Part shown: piece after piece, positions 1-64,000 of the stretch
Numbering within the stretch: the stretch's first letter is position 1
Layout: each line of letters begins with the position of its first letter
Source: Siphonodentalium dalli
Taxonomy: Eukaryota > Mollusca > Scaphopoda > Gadilida > Siphonodentaliidae
Length of the DNA: 64,000 nucleotides
Assembly (NCBI GenBank): GCA_032622095.1
Contig: CP136068.1
Location: 154,033,151 to 154,097,150, forward strand
Reading direction: 5' to 3'
Position numbers and translations under genes: made by a program
The notes under the pieces: model-generated
Databases searched by the model: none
The model's input: the letters and a program-made list of their open reading frames with translations, nothing else
What the model was told of the DNA's origin: nothing

Positions 1-679
1 TAATAACGTGCACATGCCCTTAGCGACTGATCTCCAATCTTCAGGAACATAAAATTAACAGGTATATAGAGCAAATGTCACATATACAGAGATGTGCATC
101 ATAAAAATGTCTATTGCATTGAGAATGAGAAAGCTTGTTTAAATATTTAATTAATAATTAAGGCATTTTAATAATCCATGGTTCCACATACACGTTCTCA
201 GTAAAATTGTGTTTCAATAGAACCATGTCTGCATCTTTTGGAAATGTTTTGAACTTTGAAAAAGGTTTCCAGAAATATGTTCACACGATTCCGCAAGCAT
301 CTTTTAGATACGACCTTAATTCATTTTCCGAGTTACATAAAATTGGCTTCTAATGCGCAGTAGTATTGCCCACTTATTTTCCCTGCAGGGTATATATATA
401 TCTATTTATAATAAAAAAAAATGAAGCTGTTGGCAGATGGATCGGTTTCGTAATACGAGGCACAGCTGTCTGGACATCGATGCAGTCCTGTCTGGAGTGT
501 GCGCCCATGTAGAGTGTGACATAGCGATGTGTGTCATGACATCTTTACTGGTTTCCAAGAAGCAGTCTTTCAATTTTGTTCTCATATGAACGATTTATTT
601 TCAAAATAAAACCTGATAAAAATGCAAAGTATATATGTGGATTTACAATATCCATAGACTGGCGCAAGTAATTTCCTGA
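1..679. other. AT-rich stretch, nothing recognised
   Basis: I see no gene, tandem repeat or long inverted repeat here. A short A-run follows a TA-rich tract near 390-420. Confidence 0.5.
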
Positions 680-1044
680 ACAATAACACATGCGCATTAT
701 ATACTACAACTTTCTTGAAATGCTGCTTCAGTTATCAGAATTTATTAATTTTGAAAAATATAATGCTAACCACTGTAGTATAAAATTGCCCAAAAAGTGT
801 TACATGTATATATCAACTTTTGTTCAACACAATTTGGTATCGAGAGTATGTTGGTTGTCATTCATCAAATATTTGCCAGGCCGCCAAATATTCGAGGTGG
901 TGAAAATTACAGATTTCAAAACTCGAAATCTGATCAATCTGAGCTTTGATGGGTGGTGTTCCTCAACTTGAATTAAATATTTTTTACCCCCGAAACCAAT
1001 ATAATAGTAATTTGGGAGTGATAATTCTGATTATGTATCTTTAA
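680..1044 (-). mobile_element. TTAA MITE, family J (copy 1)
   Basis: This resembles the elements at 30019-30371 and 35231-35689 in reverse orientation. Shared blocks include TTGCCAGGCCGCCAAATATT near 871, the GATGGGTGG block near 948 and the end TTATGTATCT followed by TTAA at 1041-1044. The left end has decayed, so the start is approximate. The TTAA target and the A/G-rich inverted end suggest a Kolobok-like element. The reading frame across it is a repeat translation, not a gene. Confidence 0.6.
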
Positions 1045-1075
1045 ATGACATTATACAGTTGTCGCCCGCTGTCGA

Positions 1076-1184
1076 GGGAGACATTGAGATTTGTCACCCG
1101 CTCGAGAACGGAATGTCTCCCGAGGAGCGCAGCTCCGACGGAGACATTCCGTTCTCGAGCGGGTGACAAATCTCAATGTCTCCC
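1076..1184. repeat. Near-perfect hairpin, 45-bp arms
   Basis: Arms 1076-1120 and 1140-1184 are complementary along their length (GGGAGACATTGAG... and its reverse complement) around a 19-bp spacer that itself contains GGAGC-GCA-GCTCC. Part of the arm (GTCGCCCGCT, GTCTCCCG) recurs at 2038-2105, so it belongs to a dispersed family. Reading frames crossing it are artefacts. Confidence 0.85.
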
Positions 1185-1466
1185 GAGAAGAAGGGCAACA
1201 ACTGTTTTGTTATCCGATTATACCACAGAAAACAATCCTTGCCATCCACACGCACGATGTTGCACTGAGTCACGAGTGCTTAAATTTATTTCCCAATTAT
1301 GTATATGTTCAGTAACTACTTATCGTCCTATAAAGATAGTCAAGCGTTTGATAATCAGCGTTTATTTACGATCATTTTGGTGGTTAAATCGTCAATATCG
1401 GTCCATACAATGTAAACCAATAAGCCATATAGGTATGTTATGGCCTTCTGAAATGTGGCATAATCA

Positions 1467-1795
1467 ATGTCGTCTTCTGCGCAGTTCTGCGCGGAATTTA
1501 CTCGCGATGTTCATTTCATAACGGTCTTCACCGAAAGATATTGGGAAGTTGTCAATTTCATTAATGTACATTCATATGTGTCAGTGCTCCCAAGTACATG
1601 GCGATCCTCATACAAAAATACTTCTATGATCACAGTGCAGACATCGCGGAGCGGTCTGATGTCATGGATAAGCTTACAGTACCATTCATTCGCGACGAAC
1701 GTATGCATTACGTTGTCTACCAGCAGACATTTATAACCAACCATCCTCAAGGGATCCACTCTTTCAATCTTGCACCATAATGTCAACATGAACAT
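1467..1795. other. Unassigned stretch open in several frames
   Basis: Frames of 60 to 94 codons overlap here on both strands. The plus frame at 1598-1780 and the minus frame at 1511-1795 both look mildly protein-like. I recognise no domain, and there is no clear splice context or second copy in the window. It could be an exon or transposon remnant, but chance openness is as likely. Confidence 0.2.
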
Positions 1796-2037
1796 ATTGA
1801 ATCACCGAGATGTTTCGATATAAAAAGTACATAATAACGCTTGTCCGATAAAAGTATCAACTTAAAAGTTCGAATTTTAGTGTTCACTAAATATATGCAA
1901 ATTAGCAAACACCACAACTGGTGTGTTTTGCGAATGCGTGGGGTATATAAGAACTATGATTTTAGTACGTTGTAGTGATGTGAAATAGATGAGTTACTGC
2001 AGTGTGTGCTTGGACATATTCTTGCAATATAACATCA

Positions 2038-2105
2038 AGCGGGCGACAAAAACAATGTCTCCCGGATCAGCGGGCGACAGTGTGATTTGTCGCCCGGCAC
2101 GTGAC
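2038..2105. repeat. Second member of the GTCGCCCG/GTCTCCCG repeat
   Basis: The words GCGGGCGACAAA, GTCTCCCGG and TTTGTCGCCCGG repeat those of the hairpin at 1076-1184 in a shorter arrangement that can fold on itself. Confidence 0.5.
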
Positions 2106-2173
2106 AGGACATGGGCCAATCAGAAGGGTGGAAAATAGGGAGGAGGGTAACAAGAAATGTTGAGTGTTGCTTG

Positions 2174-2662
2174 TTAACCCTTTCAGTGCCAAGTCCGATT
2201 TTTGTAGCAACCCTTATACCCTGTGGCAATGCATTCTCTTATATATGCGAGTCGACTATATGTCGCCTCGCATATATAAGAGAATGCATTGGCCTAACAA
2301 TTTTTCATCATTTGTTATTATTTTTTACAATTTTTACAATTTTAATAATTTTTTCTTATATTCTTTAACAGATTTATTTTGTAGGTTTAGTGCCAGGGAA
2401 TATTACGTTTTTCATGGGCATCAAAATTATTACTATGAATACTTGGTGATAGTTTTGAGTTATAATATGCCCCTAAGGTTTTATCCAGTTTGTTTTTAAA
2501 TTCGCTATAGCATGCTTAAGCATACCCAAAATAAATTCAACCCAAAAATAAAAAAAAAAAATCTAAAAAAAACAACATTTTATTTTTTATTTTTTTTAGG
2601 ACCGATTTTACAGACCGTAAATTAGGGCCGATGAGATCGGCCCCTGGCACTGAAAGGGTTAA
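2174..2662 (+). mobile_element. TTAA MITE, family F1 (piggyBac-like ends), copy 1
   Basis: TTAA at 2174-2177 and 2659-2662 flank inverted ends CCCTTTCAGTGCCA and TGGCACTGAAAGGG. TTAA targets and CCC-starting ends are typical of piggyBac-group elements. Inside is the hairpin cassette at about 2222-2300 (CCAATGCATTCTCTTATA-type arms), then AT-rich spacer and a GGCCGAT-gag-ATCGGCC stem near the right end. No transposase is present, so it is non-autonomous. Reading frames starting with ILLYMR or similar are the hairpin translated. Confidence 0.85.
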
Positions 2663-2822
2663 ATAACATGAAATGTTACGTTATGCTTTCAGGAATGGGA
2701 CTACTTCATCATGTTCTCAGCATAAGTGGAGCCAGCTCTCCTGACGTCAACCTCAAAGAAGCAAACTGCCTTGGATTTGTCGTAGTGTAATTATCAAACC
2801 ACTATCCCAATTGTCGAGTATT

Positions 2823-3060
2823 TTAACCCTTTGAGTGCCAGGTCCGATTTTTTTATCAACCAATATACCCTGTGCCAATGCATTCTCTTATATATGCGAG
2901 TCGACCATAGGTCGCCTCGCATATATAAGAGAATGCATTGGCCTAACATTTTTTTTTTACTATTTTTTACAATTTTAATAATTTATTCTTATATTCTTTA
3001 ACAGACTTATTTTGTAGGTTTAGGGCCGATGAGATCGGCCCCTGGCACTCAAAGGGTTAA
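2823..3060 (+). mobile_element. TTAA MITE, family F1, copy 2 (short)
   Basis: TTAA at 2823-2826 and 3057-3060 flank CCCTTTGAGTGCCAGG and its inverse. It keeps the hairpin cassette (about 2873-2945) and the right-end GGCCGAT stem but lacks about 250 bp of spacer found in copy 1. It lies only 160 bp from copy 1. Confidence 0.85.
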
Positions 3061-3074
3061 CTGTTACACTTATG

Positions 3075-3520
3075 CAAGCCTTGAAATAGTGGGTCTGTCA
3101 TTTGCAGAATGAGGTCCCCAGAGGGTGAATTTAGTGATGCTACCCCGCATAGCGGACTAGCATCACCAAATTCACCCTCTGGGGACCTCATTCTGCTTAC
3201 ACCTCAGCAGAATGAGGTTCCCAGAGGGTGAATTTGGTGATGCTACCCCACATAGCGGGCTAGCATCATCAAATTCACCCTCTAGGGACCTCATTCTGCT
3301 TACACCTCAGCAGAATGAGGTTCCCAGAGGGTGAATTTAGTGATGCTACTCCGCATAGCGGACTAGCATCACCAAATTCACCCTCTGGGGACCTCATTCT
3401 GCTTACACCTCAGCAGAATGAGGTTCCCAGAGGGTGAATTTGGTGATGCTACCCCACATAGCAGGCTAGCATCACCAAATTCACCCTCTAGGGACCTCAT
3501 TCTGCTTACACCTCATTTAA
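3075..3520 (+). mobile_element. Family C element: tandem array of four hairpins
   Basis: It starts with CAAGCCTTGAAATAGTG and CATTTGCAGAATGAGG, then carries four successive hairpins of roughly 100 bp. Each has arms GAATGAGGTYCCCAGAGGGT... and ...ACCCTCTGGGGACCTCATTC around a loop with CGCATAGCGG. The units are joined by CTTACACCTCAG. The right terminal repeat seen in copies at 22433-22872 and 57233-57486 is missing. No coding potential. Confidence 0.8.
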
Positions 3521-3917
3521 GATCATCAGGCGCTGCTAGCACTGGATGGTACCATTGTTAGTTCGACTGATAATAACTTAGGTGTATCTTCTGTAAAAAT
3601 TAAACCTCCCATACCGGTTACTGAACACAGTACATGTATGCAAAATCAAAAGTGTTTAAATTTAGACCCACTCCTTTAAAAGTGCTAAAATAGATTTCTT
3701 CCTTTAAAAAATGGGACGTATTATGTTATTGGACTGTCCATCCGTCCGTCCGTCTCGCCATCTAGGCGTCTGTTCACTTTTGTTTTTTCAGATGATAACT
3801 TTAAATAGTATCAACTGAATGGAATGAAATTTGGTATGCTGGTTTATTAAACACAAAATACAAGTTCAAATTCAGGTTCCGCCCATCAGTTTTCACCAGT
3901 TATGGCTCTGTTTATGC

Positions 3918-4848
3918 TAGTCCAAGTCTTCTCGTACTAAAACTAGCTAAGATTTTGGGATGGAGATGCTAGTGTTTAGTCCGAGTTCCAGGCCCATGCA
4001 TTTCTATGACACGAGTTACGCCCAGGATCTGTGGCGGGAATCTGTGGTGTATTTTACTCGATTTACCTAACAAAGCAATACATGATGCTATATACATCGG
4101 AAAGAGTGACATCTTATGGTCATAATGGTGTATAATAATCTAACTTTAATGTTAAATTACACATAGAATATTCCGGTTGATTGCCACAAACATCGTTGTT
4201 TTTTCTGTTTGTTTACTTAACTGAAAGCCGAACTCAGGTTCCGAAGAACTTCGGCATTGTCCGGTGTTTGTTTTGGCCGAGACGAATTTTGATACAAACA
4301 AAATGGCGGCCCCCATGATATTCTAATGGTCATTGTGTTTACACTGTTTTAAACTGTGAGATGGTTATAATTCCCGTAATTTATTTAATGTATTACATTT
4401 ATATCTTCAATATGTATTTAATCTATGTATTTATTTATTTATTGTCACGTATAATTACGATTACAATGGAGAATTCATCGTGCGTGGTTGATTGAAAATC
4501 TACGGAATATTTTCACCGGAAAATGCCGAACGTAGTTCGCAAGGTCAACTGAGTTCGCATACTTTAAAAAATATGTAAACACTGCGGCAAAAGTTTCTTT
4601 TCACATTAAATTACCGCTTTCAATTCACAACCGATGTGGGTTTCAGATCAAATAGCATGTCTTCTGCGGAAACTATCCGTTTATTGTAGCAATTGTGATA
4701 TTTTATTTCATATAATTGTGGTTTTATTTGAGCGGGTCACTAACGCTTAAGTCGTGTCATAGAAATGCATGGGCCTGGAACTCGGACTAAACACTAGCAT
4801 CTCCATCCCAAAATCTTAGCTAGTTTTAGTACGAGAAGACTTGGACTA
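3918..4848. mobile_element. Mutator-like non-autonomous element, recent insertion
   Basis: Terminal inverted repeats of 97 bp (3918-4014 and 4752-4848, ends TAGTCCAAGTCTTCTCG) match at every position by eye. The 9-bp sequence TGTTTATGC directly repeats at 3909-3917 and 4849-4857 as a target site duplication. Long TIRs with a 9-bp duplication are the hallmark of Mutator-like elements. The 737-bp interior has no long reading frame, so it must have been moved by a transposase made elsewhere. Identical arms and an intact duplication imply a young insertion. It landed in a dispersed repeat that continues on both sides. Confidence 0.88.
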
Positions 4849-4857
4849 TGTTTATGC

Positions 4858-5212
4858 ATGCAACTTGAATAATAGACCCACAATGTTGATACAGTACTCC
4901 CTGTGTATGTAACATGACTATTTTTCACTTCAGGACTGAGATGGCTATTGATCGCCACTGTTTCACTGTACTATCTCCGGCACCGAGACCTCTTCCACAA
5001 CATATTCTGTTGTTAATGGACATACAGTTCATGGATATACAGTGATAGGCAAGTGGATTTCCATACAACAAGCCAAGCTTATGAGGACTGGAATGGAATT
5101 CCATGAAAATAGGCCAATCTCGCTATGTTTCGCTGAATATTCAAATGGAGTTTCTAGAGAAACCAGGCCTAGATGAAGTCAGTGCTAGCCAAGAGGATGC
5201 AGTGCAGAGTGT
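4858..5212. other. Intergenic, right flank of the Mutator-like target repeat
   Basis: Continuation of the repeat into which the preceding element inserted, then unremarkable sequence. No gene is seen. Confidence 0.4.
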
Positions 5213-5697
5213 ATCACCTGGTCAAATGGTCCTGCGAATTTGCTATGATTTTGGTGGGTCCTGCTGAATTGTTATGATGCTGGTAGGCCATACTGATGCT
5301 GTTACCACTATTTTATATAAAGTCATATCCACTGTGTTTGGCTGATCTGAACAAATCGAGGAAAAACCACTATGTGTAGAAAACATTCAAAAACACTTAT
5401 GTTGTTAAATACAGTATTTTAATAAAGACTGTTGGTTGCAAACCGGCCATAATTAATACGGCTATTCATGTCGTGGTGCAAACACCAGCGCCACCATTAT
5501 TAACATATTTAAAAATATATATATAAATTCTTTAATGTTGCAAACACACACTTGCTTTTGTTCAAATCGCTCGGATCAGCCAAACACCGCAAAAATGACA
5601 AATTTAGTAAAAATTAGCAGTAATTCTTCTTAACAGCATTGCTTTGGCCTATCAGCATCATAGCAAATTAGCAGCACCACTTGACCAGGGGTGTGTA
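5213..5697. repeat. Imperfect long inverted repeat (about 480 bp)
   Basis: Arms of about 130 bp at 5213-5365 and 5560-5697 are imperfectly complementary: TGCTATGAT / ATCATAGCA, ATGATGCTGGTAGGCC / GGCCTATCAGCATCAT, and GTGTTTGGCTGATC / GATCAGCCAAACAC. The termini read CACCTGGTCAA and TTGACCAGGGGTG. It looks like an old foldback MITE without coding capacity. Confidence 0.65.
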
Positions 5698-5887
5698 TTT
5701 CAATTCACTGTTGTCAGGTCATGAACGATATTGATGGTCAACTCTAAATGGAAGTGTGACCACCCAACCCAGGGGTGTTGGGTCATCCTGATTTTCAGTG
5801 TCCAGTTGTCCAGGACTAGTCCCATTTTTAGCTCAACTTTACTTTGTAAAGTTTGAGCTATTGCCATGGCTTGGTATCCGTTGTGCG

Positions 5888-5907
5888 TGTGTGTGTGTGT
5901 GCGTGAT
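5888..5907 (+). repeat. (GT)n microsatellite
   Basis: A short GT run at the left edge of the following tandem array. Confidence 0.8.
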
Positions 5908-5919
5908 TCGTCAACAATT

Positions 5920-7560
5920 TCCTTTAGCACGGGCAACAGTTCGTACCTTTGGTCCGATTATTATGAAATTTGTCATGGATGTTGACATTGACATGTAGAT
6001 GGGAACGAGTCATTTTGGGGACATTCGGAAAAAAAAACATGGCCGTCAGCGGCCATCTTGGATTTCAAAATTCAATCCATTAGCACGGGCTTCAGGCCGT
6101 ACTGTTCGTCTTATTGTCATGAAATTTGTCATGGATGTTGAAATTGGAATGTAGATGGGAACGAGTAATTTTGGGATCATTCGGCCAAAAAACATGGCTG
6201 CCAGTGCTATCTTGGATTTTACTCTTTGTATGACTAAATTCTTTAGCACGGGCTACAGGTCGTACCTTTAGTCTGATCATCATAAAATTTGTCATGGATG
6301 TTAACAATGACATGTAGATGGGAACGAGTCATTTTGGGGTCATTCGGTCTAAAAACATGGCCGCCAGCAGCCATCTTGGATTTTACTCTTTGTATGACTA
6401 AATCCTTTAGCACGGGCTACAGGTCGTACCTTTAGTCTGATCATCATAAAATTTGTCATGAATGCTAATGATGACATGTAGATGGGAACGAGTCATTTTG
6501 GGGTCATTCGGCCAAAAAACATGGCCGCCAGCAGCCATCTTGGATTTTACTCTTTGTATGACTAAATCCTTTAGCACAGGCTACAGGTCGTACCTTTAGT
6601 CTGATCATCATAAAATTTGTCATGGCTGTTGAAATTGGAATATAGATGGGAACGAGTCATTTTGGGGTCATTCGGACAAAAAACATGGCCGCCAGCGGCC
6701 ATCTTGAATTTCAAAATTCAATCCATTAGCACGGGCTACAGGTCGTACTGTTCATCTGATCGTCATAAAATTTGTCATGGATGTTAATATTGACATGTAG
6801 ATGGGAACAAGTAATTTTGGGGTCATTCGGCCAAAAAACATGGCCGCCAGCAGCCATCTTGGATTTTACTCTTTGCATGACTAAATCCTTTGGCATGGGC
6901 TACAGGTCGTACCTTTGGTCAGATCATTATGAAATTTGTCTTGACTTTTGACATTGACATGTAGATGGGAACGAGTCATTTTGGGGTTATTCGGCATTAA
7001 AACATGGCTGCCAGCGGCCATTTTGGATTCTACTCTTTGCATGACTAAATCCTTTAGCACAGGCTACAGGTCGTACCTTTAGTCTGATCATCATAAAATT
7101 TGTCATGGCTGTTGAAATTGGAATATAGATGGGAACGAGTCATTTTGGGGTCATTCGGACAAAAAACATGGCCGCCAGCAGCCATCTTGAATTTCAAAAT
7201 TCAATCCATTAGCACGGGCTACAGGTCGTACTGTTCATCTGATCGTCATAAAATTTGTCATGGATGTTAATATTGACATGTAGATGGGAACAAGTAATTT
7301 TGGGGTCATTCGGCCAAAAAACATGGCCGCCAGCAGCCATCTTGGATTTTACTCTTTGCATGACTAAATCCTTTGGCATGGGCTACAGGTCGTACCTTTG
7401 GTCAGATCATTATGAAATTTGTCTTGACTTTTGACATTGACATGTAGATGGGAACGAGTCATTTTGGGGTTATTCGGCATTAAAACATGGCTGCCAGCGG
7501 CCATTTTGGATTCTACTCTTTGCATGACTAAAGCTATCAATTGTTTTTGAATTGTTGGAA
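5920..7560 (+). repeat. Tandem array, unit about 161 bp, with a 483-bp higher-order repeat
   Basis: About ten head-to-tail units carry the landmarks TTAGCACGGGCTACAGGTCG, AAATTTGTCATGGATGTT, ACATGTAGATGGGAACGAG and ACATGGCCGCCAG. A three-unit block starting at 6571 recurs almost unchanged from 7054, 483 bp later, so it duplicated recently as a block. Single or few-unit relatives lie at 29640-29740 (reverse) and 41440-42270. Minus-strand frames rich in MTNFMMIR are translations of the unit. Confidence 0.88.
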
Positions 7561-8562
7561 AACATAGCCGCCAGCAACCATCTTAGATTTTACTTTTATA
7601 TACATGTATATATATATATCTCTTCATGTTGATAAACTAGTATTAGACATTCAACTTTCCACATTCCTAATCACTCCATCGACAGTAACACATTAAATTA
7701 TTCCCTTTCCAAGTTGAGCTACAGTGTCATTGACACTTTCATTTAGGGTTAGGTTATCCCTGTGTCTAATTGTCCTGGGTTGGGCTGTCCCGGCTCGATT
7801 GGGTTGGGTTCTCCCTGGTTGTCCTGTTCCCAAGCTAAATCTGGTGGCATTGTCTGGAATCATTAGCATTTAACTGGTTGATTTCCTGACGATGTTACAT
7901 CACTCAAAAAGATGTGGTTAAAAGCTAGAGTGCATATGGTGAATGTAATACAATTAATTATGTAATACTATTAAGGCCACTACTTTGTAGCGTTCACCGA
8001 AAGCGACAAAATGTGCGACATTAGTCGCTCACCGAAAGTGACAGAATGCCGGCATTCAAATTATTTATTCTCAATTACCAACAACATGGTTTATATGACA
8101 TAATAATTTTATATTTGTGAGCTTACCTCCTTCCCGTCCTTGATCCCTATGTAATAGATGATGAATTATTCTCAATCAGACATTACTTCATTGTATGATC
8201 AATTTTAGTGTATGTTCCGGATGTGTATATACAAGTACATCGAAGGAATGGAGCATATTTCTTTTTACATAGTTGACCATTACTTAGATAAGTCAGAGCA
8301 TTGAGCGCTTGTGTTGTTTTGGCGTGCCAAATCATGTGACAGAAGTGCCTAAATGGGCGACATTATGGCACACATATTTCCGCTAAAGGAAGCCGTTCAC
8401 ACTGAACTATATGGATATATGTCCTGCGTTTGTAAACCATAGTAGAAAAGGGGTTAACTTTTTGTGGTCGCCTACGATCCCTCGCGGTCTTCAGTGGCTT
8501 GCTCGGATTAGTCACGCATGCGCAGTCCCAATATAACCGATTGAATTCGCCAGTTTATTTTC

Positions 8563-11500
8563 TGCTACGAACCGAACAGAAGTCTAAGGGAGTATTTTTC
8601 CGAATTTGTCGTTTAACAACTAGACAACAAATTCAATTTATCGATACAATAATTACTGGTCGCCTACGCGTTAGTTTTTAGAATTATTGTTTCGAATTCA
8701 CGGACCGTTTCGCTTCAAACATACAAATTGTCCGGGTTTTCGATCAGGCGGCGGACTTAAAAATTTTCTAATATGAAAATCGACTTTTCGCCATAATCAG
8801 CCGCCATTTCAAGGCCTTACGAGGCGCATAGATTATTGTGAGCAATTCATCTATGTAATTATTATAGAACCTATAAGGTATGATATAATTTGTCAGATAT
8901 AAATGCCACGTGATTCGCTACCGGAAGTCTCCTAATTTCGTGGGAATTTATTTACGCGTGGACATTTATTTAGCAATAATTACCATCGCTACTGACGCTA
9001 TCTATCATAATGTTATGAACAACATTCTTTCTCATAATACTTTGTTGTTTTATGGTTCAATACAACTGATCCAGATGTGTTGGTCACATTTGAACTTAAA
9101 AGTTGATTACAATTTACATCTGGGTTTATCAATGTAAAAACAGTAGTGTCATTATTACTTTAATAAATTGACAGAGATTGATATTGGACAAGTGTTATAA
9201 TTCTGTTCATGGTTTGATTCTCGTAACGGAGCATCACCTTCAATGTAACAATCTCAGCCATGTGCTAGCGGACCGGGGATCGCACCCTGGTCAGGATATT
9301 CTGACAGAAATCAGAACTCGGTCCGATACCAAGTTTGTCAGGCTAACAAGTCCCATTCGAGATTACTGAATAAAATCCGAATGCAAATGCCGACTTTCCC
9401 CATTACAACACTTGTTCAGGTATGTTGTCGTGGGTGCACTACGCTGTGCGATCGGGTGTGGACAATAAAAACTTAATGGCTGACCCATGTACACACCTAG
9501 GTGTGTGCATGTTACAGAACACTACTGGAGTCACTAGATCTCATCAAAACAACATGCTTTCACAAAATACTTTGTGTTTTCTGTTTTAATACTGTCACAC
9601 ATGTCTCCTATGATTTAGATGTGTTGGTCGACGCTGGAAGTTATCAGACTACAGTTTATCAATATCAGAAAAATAATGACTGTCGTCGTACTAAGATTCA
9701 TTAGTGTCATTAATTTCAGACAGGGATTGACATCTGACAGAAGTCAGAATTCTGTTGAGTACATGATTCGATTCTCGTACAGTGCTTCAACTTCACTGTC
9801 AAAATTTTGAACTGCTAGCATTTAATGATTGCAAGCATGACACTAAAATTAATCGTGATGACAGTTTCACTATTGTCTCAATTCCAGATTTTAGTATTAT
9901 TCTAAATTGTATCCAAAATTAACCCATCCTTTCAAAATTGCTGGGTTCTTTCTCGACTAAATGGTATCTCCTTCCGGAATACAAACATAATTGCTTTCCT
10001 TCCTGTGTAGGTTTACCGAAAAGAAGCGGGGGGGGGGGCTGGGTTACTACGATTCTGGATATGGCTCTAATTGGGACACAAAATTACAAATCATGGGTGC
10101 TCCGGTTTGCATTCTCTAGAATAAGGCAAGAAGCTTTATATCGTCACTCTGACAGTGTTTAATCATGGTTTCACTATCTACAAATATATTTGAAGATACT
10201 TTGGTTTGAAAAACCTTTCCCCTTCTTGATTCAATTATGAGAATGATTCCAGCCTGACAGGTATTTAGAATCGTGGTGACTTGACCCCTCCAGGTAAATG
10301 GCCCACTGGCAATAACTGGCGACCGTGGCCTGGATGACGTTCCCCAATGAATAACGATATAATAGCAGTGGTATTCCAAGACGAGGAAGGTGGGGGGAGA
10401 CATTATTTATGGCAAGTAACCATATCAAATGTGAGCTTGGTACAAGAACAGGCTGTACATCCAATACAGCATGCATTGTTCATAAAGGGCATGGTAGGTG
10501 TTTTGAAGGTATTCATGGACTAGCTGGAGTCTCAATGAATTTTCAAATATATACGTGTCCCGAACTTTCATACCGTTGATATGGCGAATATACTTCACAC
10601 ACGAATGAAGCATATTTACATGGTAAGCATTTATATTGTCACATGTCCCACGACCACTGCCAATAGCCTTTCCGACAAGAGGCCATCAGCATGGCTCTTC
10701 CTACTTCTATTGCCCATATCAATTTGATTATCTGGCACATAGACAATAAAACAGGCAAAGACGTTTGTGCTGTCCAGCTAAGCTTTCGAGGAAGCTCATT
10801 GACCAGCATTACCGACCTTTCCTAAGACGCAGGCAGGGGACCACCCCATACGAGTGGGATCCCATCCCCATGGCACCAGATGCCCGATCGTAAGGGCCTG
10901 AAACCATGCTGCCAACTGCGCATTTCAGTCTATGCTGGGTTTGTCCTCTCTTCCTTAAACATGACATAAGCAGGACCACTTGGGTGGGGGGAGTTCCTCT
11001 CTATCTTGGCTCGTCATATTAAAATAAAACAACATTATAAAGGGATGTGTATCCTTTACTAGGAGGATGATAATTTCATTCGTTTCCTTCCTAGGGGAGC
11101 CATTTTTAGAGCGGGTCTTCCCCTAGTTTGCTGCATGCTTCACACTAACTGACCTATCACACGCCTAGGTCGTTCTGCTGCATGTTTGGCGGGGCAGAGG
11201 CTCAGACCTGAATATTCCGTATGGTGACCGTGAAAATTTACCTGTGTTCATCATCTGACTACAATGTACATCATTTGAACTGATTTCGGTTGTAGAAGGC
11301 GCACCTTCATTTCATAGAATCGGATCGCGGTGGGTATTCCGCTGGGAACGTGGACTGCTCTCAGGTGCCTAGTGGTCGTGATGGCCTAATAATAGTAATG
11401 TGTGTGGATTTAGGCTGAACATAATACTTGTGATTGCATATTTTGCTGTCTGTCTCCATTCCAAAGGATGGTGCTCGTTGGGAAATTTCTCCAAAATTAA

Positions 11501-11588
11501 TACTCGTACCGACACTATTGTTTTGGCACCTGAGAGTAGCGGTTTGCTTTCTCATTGGATGCTCTGGTCACCTGCGGTGTTCGGCCAT
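8563..11588 (+). other. Interior of element A, no recognised coding
   Basis: Only frames under 100 codons occur. Loose direct repeats connect about 9050-9300 with 9600-9830 (ATTCTGTT, GATTCTCGTA, GTGCTAGC-type words). A block at 10615-10770 (GCATTTATATTGTCAC, CCACTGCCAATAGCC) is related to the repeat array inside element B at 15006-15750. A G-run lies at 10027-10036. Confidence 0.4.
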
Positions 11589-12010
11589 GTTCTCTGAGGG
11601 GCTATATATATATATCTTTAATGATACATTGGATTGTGCCAGGGATCTCTGCTCTGGCTCCGACCATTGGATTGTTGGGCGCAGCTTTAGTAGGGTCTTC
11701 TGACATGATCTCATGATTACTTATATATCACCATGATATATCTATTATATCATTTTATATATCTATATATGCGAAAGATTTGTGTCACCGGATTTCTGCA
11801 ATGATATCTTGTGATACATAGGTACCTCAGAGACATGAGACATGTTCTCTGTGGGGTTGTATATCTATATTTAGTGATACGTTGGATCATGACAGGGAGC
11901 TGTGATCTGGCTCCGCCCATTAGATTGATGGGCGCAGCTTTGGAAGGGCCTTCTGACATGGTCTCATGAGGAAAACTTAATATATATATCCCCCGGATAT
12001 ATATATTATA
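11589..12010 (+). repeat. Two related units within element A
   Basis: Units at about 11589-11760 and 11848-12010 share GTTCTCTG.GGGG, GGCGCAGCTTT, TCTGACATG.TCTCATGA and long TATATA tracts. They are diverged tandem copies of about 260-bp period, each containing AT dinucleotide runs. Confidence 0.6.
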
Positions 12011-12291
12011 TCATTTTATATATATATATACGCAATGTGTATATTGTGATACATAGGTACCTCAGGGACATGTGAACGTGTGATAACTGTTCTAAGGGCA
12101 GGACCAGTTCACGCTCCTCCGGTTACGTCTCGACAGTTCAACCAATTCGTGGGGATACGTCTGGTGGAGCTGCCGGGGTACTTGGGACCTCCAGGCCATT
12201 TGGCCCCCACCAGACGCTAGCGGTTCTGGGCGCTAAAGCTGCCAAAATCGCGTGCGTACATATCGACACCGGCTGGATGGCCTTCGGCAGC

Positions 12292-12592
12292 TTAAGCGTA
12301 GGGCAGGGGCCGTACCCATGAGGTAAAGCGCCGAGTCCCCCTGGTCACGCTCGCATTACCGACACGGCCTTGCCTGCCACTCCTCCGTGAAGGGATCGGA
12401 GAAAAATGACCTCTCCCCACCCTCCAGCTTGGCCAGGATATTAGCTTGGGCATGACCACCTGCAGCATGCGATGGTGGGGGCTCCCTCTGATCCGATGGC
12501 TTGACTCGCTTATAGTTGTATAACCCATTTGGGCTAATGGGCTCTCCATTTGATACCTGTTCCACAGATTGGGCATCAGGTTATCTGCCATT
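12292..12592 (-). pseudogene. Possible decayed reading frame on the minus strand of element A
   Basis: The GC content is higher than nearby. One minus frame reads a protein-like stretch including GLYNYKRVKPSDQREPPPSH and AKLEGGERSFFSDPFTEEW before a stop at about 12356. A neighbouring minus frame continues past it with AAEGHPAGVDMYARDFGSF. That pattern suggests a frameshifted gene remnant, but I recognise no family, and the plus strand is also partly open. Confidence 0.25.
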
Positions 12593-12871
12593 TGCATTGG
12601 TGAACAGCAGTTAGTTAAACTCTTAATGTTGGTTGTCTTGCCATCTTTGGAGTGGGCCTCCTCCAGTGCAGGTCGTTATGTCGCTAAGGCGGTGAGGGAG
12701 TTAGTCTCCTCGCATCTCAAATCGGCTGGATTCTTAGAACTGACGGATGAAGAACAGAGAATTGCTCGGTTCGCTCGCAATTCTGAATTGAATGGCACCA
12801 CCTGGGATGTTGCTTCCAAAAACAAAGGGGGGAGGTACATGTTTGGGCAATATAGCACTCTAATTATATGA
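12569..12871 (+). pseudogene. Right-end reading frame of element A, unknown function
   Basis: A 100-codon frame ends about 60 bp before the point where element B enters. Its last part (DEEQRIARFARNSELNG, then TWDVASKNKGGRY) has a DNA-level counterpart at the same place in element B (17718-17898), which reads TARFLLVAGTYGMALPGM... in its best frame. The two copies differ by at least one indel, and which frame was the original is uncertain. Position near the right end suits the last ORF of a DIRS element. No motif of a known enzyme was identified. Confidence 0.35.
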
Positions 12872-13143
12872 GTTATTTCACGTACCTAATCATAACAGAT
12901 TCATTAAAGAGTTCATATTTAGGTACAATCTGTTTTTCCGCCAAGGAGAAGCCCTTCAACTGAACTATATGGATTATTATCCTCGGCCTTGTGTTATCAG
13001 GAGGGTTAAAATTTATTGTCCGTTTATTAGCCTACTCCGGTCAATCAGCGACTCCGGTCAATCAGTGCTCGGATTAGCTCACGCATGATTGCGTCCCGTG
13101 CAAATCTCGCGCTCTTAACAATTCATCTAGCCAGTTTTATTTC

Positions 13144-15005
13144 TCTCCTTGGACCTATCAGACGTGGTTTTAACTAAAGGAAGTATTTCTCTATTGCGAG
13201 TTTATCAACTCAATATTTATTGTTGATAACAAACTTGCAATTTATCCGTTGCTTACCCGGTCGTTTAATATTTTTAAGTTCGCGCAGAAACTCTTCGTTT
13301 CATAGTATGCGCAACGCTATTTATAAAAATTCCGTGTTTTTATCGACCCATTTTATCTCGAAAAATTTGGGATTGGAATCGACAAAATTACGTTGAGAAC
13401 TTCGCCATTGATGGCCATTTTGACAATGACTACAGGCGCACATCGTTTACTTGTAGCGAACCGATATTGCATTATTGTGCAACATATACGGTGGCATGAA
13501 TCGTCCGATTTCTGAGTACACGTGGTACGGTATGCGAAGTCTCCTAATTTCGTGCTAACTATATTTCATGACGCAGACTTCTGGCTACGTTCATTTCATG
13601 TACACTACCTAATCGTATATGCAACAGCTCTGTTAGTGCGCAGAAAGTTGGCCACGACAGAAATGTCTCCTTTGGTGATAATTTACATGTCTTAATAAAC
13701 AAGATAGAACTTGTATTCCAATGACATTTCTTTTGCCTCAAGTTTCAACTATTTGTAAGTTGAGCGACTGGAACTTAACCGACATTTGGTAAATGATTAT
13801 CACAGAACATCATTGTACATATACAACATGTCGTTATAATTAATTGTGCTTACCGATTAATATTTGCAAATCTTAGCTAGCCCGAATGTATTACTATTGA
13901 CATGAGGGCTCGTATTTGGATACTTGGAACGTCGCAAACGTTACATCGACTTCAAGATATTTATTTGAAATTCTGACTCTGTTCTTGCGATTCCATTTCC
14001 TTTCCCTCATTGTATTATCGGAACAATCGTTGGAAACAATGAGATTATGTTTGTTGTAACATATAGCATTATATGGCCTGTGTTCAAATAATGATGTGTC
14101 TCTTGAATAGTCTCTTTCTTTCCATGTCTGTCCAGTATTACTGACAGTGTCCGCTTGCTACGATTCGTGCAACTGGTTTGATTGGGGACTAGGATTATCT
14201 GACACAAGATTGGGCACCAAGGATTTTCATTTTAAGTTCCAGGGCTCAAAATACATTTCATTTTACGAGAATCAAATGCTGAATCATGTCAGTCATAAGG
14301 CACTGAAAATTGTAAAGTTTTGTGAGAATCATTACGGGAATCGATTCGGTGATTCTCGTCGAATCTTGAAGCCTGAGTTCCCATTGTCGAATGGCGATCT
14401 CCATCAATTCATATCGGTACTCTGTCGTTATTTCGGCGACAATTGTGTCTGTTTCTTTGCAATCACTCAATGTATTTTGCAGAATGGGCTTCCCTGTTCC
14501 ATGACTGCACATATATGCAAATGCAGTAGCCTGAACCTTCAGCTATAGTTTGCTTAAATATCCAAGGATACTTCCGTCCGTGATCAGATCTCTTTGGAGA
14601 AATTTTGGATGCGAGCCTTTGGCTGGCCTACTTGTGGCAAGTCACCATATCCGTGTGACCTAGCATGGTCGCAGTGTTGAAATGATTCATTGGCTAGCCA
14701 GTGTCTCAATAAATTTTCAGTCAATCAATGTTTATACTTTTGATGTTTGACATTTCCATGTGTTCACTGTAACAAATAGACAACATCTGAACTGTTATCC
14801 TCAGATATTGGTGTTTGTAGATACATTCAAATTACGAATTTAAATGATACAAAATGGTGAGCTTAAAAACATGTATGGCCAGCAATAATTGTTCCATACT
14901 AGTACAAGGGTATCAGTGCCTCAACGGCTCAATGACATACGAACTGACTATATCAATATGGCGTAAATTTTTACTGATACCGACATACTTCTGCGCTTTC
15001 AATCC
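13144..15005 (+). other. Interior of element B, left half
   Basis: The first 400 bp are distantly similar to the corresponding part of element A: GAAGTCTCCTAATTTCGTG occurs at 13538 and at 8923. A 133-codon frame at 14147-14548 includes HFKFQGSKYISFYENQML but resembles no family I know. Confidence 0.4.
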
Positions 15006-15750
15006 GTGAATAGTCAAGGTGAACTACTATGCATTTATATTGTCATGTGCCCCCGATGCACTGCCAATAGCCTTTCCAACAGAGTCCATCACTTGGCTCT
15101 CTACCTTCTATTTCCACATATAGAAAAGATCAAATGTCAAATAGCCTTCACTCACGTATTAAGCACAGTTACAGGAAATGCATTTATATTGCGCAGGGCC
15201 ACTGCCACTATAATTTCCATCAGAGACCAACACATGGCTCTTTTCCTTCTATTGCCTCATATCCAATTGATTATCGGGCAAATAACAGAAAGGACAGCAT
15301 TTGTATTGTCACACATATAAAGTGCAGTTACATGAACAGCGTTTCTATTTATATTGCGCACGACCACTGCAGGCCTGCGTATTGGAGGCGAACGGCAGTT
15401 CGGTTCACCTGGAGGTTGTGAAATCTAGGTCGCGTCAAAGTTGTATGTGGCTCTCGTGATACTGAATATAACAGTTTGTGTAACCTATGGGTACCTAAGC
15501 ACAACCATACAACCGACAAATACGATTGTGATTTATTTTGCATTCGGCAGGCCTGCCAGTGCCAATTTCAAAAGAGTCCAAAACATGGCTCTTCTCTTTC
15601 TATTACTACATATCCATGATTATCTGGTAAATAGAAAACCTATATGAATAACACAAATGAAAGCATTTGTATCATCACACATATAAAGCGCCGTTCCCAA
15701 AGAAGCCTTTATATTGTGCATGACCACTGCCCAGTACCAGTGACTGGCGG
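15006..15750 (+). repeat. Diverged tandem repeats inside element B
   Basis: Three or more units of roughly 170 to 270 bp share GCATTTATATTG, GACCACTGCC, ACATGGCTCTTCTC, CTATTGCC.CATATCCA and GATTATC.GG.AAATAG. A relative is in element A at 10615-10770. Confidence 0.6.
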
Positions 15751-17690
15751 GGTGCTACCATCGTTGATTTGGAAAACAAATCTTCAAGGGCGAATGCCAC
15801 AGCTCCTGAGCCTTAGGGTGGGGAAGACTCATCATGTGACACTAACAGCGCACCAGCCAACCAGACTTCAGTTCTTCCCAGATGTAACCGCAGCTCGAGC
15901 TCTCATTTGCTCTCGCAATTCAGAAGACGGATGTACTTGCGCCTGTATAATCATCAGTTGTGTTTTCTCAAATTCAATGTCATTGTGGGATAGACCTCAA
16001 AACATGCATGTTCCATGGCACTTTCACATTCCCATAATTTAACTGCGATGGGAACGATTTTATATATACCTTCCAATAGTTTAATATTGAATCAATGATT
16101 ACTATGACCATGCACATTCTGTCAAGAGGGAACAGTGCACAGTTTAATATTCGTGACTTAGAAAATTACAATTGCATACGGCTGCGTGAACAATTGCTCC
16201 TGTCTCCTGGGAAGGACTGAGACTTCTGACTCTTCCCCACGGTCCGTGGCCCACTCCATTACAAGAGTGGGTCTTGTCCCCCTGGAATCATACTCCCTCG
16301 GGATATTCCAGGCCTGCTCCACCATCTGCGGACTTTCCGTAAGTGTATAAAACGTTCTCCTCACCGTAAGCAAGGACACCGCTATGTTCTTGCACAGGAG
16401 AAATCGGATCTCATCGTCCTCTTCGCCGAGAGAAGACAGTATCTTACCTGCGGTTTAATTTCTAGCAGGTAAGATCACGTGGCCATAGTAAATAACGGAA
16501 TTTACCTTATTAACCTTGTTTTGCAATAACTAACAAATGTTTTGTATATTATGCTTGCTAATAACTAACAGAATGTCTTGTCTTGCTTATAGTCGAACGA
16601 GATTCAACTTTGATGGCCGTACGGGTTGCTCATGAATATACGCGATATTGTCATAGTTGGTTGAGGGCCCATTGGTCCATGGTTTTACATTTTGAGCAAA
16701 CGTACCAGTCTTAACTCGGGCAGGAACCATTCGGTCCCCCCTGGTCATGCTGCAAGCCCCGTCTTCTGCAGACCGTGGGCGGCAGGGTACCGTCCTCCGG
16801 AGATTCGGGCAACCAATCCTCCAGGACACCAGCACCCGCGCCTTTGGCGACTGTTCTGGGTGGGGAAGCCTCGTTGTCCCGTGCCGCACAAAGCGCACCA
16901 GCCAACTGGCCTTCTGACGCTTCCCCACGGCGCCGTGGCCCACTCCATTACGAGGGTCGGTCTTGTCCCCCTGGCAACGTCATCCCAAGTGATACGTCCA
17001 GGCCTGCTCCTCTGCCGTCAGGGGATCCTAGTGGTATGTCATCGACGTTTATGTCAGCGTGTCAGGACCACCTGCATTTGGGAGATTCGGTGGGGGGGCT
17101 TTCCCTGGTCAAATGGATCCTTTCAATTTCCTTTTTTTTTTCGCCATTCTGGCCTTGGGGTGGGAAATAACACCTTAAAATCTAACTGCGAGCGCAATTG
17201 TTCCTCGTTCGAGCCATTCCCAGTGTGGGCTTCCCTCTAGTACCTTACCTCAACCTGATGCAGGCTGTTCTGTTGCTGGCGTCGATCCTGACATGCTTTC
17301 TAGTTTCTATAATTCTCCTGGCGTCTGATGGCTTTGACGACGATGAGCAAGGATCTCGGGCCGACAGTGGTTCCCACTGTCGGTCAAGGATTCTGTCGTT
17401 CCTAGGGAACTCGCTTTGCGTACGGACACGACACGGGTCGATCTCTTGTAAAAACTTCATCACAGGATATGTGTCAAATCTTGTTACAATGAATTACACA
17501 AACTTTGCACAACTGTACCAGTCCTCGGGCTGTACTAGTTCGCTTTCTGGTCCTGCATCAGCAGACCATGGCAGGCAGAGTGCCGTTCTCTGAGATTCGG
17601 GCAACCAATCCTCTGGGACAATAGCACCCGAGCCTTTGGAGGCTGTTCTGTGTGAGGAAGACTCGCTGTCGCGTACCGTCTATAGCGCTT
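15751..17690 (+). repeat. GC-rich internally repeated block of element B
   Basis: Two kinds of repeat occur. One carries GATTCGGGCAACCAATCCTC and lies at about 16750-16890 and 17565-17690, with a weaker form at 15730-15870. The other carries GTGGCCCACTCCATTACRAG and lies at about 16235-16330 and 16920-17020. The block stands out from the AT-rich surroundings and has overlapping frames on both strands up to 182 codons, so it may be eroded coding sequence. No domain is identified. Confidence 0.5.
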
Positions 17691-17717
17691 TCTATTTGGG
17701 AAGATATAAATAGTACA

Positions 17718-17898
17718 TACCGCCATCACTCTCATCGCAGGACACGAGAGAAAAGCAGCAGCAGAAGAAGAAGTCTCTACTGCTCGGTTTCTACTAGTAG
17801 CTGGCACGTATGGTATGGCACTGCCTGGGATGTTTATTCCAAACGACAAGGGGGGGAGGTACAAGCTTGAGCAATGCTGGAATCTGAATTTATGAGCT
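17718..17898 (+). pseudogene. Right-end reading frame of element B, counterpart of 12569-12871
   Basis: One plus frame, open after a TAA at about 17714, reads ITLIAGHERKAAAEEEVSTA, then RFLLVAGTYGMALPGMF, then IPNDKGGRYKLEQCWNLNL and stops. The DNA aligns with the end of the element A frame over about 100 bp (TGGCAC..CCTGGGATGTT and GGGGGGAGGTACA). The enzyme, if any, is unknown. Confidence 0.35.
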
Positions 17899-18031
17899 CT
17901 TTCACAAAACATATCAAAGCTGATTCATGACTAAATCACATTTACATGAAATCTGTTTTGAAGAGTACATTCCCGTCAAACTGGAATATTAAATTTATTG
18001 CTCGTTGCCTCCTCCTGGGCTTGCATTCTAT

Positions 18032-18128
18032 TCCATATAGTTCAGTTGAAGGGCTTCTCCTTGGCGGAAAAATATAATTTTTATATTAAAATTAGTTTTT
18101 CCTCAAGGGAAGCCCGAAACTGAACTAT
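18032..18128. repeat. Internal complementary region of element B
   Basis: Positions 18032-18072 are the reverse complement of the left extremity 12933-12973. Positions 18069-18128 are the reverse complement of the right extremity, which ends at 18430. The two halves overlap at AAAA, complementary to the TTT found at both ends. This is the feature DIRS elements are thought to use as a template when closing the circular DNA intermediate. Confidence 0.8.
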
Positions 18129-18502
18129 CATAGATCCCTCCCATGGCGGTGCCATTCCCAACCCCGCGACTCGCAAATCTTACTATTAAAAGTCGGAAAT
18201 AAAACTGGCTAGATGAATTGTTAAGAGCGCGAGATTTGCACGGGACGCAATCATGCGTGAGCTAATCCGAGCACTGATTGACCGGAGTCGCTGATTGACC
18301 GGAGTAGGCTAATAAACGGACAATAAATTTTAACCCTCCTGATAACACAAGGCCGAGGATAATAATCCATATAGTTCAGTTTCGGGCTTCCCTTGAGGAA
18401 AAACTAATTTTAATATAAAAATTATATTTTAGAAGAGTGCATTCCCTCCAAAATTTGGCTATTAACTTTATTGCTCGTGCCTCCTCCTGGGCTTGCATTC
18501 TA

Positions 18503-18602
18503 ATCCATATAGTTCAGTGTGAACGGCTTCCTTTAGCGGAAATATGATATTTTTAAAAATATAATATATATTTCCTTAAAGAAAGCCTGAACACTGAACT
18601 AT
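18503..18602. repeat. Internal complementary region of element A
   Basis: Positions 18503-18546 are the reverse complement of the left extremity 8373-8416. Positions 18544-18602 are the reverse complement of the right extremity ending at 18877. The halves share ATG, complementary to the CAT at both element ends. The layout equals that of element B, so it is a family feature. Confidence 0.82.
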
Positions 18603-19147
18603 CATAGAGCCCTCCCATGGCGGTGCCATTCCCAACCCCGCAACTCGCCAATCTCCTGATTGAGTTGAAAATAAACTGGCGAATTCAATCGGTTATATTG
18701 GGACTGCGCATGCGTGACTAATCCGAGCAAGCCACTGAAGACTGCGAGGGATCGTAGGCGACCACAAAAAGTTAACCCCTTTTCTACTATGGTTTACAAA
18801 CGCAGGACATATATCCATATAGTTCAGTGTTCAGGCTTTCTTTAAGGAAATATATATTATATTTTTAAAAATATCATTTTGTCACTTTCGATGTGCGACT
18901 AATGGCGCACATTATGTCGCTTTCGGCATGCACCAGAATCGCCATTAGGAAGTGGCCCTAATAGTATTCCATAATTAATGATACGCTTCACGTCCATATT
19001 AAATTCAACATGTTATATTAATAAATTATTACATAAAAATAGTTCTGATTTACCTAGAGCTTCATGACTCTTGGCAACATTTTCTGTCAATTACACAATA
19101 TCACCTTGAGGTATCAAACTGCTAAATGGGATGCAATCTCTAAATTG

Positions 19148-19292
19148 CAGATCTCTACTGAGTCGCCATTCTATACAAAGTTTATTAGTTGAGTGCACTA
19201 AATTCAATTCGAGCCAAGCTTTAGCGACGCTCAAATCGAATTTAGTGGACAAGGTTAATAAATTTTGTATAGAATTGCTACAAATATGAGAT
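19148..19292. repeat. Foldback hairpin, family H (copy 1)
   Basis: Imperfect arms of about 65 bp meet at GAGCC...GCTC with the shared inner sequence CACTAAATTCGATTTGAG. Outer words are GCAATTCTATACAAA and its inverse. It is followed by TTATCACATAATCA, as in the copy at 40231-40380. Confidence 0.7.
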
Positions 19293-19626
19293 CCATATTA
19301 TCACATAATCATATTTTAGCAGGGAAAAACGATCTTGAAACTGCTGGGGTTAAAACAAATTAATATTGATTTCCTTATCACAACCAAACAACCAAAAAGG
19401 AAGTAAAGACACCGTCAAGAAAAAATATAGTTCCATTTTAAATGTGTTTATTCTAATTAATAATTCTAATAATAAAGTTTTGACATTGGCATCAACATCA
19501 CTGATAAGCTCTTACCTCACCAGGCGTGCTGATAATACTCGTGTGTCTTACTAAAAAATAAAAAATATGAGGCTGGGTTTATGGGCTAATTATGTGACAA
19601 ACATAATTATTGTGTCAAGTGTGGCC

Positions 19627-19821
19627 TTAACCCTTTCAGTGCCAAGGGCCGATCTCATCGGCCCTAATTTACGGTCTGTAAAATCGGCCCTAAAAACTTA
19701 AAAAAAAATTTGTTTTGTTTTTTGGGTTGAATTTTTTTTGGGTATGCTTAATATAAGAGAATGCATTGGCACAGGGTATATGTGTTGATTCAAAAATTGG
19801 ACCTGGCACTGAAAGGGTTAA
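19627..19821 (-). mobile_element. TTAA MITE, family F1, copy 3 (deleted, reverse)
   Basis: TTAA occurs at 19627-19630 and 19818-19821 with CCCTTTCAGTGCCA ends. The GGCCGAT stem is on the left and half of the hairpin cassette is kept near 19745-19775, so it is an internally deleted copy in reverse orientation. Confidence 0.8.
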
Positions 19822-19901
19822 AGGGATTCATGCAAAATAACATAAAAGTCTGTAAAACAAGTGCATGAAAATATATATTGACTTTGTTCTTATCTGCATT
19901 A

Positions 19902-20354
19902 TTAACCCTTTCAGTGCCAGGTCCGATTTTTGTATCAACCCATATACCCTGTGCAAATGCATTCTCTTATATATGCGAGTCGACCATAGGTCGCCTCGCA
20001 TATATAAGAGAATGCATTGGCCTAACAATTTTTCATCATTTGTTATTATTTTTTACAATTTTAATAATTTTTTCTTATATTCTTTAACAGACTTATTTTG
20101 TAGGTTTAGTGCCAGGGACTTTTACGTTTTTCATGGGCATCAAAATTATTACTATGAACACTTGGTGATAGTTTTGAGTTATAACATGACCCTAAGGTTT
20201 TAACCAGTTTGTTTTTAAATTCGCTATAGTTCGCTTAAGCATACCCGAAAAAATTCAACCCAAAAAAAAAAAAAAATTTAATTTTTTTTAAGGCCGATTT
20301 TATAGACCGTTAATTCGGGCCGATGAGATCGGCCCCTGGCACTGAAAGGGTTAA
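19902..20354 (+). mobile_element. TTAA MITE, family F1, copy 4
   Basis: TTAA occurs at 19902-19905 and 20351-20354 with CCCTTTCAGTGCCAGG ends. The hairpin cassette is at about 19952-20022. The spacer matches copy 1 (TTTGTAGGTTTAGTGCCAGG, TTTTTCATGGGCATC), and the right end carries GGCCGATGAGATCGGCC. Confidence 0.87.
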
Positions 20355-21124
20355 TAACTCTCCAATAATGAGATTTTGCTTGTCAAAACCATTTTTATGT
20401 AAATACAGTGTATTATTATTACAGTGGAATTACTGATAATAGTACAATTAGTCCAATCAGTTTAATCAAAATATGACCATAAACATTTGAAAAGGTCAAT
20501 ACAGTGGAAAATATTCTGAAAATCATATTCAGACTAATATTTTCAACTTATTACATGATTAGCGTTGTTTGTTGAAAAATTACTGTAACAGTTTTGTTTA
20601 CATAACAATGGTTTCAACATGTGAAATTTTGTCATCGGAGAGCTATCAATAATGAATATGAAAAAAGTTTTATGTATTTCTGATTGATTGTTTATTCCAG
20701 TCATTGTTACATGATAAAAGGAAAAATTACATACATGAATATTGTAGAAAATATGTACATATCTGCGAACAAATTAAACAAGTATAGTGTTGATTACCAT
20801 CGGCAAATGCTTAAGCATACCTCCAACCGCACTAAAATAATTGAAAATATAAAGAATCAATATACTGTGTAAAAGTTAAATAAGTTCATAGTCTAACTGT
20901 GAAATCGCTCGAGTGACATTGTTTGGTTTATGGTGCTCGATATTATGTCATGGGTTGAGAAATAGGGGGTACCACATAATCTTAAACATAATATATGCCT
21001 GCATAAATGTTTGGGGTATATCATCATTAATGTTGCAAGTAATATAAATAAAGTATATACATGGATAACAGATACTTAGGTCATCATATCAAATAGACAT
21101 AAATACAATATTCACTTAAGGAAG
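20355..21124. other. AT-rich intergenic sequence
   Basis: The first 100 bp (AACTCTCCAATAA, GTAAATACAGT, GTGGAATTACTGAT) match 53783-53885, so both TTAA elements landed beside the same older repeat. Otherwise nothing is recognised. Confidence 0.4.
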
Positions 21125-21540
21125 AGTGGTTTTTTTACCCTGTGCCAATGCATTCTCTTAATATGCGAGTCGACCATAGGTCGCCTCGCATATATAAGAG
21201 AATGCCTAACAATTTTTTTTCATTTTTTTTAAATAAATGTTTCTTACAATTTTTAGGACATAAAATAAAAAACATCCATTGCCCTGCAGGGAGCCCCACA
21301 CATATATAGAAGCATATAGAAGAGTGTCGTCTGCTCATGTTTGTCTGGGGCTCTGTATGGGTGAAATTATAAAATTGTTAAAGAATACAAAATATTTTTT
21401 TTTAAATTGCAAAAAATTGTTAGGCCAATGCATTCTCTTATATATGCGAGGCAACCTATGGTCGACTCGCATATATAAGAGAATGCATTGGCACAGGGTA
21501 AAAAAATCCCGACTTACGACTGGATTTGATATGGTGGGTC
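21125..21540 (+). mobile_element. Family F4 MITE, left end missing (copy 1)
   Basis: It starts inside the family at TTTTTACCCTGTGCC, has hairpin cassettes at about 21140-21206 and 21424-21499 in inverted orientation, and ends with ATCCCGACTTACGACTGGAT and ATATGGTGGGTCAC. The middle (TTTTTAGGACATAAAATAAA, GAAGAGTGTCGTCTGCTCAT) matches copies at 28325-29291 and 50722-51175. Confidence 0.8.
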
Positions 21541-22058
21541 ACAATTGGTTAACATGGATATGGTTAGTTGTTATCATTATATATACCATGTCCTCTGCCT
21601 CTATCGTCTTCATATTGCTTCTTGCCTATGCAATTGGGAATTTCTTCAGGTGAATGATATCAGTAGAGACATAAATTTATATAGATAATCAGTGGATCCA
21701 TTTGCCCAATACTCATTTGGGATAAGCTTTTCTCTGATGTCAGCTACCTTCGTACAAACTATTATAAAATGATATTTGTCTGCTATAAAGACCTTACAAA
21801 GGAGCATATAATCCTGGTTTTATTCCCTTTGTTTATTTCTCCATGTTCTTGGTGGTTATCTTTTAACAGACTTTTATATTTTTTCGGATGTTTACCCAAT
21901 GAGAGTACCATGTGTCCCGTTAAGAATATCTCTCTCTTCACTGTCAAATACTTTTGGGCTACCTCAAATCCTGAGTTTTCCAGAAAATTATTGTTTTTAG
22001 ATTTACTTTTATGTTTATAAATGGCTGAGCCGTGCACTGATTTTAGCATCTGTTCATA
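21541..22058. other. Unassigned intergenic sequence
   Basis: Overlapping frames of 83 and 111 codons on opposite strands at 21769-22118 have no recognisable domain. No splice or repeat context supports a gene. Confidence 0.3.
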
Positions 22059-22397
22059 CAGGGTTTCCGCTACTACTATGGCAGGCCGTCCGTCCAGCGG
22101 CCTGATTCCCCTCCCCAACCTTTACTTAATATTGGTCACAAAATACCACAGACCTAGCTCAGTCCCCTTTTTACACTGGACGAGCGATCACGGACACTGA
22201 TGATTAACAGATTGCAAGGAAAGACGATGTGTTTTAATTTGGTTTCTATATGAAGCTTCAATGTTCCTGCTTGTTGTCTCAAGTACAAGGCAATGGCTAC
22301 TTTTCAGTAATAAACATCTAATTTTTCTCCCGACAGGGTGCCTGGTATGTGCTTCCCAAATATGGCCACATTCCCCCAACCCCTAGCGGAAACCCTG
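22059..22397. mobile_element. hAT-like MITE
   Basis: Perfect 14-bp terminal inverted repeats CAGGGTTTCCGCTA and TAGCGGAAACCCTG bound 339 bp without coding capacity. CAGGG ends are characteristic of hAT elements. A clean 8-bp target duplication is not visible, though TTCATA occurs on both sides with a one-base offset. Confidence 0.65.
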
Positions 22398-22432
22398 ATT
22401 CATAGCACACACATTTCTTACCCTTATATATC

Positions 22433-22872
22433 CAAGCCTGCAAATAGTGTGTCTGCCATTTGCAGAGTGAGGTCTCCAGAGAGTGAGTTTAGTAATGCTA
22501 TCCCACGGAGCAGGCTAACATCACCAAATTCACCTTTGTGGACCACATTCTGCTTAGACCTCATCTTCTGGGAAGTATCTATAGTCTCAAGTTAACATTG
22601 TTTTTAGTTACTTTTTCCCTATTGGGAAGTTTCTATATCCTCTAATTTGCAGAAGATAAAATGCATTAAAGAGGTGACTAATGGATGAACATCACCAACT
22701 TCAACTGGGGAACTTCAATCTGATCATAGGTCCTCCATAGCAGTTGAGGCCTAAGCAGAATGAGGTTCACATAGGGTGAATTTGTTGATGCTAGCCCACT
22801 GCGATAGCATCACTAAATTCACTCTCTGGGGACCTCATTCTGCAAATGACAGACACACTATCTGCAGGCTTG
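22433..22872. mobile_element. Family C element, copy with both ends
   Basis: Inverted ends CAAGCCTGCAAATAGTGTGT and its near-exact inverse end at 22872, each followed by CATTTGCAGARTGAGGT. Inside are a diverged hairpin unit, sequence with TAATTTGCAGAAGATAAAAT, and a second unit. This copy defines the ends of family C. Confidence 0.75.
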
Positions 22873-22911
22873 TGTGTATCTCATTTAGGTTCAAGTCGAT
22901 CATCATTCATA

Positions 22912-23112
22912 CCACAGGGGAGTGTCGTCAAAAACAAGTAAAAATTTAAATTAAAAAAATATATAAATTAAAAACAAGCATGTCACTAATAACAAACATA
23001 CGTAAACATATTACATCAATAGTGATGCTGTTGTTAAAGTGGCACACTCAATTTTAATTTAGAATTTTTTTATTTATATTTTTTACTCGTTTTTAATGAC
23101 ACACCCCTGTGG
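22912..23112. mobile_element. Short foldback MITE (201 bp)
   Basis: Arms of about 48 bp, starting CCACAGGGGAGTGTCGTCA and ending TGACACACCCCTGTGG, are imperfect inverses and continue into A/T-rich sequence. No coding capacity. Confidence 0.65.
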
Positions 23113-23319
23113 TTCACACATCCTCTATCACCTCATCCAGTCGTCATCATTATGTCATATCAGATATTCTAATTATTATAATTATTGTTGTTCAGGGTCA
23201 ATAAAATATTATTTTACCACTATTGTCTTATCGATCTCCATCTCATAAGTTACCAATTTATCACATTGGTTCCAGCTTCTTTCACTGGCAATAAATACAC
23301 AGAACGGCACGAGTGTGAT

Positions 23320-23426
23320 AATGGGTTTGTTGATACGGCACGAGTGCTAGCGCGGAAGGATAGAACGAGAGGACTCCGAGTTCTATCCTTCTATGATAGC
23401 ATAAGGGCCACATCGACAAACCTATT
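23320..23426. repeat. Hairpin, about 47-bp imperfect arms
   Basis: AATGGGTTTGTTGAT...GGAAGGATAGAAC pairs with GTTCTATCCTTC...ATCGACAAACCTATT around GAGAGGACTCCGA. Directly after it, AGTTGAGCTACAATATCATT matches 7711-7745, the flank of the 161-bp tandem array. Confidence 0.65.
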
Positions 23427-23619
23427 AAGTTGAGCTACAATATCATTGACACTTTCATTCAGATTTCGTTTGTCTGCATGGTAAGATTAAAACTGGCTTA
23501 CGAAAGTTTGAATAATTTGGTATCAAATTGGACTGTTCATCTTTAAATTTTCATTTCCATGTTGCATATTTTCACCTAACCCTTACTTACCAAATGGATT
23601 ATCCCACTCAGTTATAAAA

Positions 23620-23775
23620 GTATATATTGGATTGTTCTATTATCCATTTGGAGGGATGCCAATGATATATGCAGGAGCAGACGACAGCCAGATGAAATGA
23701 TACTACAAGTGCAGTAGAATTCATATTCATTGGTGGGAAATGTTTAGATAATAAGTTCAACAAACAACATATTTT
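23620..23775 (+). repeat. Dispersed repeat, copy 1
   Basis: The landmarks TCTATTAT.CATTTGGAGGGAT, ACAAGTGCAG and GGGAAATGTTTAGATAATAA recur in order at 63010-63137 and partly at 57165-57220. Confidence 0.6.
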
Positions 23776-23798
23776 AAACTTGTTATCTTAACATTTCC

Positions 23799-24053
23799 TT
23801 AACCCTTTCATGACTGCAGCTTCCTGAAATTTAGCGAAAACCCTGTGCCAATGCATTCTCTTATATATGCGAGTCGCCTGTAGGGCACCTCACATATATA
23901 AGAGAATGAATGCATTGGCCTAACAATATTTACCTTGATCTAATAAGCCAGTGCTTCTCTTTTGTATGCAAGGCTCCCTATATATAGAAGAGAATGCACT
24001 GGCACAGGTTCTTTAATGCTGCACCAGCACAGCTCCTGTCATGATAGGGTTAA
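23799..24053 (+). mobile_element. TTAA MITE, family F3, copy 1
   Basis: TTAA occurs at 23799-23802 and 24050-24053 with ends CCCTTTCATGACTGCAGC and a related inverse (CTCCTGTCATGATAGGG). It contains the hairpin cassette at 23838-23915 and a decayed second one at about 23962-24008. Outside the first six bases the ends differ from those of families F1 and F2. Confidence 0.78.
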
Positions 24054-24221
24054 GGGCACTGCTCTTCAATGAGTATTTCGTATATAAAGGGTTAAGAAAT
24101 TAATGTAGTTTGAGGGTGTTTTATTGAAGGGTATAGCATTGTGGTTGTTGGTCACAATGTTTGCGGTTCACCCTACATGTGCTCCAACGGCCACTGCAAC
24201 ATACCCCTTAATAAAACTCAC

Positions 24222-24667
24222 TTAACCCTTTACCCAACAAAATGGCCAAATAAATCTTCAACAGCCTAAAATATCTTCGGTCTGTCACAATAACACCATA
24301 CAAATATCGATATCATTGGAACTGGTTCATTGGCCACATTGTGATGGTTACAGTTATGCCCTGTGCCAATGCATTCTCTTATATATGCGAGTCGACCATA
24401 GGTCGCCTCGCATATATAAGATAATGCATTGGCCTAAACAAATTCTTTTTTTAACACTTTTAACCATTTTTTCTTACATTCTTTAACAATTTTGTAATTT
24501 TTTCTTACATTTTTTCACAATTTTTATAATATTTTTCTACATTAATTTTATCATTTTTAATATGTTAAGCCAATGCATTCTCTTATATATGCGAGGCGAC
24601 CTATGGTCGACTCGCATATATAAGAGAATGCATTGGCACAGGGCCGTTCTGTTGGGTAAAGGGTTAA
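24222..24667 (+). mobile_element. TTAA MITE, family F2, copy 1 (complete)
   Basis: TTAA occurs at 24222-24225 and 24664-24667 with ends CCCTTTACCCAACA and TGTTGGGTAAAGGG. Two full hairpin cassettes, at 24360-24436 and 24573-24642, lie in inverted orientation around AT-rich spacer. It is the clearest example of the general plan: specific end, cassette, spacer, inverted cassette, specific end. Confidence 0.88.
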
Positions 24668-24769
24668 TAAAACATACTCAAACTACATTCACTTCTTATA
24701 ATTATATAGCTTTTCCTTATTAATTGCTATAAACTCAGTTGAATTTTGTTCCTGAAATATGTCAACAGT

Positions 24770-24897
24770 TTGGATATTACACCATGCTGCACTGTAAGTT
24801 AGCCCAATATTCTACTTGTGAATTATCAATCGATTGGATATTATACCATGCCGCACTGTAAGTTAGCCCAATATTCTACCTGTGAATTATCAATCGA
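24770..24897 (+). repeat. 64-bp direct tandem duplication
   Basis: Two adjacent 64-bp units (TTGGATATTAYACCATGCYG...) differ at only a few positions. It sits in otherwise unassigned sequence. Confidence 0.85.
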
Positions 24898-26944
24898 TTA
24901 GTCTGTGGCCACGCACTTAGAAAACACGCCAAGTTGATCTATCAACAGCTTTTAGTCATCTAGGTCAATAAGGTGTGACATCGGTTTGTGTTATGGTGTG
25001 TTTTATTGGAATATGAAATGCATGACCCATTTGGCATTTGACGAATCTCAGAACAGGATTTAGGATAATATAGATAGATAGATAGCCATGTAAATATTCC
25101 TAATTGAAACTGCAGTGTGGGTCAACTGATACCCATGTCAAATGGTACTCAAGTCAAGTGATACCCTCACCGTCATAAACGGCTTAGATGTTGATTAAGG
25201 GATTGAAATGGTGACCATAAAACTGTTATCACAATTGTTACCAAGACGGTTAGATATTATAATAAACTACCACCTTCATAAGGTGACACTTCCATTTGGT
25301 CTGAGTAAACAACACTTACTATTGGCATACTTTGGAGTTAGTTCATTGGCCCGGGGATACTTCCATTTGACATTACAAAACATTTAATACTTCACTTTGA
25401 ACAGGTATCATTTTACTCAGGAAGGTGTCATTTAACTCAAGAAGAACGTATGAGTTGACTAATATTCAATTATCATTTGATTTCCATGGTGGGTATCATT
25501 GGTTTGGATATTAAATGAACCGTTCCCTCGTCATAAATATGCCACTTTTCCTAGAATGGGATTATAACGAAAATGTATGTATGCGACAGTGGAGTAATAA
25601 TATATTTTAGACAGTTTATATTTCACGATTACTATCGAGAGTTAAAATATAGGTAAGTTGAATCGCCGTTGCATGCAATGTCATATATACACACCATTCC
25701 TGCTAGATATCTTGTGTCATGCAAGTTTACACCAAAAGACGTTGACATTTTATTCACAGTTTGATTTTTCAACCAGTATTTGGTGTGAAATTTGTTGTCT
25801 TTAGACCTAAAGTTGGACATTTTCCTCCATTCGGCCAATTGATTTGACTGAAACACCAGCCACTTGGGGGAAGGGTGTTGTCTGCGAGTGGAACTTCCCG
25901 AAGGTAATGGGTCCGGTTCGCGGGGATCAGGGTTCACGCTGTCATAACTGGCCAATTTTTTTTTTAAATGGCAAAAAAAAAATTCCATTTGGCCAAACTT
26001 TTTTTTACCCCAAAATCTGCCAAAATCGGAAATCTAATTCAAAAACCCAAACTTATTTTGTAACGGGGGCTAGATGAGAATCAAATTTATAGTATGATCA
26101 TCTGCTAATTGAGTATGTGATACAGCTTAATTGGGTAACAAAAGGCACGCGTGGCAGCGCACTGTCTATAACAATGGGCGATCAAAGGCAATAAAACAAT
26201 AATGAGGATTAACACAAATGAATCCTGTGTCTGTCATAAGACCGAATGGTAGATTGTGATTATTGTCAAGTAACAATGGCGGGTTTAAAGAAGTATGTAG
26301 ACACGGAATTGGTATGGACATAATTATATAGAATGTTAGATATTAAATAAACCAAAAATATTCATTAGTGATGAGATCAGAAAATAAGGATTTAACAAAA
26401 AAATTGGCCAAATTATTTTTGCTATGCAAGTTGGACAACTTCTACACATACCCTCTAGAACCTCCCCTCCATGCACGCTTAACAACCATAATACACATGC
26501 TCTTCAAAATCAAATGCAACTGCCCCATGCTGGGATGTGAAGTTTCAGTTCATAATGACCAAATACATCGCCACACGCAGTGGTCTTTCATTATAAATAG
26601 GCCGTGACGACCAAATTAAAATGCATGTCGCCGCAGACCGTCTCTGAAATGTAATAATAGTATTTTTTTCAAAACCAATTAGGCACAGAACATTGCTATC
26701 ATAGTATGACCATAGTCGTTTACTCTTGTGTGGAATTTATAGTACATGGCACGAGTTCCGTCTTTGTTAACATGCGTCTTGAATGACCGTGTTCAAAACA
26801 TACACGATTATACCAGCTGATATACTCTACATATATGTTGTTAGCGTTATATATGACTCTATTGATTCTGATAAAATGATAGATACCTATCTGCAATTAG
26901 GATGATTACATGAATTTTATGAAACGATTTTATAGCGATTCGAT
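24898..26944. other. Intergenic, no gene recognised
   Basis: It holds a short GATA run near 25070-25085, scattered TGATACC / GGTATCA words at 25120-25500 suggesting a decayed inverted repeat, and poly-A and poly-T runs near 25955-26010. Frames up to 118 codons show no domain. Confidence 0.4.
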
Positions 26945-27745
26945 GGAGTTTGGTTATTGGATTTTGGTTATCTTATAGGATGTGAGCTACGAGTACTTTA
27001 TGCATATTTACTTCTGCAAAAATGTAAGTTTATGTAATCAGCCAACACATTGAATAGTCATTTCCATCTATAATTGGAGCAATATACAATTAGTGACGTG
27101 TGTTTCCAGTGATATATACACTGACTACATCGGTATGAGTGTTTGCACCAACACAATTACTTGCGGACACAACCGTAGAAAATGGAAGATGCCCAGTTAA
27201 TGTTTGATCTCGATGTCCAGCAATTTCCTAGCATATGTATATGACCCCCCCCCCCCCCCCTCCCGCTTTAACTTTTCGTATCTTAAAGATACGGGCGGCG
27301 TTGGCGATGGGCATGCTGTTAAAATATTCACCTCCGTCAAAAACGATTTCACGGAGTTTGGTTATCGGATTTTGGTTATCTTATAGGATGTGAGCTGCGA
27401 GTACTTTATGCATATTTACTTCTGCAAAAATGTAAGTTTATGTAATCAGCCAACACATTGAATAGTCATTTCCATCTATAATTGGAGCAATATACAATTA
27501 GTGACGTGTGTTTCCAGTGATATATGCACTGACTACATCGGTATGAGTGTTTGCACCAACACAATTACTTGCGGACACAACCGTAGAAAATGGAAGATGC
27601 CCAGTTAATGTTTGATCTCGATGTCCAGCAATTTCCTAGCATATGTATATGACCCCCCCCCCCCCCGCTTTAACTTTTCGTATCTTAAAGATACGGGCGG
27701 CGTTGGCGATGGGCATGCTGTTAAAATATTCACCTCCGTCAAAAA
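26945..27745 (+). repeat. 408-bp tandem duplication with poly-C tracts
   Basis: The unit starting GGAGTTTGGTTATYGG at 26945 repeats at 27353. The copies are nearly identical; the main difference is the length of a poly-C run (27245-27260 and 27653-27666). The second copy runs into the TTAA element at 27685-28213, and the first holds the first bases of that element, so the duplication includes an element fragment. Confidence 0.85.
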
Positions 27746-28213
27746 CCACCATAAGCAGAAATAATAGTAAAATATAGACAGACTTTGTTCTCATACCAAT
27801 CAGAAATATGGCATGAACAGTATGTTATTGTCAAATGTTTTTCCTTTGTTATGTAAACAAAAGCAAAAAACGTTACAGAACCTGGCTTTTGTTTAGATCC
27901 GGATATGGTAAACATAAAGAGCGTTATTTGTTACTGTTTTCCTGATATGGAAATAATAAAGCGCGTTTATATCATTTGTGTGTGATTAACAAATAGAATT
28001 GCGCAGTGGTGTGTAATCAGAAGCAAAACTTCTGTAACACGAGCAGGCTCTTGCTTACGAACACCATCGTACGTCTTGACGACAATATACTATTTACGCT
28101 CGGATTATTGTTTGGCATATGAACAAAACTATATATATTTTAATATTCCTTCTGTTGATGGCGATTTGAACAAATATGAATATTTCTGCAACGAACACCG
28201 CCCGTACCTTTAA
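27685..28213 (+). mobile_element. TTAA MITE, family L (Kolobok-like), copy 1
   Basis: TTAA occurs at 27685-27688 and 28210-28213 with ends AGATACGGGCGGCG and CGCCCGTACCT. The interior of about 520 bp is AT-rich and non-coding. The A/G-starting ends with a TTAA target fit Kolobok better than piggyBac. Other copies are at 28475-28977, 36695-37216 and 53307-53781. Confidence 0.82.
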
Positions 28214-28324
28214 AGTCATAATGACTAAGTGCTACATGGAGAAGAACACAATGCACATATTCATCGGACCAAGAACCCGCGTCACCAAAAATCTCTAACC
28301 CAAAGCGGTTTTTAGTTAAACATA

Positions 28325-29291
28325 TGTGACCCGCCATAGTATATCCAGTCGGAAGTCGGGATTTTTGTTACCCTGTGCCAATGCATTCTCTTACATGTAT
28401 ATATGCGAGTCGACCATAGGTCACCTCGCATATATAAGAGAATGCATTAGCCTAACAATTTTTTATCATGTTTTTTAAAGGCACGTGAGGCCTTAGTTGT
28501 CGAAAATATTCATATTTGTTCCAATCACCGTAAACAGAAAAACATTAAAACGCATACAGTTTCGTTCATATATACCATGACCATCGCGTAAACAGCATGT
28601 TATCATAAAAGATTTACTATATTTTACATAAGCAAGAGCCTGATTGTGTTACAGAAGACAGCACAATGCTGCTGGCTAATCACACATAAATGGCATAAAC
28701 GCTCTTTATTCGTTCCATATCAGGAATTCACCAACAAAGAACGCTCTTTATGTTTACCATCATAATATAAACAAACACCAGAAAAGTAACTTGTTATGCT
28801 TTTGTTTACATAACAATGGTCAAAGATATGACAATAACATACTGTTTATGCGATATTTCTTATTTGTATACGGACAAAGTCTGTCTACATTTTGTTGTTC
28901 TTTCTGTTTGTGGCGGTTTTTGACGGGTGGACATATTTTCACAGGATACCCACCGCCAAGGCCAACCGTACCTTTAAATAAATGTTTCTTACAATTTTTA
29001 GGACATAAAATAAAAACAACATCCATTACCCTGCATGGAGCCCCACACATATATAGAAGCACATAGAAGAGTGTCGTCTGCTCATGTTTGTCTGGGGCTC
29101 TGTATGGGTGAAATTATAAAATTGTTAAAGAATACAAGAACAAATTATTAAAACTGTAAAACAAATTTAGGCCAATGCATTCTCTTATATATGCGAGGCG
29201 ACCTATGGTCGACTCGCATATATAAGAGAATGCATTGGCACAGGGTAAAAAAAATCCCGAATTCCGACTGGATTTGATATGGCGGGTCACA
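28325..29291 (+). mobile_element. Family F4 MITE, copy 2, interrupted by a family L element
   Basis: Ends are TGTGACCCGCCATAGTATAT and ATATGGCGGGTCACA, with hairpin cassettes at about 28375-28450 and 29173-29243. Removing 28475-28977 restores the spacer seen in the copy at 50722-51175. Frames over the right part are repeat translations. Confidence 0.83.
28475..28977 (-). mobile_element. TTAA MITE, family L, copy 2, nested in family F4
   Basis: TTAA occurs at 28475-28478 and 28974-28977 with ends AGGCACG and CCGTACCT. The target is the TTTAAA spacer of the host MITE, which is intact at about 50858-50864 in another copy. This dates family L activity after this family F4 insertion. Confidence 0.82.
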
Positions 29292-29408
29292 TTTGTTTAA
29301 TTAAAACATATATAAACGTTTGTCTGACGGGACAAACTAGAACATGAGCTTTATAAATTCACAATGCACATTCAAAAATCAGTAATCGTTAAAAACTCAT
29401 ATTTATAA

Positions 29409-29965
29409 CAGGGGGGGGGGGGTGAAAAAAATTCTTCCGGCACGTATGCCGGGGTGGGTGGGTGGTCAAAGCCACCAACAAGCAATTTTTTCCGCAACTA
29501 AAAAAAAAAATTCCTGCTTGTTTTTAGTGTTTTGGCAATGAGTTGGGCTTCAAAACCACTTTGAATCAGTTTGAATGAGAGAAATAATGTAATTCTAACT
29601 GGTAAACTGACTGCAGGCAGTTATCGTGTTGTATTTTGTTGCAAATTTTGAAATCCAAGATGGCCGCTGGCAGCCATGTTTTTTTGGCCGAATGACCTCA
29701 AAATTACTCATTCCTATTTACATGTCCATGGTAACATCCATGATAAATAGTATGCACAGAAATTCATATACAGCTGTTTACAGTGAATTTTCCCCCGCAA
29801 ATCTCTGTTTTAGTGTTAAAAGGGGGGGTGGGTGTCAAAAAATGGTCGGAAAAAACTGCCGAAAACGGAAAAAAATTTGGCGGTGGGGGTGGGTGGGTAC
29901 AAAAAATGATCGAAAGGGAAAAAATGCCATACGTGCCTGAAATTTTTTTCCGACCCCCCCCCCTG
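29409..29965. mobile_element. hAT-like MITE with G-rich ends
   Basis: Ends CAGGGGGGG and CCCCCCCTG are followed by similar inner sequence (GGCACGTATGCC / CATACGTGCC). The 8-bp TTTATAAC is directly repeated at 29402-29409 and 29966-29973, the expected hAT duplication length. One base of the left copy could belong to either the target or the element. A reverse fragment of the 161-bp repeat lies inside at 29640-29740. Frames of 80 to 104 codons across it are translations of G-runs. Confidence 0.72.
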
Positions 29966-30018
29966 TTTATAACTGAAATTTACAAGGAAAATAGATATCG
30001 ATTGTGCCCCTCAACCAT

Positions 30019-30371
30019 TTAAAAATACATAATCCGATTTAACGCCCCTAAATTACTAATCATTCGGCTTCGGGTGTAAAAAATATTAAAGTTGAGTCGA
30101 GGAACTCTCCCATCAAAGTCCAGAGTTATCAGATTTCGAGTTTTGAAATATGTTATTGTCCGCCACTTCGAATATATGCGGCCTGGCAAATATTCGACGA
30201 ACGCCGATCGACATACTCTCCATATATACCGAATTAAGTGAACAAAATGTTGATATATAACCATTTTTGGGCAATTGGTCTATTCTGATAACTGAAGCGG
30301 AATTTCAAGAAATGTTATTGTTGTTGGAATCTAAGATATGGGGACCATCGAATCGGATTGTGTACCTTTAA
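30019..30371 (+). mobile_element. TTAA MITE, family J, copy 2
   Basis: TTAA occurs at 30019-30022 and 30368-30371 with ends AAATACATAATCCGATT and AATCGGATTGTGTACC. The interior shares GGCCTGGCAAATATTCG, GTTGATATATAACC and GTTGTTGGAATCT with the other copies. Non-coding. Confidence 0.78.
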
Positions 30372-30450
30372 TAGATATTCGTAAAATGCACAAAATCCCT
30401 TTCACTAAGTACAATAGCTACTCCAACAAACATCTTGATTATCCACTGAA

Positions 30451-33400
30451 TCAGTGGAGTAGATTAGTAAAAGAATTGTTCACTTCGTGACTAAAGCGTG
30501 AAATTTTGCACATATGTACATATTCACATACTAATTGATATTAGATATGTAGCCACGCTGAAATTTCACTTTAACCCTTCTTTTAAGGGGTTTTCCAAAT
30601 TTAAAGAGCGTTTCATGATTATATAATTTCTTAAATGTCACAATTAATCTTACCATGGAATTTGCTATTTAAAATTAGGCATATACACTATTATACAGTA
30701 AGTATGACTCTGCCAGATATAATGGAACATTTTAGGGCGAAATTGGAACTCCCCGTTCAAGATGACCGTCAAAATGGCAACCGTATGTGGAAAATTTGAC
30801 GTGTTTTGACTAATATATTCTAGACCAGTTTCTTCTGTATGGAACTGGTTCGTAAATGTGACTTTATTGTTAATTGGTCCCCGGAGCAATGAAATATGCC
30901 ATTCTTGGGACCCCAGCCACTTCCAATCCCCCAATAATTATATTTTACAGAACTCGGTATGAAATTTCACCAAAAATCTCCATTGGGATTCTAGTCCTAT
31001 TTCAACAAGAAATGAGCAGAACTGTGCAAAGTAAGTGAGGCATACTATTACTCGTGAATATTTAAACTCAATGGAACCAAAACTGTCACTTTGGCTAAAA
31101 TGGCTGTCAAAGTGGCGGCCAAAATATTGAAAATGGTAAGTATTGTCCAAGAGTGCAATGCAATCGATTAAAAGTTGTGGATGATGAATAAAATTGGCTG
31201 ATCTGTCATATATACATTGAATACTAACATTTATGATGCATCTTGGATAAGTGTTACTATTTTATTACCAAAAGTATTCTCTCAAAATTGGCCAAAACAT
31301 TTCTTTGGTGTTTATTGTTTTGATCCGTCTTAAATTCGTCACCCTGGTGTATTTTTTAGAAAAATAACATCAAGCTGGCTTGCAAAATGTCCACACAATT
31401 CGGTAGAAAAGTTTATATTTTCCAATGTATCCCGGACATTATTATCTGCTCTTCTGTAAAGATAAGCACATTGTGATTCACTTGGTTAATAAACATGTTA
31501 CTTAATCAACTGACAACTATATGTTCTATTCTGGTTGTCCCAGTACCTTATGCGGCACGACAATTTCATTTTAAATCATGCTGTATGTAATTTTGCCAAA
31601 AAAGTTTTTGAACTGGAACGAGCAGAACTCTGAAACTGAACTGAGAGGGGCATGAGTATGTGCCTACTCTGACACAAGAACACGTGGAACCATTATAGGT
31701 AAGTGGGTGTCCGACCAGGTAACACGTCTATTGTGGTAGGCGTCCCCACATCTAGCACACTAGAATGAGAAATAGCCTAAGTAATGCACTGGCAGGTGGA
31801 CCAGATGGCCTTTTAGAAAATCAAACAAGGAGATTCGCGAAAACTGCTTAATAGCATCAAGTTCTGGGCCATTGGCATCAAGATTTATTGACTAATGTCA
31901 GGAAAACCGTTTCCTCCATTGTGCACATAAAAGGCCAACAAGACGAAGAACTCTCTGACATTACCTCCCAATCGATTAACATATATTTGAATTATTATGG
32001 AAAGTGATAGCCACCAAAGGTCCAACTATACAACTCACCCAGGCCATGGCCATACAATCATGTTATATACACATAAACACCACACAAATGACCATGTAGC
32101 CACTCGCCGCTTTATACACATACACCTCACCCATAACCATACAACCATACTTGGGTTTACCCGTACATCACACACATGACTATACTGTCATGGGTCACCG
32201 TTCAGGTACACCATGTATACTCTGCACTTCACCCATGACCATATAGTCACTTCCTGTATACATATTCACCACATTTGTGATCGTACAGTCACTTTTTGTA
32301 TACATATTCGCCTCACAATTGGCCATAAAATCACTCCTTGTATATATATTTGCCACATTTAGGGCCATATATTCACTCAAGATATACATATACACTGCAA
32401 CCTTAACCATTGAGTAACTCCGGGTATACATATACACCTCACCAATGGCCATACGAGCCTTTTATATATACCAATGCCCGCACACATGGCCATTCACACA
32501 CTCCAGGCTTGAATATACTCCTCATTCGACAATTCAGCCACTTACTGTATACCCATACACAATATTCGTGGTCATAGTCACTCCTTGTTTACCAATTCAC
32601 CTCACCATTGACCATACGATCACTCCCTGTATACATATTGGCCACACCCATGGTCATATAGCCAAGAAATATATACAATGTACATACACACCCCACCAAT
32701 GCCTATTATAGATTCGCTCCAGGTATACATTGACACCTCGTAATTGACCATACATACCTTCTAGATATAGCATTACAACGCGCAGCACCTCACCATTGGC
32801 ATACAGTCACTCCCTGTATTCATTTTCTTCACACCCATGACCATATACCCACTCAAGATATGCATATACACCAACTCATGACCATAGAGTCAATCCATGT
32901 ATACATATACACCTCATCAATGGATATACCAATACGACCATTCGTACACTCCAGATTTGCATATACACATCACCCAGGACAATTCAGCCACTCTATGTAT
33001 ACTCACACACCCCATCCATGACCATACAGCTACTCTCTGTATACCTATACATCCACCAATTACAATACAGCCACGGCAGAGATGCATATACATCACATAT
33101 ACACAAAGACCACAAGTGCACTTCATATAATTTATACACACATGCCGCCAATAACCACCCAGCTATAATCCAGGTATGCATATACACTTCAACAATCATG
33201 AACGTACAGTCATTCAATGTACACCTATATACATTACATATAAGCATACAACCACTCCCTATTTATTTATTTATTCATACATCCACAGTCCCGCACATGA
33301 TCATGCAGCCAACATATGTATACATGTACATATACACCCATCCATGACAATAGTCACACAAGGTACGCATGTATATCTCAGACATGACGATACAGTCACT

Positions 33401-35030
33401 CTGTAGATACATAAACAGCACACAGATGAACATACAGCTAATATCATTATACACATACACCAATTCAATAACCATACAAACAATCCGTGTATAACTATTC
33501 ACCTCACACGTGAACATAAAGTCAACCCTTGTATACCTATACATCTCACCGTGGACACACCACCCCATCACCATATAGCCACTCCTTCGCATTATTCATG
33601 AACATACAATAACTCCATGTATAACTATTGACCTCATCTATGATCACACATTCACTCCACGGCTGCCATTTTGACATACACCATATATTAAGTTAATTTC
33701 CATGCTAATGGTCGAGAATAGCAACATAATATGGTTTCACTCAGTTCCGTTTAGACGTTCTGCCCATTTCCGTTCAAAAATATGGCCAGAGTCCCAAAAA
33801 GACATATTTGGTAAAATTCAATACTGCAGCACATCATTTAGAATGAATTTATCATGCATCAGAAGGTACAGGGATAGCAAGAGTGAAACGTGTAGTAGTC
33901 AGTGGATTAAGTAACATGATTACAATTTGCTATCTCTGGGGAACAGAATAATTATGTTTGGTATATATGTAAACAGAAATCAACTTTTTTTTGGACCAAA
34001 TTTGGTTGCCATTATAGAAGCCATCTTGTGTAATTTTGTCTAAAAACACATTAGTGTGACACATTTAAAACAGATCAAAACAATAAACATTTTTGATAGA
34101 AAAGATAGTTCCATTTACTTGAATCAATTTTCCAAACCTGAAAAGTTAATTTTTGCCAATTTTGATGTCAAGTTTGTGATAGAAAAATCCAATAATTCTA
34201 GTAATGTCAGTGGTTACATTAGTAACACTCAACCAATGTGCATCAGAAATGTTAGAATTTAATATATATAAGACAGAATAGACAATGTTATTAATCGACC
34301 ACAACTTGTAAGCGATTACATGGCATGCTGGGAAAATATTTACCTTTTCCCAGGTTTTGGTAGCGTTTTTCAGACCGTGACAATTTTGGTTCCATTGAGT
34401 TGAAATATTCATAAGCACTGGTATGCCTCACTTGGTTTGCACAATTCTGTCCATTTCTTGTTAAAATTTGACTAGAATGCAAACTGTGATTTTGGGTGAA
34501 ATTTCATACCGAGTTCTGTAAAATATAATTTTTGAGCGATTGGAAGTGGTTAGGACCTTATGAATGGCATATTTCATAGCTCCAATGATCAGTTAATATG
34601 AATAATACAAAAATAAAGTCACATATCTGAACCAGTTCTATACAGCAGAAACTGATATAAAAGATATTAGTGAAAAAACATAAACATTTTCCACTTACGG
34701 CTACCATTTTTATGGCCATCTTGGACGGGAGTTCCAATTTTACCATAAAATGTGGCATTTTATCTCGCAGAATCACACTTAATGTATGTGCCAAATTTTA
34801 AATCACATATTTCATGGTAAGATTAATTGCGACATTTAATAAATTATATAATTGCGAAACCCTCTATAAATTTGAAAACAAAAACCTTAAAAGAGGGGTT
34901 AAAGTAAAATTTCAGCGTGGCTCCATATCTAATATCAATTAGTATGTGAATATGTACATATGTGCAAATTTTCACGCTTTAGTCACAATTAGAACAATTG
35001 CCTTGAAAATTGGACTTAATCTACTCCACT
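30451..35030. mobile_element. 4.6-kb element with about 1.3-kb inverted arms
   Basis: Arms at about 30451-31700 and 33715-35030 are inverted, diverged copies. Matching landmarks are GTGGAGTAGATTA / TAATCTACTCCAC, CTAAAGCGTGAAA / TTTCACGCTTTAG, CGGTATGAAATTTCACC / GGGTGAAATTTCATACCG, and AATGGAACCAAAA / TTTTGGTTCCATT. The central part is a minisatellite (31990-33690). Frames up to 90 codons in the arms are unrecognised. It resembles a large foldback element, or an old inverted duplication that gathered satellite in its middle. Confidence 0.7.
31990..33690. repeat. Degenerate minisatellite, unit about 58 bp
   Basis: Roughly thirty loose copies of a unit built from CCATACAGTCACTCC, GTATACATATACACC and TCACCAATGACCATA. 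No two adjacent units are identical, so the array is old. The many YTHHT / MYTRS-type frames on both strands are translations of it. Confidence 0.85.
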
Positions 35031-35230
35031 AAATGTGTTCCAGATAGCAGCTATCCGAAAATCAGAAGCGACGGTTTAAAGATTACGTTAGTGATGTTTG
35101 TTCCTGTCCCCTGGCCATGTATGGCATTTGAAACACCACCATGGGACTAGCACTAATGTAATCAATGGCAGCTGCACGTACATGTGTCCAACATTTAATG
35201 TAGGAGGATTAAGGTTAGAACAGCTGCTCA

Positions 35231-35689
35231 TTAAAGATGCATAATCCGAATTAACGCTCGCAAATTACTATTTACTTGTCTTCGGGGGTAAAAAATTTGA
35301 TTGCAAGTCGAGGATCGAACTCACCCATCAAAGCTCAGAGTGATCAGATATCGGTGTTTGAAATCAATTATATTTCACCACCGATAATTTTAAGTGGCCC
35401 AATAAACAGTCGTCGAGAAGACTTTCTCTGACCAAATTGCGGATGAAGATGGATAATTTTAAAATCAAGTAACTTTTTTGTGTCAGATATTTGACAAACC
35501 GGCAAATTTCGTTGAACAAAAAGTTGATAATGAACAGGTTTTGGGCAATTTTATACTATAGTTGACTATGGTTAGCATTATTTTTTGGCAATTACACGAT
35601 TCTGATAACTGACGCGGCATTTCAATTTTTTTTGTTGTTGTTGGAATCTGATGATATGGGGACAATCAAATCGGATTGAGTACATTTAA
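35231..35689 (+). mobile_element. TTAA MITE, family J, copy 3
   Basis: TTAA occurs at 35231-35234 and 35686-35689 with ends AGATGCATAATCCGAATT and AATCGGATTGAGTACAT. It is about 100 bp longer than copy 2, with the same orientation and inner blocks. Confidence 0.75.
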
Positions 35690-35894
35690 CACTTTCGATG
35701 CATCATCATCAATTTGCTTTAAAACTTATGTACATCAGTCAGTTCGGCTAATGGCTGAGGACACACGCACACACGCATATGTTTACCAATGTTGGGTGGG
35801 GGTAAACACCCCGGTCGGCACGTCCCTGTACCCATGTGGCTTTTCTGATGCTTCTGCTGACGAGTTGCACCATGTTTCACCATGAATTGCCGCA

Positions 35895-35897
<3 letters not shown>
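35690..35897. other. Short unassigned stretch
   Basis: A 69-codon plus frame at 35676-35885 has no known domain. No other signal is seen. Confidence 0.3.

Positions 35898-35930
<33 letters not shown>
35898..35930. repeat. (AT)n microsatellite
   Basis: About sixteen AT dinucleotides in a row. Confidence 0.9.
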
Positions 35931-35933
<3 letters not shown>

Positions 35934-35975
35934 AAATTAAATTTATTTCATATATACATGTACTACAGCTGAATT

Positions 35976-36338
35976 GGTAACAGTTTCTGTCTCCCCCTTT
36001 CTTTCAGGTGGGTACCCAGCTTTTTAAAACTTTCAGTTGGGTACCCAGCTTTTATAACATTTACATTTGGGTACCCAGCTTTGCGAAAGCAGCTAGTCTG
36101 CAGCACTTACATATATGTTCTATGCCTACAATTCTTCTCCGCTTTTATTTTCAACCATCGTGACGAATATATATCATATAAACAATTATTCACATATTTA
36201 ACAGGTTCATTTCACAATCAACTGACGGCAATCACTAATTGAATCACGCTCTGTGTGAGATTTCATAAAGCTGGGTACCCAAACGTAAATTTTACAAAAG
36301 CTGGGTACCCAACTGAACGAAAGTGGGTGACAGTGACC
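35976..36338. mobile_element. MITE with repeated GGGTACCCAGCTTT motifs
   Basis: Imperfect terminal repeats (GGTAACAGT...CTTTCTTTCAGG and CGAAAGTGGGTGACAGTGACC) are followed inwards by the palindrome-based motif GGGTACCCAGCTTT, three times on the left at 25-35 bp steps and twice inverted on the right. Regularly spaced subterminal motifs look like transposase-binding sites. Non-coding. Confidence 0.75.
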
Positions 36339-36694
36339 ATTAGTTGTAAGACACCATACTACTAATGCAGTGCTATTTCAATACATATAATTATGCTATT
36401 TCAATAAAAAAATCTGCACACATGAGCACAAAATTGATCATATATGTATATACTCACATCTGAACCCTGTATATCAACATGCTGATGAGCTAAATAAATT
36501 GAATTGAATTGTTCAGAAAGGTTGGTTATCGAAGTGATCGATTTCTTGCGGAGACTCTTCAATAAAAGAATACTGTATATACATGTATAGTCCGTACATT
36601 TACAATACATTTCACTTATTTATTTTTTAATCGATCAATTAATCAGTTTATTTCTCATAACCTATACATAACACAGATATGGAGATAATAATAA

Positions 36695-37216
36695 TTAAAG
36701 ATACGGGCGGCGTTGTCGGTGGGTATGCTGTTAAAAAAATATTCAACTCCGCCATAAACAGAAATAATAGTAAAATATAGACAGACCTTGTTCTTATGCC
36801 AATCATAAATATGGCATAAACAGTATGTTGTTGTCAAACGTTTTCCTTTGTTATGTAAACAAAAGCAAAAAACGTTACGGAACATGGTTTTTGTTTAGAT
36901 CCGGATATCGTAAACATAAATAGCGTTATTTGTTATTGTTTTACTGATATGGAAATAATAAAGAGCGTTTATATCATTTGTTTGTGATTAGCCAATAGAA
37001 TTGCGCTGTGTTATGTAAACCGAAGCAAAACGTCTGTAACACGAACATGCTCTTGTTTACGTACACCATCGCGCACGTCTTGACGATAATATACTATTTA
37101 CGCGCTGATTATGTTTGGCATATGAGCAAAACTATATATATTTTAATATTCCTTCTGTTGATGGCGATTTGAACAATTATGAATATTTCTGCAACGAACA
37201 CCGCCCGTGCCTTTAA
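36695..37216 (+). mobile_element. TTAA MITE, family L, copy 3, just upstream of the gene
   Basis: TTAA occurs at 36695-36698 and 37213-37216 with ends AGATACGGGCGGCG and CGCCCGTGCCT. It is colinear with 27685-28213. It ends 97 bp before the start codon of the phospholipase gene, so it may hold promoter or 5' UTR sequence. Confidence 0.85.
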
Positions 37217-37312
37217 ATATATACATATACACATTATACACAGAGGTTATGTGCAATTTCTTTGACAATGAACCCTTTCAGCCCGTCTCTTCACTGATTG
37301 CAATCATCAAAC
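37217..37312 (+). promoter_or_regulatory. Gene-proximal upstream region / probable 5' UTR
   Basis: The 96 bp between the family L element and the start codon have a TA-rich left part and CTTTCAGCCCGTCTCTTCAC nearer the ATG. I see no definite TATA box or initiator. The transcription start could lie here, inside the MITE, or in an upstream non-coding exon. Confidence 0.3.
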
Positions 37313-37666
37313 ATGGGAAATCAAATACAAGTTGGCGCTAGTTACCTTCAATCGACGCCTGACCCGCTGGATGTATTGAATCGCAAACGATTCTTAGCCG
37401 TTGATTTAAAGTTAGAATCCGGCGACGTCGCCGATGGAGGTGAATTGATACATTTAGATGCACTTGTGGATGTCATGGTTGTTGGGAAGGTCTCGGCTGA
37501 CTCCGATGGACCCCGCGAACCAGATCATACCCCGGACAGTGCCAGATTTAGCTTCTCGAAAGAAAAATTACTGACCATTCGTCCAGAAGAGTTCCGGTTC
37601 CCTTACGAAAATCTTGTGTTCGAAGGAGGTGGAAATAAAGGATTAGCGTATATTGGCGCACTTAAG
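37313..37666 (+). CDS. Patatin-like phospholipase, exon 1
   Basis: First coding exon of a PNPLA-family lipid acyl hydrolase, which would cleave acyl chains from phospholipids or related lipids. It gives residues 1-118. The ATG at 37313 is chosen because it is the first ATG in the open frame; the five codons before it lead only to a TTG. Residues 1-95 are a family-specific, probably flexible leader. The patatin fold begins at about residue 97 with YENLVFEGGGNKGLAYIGAL, where GGGNKG (105-110) is the oxyanion-hole loop. The exon ends after a complete codon with donor GTAAAT. The full set of eight exons keeps one frame and both catalytic residues, so the gene looks intact. It runs out of the window to the right. 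Substrate and cell location cannot be read from the sequence. Confidence 0.9.
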
Positions 37667-37879
37667 GTAAATATAATTAAACAATTTGCGTGTGTTAGCA
37701 TTTCAGTTTCAGAATACATGACGCCGTTGGTTTTAATTTGGTTATATATAGGCTGACTAAACATATTGGATTTATTACCTTATTTGAATGAAATTTCATG
37801 TAGATGTAAATTAAAATTTTATATTTCGACCCGAAAAAAAAACAACAAAAAGAACTAACACGAACACGGAATTTCACAG

Positions 37880-38027
37880 GCTTTAGAAGACACGGGGATA
37901 CTGCCACAGATAAAGCGTGTAGCAGGCACCAGCGCTGGGGCAATCACCGCTGCTTTTTTGGCGATCGGGTACAGCGCGGATGAAATGCACGGATTTCTGA
38001 GTCAGGATCTCGTCGATAAATTCTTAG
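37880..38027 (+). CDS. Patatin-like phospholipase, exon 2 (nucleophile serine)
   Basis: Encodes residues 119-167 plus one base. It contains IKRVAGTSAGAITAAFLAIG, in which GTSAG is the GxSxG nucleophile elbow and Ser136 the catalytic serine. Acceptor is TTTCACAG and donor GTAAGT. Intron 1 is only 213 bp (GTAAAT...CACAG). Intron 2, after this exon, is about 11.5 kb and packed with repeats. Confidence 0.92.
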
Positions 38028-38136
38028 GTAAGTGAGTGGGACGAAAGTTATTTTGTGATTGGCACCGCATTCTACGCTACTAGAAATTTTATGTAATTCT
38101 ACAAACTTGTGACAATACAACTCCATTTGAACCGAT

Positions 38137-38227
38137 GGTAAATATTGTTAGGTGAATGCATATAAGACAATGCATTGACACATGGTTTTCGCAAAATTTT
38201 AGGAAGCTCCAGTCATTGCGAGTTAAT
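38137..38227. mobile_element. Fragment of a family F3 MITE
   Basis: GTTAGGTGAATGCATATAAG, ATGCATTGACAC and AGGAAGCTCCAGTCATT match the end part of the element at 46684-46902. Only the right third remains. It lies in intron 2. Confidence 0.55.
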
Positions 38228-38294
38228 ATATTTTGCCGGGTAAATTTGCCAGTGCGTGAACGCAGCCTTAGACTTTTCCAAATCGTTTTCTATT

Positions 38295-38360
38295 TTAATG
38301 ATAAATAATCCGATTCGATGGTCCCCGCGCATCGCCCAGTTACAACAACAACAACAACAA
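38295..38360 (-). mobile_element. End fragment of a family J MITE
   Basis: TTAA followed by TGATAAATAATCCGATTCGA and TGGTCCCC matches the terminal repeat of 30019-30371, then a CAA run. The rest of the element is absent. Confidence 0.5.
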
Positions 38361-38419
38361 AATAATTTCAACTAAAGCCGATTTAGTTATCCAAATTAGT
38401 TTATCTATATCTATATTTG

Positions 38420-40200
38420 CGAATGTCTGTCTGTCTGTCTGTGTTATATAGAAATTCACAGGGGACCACATAGATTCCACAAAAGGGGTCTAATAGGGGT
38501 AACTTTTTACGAGAAAGATAATTGCGATGATTTAAAATTTTCTAAAGTGACGCCGTTGTTGTCAGGGGCAGAAAATGGGAAGGGGCAGAACAAAAATTGT
38601 CGCCGATTGCCACTAAACTGATATATAATCATCCCCATAATATCAGGAATCTAATGGTGTGGTTTAAATATGTCAAAAGTCGCGCCGTTCGCGTCAGGGA
38701 TGCCCGGAAAGGGAGAGGGGCACCAAAATTGATCAAAACTAATTTTAGCGCCGAATTCCACCAACTTGATGCACATTCTTCTGAGATCTTCTCCATGATA
38801 CAAGGAATCTTATTGTGTGATTTAAAGACGCCAAATTGGTGTCGTTGGGATGAGAGATTTGGGGTTGGTGGGTGGGTACTATATCTGATAAGAAATGGTT
38901 TAGTCGCCGATTGCCACGAAACTTATACAAATTCATCCCCATGGTATGAGGTGTTTAATGACGTGGCTTAAAGCGGTCAAAAGTGGCGTCATTTGAGTCA
39001 GGGGTTCAATGAAAGGAAGAGGGGCACCAAAATTGATACACAATATCTTTAGCGCCAATTTCCACCAAATTTATACACATTCTTATCCATGATATGAGGA
39101 ATTTAATCGTGTGATTTTAAAGACGTCATATTGGTGCTGCTTTGGTGGGAGATGGGGTGGGGTGGGCACTAAATTTGATAAACATTTGTTTAGTCGGGGA
39201 TTAGCACCAAACTTACAAATAATAATCTCCATGAAATCAGGAGTCTAATTGTGTGGTTTAAAGATGTCAAAAGTGGGACAATTCGAGTCAGGGGTGCCTA
39301 GTGGGTGAGAGGGAGACACAAACATTGATAAACAATATGTTTAGCGCCGATCTTCTCCTTGATACGAATAATCTAATCGTATGGTTTAAATGCGCCAAAT
39401 TGGTGCCTTTTGGGTGACAGATATGCAAGGTGGCCCTAAATTTTATACGAATTTGTATACTCGCCAATTTTCAATTTTTTTTTATATATTCATCTCTATA
39501 ATGAGTCTACGTGTGTGGTTTAATGATGTCAAAAGTGGCGCCGCTTGAGTCCGAAATAGGGACGGGAGGGTCAATTACCATCAAACTCATACACGTTCTT
39601 CTCAAATGAAACAATGAATCAAATATTTGCGAATATCTGTCTGTGTTCTATATATATAACTTTAAGGGTACAATCGAGATGGCATCAAGGCGGTCTAACA
39701 TGGGTAACTTTTTACGAGTAAGATAATGGTGCGGGTTAAAATTTTCTAAAGTGACGTTGTTGGTGTCAGGGGAAGGGCTATTTTAGCACATATTTCGACC
39801 AAATTTATATATTATTCTTCTCCGTGATACGATGAATATAAACGTGTGATTTAAAGACGCGAAATTGGTGCCGTTTGGGTGAGAGATTGGGGGGGGGGGG
39901 GTAATAACTCTGATAAGAATTTGTTTAGTTGTTTTGTTTAAATATGACAAAAGTGGCGCGGTTCAAGTCATGCATGAGGGGAGTTGCAACAAAGTTGATA
40001 CAAATATATTTAGCACTGATTCCACCAAATTCATGCACGTTCTTCTCTAATTATATGATGAATTAAATCACATTTGGGGTCGTTTGGGTCATTGGATGGC
40101 GAGAGGAGATTCACTATAGCATTTATAAGATGGTTCAATTCGCCGATATCCAACAAAGTTATATATAGTCATCTCCCAGGACATCTCCATGTCGTTCTAA
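38420..40200 (+). repeat. Diverged tandem repeats in intron 2
   Basis: Units of about 300 bp, each two related halves, carry GTCAAAAGTGGCGCC, GAGAGGGGCACCAAAATTGAT, TTAGCGCCGA.TTCCACCAA and GTGTGATTTAAAGACG. A GTCT run (38424-38442) and a G-run (39890-39901) occur. Frames of 124 codons and less are unit translations. Confidence 0.75.
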
Positions 40201-40230
40201 TATACAGATACATAGAATAAAGCATTAAAT

Positions 40231-40570
40231 AGAGGATCTCACATGAGTTTCTATTTTATACGGAATTTATCAACCGAGTTCACTAAATTCGATTTGAGCC
40301 GAGGTTTACCGAGGCTCAAATAGAATTTAGTGGACGAGGTTGATAAATTACGTATAAAATAGAACGAGTTTGAGATACCTTTTATCACATGATCAAATAA
40401 ACCCGAAGCAACGCGCAATATTCATCGAAAACAACAATCATAAACTACAGCGATCGCAAGTTATTTGAAGAACGCCGTGACGTCATCGCACGCGCTGATA
40501 TTAAACGTGTCTATTACCGATAATTATGAAACTGCTTTTATGGCCAAATTATGTGATAAAAGTATATTTA
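40231..40570. repeat. Foldback hairpin, family H (copy 2)
   Basis: Arms 40231-40300 and 40312-40380 pair through TCTATTTTATACG, GTTCACTAAATTCGATTTGA and GAGCC around a small loop. It is followed by TTATCACATGATCA and, near 40550, AAATTATGTGATAAAAG, which may mark the other end of the element. The inner arm sequence matches the hairpin at 19148-19292. Confidence 0.72.
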
Positions 40571-41439
40571 TATCAATCTGTTTAAGAGATACATATATTC
40601 ATTCAAACTGAGGGACCTTGAGTCGTCAGAGGATTGCATATTAGAATGGCTCATGTATATATTATAACACGATTGAGTCTGTCCCATTCAATATAGTTTC
40701 CACACAAAAAAGTTACAATTACCAAGAGATGTGTAAATGTAGAGCATGCCTGTTCAAAAATAGTGGTCACAGTGTGCAGTCAAATATGGTTACTTCTGAG
40801 ATAAAGGAAAACGCAGTCCGTAGCACATGACTTTTCAGGATCATCCAATATTGACATCTGACAAGGGTATATCAGCCCGATACAGAGGATTTCTTTCATT
40901 TTTTAGAACAGACTCATCGCCTAACATACACAACTCAAAATCTCGCTGTGTCGGGCACATGTAGCTGCTATACTTATAACATCAATTCTTTTAAACTGAA
41001 AATGATTAGCCAGTATATACACAGGAGCTTGGAATTTGGTCAAAACCCCTCTTTTATTGGCGGAACCACCACCGGGACCATAGGTCACGGAAGGAACGAA
41101 ACAAACAATTGTTGCCACCCATTTTGAACTCAACTGTATTCCTACAAAAATTATATTTTCACTAAAACTGTTGGTACCTCTTACACCTTAGATGCCAATC
41201 TACAACATTCCATAGGTATATTTTTCCAGTTCTTCGAAAACCTCACTTTATTTCGGTAATGTATTGTAAATTCACGAACGAACACAAATTTGCAACATCT
41301 CCATCACCTGTTTTATAATCGAAGTAGCGGAACTAGTACCGAAATATGCGGAAACTTTAAAACTATGATCCGAAGACGAATAGCATTAAAGTACCGTTTA
41401 TAATTTCGAACATAGCTGCTGATTACATGTTTATTACAT

Positions 41440-42270
41440 GACCGTACCGATGCACTGATCATCATGAACTTTTTGATGGATGATGACATTGGCGTCTAGA
41501 TGGGAACGAATCATTTTGGGCTCATTTGCATAAAAACATGGCCACTGGCAGCCATCTTGGATTTCAAAATTGCATCATTTAGCATGGGCTAGAAGAAGCA
41601 GTGTTTATCTGATCATCATTAAATTTGTCATGGAGGTTTACATTGATTGACATGTAGATGGGAACGAGTCATTTTGGTGTGAATCCCCCAAGAAACATGG
41701 CCGCCATCGGCCATCTTCGATTTCAGTGATAATACTAGATAAATCTGAATCAATGACACAGCCTAGAGCCTGTGTCGATTAACCTATCACGAAATTTTTC
41801 ATCGATCATGACATTGATATATAGACGACACCGAGTCATTTTGGGCTTATTTGCATGAAAAACATGGCCGCCAACAGCCATCTTGGATTTCAAAATTGCA
41901 TCATTTAGCACTACACGGGCAAGAGGTCGCAGTGTTGGTCCGATCATAATAAAATTTGTCACGGAGGTTGACATTGACATGTAGATGGGAACGAGTCATT
42001 TTGGTGTGAATTCTCAAAGAAACATGGCCGCCGTCGGATTTCAGCGACAACTCTGCATATATAATTAAATCAATAACACTGCCTAGAGCCTAGGCCTATG
42101 TCGATGCACCGATCATCGTGAAGTTGTTCATGGGTCATGACATTGGTATCAAAATGAGAACGAATCATTGCTAGAGACTGTAACATTGGTGCGATCGTCG
42201 TGAAATTAGTCATAGAAACATGGCCGCCGTCGGATTTCAGCCACTCGTTTCATCGACCATGAAAGTTACG
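41440..42270 (+). repeat. 161-bp family units, diverged, in intron 2
   Basis: About five units carry GATGGGAACGARTCATTTTG, ACATGGCCGCC and AAATTTGTCA, more diverged than in the array at 5920-7560. Confidence 0.75.
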
Positions 42271-42272
42271 CC

Positions 42273-42728
42273 GATGGGGTCATTGTCACAAGGCTCCGGT
42301 CACATTCGTAGCCAGTGTAGCCAGCTTATTTCACCGGCGATCACATTCGTAGTCAGCTTTTCTAATTCGTGGTTTATATTGCCCGAAATATGACGTCATC
42401 ACGTTCGTGACTAAAATGTCGACGTCATGCTCCAAAACTGACTTCGTTTATCAACTTATATTGGAATATAATTCGAGCATTCCAACGACATTGATCCGAA
42501 ACATCAGGTTATTAGATGAACTAATATCAAAACTAAATTCAAGTTGTTGTTCATCCATCAACTCAGAAAAATTAGATTAACCTGATCGTGTTCATTGAGG
42601 CTCGCCTGAATATGAAAAGCTGGCTACAAATGTGATCGCCATAGAAAAGCTGGCTACAGTTGTGATCGATTAAAAAACCTGGCTACGAATGTGATCGGAT
42701 CGCGGAGCCTTGTGACAATGACCCCATC
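42273..42728. mobile_element. MITE with iterated subterminal motif
   Basis: Terminal repeats of 26 bp begin GATGGGGTCATTGTCACAAG and are identical by eye. Next to them CTGGCTACRAATGTGATCG occurs three times in direct tandem on the right and twice inverted on the left. Such iterons suggest transposase-binding sites. No coding. It sits inside the 161-bp repeat units. Confidence 0.78.
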
Positions 42729-42863
42729 AGCGAAAGTTACATTAAGTAATGTTTTTAATATTTTTTGGGCATTTTTGATTTTGAGAAAAACAATGCCGAT
42801 GGTGGCTAGCTGTCTTGAATTTAAAAATCGAATTTCCAATTCATGAGCTTTGGCTATATAATC

Positions 42864-43412
42864 ATATGCATAAAGCCATTCTTTGAGAGTTTTGGTGCTG
42901 ATTCGTTACGACACACGAGTCACGAGTGACGTATACTATTTATAGATCCTGGTACCGGTACAATTGACAATACTTATAGTTGCTTATTAAATAAAATTTA
43001 TGTTAGCGAGTTTATCACTAACTCAAATTTATAAACTAGTTATTCGGTAAACCAGTTTGCATTACAACTTGCAAACGCACAAATAAAACGTATACCGTAA
43101 AGAATACGCAGGATAATTTTGTGCTCTTACATTAAAGAATCTTATTACATTTTGTTACTGTATTTGGCATATTAATGGCGAGTTTTTGTACCCTACATTG
43201 ACAATTTTGAATTTCGCGAAACTAAACACTCGTTCTATATAAGCATGGCCAATATCGTTACCTAACTCAAGAAAAATGTCTTCTCTCATCAACTAAGACA
43301 TACATTTGTTCGTCAGAACTAGTAAAAACAGCATTTTATGTGGAAATAATTAAGATATTCTGGCAACGAATCTGCACCAAAACGCACAAAGGAATCGCTT
43401 CACGCATAGGCA
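42864..43412. mobile_element. Probable MITE, imperfect 45-bp ends
   Basis: CATATGCATAAAGCCATTC...GTTTTGGTGCTGATTCGTT on the left pairs imperfectly with AACGAATCTGCACCAAAAC...GCATAGGCATATAT on the right. Non-coding interior with TTTATCACTAAC words. Confidence 0.55.
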
Positions 43413-43924
43413 TATATACCAGGCCTCCCCGTGAGTCTATATATCTTCTTTTTCTTCTACTTCGTGATATTCGACCAGAGAGTTTTGGTCCCCTTATGAC
43501 CAATCATTGCAACCAGTAGCATTACACAGTCAAGTAGTACACAGGCCAACCGGTACACAACGAACATAAAACAAGAAGTAAAAAACAATACCACGTGGTC
43601 GTGCAATAAATATAAATAAATTATATGTAAAATATTTGTACTAATTACCATTCAGTCAAATGAAGAATATCTTCTTGGGTAGTCGTCATTTTCATGAGAT
43701 GATAACAGCAGACACAGAAAAATACAGAAATTTTCAGGAAAGTGCACAAAACATCAGGATTAGATCTTCAAAAACGCGCATAGTATGACGCAAACATAAA
43801 CTTATTTAAGTTTTCTGGCCCCTATGTTCGAAAACCGCACGCACTTTCAAATATTTTTGAATTTCGCGGGCTTTAAATTTAGGTTTCGATTTTATTTCGT
43901 TCCGACTTTGTTATTCCGGAAAAA

Positions 43925-44119
43925 ATGTTTTGTGCCGTTTGTCATTCCGATTCTAAAACAGGTGATGGAGATGTTGCAAATTTGTGTTCGTTGGTGAATT
44001 TACAATACATTACCGAAATAAAGTTAGGTTTTCGAAGAACTGGGCAAATATACCTGTGGAATGTTTTAGATTGGCATCTAAGGTGTAAGAGGTACCAACG
44101 GTTTTTAGTGAAAATATAA
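43925..44119 (+). other. Small open frame with a Cys-rich start in the inverted arm
   Basis: 64 codons starting MFCAVCHSDSKTGDGDVANL, with CAVC and a later WHLRCKRYQ. The second copy, on the minus strand of 41160-41345, is alike but has a stop in place of a Leu codon. It could be the zinc-binding first exon of a transposon-borne gene. I cannot name a family. Confidence 0.3.
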
Positions 44120-44245
44120 TTTTTGTAGGAATACAGTTGAGTTCAAAATGGGTGGCAATAATTTTTTTTTTCGCTTCTGTGGTGGTTCCGCCAATAAATG
44201 AGGGGTTTTGACCAAATTCCAAGCTCCTGTGGTATATAGCACCAG

Positions 44246-45144
44246 CACAGAGGAGCACCTGGAAATATCTTTAAAACATCTGTATCTTTCATGAAGATAT
44301 GATAAACTAGATTGATTATTGATTGATTGATACATCTCTATGTAAAACACAATTGTCGTCTTTTATTTTTTCGAACTAATGTGTTTATGATGTTCATGTT
44401 TCATGCTATAACGTCTGAAGTATACGCAGTTGCAAATAAAAAAAATACCTCTTTATTGGTGGGACGGATTAAACGCGATAAACAAAATGATAATCGCTCG
44501 GATCTGACAAGGTGAGCCATATTCCATGTGTAAGAATCATGTTTTGTGATGGCATTTGGATATACAATTTATGAGAATACGTGTAACACTTTGAGAGCAA
44601 GAGTATTCTATATTCCCACCAAATATCCACAGAGGGTTTCACATCACTTTAACATGGGCAACGCCGGGTAACCCTGCTAGTTACCAATAAATACTCACAA
44701 CAATACCAATCACAATGTCATATTTGCCGAAAAAGTCCTATAATAACGGGTTTTCTTTGCAGTTTTGTCGATAAAGGAGTGTGTTTACAACTTCCATTTA
44801 TGGTGATTCTTAAATCAAACTGGAATTCCCTAACACGTGTTATCACAAATATAAACACATAGTATTTCCACGTGTAACCAGCATGATGCCATATAACATG
44901 TCTATTTGTATGAATAAAACATGAATACCCATTCGTAAATAAGTATATGTATGTATCCACACGTCATTTAGCACAACATACCACATTCTTGTTGTTGGTG
45001 ATAATCTTCGTCTTCTTATATTCCAAAATTAATTTGCGATCGCCAGTGATGCACTGATCACACAGGGAACAGTGACCTTGCGTGACCTTTCGTAACGGCG
45101 TCCGCGCATGGCTGTACTTTTCTGGAAGAAGTGAGCGAAATTTT
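44246..45144. other. Intron 2 sequence, no feature recognised
   Basis: Frames up to 81 codons on the minus strand lack any domain. GTTTCACATCACTTTAACAT at 44638 recurs at the end of the repeats at 56780-57151 and 58328-58700. Confidence 0.35.
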
Positions 45145-45317
45145 TGCCAGGCCGCCAAATAATCTAGGTGGTGAAAAATAATATATTTCAAAAACCGAAA
45201 TCTGATTACTCGGAGCAAAATTTGATGGGTGGTTTCTCGACCCATTTCAAATATTTGTTTACCCCCCCCCCAAGAAATAGTAATTTAGGGGCGTTGAATC
45301 GGATTACGTATCGTTAA
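45145..45317 (-). mobile_element. TTAA MITE, family J, copy 4 (truncated)
   Basis: TTGCCAGGCCGCCAAATAAT, GATGGGTGGTTTCTCGA and GGATTACGTATCG followed by TTAA at 45314-45317 match the family J end. The other end is missing. Confidence 0.65.
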
Positions 45318-45337
45318 TGATAGTTTCAAATAGTAAG

Positions 45338-46582
45338 GCCAAAGAAAAAAGATACTATGTTTCCGTACATCGACCGACCCTAAAAATAACCCGCCGACCC
45401 TAATCTTTTTATTTATATTTTGAGAAAAAGTCATTTTTTTTTTTTACTGTTTTTACCGCTAATGCTCATAAATATTGATAATCATTAATGTGCAAAACAC
45501 ATGGTTTCTAACATAAGCCTGTGATAAGTGACATGAAGTGACAGTTGTCTCAAAAGCCACAAGTGTGTGATGGGTTGTGGATTGATAGGCATGAATCTTG
45601 CATTTTTAATTTCAAGAGAGTGGATCTCATGCCTGCTTTACCTGTATGCCTTGTTTGGGACGTATGGAACATATTCATGAGTTCCAAATAAACATGCATG
45701 CCCATTTATTATTTTCTTGGGAAATCCCCCCTTGCACAGTGCTTATTTGAGTCTGCAAGTTTATTAATTTTGAGGGTATGAAAATTGAGATTTCTATATT
45801 ATTCTGATACCAAATTGTTGAGCTTATAATTTTAGGCATGTACATATTCAAGTATATGGCATACATGTGAACATTTAAATATCGAATAAAACTCTACATG
45901 ACACATACTGTGTTGATTCCTATGCTTGACCTACATGTACTATAAATTTTTTAACTATAGTTGATGTTTTGGTCACAGTTTCCCCTGTGCTATTATTTGG
46001 GTCTGCACTGTTATTAACTTTCAATGGAATTTTTCCTGTGTACTATTATTTGGGCGTGCACTTTTATTTGGAGCCTGAGAGTACCGGTAGGAACACTATA
46101 AACAGACATGGTGTGTGTGTCTGTATATATACATGTATATAGGTTATGACCACATATGTTAGGGGTACAGCTACTGTTTCCAGAAACCAGGCATGGTAGG
46201 TTGGGTGCACTGGCTACCTCTAGACAATGGGATGCAGTGGTCACAATACAAGTATGGTATAATGGCGGTATTATGGGTAAAATTCTTAGTGACATCAATC
46301 TCATACCAAGTTTATAGCCAAATAATAAATAACATACTTAAGCATGAAGTAAGTTTGATCTTTCATCAATCTTAATGTATATTTCCTAGTGCTGTGTTTA
46401 TCAAGTAATACTTTCCCCACAACACAAGTTGGCATTTTATGTCATTTTCGGTCGAGGTAATTCAATATTTCTGCAGCTGGATAAAAAATATCAAAATAAA
46501 AAAAATAAAAAAAAATTCCCTACCTACCTACCCTAATTTTTTCACTCCGTTATCGGAAACATACTATCTTTTTTCTTTGGCC
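45338..46582. mobile_element. 1.25-kb TIR element, GGCCAAAG ends
   Basis: Terminal repeats of 29 bp (45338-45366 and 46554-46582, GGCCAAAGAAAAAAGATAST...) differ at one position. Inward of each lie related blocks with CGACCCTAAT and CTACCCTAAT. The interior has repeated TTATTTGGG.CTGCACT words and a short GT run, with no transposase-like frame. Confidence 0.72.
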
Positions 46583-46683
46583 TGACACTTATATTGTTAT
46601 ACGACAATCTTGTTGTCCGCAAAGGCAACATTTCTTTTGAACGCCGCGTTCGAGCAACATGGAGCATCTATATATAATCACCA

Positions 46684-46902
46684 TTAACCATTTCATGGCG
46701 GGAGCTGCGCTGGTGCAGCATTAAATATCATGTGCCAGTGCATTCTCTTATATATAAGAGAATGCACTGGCTAACAAGATAAAGGTGAATATTGTTAGGC
46801 CAATACATTCTCTTATATGTGCGTGGCTCCCTATGCATGGGAGACTCGCATATGTTAAGAGAATGCATTGGTACAAACAATCCAGGAAGCTCCAGTCATT
46901 AA
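46684..46902 (-). mobile_element. TTAA MITE, family F3, copy 2 (reverse, compact)
   Basis: TTAA occurs at 46684-46687 and 46899-46902. Ends resemble those at 23799-24053 reversed (GGTGCAGCATTAA, AGGAAGCTCCAGTCAT). Hairpin cassettes are at 46735-46770, reduced to CATTCTCTTATATATAAGAG, and at 46797-46872. Confidence 0.7.
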
Positions 46903-47001
46903 TAGAAGAAACATGTCTTATATTGCGCCATTACTTAGGTATAGATGCGTCATTGGAAACCAACACAGGATGACAATATCGGACAATAATGAAGCAATAC
47001 C

Positions 47002-47165
47002 ATGATTTTCAAGGGCGTTATGGTTCAGTAACGGCCCGACAGGAATGATTAACAGCCCGGGGGTCTATTAGTGGCCCGAGACGAAGTCGAGGGCCGCTAA
47101 TAGCCCGAGGGCTGTTAATCATTCCGGGAGGGCCGGTACTGAATCATAACGCCCTTGAAAATCAT
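47002..47165. repeat. 164-bp near-perfect palindrome
   Basis: The arms read ATGATTTTCAAGGGCGTTAT...AACAGCCC...AGTGGCCCGA and pair with their inverse ending at 47165, with a tiny loop near GACGAAGTC. It is GC-rich in an AT-rich intron. Right after it, GGGCCGTTAATGACTTCAT is repeated twice (47185-47243). Confidence 0.85.
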
Positions 47166-47599
47166 GTTATTACTATTATTATCACAGGGCCGTTAATGAC
47201 TTCATAACATTTCACTGGGCCGTTAATGACTTCATGACATTGTTTATTTCAATTAAAGTCCAATATATAGGCCTTTTTGTGGGGTGGGGAAGAGGGGGGT
47301 AATAATAAAAACTGTTTTTCTTCAATTCAATAAATCTTTCAACTTTGATTTTCAAATCACAACAGAATAATAAGATTGTCACTTCAACGTTCATTTAACA
47401 TGTCTTTATTTCGATAAATACTGGATTGTGCAGTTATTGAATGTACCACCGGTTATCATGGTTGGTTCCTAATCACGTGACATTTGATTGCATCGAATAT
47501 AGGTGATAAATCAACCAAGTATTGAGGACGAGTTGCGAAAATTGAGACATTGGCATATCAAAATAACTATATATACTAACCTTTGTGGTAATAATCCTT

Positions 47600-48590
47600 C
47601 GTAAAACAGGAATTATCCGACTGTAAATTAGTGGAAAACATGAGTAAATTAGTGATTATCTGTTCCCAACTGCTCTGGAATATATCTAATGTTTCCCATG
47701 CATACACGGAGAGAGCACATAGATTTTGCCTAAAACATGTTCAAGGATTCCCACAACAAACCAGAACTTGCATCGTACAGGGGCTTCTGGGGTGCGGTGG
47801 GCTTGAATCATATATTGATAAAAGGAAATTAGCTTACTAGCAACATTATGTAGACTAAATACAAATAAGACCGCTAAATCCGTGTTCCTCGTGCGGCTTC
47901 ATAGTCATATTCTTGGAATTTCTCACCCACAATCCTTTATGGCAGATATTTCTACAGTTCTAAAGAGGTATAACTTCTATGAGTACCTAGAACGCTATAC
48001 GCTCGAAAGAACGTTTCCCACCAAATCATACTGGAAGAATATCGTAAAAACTGAGATTAACACTATGAGTGCACTTGAGTGGAGAAAGAGTATTGAATCA
48101 AATAGTGATCTGGCACAATATGGACTTACACAAACCAAACTCAATTCCTCGTTACTGTGGCAAACATGCAGGCTTTATCCAGATGAAAAATTTACATTTC
48201 TTATGATTTCTAGACTTCTCGCTCACACCGCATATAAAGATAACGGGCTTTGTCTATATACCATGTAATACGCAATATCAATGCATTATAGAACATACCA
48301 TAATAAACTGCACTTCCATATCGAATACAAGGAATAATATTTGGTACGATATCATTAACACTTTCGGAATAGATGCTTTTATGTATATGGACAAGTTGAC
48401 AGGGGCAAAGCAGTTATCCATATTTCTGGGGAATATATATACCATCTTCTTTAGTAAAAATGGGAAATTGTTCATTACCATTTGCCGTACACTTTTTCGC
48501 CAAATCAAGTCTCAAGCTATGGTATTGCTTGGCCTTGTTAAGAAATTGATTGATAATTACATCTTATTAAACATGGGCAATATATAATAA
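47600..48590 (+). pseudogene. LINE (non-LTR retrotransposon) ORF2 C-terminal remnant
   Basis: Three consecutive plus-frame segments read like the region after the reverse transcriptase of a non-LTR element. They are HRFCLKHVQGFPQQTRTC and YIDKRKLAY; then LATLCRLNTNKTAKSVFLVR through EYLERYTLERTFPTKSYWK and EWRKSIESNS; then QCIIEHTIINCTSISNTRNN, whose Cys/His spacing fits the C-terminal zinc-like motif. Frameshifts lie near 47835 and 48265, so it is dead. The 5' part (endonuclease, reverse transcriptase) is absent, as in typical 5'-truncated insertions. It lies in intron 2 in the gene's orientation. The family assignment rests on recalled motif shape only. Confidence 0.6.
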
Positions 48591-48753
48591 ATATAGCGTC
48601 CAAGTGACTGTAATCGACAAGGCATATTGAAATACTTTTAAATATGTTTATATGTTAAAGAGTGTGGTTGCGTGTGCGACAGAGACTCGAGAGTGAATGC
48701 GAGAGAGAGAGAGGGCAAAAGAAAGAGGGAGATATATCACAGAGATAGAGATA

Positions 48754-48755
<2 letters not shown>

Positions 48756-48831
<76 letters not shown>

Positions 48832-48832
48832 T
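48756..48832. repeat. (GA)n microsatellite
   Basis: About 38 GA dinucleotides with few interruptions. The poly-Ser/Leu and Glu/Arg frames here are its translations. Confidence 0.92.
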
Positions 48833-49556
48833 CGAATGAGAAGGGAGAAACTGAGAGAGAGGGTGCATATGTTGGTATGGGTGGACTTGTGTACGTGTGC
48901 CTAAATGCATAATACACGAATGAGTAGCGACTGTATGTTATTCCATTCCTTGTGATGTAACTTTGTTTTGTATAAACTTGTACTTGTATATATGTTGACA
49001 TATTTGTGTCCATGTTTCTGTGTGTGTATGTTCTGTATTCAATAACTCTTCACATATGGAGGACAATTAAAGATATATATATCGGCCCGCGGCCCGCAAA
49101 AATGCCGAGTGTTACGTCATTTCGAACGCCCGGTATAACAGTGCTAATGGCCTAGAGAACGCCCTATAAAGTGATAATAATAGTATTTATTGGAAAATGA
49201 ATTTACACACGCGGTTGAAATTCGAGACAGACCAAACCAGATACAATTAGGTCCGTCATATCAGTGACCACTATTGGCTATACAAACAAAACAACCCACT
49301 GGCGTTGGAAGTTCATTGGAGGACACAACTATACATTGCAAAAGTTTGTACATTCACTACATTGGTCGGGTACTTTTAACTGAAAAAGAAATTAAGTTAA
49401 ATCGACGAATTACTTCTTTGTGATAAGTAGTATTTGGATTGGCATATTATGTGGCTTTGCGTCGAACATGAGGTAACTGACATTTTGCTATTTTAGTCCT
49501 TGAATTGACTAAGATTTAAATTAAAACCGATTGATTTCACTGATTTTCAAATCCAG
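48833..49556 (+). other. End of intron 2, no element recognised
   Basis: Possible 3' flank of the LINE remnant. CGGCCCGCGGCCCGC near 49084 echoes the palindrome at 47002-47165. The acceptor for exon 3 follows. Confidence 0.4.
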
Positions 49557-49693
49557 ATCACCGCTGGGGATACTTAAGTCTGCTGCCGAACTTAATCTAC
49601 GAATATGGGTGGAATCCCGGTAAGAAAATATACGACTGGTTCGGAGAGGTGATTGAACAGCGCACCGGTAACAAAGATACCACATTCAAACAG
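49557..49693 (+). CDS. Patatin-like phospholipase, exon 3
   Basis: Completes a split Asp codon (G|AT) and continues HRWGYLSLLPNLIYEYGWNP, then KKIYDWFGEVIEQRTGNKDT and TFKQ, to residue 213. The text follows directly from exon 2, so no exon needs to be missing across the 11.5-kb intron. Acceptor ATCCAG, donor GTACAT. Confidence 0.88.
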
Positions 49694-49916
49694 GTACATA
49701 TAATAAATTCGCGTTAACTCACTACTAAATTTGCTTGCCATTTTTTTTGTATTAAAGATAGTCTATCTCTTTGTAAACATATTTTGTATAGTTTCTGGGG
49801 TATAGCATATTATATATGGACCGAAGAACCCTGTCGGGAAACGCTTCTATCGACTAATATTGCATATATTTCGAATACTTTTGTTCTGGTATAAACATAT
49901 GCAATCGTTTAGCTAA

Positions 49917-50386
49917 TGACCAATAAGGTTACAATACACCAAATACAAATTAGTAGAGTGAATTCCCCTGGCAATACCAAGCTAGGATCAGCATAACAAA
50001 AATGATGGCAGCTGAATGGTCAATGATACATGGATGAAAAGTGCACGAAAAAATGCACAAAAGTGTTTTCCGTCGAGAAACATCAAATATAGCCACATGG
50101 TGAACGGTTATGGCTGTGCAAATGGCGAATAATTTATGGGAGGTGTTTGTGTTTTTTTCGATGTCATTTGTCCCTCAATTTTAAGGGTAGTGTGACGTTT
50201 GTCAAGCTGCAGTGTGATCCACCACGTTTACAAGTACTTTTGGGCACATTCCGTGTGTCTAAAAGGACGTTCTTTAATTTTAAATACTCGTGCAGGGTCA
50301 AAGCTTTCCTGCGAATACAGGCCAGCGGGATTTGTTAACACTGAGGCCTATGTAAATCATTTGGTGTATTGTAACCTTAATGGTCA
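49917..50386. mobile_element. MITE with 29-bp TIRs in intron 3
   Basis: TGACCAATAAGGTTACAATA... at the left pairs with ...TATTGTAACCTTAATGGTCA at the right, one mismatch seen. 470 bp, non-coding. Confidence 0.78.
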
Positions 50387-50721
50387 CTGTTAACAGAGAC
50401 TAGAAATTCTTTTGTGTAATTTAACAAATAAACGTAAATTATACTCGTTATCGCGTGTAACTATACAATATAACAATATAAACAATCAATCTGAGACATT
50501 TGACTTGGGTGCGTAGCAATGGGAGCACTATAATCTCTATCGCTATCTGATATTGCCCGAACGGCCGGTTCTAAAAATAGAACAAACATGTGTCCATTTT
50601 ATTCATCGAATTATATCAGAAAATATGCGAAATAAAATCAATATTAATTGATAGAAGGGTTTCCGGATAGGGGTATTCAATTCATATTATTGTAGCCACG
50701 AAACTATTTCAATTTTATATG
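50387..50721. other. Intron 3 sequence, nothing recognised
   Basis: AT-rich, without repeats or frames of note. Confidence 0.4.
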
Positions 50722-51175
50722 TGTGACCCGCCATATCAAATCCAGTCGTAAGTCTGGATTTTTTTTACCCTGTGCCAATGCATTCTCTTATATATGCGAG
50801 TCGACCATAGGTCGCCTCGCATATATAAGAGAATGCATTGGCCTAACAATTTTTTATCATTTAAAAAATTATAATTGTTTCTTACAATTTTTAGGACATA
50901 AAACACCCATTACCCTGCAGGGAGCCTCACACATATATAGAAGCATATAGAAGAGTGTCGTATGCTCATGTTTGTCTGGGGCTCTGTATGGGTGAAATTA
51001 TAAAATTATTAAATAATACAAGAAAAATTTATTAAAATTGTAAAAAAATTGTTAGGCCAATGCATTGTCTTATATATGCGAGGCGACCTATGGTCGACTC
51101 GCATATATAAGAGAATGCATTGGCACAGGGTAAAAAAATCCCGACTTACGACTGGATTTGATATGGCGGGTCACA
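50722..51175 (+). mobile_element. Family F4 MITE, copy 3 (complete)
   Basis: Ends TGTGACCCGCCATATCAAAT and ATTTGATATGGCGGGTCACA enclose two inverted hairpin cassettes (50772-50845, 51055-51127) and the GAAGAGTGTCGTATGCTCAT middle block. TATG on both sides (50718-50721 and 51176-51179) may be a 4-bp target duplication. This is the reference copy for family F4. Confidence 0.83.
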
Positions 51176-51339
51176 TATGAAGAGATAATCCATGTATACA
51201 GATACGGATGGTCTTCGTGATGGTTATTGCTGTTAAAATAGTCGCATCCTTTAAACCAATATAAACAGAAAGAATATATAAAATATAGACACAAGATCGT
51301 ACGAAGTTTTAGAAAATAGCATCCATGTTATGTTACAAT

Positions 51340-51574
51340 ACAGTACATAAAGAGTGTGCGATAAGAAAATCACTCAACACTGGGAAGACTCCACTGCATG
51401 AACTTTGGGTAAAATTGTAAAATGTTGTTTACAACATACAATTATAGCGCTCATTAATCTTCGCCACTCAATATTTTGGTGTTGAATGGGTCACAGTGAA
51501 TCAATTCCCCCCCCCAATATAACCACGGTGTTGAGTGTCTAATTTTCTTATCCGCACACTCTTTATGGACTGTA
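51340..51574. mobile_element. 235-bp MITE with about 42-bp TIRs
   Basis: ACAGTACATAAAGAGTGTGC...AAAATCACTCAACAC pairs imperfectly with GTGTTGAGTGTCTAATTTTC...GCACACTCTTTATGGACTGT. A C-run lies in the middle. Confidence 0.72.
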
Positions 51575-51637
51575 TATAAACAAACGCTGGGCTCGCACTA
51601 GTGTGGATTGTTGATTCATACTATCATTATATAGAGA

Positions 51638-51771
51638 ATCTACAACTCGTCCCCAGTTTATAGCGGAATTTACAAAACGAGTCCAGTAACTACAAGCTTT
51701 TAGCGAGGTCCAGACCTAATTTACTGGACGAGTTTTGTAATTCCGCTATAAACTGGGGACGAGTTGTAGAT
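51638..51771. repeat. Foldback hairpin, family H-like (copy 3)
   Basis: Arms of about 58 bp (ATCTACAACTCGTCCCCAGT, GCGGAATT, AAAACGAGTCCAGTAA) pair closely, with a loop holding CTTTTAGCGAGG. The loop resembles those at 19148 and 40231, but the arm sequence is different, so the arms have been replaced or have co-evolved. Confidence 0.72.
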
Positions 51772-52493
51772 TATATTTATTACATGATCCAAAGCCTCGA
51801 CAAAACATACCTAAATCAACAAATGGGACGCGAAACTAACATTTGCTTCTATAAGGCATGTGATGACGTTTCACATAACTATGCGTTGTTTGCCAGCGTA
51901 AAGAAATAGCCCCAGATAGATAAAGACTCGTTGGCGTATTTAATGGCGTATATTTAATGACATTACTTCTCAAACTCTTCATTCATTAAAGTTTGTTGGA
52001 AAAATATTGGAAGCCATAGTATTTTGTGACATATCTGTTTACGGAATGTAAACAGACGACAAACCGGAAGTCAAATATCACCTGGCACTATTTCCTGTTA
52101 TCAAACGAACATTTAATATCACAATTCATAGAATTGCTTTATTGAATGGAATAAGGGTAGGCTCGTGTAAAAATTATACTATTATTATATTCTTGAGGAA
52201 ATTTTCAAAATTTGGTAACTGTTATTTCTAAATTAAAACCTATAACGAATGCCATTATAATCTCCGCCACTTTTGGGCGGATATCTCGCAGAATGAGGTG
52301 CTCCGTGAATTACAGTAAATATTAGGAGGAACATACCCCGTTATTGGTTATCATATATTCCTTCTTGATAAATTCCTGGATTCCAGGTCTTTTTAAAGCC
52401 GGATTCCGGATTCTAATGGATAAGGGTGGTATCATCTTTATATATGGCCGAAATTGTTGTTTAGTTTTGGATTCCATATTACATATCACACAA
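51772..52493. other. Intron 3 sequence
   Basis: The first part (TTTATTACATGATC, CTTCTATAAGGCATGTGATG) shares words with 58800-58830 and with the flank of the hairpin at 40231. Otherwise unassigned. Confidence 0.35.
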
Positions 52494-52960
52494 GGCTAAC
52501 GCCCGTATAGATCATATTCCACCAGTACAAAACCTGGGAAGTTTTTGAAGTTTTTACAGGGAACCTTATAAAATTAAAATTAAATAACACAGGGAATATA
52601 CTTCTTTGTAATTATCTGTTTCTTAATATGTACTTCACTGTATGTGAAGGTCTCAACTCGAAATTTCACGATTTAAGTGACTTTGTGAGCGATTTTGCTT
52701 TGCGATTCTTACAATTATGGAATATTTCCTGGGTAATTAATTGAATGTTTATTGCGATATCGGCTCTCAAAAGTCACAGAAAAGCATGCATTTTCGGGTT
52801 GGGACCATCGCATATAGTGAAGTACACTATTAAGGAACAGATAGTCATTCAGATATATATTCCCCGTGTTATTTTTTCGACTTTATATGGTTCCCTGTCA
52901 AAACTTCAAAAAATTCCCAGGTTTTGTACTTGTGGAATATGATCTCTATGGGCGTTAGCC
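52494..52960. mobile_element. 467-bp MITE, 50 bp before exon 4
   Basis: Terminal repeats of about 75 bp (GGCTAACGCCCGTATAGATC, CAAAACCTGGGAAGTTTTTG and their inverses) are nearly complementary. Non-coding. It ends 49 bp before the exon 4 acceptor, so the branch point of intron 3 may lie in it or in the short remaining gap. Confidence 0.8.
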
Positions 52961-53009
52961 AGAGTAGAGATTCATGCCATGACATAAAGGCTAATTGTGT
53001 TCATTCCAG

Positions 53010-53145
53010 GTGTTAAAGCAATGCGGAAAAGAGCTATGCATCATCATAACTAACCTCAATAAGATGACAGAAGAATATTGTCATCCGAAGACGACACCAG
53101 ACATGCCCATCAGAAAAGCTATGAGGATGTCCATGTCAATCCCAT
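53010..53145 (+). CDS. Patatin-like phospholipase, exon 4
   Basis: Residues 214-258 plus one base: VLKQCGKELCIIITNLNKMT, EEYCHPKTTPDMPIRKAMRM, SMSIP. IRKAMRMSMSIP is the conserved helix that precedes the catalytic-aspartate strand in this family. Acceptor CATTCCAG, donor GTGAGT. Confidence 0.9.
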
Positions 53146-53306
53146 GTGAGTACATAAGTAGAGACACACAAGGCATTCAAATGCAATCATGCATAATTAT
53201 GTTCATGCAAAATTATATATTTATTTACTTATACAAGTTTGTAAAACGAACTATCATTCGAAAATTAGATGCATGTTACAGATCGATTTCCTTCTTATTT
53301 TCAATA

Positions 53307-53781
53307 TTAAAGGCACGGCCGGCGTTCGTTGTAGAAATATTCATATTTGTTCAAATCGCCATCTACAGAAGGAATATTAAAAAATATCTAGTTTTGTTCA
53401 TATGATAAGCATAAGCAGCGCGTAAATAGTATATTGTCGTCAAGACGTACGACGGTGTACGTAAATTCTATTGGTTAATCACAAACAAATGATATTAACG
53501 CTCTTTATTATTTCCATATCAGGAAAACAGTAACAAATAACGCTCTTTATGTTTACAATATCCGGATCTAAACAAAAGCCAGGTTTTGTAACGTTTTTTG
53601 CCTTTGTTTATACATAACAAAGGAAAAACATTTGACAATAACATACTGTTTATGCCATATTTCTGATTGGTATAAGAACAAAGTCTGTCTATATTTTACT
53701 ATTCTGTCTGTTTATGGCGGTTTTTGACGGAGGTGAATATTTTAACAACATACCCACCGCCAACGTCGCCCGTATCTTTAA
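53307..53781 (-). mobile_element. TTAA MITE, family L, copy 4
   Basis: TTAA occurs at 53307-53310 and 53778-53781 with ends AGGCACGGCCGGCG and CGCCCGTATCT, in reverse orientation relative to 27685-28213. In intron 4. Confidence 0.82.
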
Positions 53782-53897
53782 TAACTCTCCAATAACGATA
53801 TTTCGCATCTGGAAACCATTATTATGTAAATATTACTGTTACAGTGGCATTACTGATCAAAATCCAATTTAAAGTTATATCAAAAGTTGACAGTAAG

Positions 53898-56620
53898 GGC
53901 GCGTACACATGAAGCTGCAAGAAAATATCTGCAAGAAAATATCAGGTAAAATTGCACACTGATATTTTCTTGCTGTAAAGATTACGCCCGTGAGAACGCG
54001 GCGGTTTAGACGGCGTTGATTGAGCTCAATCAGAACAGTATTAGTCATGCTGGTTCAAGTGAATTGCGCCCGGTAAATAACCTATAGACCATTTTGGCAA
54101 TTCATAGCTTCGTGAAATTTCCAACTGTTGACATGTATTACCGAAATCGGATGGGATCAGACACCCACCTACCTGTAGCAACGTTGCTGATCTCATGCAT
54201 AAAGACCTTCTGCATAATGAGAAAGTGGTCACGTTATTTGGAAATTTGGAAATGTTATAATTTCACAGTGCATGTATATGTGGGGTGACAAATGTTATTA
54301 TGGTTTTGTGGCAAATCGGATGACCCCACCCCCATTGATACCCCATATGAAGTTTTCAGGAGATTGTTGCTTGGTGCATGCATGGGCTGTGGTGTACATT
54401 ACGTTACCGAACTTATATGGGTGCATGTGGGGACATGAGACCCCCGTCAACTTGGAAATAATTGGAAATTTCACACCAACAATGGTTTGAAATTGTTCTT
54501 GTTGTCTGATTTTTCAATAATTAATGTATGTGGAATTAGTGGTTTTAGACCAACATTTGCACTTTTCATACTTTGGTCAAATTATTGTTTGGAATTTCTT
54601 CTAGGCCTCTCCCTCCCCGGTGTCCAGTCAAAATTCAAGGTATGTGGGGTACTATATGGGAAATTTAAAGACGATGGTAGGTGTGCAAATTCAATTATGT
54701 GATCTTGGGTCTTTGGTCCGATTCAAGAGGGTGCAGTTGGAAATCCATGGATATCCTCCGTCAGCGGAAACCCTCAAAAGATATATGTCCCCACACATAT
54801 CCATATAATAGCTCAGCGATTATGTCAAACAATCCAAAATGGAATTACGATGTCAATTGTTGAAATAGGCGATACTATTGATGGATCATAAGGGCGCGTA
54901 CACATGGCCAGCAAGAAAATATCAGGTATGCCCCATGTGACTTACTTGACCAATGAAATAAATAATACCGGAAAATATCCAGACGAAGGCAGCGCGCGGA
55001 TATTTTATCGCCAATTGGTGAAATGTGTTCACCTTGATAGGTGGTCATCGGTATCCGTTAACTAATCTCGCGGGGATATGATCGTAACAATTCAAGCGCT
55101 CGAGTTATGATCCATCAATGGTATCGTCTGTTTCAACATAACGTATTTCCATGTTATATTGGTTGTCAGAACCGCTGATGTATATACGTGTGTGCAGAGC
55201 CGTGGTAACAGGGGGGGGGGGTTTGGGGTGTCTCACCCCCCAACTTTGGTCAAAATTTTCAACATTTGGAAATTTCATACCTGCCAAAACATTAGTTGGA
55301 AATTTCACACCAACAATAGGTTGAAAATGTTCTTGATGTTTGATTTTCAAAAAATTTCTTGGGGGAAATTAATTGTTTTTGGACCAATATTTGCATATTT
55401 TCCTATTTTTGGTAAAACATTATGGTCTGAAATGGTTATCAGATGGAAACTTTCCAACCTCAGGGGGGTGACAGGTTGGAAATTTCCAACACTTGGAAAG
55501 CTTGTGTCCTGCCCCCCCCCCCCCCGTGGCCAGTCAAAAGTAAAAAACTGCTAGTTAATTTAAGAAAACAATATTGTCGTACATTTGGTCAACATTGTCA
55601 TTGGAATTGTCATCAGTTGGAAATTTTCCAACCTAAGTGAGGTGTCAGGTTTGAAATTTCCAACTCTAGGAATGTTTGAGGACAGTCTAGATGGTAGGAT
55701 TTAGCGATTTTCTTCTTAAGATTACAAAATTTTCGCACACCGGGCCGAACCATGGTCTAATGTTAGGCCTAAGAGTATTGAGGTGCAAGGGGGTGCAAAT
55801 GGAATTATGGAAAACTTGTGTTTGGTCTGATTCTGATTCAAGGGGGTGCAGTTGGAACTTCCCAAGGTGGACATCCTCCCAAACGGAAACCCTCTAGCCA
55901 CGTCCCTGCGTGTATGGGGATGCTTTATAAGTTGGTACCTCACATGCCTTGATTTAGTTGTTTTACTTTAATTTGGACTGTATGTACGTTTCGAATAAGA
56001 AATTGTTGGCGGCTCCTCGCTCTTCTCGCATGTGGGATGTGGCTCAGAGCCGAACCCACCAAATGTCTGTTTAGATGTCGTTTCGTGTGTTCACGAAGAA
56101 CACACATCCCTACTCCAACGACGAGGGCGCATTCCTTTCTCGTTAAAATAGGTGGCATTTTAAATTGTCCATAACACTTTATAACTCTATGAATATTCGA
56201 TATGGACTATAGATTGTTTGTCCGCAGTAATTCACTTCAACAAACAAGACTAACACTATTCACATTCAGCTCAATCAACGCCATATCACCCGCCGCTTTC
56301 TCACGGGCGTAATCTTTGCAGCAAGAAAATATCAGAGTACAATTGTACCTGATATTTTCTTGCAGATATTTTCTTGCAGCTTCATGTGTACGCGCCCTAA
56401 CTCGAGTGCGTGCATGAACGGTTACCAGCGTGTCCCTTATATAGATTAGTTAACGGATACCGATGGCCACCAATCAAGGTGAACACATACCAACTGGCGA
56501 TAAAATATCAGCGCAGTGCCTTCGTCGGATATTTTCCGGTGTTATTTATTTGATTGGTCAAGTAAGTCACATGGGGCATACCTGATATTTTCTTGCCCGC
56601 CATGTGTACGCGCCCTAAAC
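53898..56620. repeat. Two interleaved inverted-repeat pairs
   Basis: All four ends carry TAGGGCGCGTACACATG or AAGGGCGCGTACACATG. Pair 1 is 53898-54030 with 56265-56399 (about 135 bp, AAGCTGCAAGAAAATATC...). Pair 2 is 54892-55100 with 56399-56620 (about 220 bp, TTCACCTTGATWGGTGG...). The order is L1, L2, R1, R2, so the pairs are interleaved, not nested. L2 is bracketed by ATTGATGGATCAT and ATGATCCATCAAT. The middle holds two diverged copies (about 54400-54790 and 55210-55900) of a block with TGGAAATTTCACACCAACAA. Frames up to 136 codons are unsupported. Confidence 0.7.
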
Positions 56621-56779
56621 ATTTTAAAAGGTAAAAGCGTTGAGATATATTACGAAAATAAAATTTATACAAGTTTAGACTAAATATTTGAACTTATTAC
56701 ACGATCAAAAGTACACCATGGATTGGTCTATTATTCATATGTAGGGGTGTTCAGGAAAAACAAGCAGACGACAGATATT

Positions 56780-57151
56780 AAAGACATATTGTGTACTTAT
56801 TCGGGTGCGTGAAACTGATAAGTTAGCATTAATGTGCTATGCCAACTGGAGGGATGTAGCATTCTACTAACATAACCGAAACTTCAAGCAAATCAACCGT
56901 ACCGCTTCATAGAAAACATTGTCAGAACTACGCTAAATTGTAAATATTTACTACTCGATTCGGGACGCATCTATCGGCGATAAACTAACGAAAATGATTT
57001 CGTCGTCGACAGTCACTGCATTTAATTAATATATAAGAATGACGATATGTGTTGTCAATATACATATAATATTTGTAAACATAACTACTTTGAACAAGAT
57101 TGTTCACCATTTCTATTTTATCACCCTACCGGAGTGTTTCATATCACTTTA
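56780..57151 (+). repeat. 370-bp direct repeat, copy 1, before exon 5
   Basis: About 85 percent like 58328-58700 by eye: TCGGGTGC.TGAAACTGATAA, TACTACTCGATTCGGGACGC, CACCCTACCGGAGTGTTTCA. Copies lie in introns 4 and 5, one on each side of exon 5. Confidence 0.85.
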
Positions 57152-57232
57152 ACATTGCAGATGCAATCCTATTTATTGGCGGGAAATAATGTTAAAGTAA
57201 TAAGTTCAACAAACGACTTATGGTCTTTTGTT

Positions 57233-57486
57233 CAAGCCTTGAAATAGTGTGTCTATCATTTGCAGAATGAGGTCCCCAGAGGGTGAATTTAGTGATGCTA
57301 CCCCGCATAGCGGGCTAGCATCACCAAATTCACCCTCTGGGGACTTCATTCTGATTACACCTCAGCAGAATGAGGTTCCCAGAGGGTGAATTTGGTGATG
57401 CTAGCCCGCTATGTGGGGTAGCATCACTAAATTCACCCTCTGGGAACCTCATTCTGCAAATGACAGGAAAACTATTTCAAAGCTTG
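57233..57486. mobile_element. Family C element, two hairpins
   Basis: Ends CAAGCCTTGAAATAGTGTGT and ACTATTTCAAAGCTTG enclose two hairpin units of the AGAGGGTGAATTTRGTGATG type. It interrupts the dispersed repeat seen at 23620-23775 (AATAAGTTCAACAAACGAC before, GTACATTGGAATATTCTATA after). Confidence 0.78.
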
Positions 57487-57612
57487 CTTTTGTTCTATTG
57501 TGCCGTTATAAAGGTGTACATTGGAATATTCTATATTCATTTGGAAGGGTTTCCAGAAAAAGATAAGTATTTATTATAAAAATGATTGAGTGACAAATGT
57601 TTGCCTCTATAG

Positions 57613-57708
57613 TTTACTTCCAGGCTGTCAAGATGAAAAAACGCGGTGTGGAGAATGTGTTTGTGGACGGTGGACTCCTGTGTAACTACCCGATACACGC
57701 ATTCGACG
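57613..57708 (+). CDS. Patatin-like phospholipase, exon 5 (catalytic Asp)
   Basis: Completes Phe259 and reads YFQAVKMKKRGVENVFVDGG, then LLCNYPIHAFD plus one base. DGG carries the catalytic Asp277, partner of Ser136. The acceptor is CTCTATAG at 57612. A second AG at 57623 (TTACTTCCAG) would remove 11 bases and shift the frame, so the upstream one is chosen from the phase left by exon 4. Donor GTAAGA. Confidence 0.88.
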
Positions 57709-57820
57709 GTAAGATTAAACTGCCACCCAGTTATACAGTTGTAGATACCACATTTCACTCAGTAATATAATGTTATTTCAACTCGATAAAAAGTTATTTG
57801 AAATAAACATGTGAAAACAT

Positions 57821-58200
57821 TTAAAGGCCCACTTCATTTTAGAACACCCAGATAATTTTATATAAAATATAGGCCATATTATATACCATTTGAAAGAGGA
57901 ACATGTTGTTTTTATTGAGATATAGACTTGTGTTCTGTGCTCAAGTTTCATTATTTTCAATGAAAGGGGAATAACTCTATATATCTAATACATTTTTAAT
58001 TTGTATTCTGTTGCATTCTGGGACCCATAGCGGGGAAAATCTTTCTATGATTTAAGCTTTTTCTTTTTCTCTATGGACATCTTCTGAGACACAGACATTT
58101 CAAAGGTGATTAGTATTTTAATCATATTTTATGGCATAGATTCTTATTAAAACCGTACCAAAGGCACTATAAAAAGCAAGAACATTAAATAGGCCTTTAA
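57821..58200. mobile_element. Possible TTAA element in intron 5
   Basis: TTAA occurs at 57821-57824 and 58197-58200 next to AGGCCCAC and TAGGCCT, which form only a 6-7 bp inverted end. Length and content fit a Kolobok-like MITE, but the ends are weak. Confidence 0.35.
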
Positions 58201-58327
58201 AGGGGTACTGTACGCCAATTTCAATAAATTCCAGGTAATAGGAACGATCTAATATCGATAATTTAAAAAAATAAGTAATTTGTGTCGAAAACATATTCTG
58301 TAAACGTCCAGGTTAACAGGTTATCTT

Positions 58328-58700
58328 AAACACATATTATGCACTTGTTCGGGTGCTTGAAACTGATAAGTTAGTATTCAGGCGCTATGACAACTGGAGG
58401 CATGTAACATGCTACTAACATCGCCGAAAATTGAAGCAAATCGACCGTACCACTCCATAGAAAACATCGTCAGAACTACGCTCAATTGTAAATATTTACT
58501 ACTCGATTCGGGACGCATCTATCGGTGATAAACTAACGAAAACGATTTCGCCATCGAGAGTCACTGCATTTAATTAAGATATTAGAATGATGGTGTGTGT
58601 TGTCAATTTGGATATTCTATTTGTAACAATTACTACTTTGAACAAGATTATTCTCCATTTCTATTTGATCACCCTACCGGAGTGTTTCACATCACTTTAA
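58328..58700 (+). repeat. 370-bp direct repeat, copy 2, after exon 5
   Basis: Same orientation as 56780-57151. The landmarks ATCTATCGGYGATAAACTAA and CACTGCATTTAATTAA occur in the same order. Confidence 0.85.
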
Positions 58701-59108
58701 AATAAAAGTTAATAATTTGATATAAATTTAATTTATGGCTCCATGCAGCCATAAATCAAATTACGAATTTAATTTCAGAAATATAATGAACACAAAAAAA
58801 CAATATATGCTTCTATAAGCTATGCGAAGTCATCAAAAATCTTCGAAATTATTTTTGAAACACCGTTGACCCTATCAACCCCACCATCCAATTCACACAT
58901 GCATTATGTGCGTAAAGAATACATTGTCATGCGACCCTTTTTTGTTGTTGTCGACTTCGATCATTAAACCAATGACATATCATATACTGTATATTATAAA
59001 TATGTCTCGTGTGTCACATACTGTGATTTGAGTGAATAAAACATTGAACTTGATCGCTATCTAATCGTGAACCAAAATATATGTGTGGTAGCTATTCATA
59101 CTCTCCAG
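58701..59108. other. End of intron 5 with a small hairpin
   Basis: AATTTGAT...TTTATGGCT pairs with AGCCATAAA...CAAATT near 58712-58765, with GCTTCTATAAGCTATGCGAA after it, recalling the family H flank. Otherwise nothing. Confidence 0.4.
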
Positions 59109-59239
59109 GTTGGTGGCTATCGATGGATCAAGATGATAATTTTGTTACACGATTGCAACCGTTGGATGAGATACCCCGCCTCATGGCCAAACAAGAACGA
59201 TTCGGATCGTATAATGAAAAGACATTGGGCTTCATGCTG
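59109..59239 (+). CDS. Patatin-like phospholipase, exon 6
   Basis: Completes a split Gly codon and reads WWLSMDQDDNFVTRLQPLDE, IPRLMAKQERFGSYNEKTLG, FML. It lies just after the catalytic aspartate segment (NYPIHAFDGWWLSM), so the fold continues without a gap. Acceptor CTCTCCAG, donor GTAAGC. Confidence 0.9.
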
Positions 59240-59631
59240 GTAAGCAATCGCATTACGATTCAAGGATACATAACTCAGTGACAAATTTTTGCGAATAAGC
59301 TAAAGTACAGACATATGATTACATCTACAATTTTTGTCGAAATTAAAACAACCTTGATGGGACCTATGCCTAAAATAATGGCTCAGCATATATGGCTCAG
59401 CAACCCCTCCCACGTTGGCCAAAATTGCTGGAAATCGTGTATTGCTACCTAAAATAGGGATGTATTGATTCTGTGACCTTTTCTAGAAACTAAACTATAT
59501 ATAGTCAGAGCAGTCTCACGGATGTGACCGATCATCATATTTTTATATGTACAACATCAAACCTTTCAAACTGGACGGCACTGCTTCAACTTCGTTATGG
59601 AGTATACTGGAATCAGCTTGTTCATCTGTAT

Positions 59632-60424
59632 ACTCTGTGGATCTGCGATTATGAAGTCCGTCCAGACTCTGTGCACCTGCGATTATGAATTCCGTCCAGA
59701 CTCTGTGCATCTGCGATTATGAAGTCCGTCCAGACTCTGTGCACCTGCGATTATGAATTCCGTCCAGACTCTGTGCATCTGCGATTATGAATTCCGTCCA
59801 GACTCTGTGCATCTGCGATTATGAAGTCCGTCCAGACTCTGTGCACCTGCGATTATGAATTCCGTCCAGACTCTGTGCACCTGCGATTATGAAGTCCGTC
59901 CAGACTCTGCATGTGCACCTGCGATTATAAAGTCCGTCCAGACTCTGTGCACCTGCGATTATGAAGTCCGTCCAGACTCTGTGCACCTGCGATTATGAAG
60001 TCCGTCCAGACTCTGTGCACCTGCGATTATGAAGTCCGTCCAGACTCTGTGCACCTGCGATTATGAAGTCCGTCCAGACTCTGTGCACCTGCGATTATGA
60101 AGTCCGCCCAGACTCTGTGCACCTGCGATTATGAAGTCCGTCCAGACTCTGCATGTGCACCTGCGATTATAAAGTCCGCCCAGACTCTGTGCACCTGCGA
60201 TTATGAAGTCCGTCCAGACTCTGTGCACCTGCGATTATGAAGTCCGTCCAGACTCTGTGCACCTGCGATTATGAAGTCCGTCCAGACTCTGTGCACCTGC
60301 GATTATGAAGTCCGTCCAGACTCTGTGCACCTGCGATTATGAAGTCCGCCCAGACTCTGTGCACCTGCGATTATGAAGTCCGTCCAGACTCTGTGCACCT
60401 GCGATTATGAAGTCCGTCCAGACT
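59632..60424 (+). repeat. 34-bp minisatellite, about 23 copies, in intron 6
   Basis: The unit is CTCTGTGCACCTGCGATTAT followed by GAAGTCCGTCCAGA. Variants are GAATTC instead of GAAGTC, CATCTG instead of CACCTG, and a longer CTCTGCATGTGCACC form at about 59909 and 60151, the latter showing that several units duplicated together. The seed sequence (GCGCACCTGTGATTATGAGG) is still present once at 60567-60590. Confidence 0.95.
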
Positions 60425-60690
60425 TTTTTGGGGGAGTTATCCTCCTTTGTTTTACTTAGAAATTGCTCGCAACATGCATAATTTTGTCCGAGCTTTTATT
60501 CCTATATTTTCCAGACAATGTTTTTAGAACTTGGCACATATGTTTAATACCCGCTTGGGAACCTGCGCACCTGTGATTATGAGGTCCATCCGTTTTCTAG
60601 TTGAGTTACCCCACTATTTCGACTTAGAAATTTTTCGCAACATGCATAATTTTGTCCGAGATTGTATTCCTTGCGATGTATCTTTGGTCC
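60425..60690 (+). repeat. Longer parent repeat next to the minisatellite
   Basis: GCAACATGCATAATTTTGTC, with preceding TTTACTTAGAAATTGCTC or TTCGACTTAGAAATTTTTC, occurs twice about 180 bp apart. The 34-bp unit is an amplified part of this parent repeat. Confidence 0.75.
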
Positions 60691-61025
60691 CAATGTGACA
60701 GTCTCTCTAGTTGTATATGTTTCGAATATTATGAATAAATAATCAGCCATTGTCATATTGAGTCAGGCTTCCGCCTGTATCAGTATTTATTAAGAAGATT
60801 ATAGAAATATTTAGGTCCGCCTGAGGCTTATTACCACCCCGCCTGGCGAACTGAAACAACCGAATACCGAACAACCTTTCCATCTGCTGTTATTATGCCG
60901 TATGTAATACACACATGCATACCTGTACTGAAATATATTGTATATTATCTCCATATATCTCTGTAATGTCTCAACTTGACGATCAGAATAAACGAATTGA
61001 ATTGAATTGTTATATTATTTTTCAG
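60691..61025. other. End of intron 6
   Basis: Holds GTCAGGCTTCCGCCTGTATC and GTCCGCCTGAGGC words and a polypyrimidine-like TTATTATTTTTCAG acceptor. No other element is seen. Confidence 0.4.
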
Positions 61026-61117
61026 TACGCACAATGCGAGCGATCAGTTATGATGCACACGCTGGAAAGTCGAGTGGGACTTCGCAGACCTGAAATCCCA
61101 GACACTGAGCTGGGACG
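61026..61117 (+). CDS. Patatin-like phospholipase, exon 7
   Basis: Encodes YAQCERSVMMHTLESRVGLR, RPEIPDTELG and two bases of an Arg codon. A helical, charged C-terminal region after the patatin core. Acceptor TTTTTCAG, donor GTAAGA. The last eleven bases and the donor are tandemly duplicated just downstream. Confidence 0.87.
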
Positions 61118-61188
61118 GTAAGACATCTTGTTTGGTTTAACATATACACCGAGCTGGGACGATAAGACATCTTGTTTGGTTTAACATA
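61107..61188 (+). repeat. 44-bp tandem duplication of the exon 7 donor
   Basis: GAGCTGGGACGGTAAGACAT... at 61107 repeats at 61151 as GAGCTGGGACGATAAGACAT. The second copy has GATAAG where the first has the donor GGTAAG, so only the first can be spliced normally. Confidence 0.92.
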
Positions 61189-61924
61189 TTGACCAGATTC
61201 GTCATCTCCGGTTTAAACCTCCTAGTTTTAAAACCTACATTGATGGTCCAGCCAAACCGGGTCTATGTGGGCATCCGTGGTCAATCGGTGGTTGTCTGAT
61301 TCAGTTAGATGAGCATGCAATCAAACTGCACAGTTACCAGGGGACCAGAAGCAGACCGGTATAATTAGTATTGGCCCGCCCGCAAATAACACGAACAAGA
61401 ACACGCTTACAAGAATCCTCGTGTCATAATGAATCAATTGTTAAATAATAATAATAACAAGCCATGTTTTGGAATTGGAAATTATGAAACTGATATTTCC
61501 AATAAATATGAGAGTTACGGGGCCGTCATGTGGCGTTATTGGTTTGGGTGGGTCAGCAAACAATTCCGCTTCAAATGAAGTATACTATATATATGTTACT
61601 TACATTTGAGGGTATCTTTGAGGCGCGAGTCTGAAAAACTGAGTCCTTGACCGAGGCTGAGCGGATGTCATGTCGAACGACTAAAAAAAACAGCCAGTCG
61701 GCGCCATGCAGTCCTGTGCTCATAACCAGAGTTCCTTTGAACCAAGTTTTACACGGGATACATCCAATTGAGGCGTATATAATAAAATAACTTTCTATAC
61801 CTATATATGAGGCGTTTCTGAAACAAATATTATTTTAGTGTATCTTGAACAAGTTTGTGGATTTTTTTTTTATTAAAAAAGCTTTGTTTTAATTTTTTTA
61901 AAGTCGCATACCTTTATATAGGAA
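61189..61924. other. Intron 7, unassigned
   Basis: GGCCCGCCCGCAAATAACA near 61375 echoes 49085-49100. Otherwise no element is recognised. Confidence 0.4.
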
Positions 61925-62385
61925 GTACTGAGTTTAGTGTACCTGTTACTTGCCGAATGAGGTACCCAGAGGGTGAATGTAGTGACGCTAACCCGCATGG
62001 CGGGCTAGCATCACTAAATTCACCCTCTGGGGACCTCATTCTGCTCAGGACTAATCTTCTCTGGAAAGTCTTTATTACCAAATTTCTGTAGAAACTTCTT
62101 CACAGATTCTATTTCTTTTTTAGTTTAGTTTCTCTATATCCCCAAATTGGCAGACGACACATTGCATAATCGAGGTTCCCAATGGGTGTACGTCACAATA
62201 TTCACCATTTGTGAACTTCAATCTGAATCTATGTCTCCCATAGCAGATGAGGCCATGCAGAATAAGGTTCCCAGAGGATGAATTTAGTGATGCTAGCCCG
62301 CTATGCGGGATAGCGTCAATAAATTCACCCTCTGGGGACCTCATTTTGCAAATGACAGGCGCACTACATCTGTTCGCAAACCTGC
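61925..62385. mobile_element. Family C element, diverged copy
   Basis: Two hairpin units (61960-62045 and 62260-62350) are separated by sequence like the middle of 22433-22872 (CAAATTGGCAGACGACACAT). The right end TGCAAATGACAGGCGCACTA matches and the left end has decayed. Confidence 0.68.
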
Positions 62386-62514
62386 CTAATATATATAGAT
62401 CTTACAAGTGTTATATTACAAGTTTTTCTTTGCTTTATATTTTCAATGTATGTATAGCGATAGGACTTTAATTAATATGACTATGCCTGTGAAATGAGCG
62501 CACACTATATGTCT

Positions 62515-62833
62515 TTAACCCTTTACCCAACAAACCGCCCAAAACAGCCTAAAATATCTTCGGTCTGTCTCAATAGAACCATACAAATATGGATATCATT
62601 GGAACCGGCCCATTGACCACATTGTGATGGTTACAGTTATGCCCTGTGCCAATGCATTCTCTTATATATGCGAGTCGACCATAGGTCGCCTCGCATATAT
62701 AAGAGAATGCATTGGCCTAAAAAAAATCTTTTTTTAACACTTTTTACCATTTTTTCTTACATTCTTTAACAATTTTATAATTTTTAATGTGTTAAGCCAA
62801 TGCATTCTCTTATATATGTCTATATGTCTTTAA
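62515..62833 (+). mobile_element. TTAA MITE, family F2, copy 2, right end lost, at the exon 8 acceptor
   Basis: TTAA at 62515-62518 precedes CCCTTTACCCAACA, and the first half matches 24222-24667, with one hairpin cassette at 62643-62716. The second cassette stops after CATTCTCTTATATATG at 62818 and the right terminal repeat is gone. CTATATGTCTTTAA occurs before the element (62505-62518) and again after it (62820-62833), and the second copy runs into the exon 8 acceptor. Confidence 0.85.
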
Positions 62834-62834
62834 G

Positions 62835-62919
62835 GGAAAGAATGAAAGCGGAGCGCATCAAATGTAAAGCCCCGCGAGAGCATAGAAAAGCCGTGGCGGC
62901 CATGAACGCATTCCTCAAG
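62835..62919 (+). CDS. Patatin-like phospholipase, exon 8 (last seen)
   Basis: Completes an Arg codon and reads ERMKAERIKCKAPREHRKAV, AAMNAFLK, a basic helical segment, ending residue 393 on a whole codon with donor GTGAGC. Further exons must lie beyond 64000. The acceptor TCTTTAAG is unusual because its TTAA is the target duplication of the preceding MITE. Confidence is a little lower because of this weak-looking acceptor. Confidence 0.78.
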
Positions 62920-63009
62920 GTGAGCACATTTTCTGTGATTAGTCCCCCCTGATTAACCACCTCTATACTGAATAGATTATCCCCGTCAATTAATAAGTGT
63001 ACATCGAAA

Positions 63010-63137
63010 TGCATGGTCTATTATTTATTTGGAGGGATGATAAGGTGCATGATAAAAGCAGGCGACACATAAATACAAGTGCAGAAGGTGATCTATTTAT
63101 TGAGGGAAATGTTTAGATAATAAGTTCAACAAACGTC
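63010..63137 (+). repeat. Dispersed repeat, copy 2
   Basis: GTCTATTATTTATTTGGAGG, AAATACAAGTGCAG and GGGAAATGTTTAGATAATAA follow the order of 23620-23775. Confidence 0.6.
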
Positions 63138-63147
63138 CTTTCAAAAC

Positions 63148-63808
63148 AAAAGCCGCTTTCACACATGTCCGTTTCTCGGATGCGTTTCACTTGCGTTTCT
63201 AATATTTTAACGCATCCGGAAAACGCATTGGTTGAAACAGTGATAATATCACTTTGTCTTTCACACATGTGCGTTTGCCGGATGCGTTTCTTTTTTTTCA
63301 TGTCTCGGACTTGAAATGCTGCGTTTCGCCTGCGTTTCTCAAAAAGAAACGCACACCGGCAAATAACTTCCCTCATCCTGTTTCTCTTGGTGATATCTTC
63401 TGATATAAAATTGAGAATTAAAGCAAACTGCTCTCGTGTCACACGCAGGTAGGCTATAAACTTCTGCTCGTCGAAGTACAGATCGGCAATGATAAGGTTC
63501 ACAAACGCCCCTTGCTCATTGTGCCTCTTCACTATCGGGTGTTCACGAAAACGACGTGGCCGTCTTTTTCTTTCGTTGTGCCAATGCACCAACGAGAACA
63601 GAAATATATCCTCATCGTCTGAAGATTCCATTTTAAAAGAGAGGAATCCCTTTAAATACTAGAAAATCAGTAGAAACGCAGTAGAAACGCACGTCCGTTA
63701 GTTCGAGAAACGCACGGAGGAAACGCACATGTGTGAAAGCAACTGACTTGCGTTACTTATAACGCACCGAAACGCATCCGAGAAACGGACATGTGTGGAA
63801 GCGGCTTT
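63148..63808 (-). mobile_element. PIF/Harbinger deletion derivative
   Basis: Ends AAAGCCGCTTTCACACATGT and ACATGTGTGGAAGCGGCTTT are inverted repeats with about 40 bp of close match. The left end carries a second subterminal copy (TTTCACACATGTGCGTTTGC). The interior keeps the start of a Harbinger-type transposase on the minus strand and lacks the catalytic DDE part, so it is non-autonomous. A clear TWA target duplication was not found. Confidence 0.78.
63360..63631 (-). pseudogene. Harbinger (HARBI1-like) transposase, N-terminal fragment
   Basis: The minus-strand frame starts at the ATG at 63631 with MESSDDEDIFLFSLVHWHNE and contains HPIVKRHNEQGAFVNLI, DLYFDEQKFIAYLRVTREQF and ILNFISEDI. This is the N-terminal pattern of DDE_Tnp_4 / HARBI1-type proteins (a HP.. 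E.GAF..L...L..DE..F..Y.RM....F signature). After about 90 residues the frame enters the terminal repeat and reads on to about 63113 as repeat translation. The full-length family has some 350 or more residues, so over two thirds is lost. Confidence 0.72.
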
Positions 63809-63888
63809 AGACTAAATCTGCTTTCACAGATCTGCGGCTGACTCATGTGGCCAATGCATGGGACTGTCGGGTTAGGCGCAACGTTTCA

Positions 63889-64000
63889 AACCATACATAA
63901 TTTATATCACTGTGCATGGTTGCGGCTAACGCAGTTAAACTCATCCGATTTCAAAACGCTGCGTCAGCCGCAACCCCAGTGCTATATGTATGGTTTGAAA
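63889..64000. repeat. Inverted repeat cut by the window edge
   Basis: GTTTCAAACCATACATA and GCATGGTTGCGGCTAACGCA on the left pair with TGCGTCAGCCGCAACC and TATGTATGGTTTGAAA at the end. The preceding ATCTGCTTTCACAGATC block is styled like the Harbinger end, so this may be another element of that type, truncated by the window. Confidence 0.55.

Follow-up and report, generated by a model that had tools for sequence, protein, structure and literature searches.

A shared palindromic hairpin cassette inside MITE families with differing ends

In Acropora, the CMITEs constitute non-autonomous TTAA families of about 100 bp, in which a 75-base internal region is better conserved from family to family than the TIRs are; their ends carry TTAA and CC[C/T]T, mostly of the CCCTTT type, and the reason for the internal conservation was left open by the authors (PMC2872659, in the text available). 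Palindromic internal repeats are also known in piggyBac of Trichoplusia ni, where they serve as binding sites of the transposase (PMC7351741 and PMC11707139, in the portions accessible). The locus reported here was analysed over a single window of 64 kb, meaning the whole stretch of DNA, and the entire evidence base consists of 12 elements or remnants in it, which have four end types (F1 to F4) and hold every cassette found in the window. They are listed below, with cassette orientation in brackets where assigned.

F1 element a, 2174..2662, plus strand: TTAA-CCCTTT ends, single cassette 2219-2299.
F1 element b, 2823..3060, plus strand: internal deletion, cassette 2868-2948, CCCTTTGAGTGCC at both ends.
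F1 element d, 19627..19821, minus strand: internal deletion, cassette reduced to its outer part, 19751-19778.
F1 element c, 19902..20354, plus strand: cassette 19947-20027, end motif AGTGCCAGG repeated internally at 20108.
F4 element c, 21130..21543, plus strand: lacks the left end, cassettes 21138-21211 (+) and 21418-21498 (-).
F3 element a, 23799..24053, plus strand: cassettes 23841-23925 (+) and 23941-24009 (-).
F2 element a, 24222..24667, plus strand: cassettes 24359-24439 (+) and 24563-24643 (-).
F4 element b, 28325..29291, plus strand: cassettes 28371-28457 (+) and 29165-29245 (-), with a nested unrelated repeat of ~510 bp at about 28463-28974.
F3 remnant c, 38146..38226, minus strand: retains one end, together with a cassette that is strongly shortened but has both borders, 38146-38185.
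F3 element b, 46684..46902, minus strand: cassettes 46793-46878 (-) and, shortened, 46728-46777 (+).
F4 element a, 50722..51175, plus strand: cassettes 50768-50848 (+) and 51050-51130 (-).
F2 element b, 62515..62818, plus strand: right end lost within the right cassette, cassette 62642-62722 (+) and fragment 62790-62818.

The cassette is 81 bp long and encloses a hairpin of 69 nt with one fixed T·C mismatch. All 15 cassettes listed in the initial annotation exist, with starts within 10 bp of the positions given there, and the four end types it named were likewise found in the window; to these are added a cassette at 23941-24009 (-) that is degenerate, another at 38146-38185 (-) that is strongly shortened but retains both borders, and fragments at 19751-19778 and 62790-62818. 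Sixteen cassettes from the window could be aligned, beyond which there are the one strongly shortened copy and the two broken fragments. Chance is excluded, because in 7 of the 16 cassettes, when folded as DNA, none of 200 shuffles folds as well, and because five copies drawn from three families (F1b, the left cassettes of F2b and F4a, and the right cassettes of F2a and F4b) have a 69-nt hairpin identical letter for letter.

Constant borders, CCCTGTG on the outside and CCTAACA on the inside, recur in F1, F2, F3 and F4 with some letters worn, and since they recur in all four, the families did not each acquire the cassette through an insertion of their own. Similarity between families starts within a few letters of CCCTGTG, and inward of the cassette the likeness extends further, the arms concerned being AT-rich ones of F1, F2 (left) and F4 (right). 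An inverted pair of cassettes bounds a core in F2, F3 and F4. The arrangement of one inverted cassette per end, proposed earlier for complete copies, was recovered in F2a, F3a, F3b, F4a, F4b and F4c, but not in the complete F1 copies at 2174-2662 and 19902-20354, where the cassette is single and lies near one end. The distance from tip to cassette ranges from 20 bp (F2a right) up to 133 bp (F2a left).

Such borders bear on the main rival explanation, hitchhiking of a nested element, whereby an older MITE, with CCCTGTG...CACAGGG as ends of its own, became the core of several unrelated MITEs by inserting into them; the outer ends would then have amplified these composites, and the hairpin would now be functionless. 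The family borders do fall at CCCTGTG, whose CCCT agrees with CC[C/T]T, the motif at piggyBac ends, and a composite formed from a nested MITE and still able to move is described as CMITE-IN (both in the available text of PMC2872659); furthermore, in F4 a near-perfect inverted repeat is centred on the core, which has TTTA/TAAA on its flanks. Against this, the core shows by eye no target duplication in F2a (TATG/CCGT) or F3a (AAAA/TTCT), all cassettes of the window lie in F1-F4 elements or remnants, and just one lone TTAACCCTTT end, at 24095, was found in the window without a cassette. We regard this explanation as possible, though rather doubtful.

The 12 cassettes of F1, F2 and F4 contain 16 substitutions; the stem holds 10, all but one of which break a pair. 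In four elements no substitution is common to both cassettes of the same element (one of the four has a change on one side only). As the changes are not common to both cassettes and the stem changes are nearly all unpaired, the likeness of the cassettes seems to date from the source elements and not from copy-by-copy repair. The same observations weigh against the idea that ectopic gene conversion keeps the cassettes alike, or that families exchange their ends at the cassette as a hot spot of recombination, as does the position of the family borders at CCCTGTG, outside the stem. Stem breakpoints or indels in F1d, F2b, F3b, F3c, F4b, F4c and F3a, and the fact that F2b stops mid-stem beside sequence that repeats its left flank, would fit this idea, which is nevertheless considered improbable.

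In F3, three stem pairs have both sides changed. The covariation signal comes from F3 alone, and further pair types occur in a number that is not out of the ordinary (48 of 500 shuffles). These three pairs and the strong fold could be read as selection on a structured RNA, an insulator or a promoter. The hairpin has no Rfam match at the gathering score, which tells against the structured RNA or insulator role suggested earlier, and a palindromic DNA-binding site predicts the same covariation; selection of this kind is held to be very improbable. A covariance model built from the cassettes recovers its own 16 training copies by construction. It also reported other palindromes (1082, 3110-3499, 57268, 61958, 62270, 40268 and 19183); the seven compared by eye look unrelated to the cassette in sequence, the score seemingly coming from pairing alone.

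Between families the cassette is far more alike than the ends, a feature of the CMITE-like group, and the divergence comparison within the window bears out the earlier claim that the ends vary while the cassette stays alike. Its description as almost constant is appropriate for F1, F2 and F4, but the F3 cassettes are clearly diverged (pairwise differences in F3: cassette 18/122, outer 16/72, inner 5/20). With TTAACCCTTT removed, 45 of 51 between-family end pairs do not exceed shuffles in likeness at 0.06. Of the ten pairs of an F1 with an F4 end, five have p under 0.06 (lowest 0.006), and therefore the ends of F1 and F4 may be distantly related rather than replaced. Within families, departures from the family consensus in F1 and F4 taken together amount to 11/722 in the cassette, 20/520 in the outer ends and 36/1129 in the inner parts (Fisher p of 0.015 and 0.033 for cassette versus outer ends and inner parts, respectively), a per-copy comparison that covers F1 (except the half cassette in F1d) and F4 but not F3, nor F2, whose two copies yield no consensus. 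Pairwise differences over F1, F2 and F4 (cassette 20/866, outer 66/829, inner 105/1200) give tiny p-values, but the pairs are not independent, and the per-copy comparison is therefore preferred. The F1 right end, which is free of a cassette, is equally conserved (2/128), and the excess conservation of the cassette within families is modest.

The piggyBac/TTAA hallmark TTAA-CCCTTT is common to F1, F2 and F3 ends. Amongst the ends of F1, F2 and F3a, 12 of 13 start with TTAACCCTTT and one (F3a right) with TTAACCCTAT; the remaining three F3 ends are worn, one reading TTAACCATTT, one being without TTAA and one reading TTAACTCG. The terminal motif CC[C/T]T, as defined in the available text of PMC2872659, occurs in all 13 ends of F1, F2 and F3a and is not visible in the worn F3b and F3c ends. 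TTAA is found at both ends of F1a-d, F2a and F3a, at one end only of F3b and at the single remaining end of F3c, while F2b keeps one end. The lone TTAACCCTTT end at 24095 is the only one in the window outside cassette-bearing elements.

In F4, TTAA lies exactly 5 nt outside three of five ends, at one offset, for which the probability by chance is about 7e-5 (window TTAA frequency 0.007, 20 offsets allowed); the sequence after TTAA is ACATA, ACAAA or CCAAT, and otherwise TGTGACCC. F4a has TTAA at neither end, and there a TATG target duplication at TGTGACCC fits equally, in conflict with F4b and F4c, which point to TTAA. F4 may use TTAA, but its ends are without CC[C/T]T, and it is therefore not classed as a piggyBac/TTAA MITE. 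Calling the ends of the four families unrelated, as in the initial annotation, is too strong, because F1-F3 have the hallmark in common, F4 may use TTAA and the F1 and F4 ends are weakly alike.

TTAA is also the usual target site of Kolobok elements. Elements with both ends measure 195-489 bp (F4b, with its nested repeat, left out), and F1a, F1c, F2a and F4a, at 446-489 bp, are close to the solo terminal repeats (LTDRs) of KolobokP transposons, which are ~450 bp long with short TIRs (PMC9587614, available text). However, Kolobok termini follow a 5'-RR...YY-3' rule, whereas F1-F3 start with CCC, and hairpins go unmentioned in the accessible text of that paper; identity with KolobokP LTDRs is disfavoured by the termini and appears extremely improbable.

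Most likely, F1-F3 are non-autonomous piggyBac-type (TTAA) elements in which one hairpin module is retained in common and the ends get replaced, and F4 shares the module. Retention of the module with new ends around it, and with a possible internal role in transposase binding or synapsis, is the best explanation overall, and is held with moderate confidence. New families would arise once the module has come to be flanked by new ends, perhaps through insertion or a template switch in repair, with later amplification of the resulting composite. Less surely, the long palindrome might be retained through helping transposition, serving as an internal transposase-binding or synapsis site, with the cleavage site supplied by the outermost TTAA-CCCTTT, and the same machinery could then serve elements with differing subterminal ends. 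By analogy with the palindromic internal repeats bound by piggyBac transposase (PMC7351741 and PMC11707139, accessible portions), the earlier suggestion of a second recognition site is a fair reading. Points against the explanation are the varied tip-to-cassette distance, the length of the hairpin, which far exceeds the 19 bp of the piggyBac repeat, the F4 ends without CC[C/T]T, F4a without TTAA at either end and the single cassette of F1, owing to which two cassettes are evidently not needed. A Pfam scan of 10 of the 51 window open frames of at least 90 aa detected no transposase. A bolder and unlikely version holds that the hairpin is a portable recognition module, by which a TTAA-type transposase would find its substrate mainly via the palindrome and cut at any outer TTAA-bounded ends, so that the module would repeatedly recruit new ends and found new families, including F4 with its unusual ends.

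The ends are the main basis on which MITE families are classified; here, as in the coral CMITEs, the ends vary and an internal module is constant, a pattern which suggests that the module, and not the ends alone, may matter for jumping. The discrete 69-nt palindrome offers a concrete object for the reason left open by the CMITE authors. If it matters, replacement of the ends could give rise to new families, and a classification built on ends would separate elements that are related.

Searches with exact cassette-type words gave no match in viral contigs (26-mer and 20-mer) or genome contigs (26-mer), and the papers listed by a literature search with the letters of ends and cassette are on other subjects, judged by titles and abstracts. 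The name of the amphioxus LanceleTn MITEs, another lead, does not occur in the papers listed for them. piggyBac resembles these elements in carrying, inside each of its ends, an identical palindromic repeat whose distance from the tip differs between the two ends, and in its TTAA sites; the piggyBac repeat is 19 bp against the 69-nt hairpin here, and binding is demonstrated for piggyBac, whereas for the hairpin it is a proposal (PMC7351741 and PMC11707139, accessible portions). CMITE-IN is similar as a mobile TTAA composite from a nested MITE, and Microuli (MSITE) in its subterminal inverted repeats and TTAA, as described in the available text of PMC2872659; both differ from the present case, where one cassette occurs in four families and the F2a and F3a cores show no target duplication around them by eye. 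Identity with an Acropora CMITE was rejected, the published 60-bp internal consensus having no significant match in the window (best E 0.29). The CMITEs are shorter than the elements described here, one of whose families has other ends, and the words 'hairpin' and 'palindrome' are absent from the available text of PMC2872659. Common to both are several TTAA families with mostly CCCTTT-type ends around one better-conserved internal region, and the left end of CMITE family VI, CCCTTTCACTGCCA, matches F1, CCCTTTCAGTGCCA, at 13 of 14 positions. The coral CMITEs are a close precedent for a shared internal region with varying ends, of which the present case is a variant.

The cassette is an 81-bp unit in which CCCTGTG is followed by the hairpin and then by CCTAACA. 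The hairpin comprises 69 nt; its stem has 32 pairs and encloses a 3-nt loop, and a single T·C mismatch close to the tip is present in all 14 copies with both letters. The 15 cassette positions given in the initial annotation were all correct, with an offset of at most 10 bp, and 16 cassettes were taken into the alignment. In addition, the following were located:

38146-38185: 17th cassette, shortened to 40 nt, both borders kept
19751-19778: broken cassette fragment
62790-62818: broken cassette fragment

Cassettes and fragments are distributed over 12 elements or remnants of the MITE families told apart by their outer ends (F1, four; F2, two; F3, three; F4, three). F3 cassettes are diverged, one of them being shortened to 48 nt. 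On DNA folding, 7 of the 16 cassettes gave z-scores of -4.1 to -12.6, and for each of them 0/200 shuffles folded as well. The description of complete copies as carrying one cassette near each end needs to be qualified for F1, in whose complete copies just one of the two ends has a cassette nearby; the other bears a short palindrome of its own, GGGCCGATGAGATCGGCCC.

One module is found with several end types, its border lying at CCCTGTG and, in F1 to F3, its context being TTAA. An identical 69-nt hairpin is seen in five copies (one F1, two F2 and two F4), and the cassette of the F1 element at 2823-3060 (F1b) shows no difference across 81 bp from the left one of the F4 element at 50722-51175 (F4a). 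In F1 and F4 together, per-copy departures from the consensus amount to 11/722 in the cassette, fewer than the 20/520 of the outer ends (Fisher p 0.015) and the 36/1129 of the inner parts (p 0.033), a modest within-family excess of conservation; the cassette-free F1 right end is equally conserved (2/128 departures). The F1, F2 and F4 cassettes (n=12) hold 16 substitutions, 10 of them in the stem, where nine break a pair, and none is common to both cassettes of one element in the four elements compared, F4a having a change in one cassette only. Copies therefore seem to decay freely once inserted, the constancy of the cassette residing, it seems, in source elements. In F3, the most diverged family, the hairpin is kept and three pairs are changed on both sides, which 7/500 shuffles reach, while the number of further pair types is reached by 48/500; these two-sided changes are few events in a single family.

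Inward of the cassette, comparison of F1, F2 and F4 arms with 200 shuffles revealed likeness in some arms only. For F1 and F2 left arms, at most 2/200 shuffles match in five of six pairs and 16/200 in the sixth; for F2 left and F4 right arms, the values are 0/200 in five of six pairs and 9/200 in the sixth. F1 and F4 arms are matched by 0 to 72 of 200 shuffles, and the F2 right arm has no likeness to any compared arm (61 to 189 of 200).

Among 51 between-family end pairs, compared after TTAACCCTTT was taken off, six gave p < 0.06. Five of these belong to the 10 F1-F4 pairs (lowest p 0.006), on the basis of a common stretch like CAGT...GATTTTT, and one to the six F3-F4 pairs; none occurred in the 31 F1-F2, F1-F3 and F2-F3 pairs or in the four F2-F4 pairs. 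Since F1 copies are not mutually independent, the F1-F4 likeness is a weak trace only, by which these ends may be distantly related. Within families, both F1b ends read CCCTTTGAGTGCC, a concerted change, and CGG stands at both ends of the F4 element at 28325-29291 (F4b) as against CGT at the F4a ends and the right end of the F4 element at 21130-21543. As ends vary in concert inside families, their evolution goes by steps. Of the gradual series of ends that the initial annotation regarded as a sign of ordinary family divergence, a small part is therefore present, as stepwise change within families, but the families are not bridged.

The first letters are TTAACCCTTT at 12 of 13 ends of F1, F2 and the F3 element at 23799-24053, and TTAACCCTAT at the remaining one; such a start is the piggyBac/TTAA hallmark as given in PMC2872659. 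Ends of the other two F3 elements are worn (TTAACCATTT, one without TTAA, and TTAACTCG). A solitary AAAGGGTTAA end lies at 24086-24095, 42 bp beyond the right end of the first F3 element. F4 starts with TGTGACCC, and TTAA lies exactly 5 nt outside it at three of five ends (28325, 29277 and 21529). For the copy at 50722, TTAA at this offset was found at neither end, and TATG, which flanks it on either side, could serve as target duplication instead. The motif CC[C/T]T is absent from F4 under either target-site reading; F4 is therefore not assigned to the piggyBac type.

All counts come from the single 64-kb window, within which no open frame of 200 aa was found, as would suit eukaryotic DNA; the frame at 37298-37756 resembles patatin-like phospholipases weakly, at 17.7 bits against a Pfam cut-off of 27.7. 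A second palindromic repeat family with units of ~103 bp (TGAGGTCCCCAGAGGGTGAATTTAGTGATGCTA...) occurs at 3104-3515, 57262-57456 and 61935-62366, in tandem in two places, and the inverted repeats at 22426-22879 and 52494-52960 may belong to it. Long tandem arrays at 5920-7532 and 41461-42169 have units of ~164 bp and ~327 bp, and one at 59632-60424 has ~23 copies of a 34-bp unit (95% matches). A dispersed repeat at 28463-28974 is nested directly inside the left cassette of F4b, with other copies, ~72-74% alike, at 27685-28234, 36692-37217 and 53292-53781. By eye, the F2 element at 24222-24667 seems placed between inverted arms (24105-24222 and 24668-24700) of another repeat, AATGTAGTTTGAG...CTCAAACTACATT.

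Composites such as these would arise through the module being set between new ends. Two traces fit such an origin: the F1 element at 19902-20354 holds its end motif AGTGCCAGG internally as well (element positions 12 and 207), and the F2 element at 62515-62818 stops within the stem of the right-hand cassette (62790-62833), followed by CTATATGTCTTTAA, which by eye duplicates the element's left flank. Interrupted gap repair with microhomology would leave such a structure. With less confidence, and by analogy, the palindrome might serve as an internal binding or synapsis site. According to PMC7351741 and PMC11707139, each end of piggyBac contains a 19-bp palindromic internal repeat, asymmetrically placed in the two and bound by a C-terminal domain dimer. 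In piggyBat, activity is reportedly inhibited by subterminal sequences, and the role of the palindrome might therefore equally be regulatory or activating.

No earlier report of this cassette was found in a search of open-licence papers. The pattern itself is already known from the six TTAA families (CMITEs) of the coral Acropora described by Wang et al. 2010, whose ends are mostly of CCCTTT type and whose 75-base internal region differs less from family to family than the TIRs do (PMC2872659). CMITE-IN is a mobile composite produced by nesting, and the authors suggest, without settling the question, that the internal region matters in transposition (PMC2872659). The CMITE VI left end matches the F1 end at 13/14 positions; nothing in the window significantly matches the internal consensus of the CMITEs, and the words 'hairpin' and 'palindrome' are absent from the text of PMC2872659. 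The present case stands apart by its pair of long inverted hairpins and by a fourth family with another end sequence.
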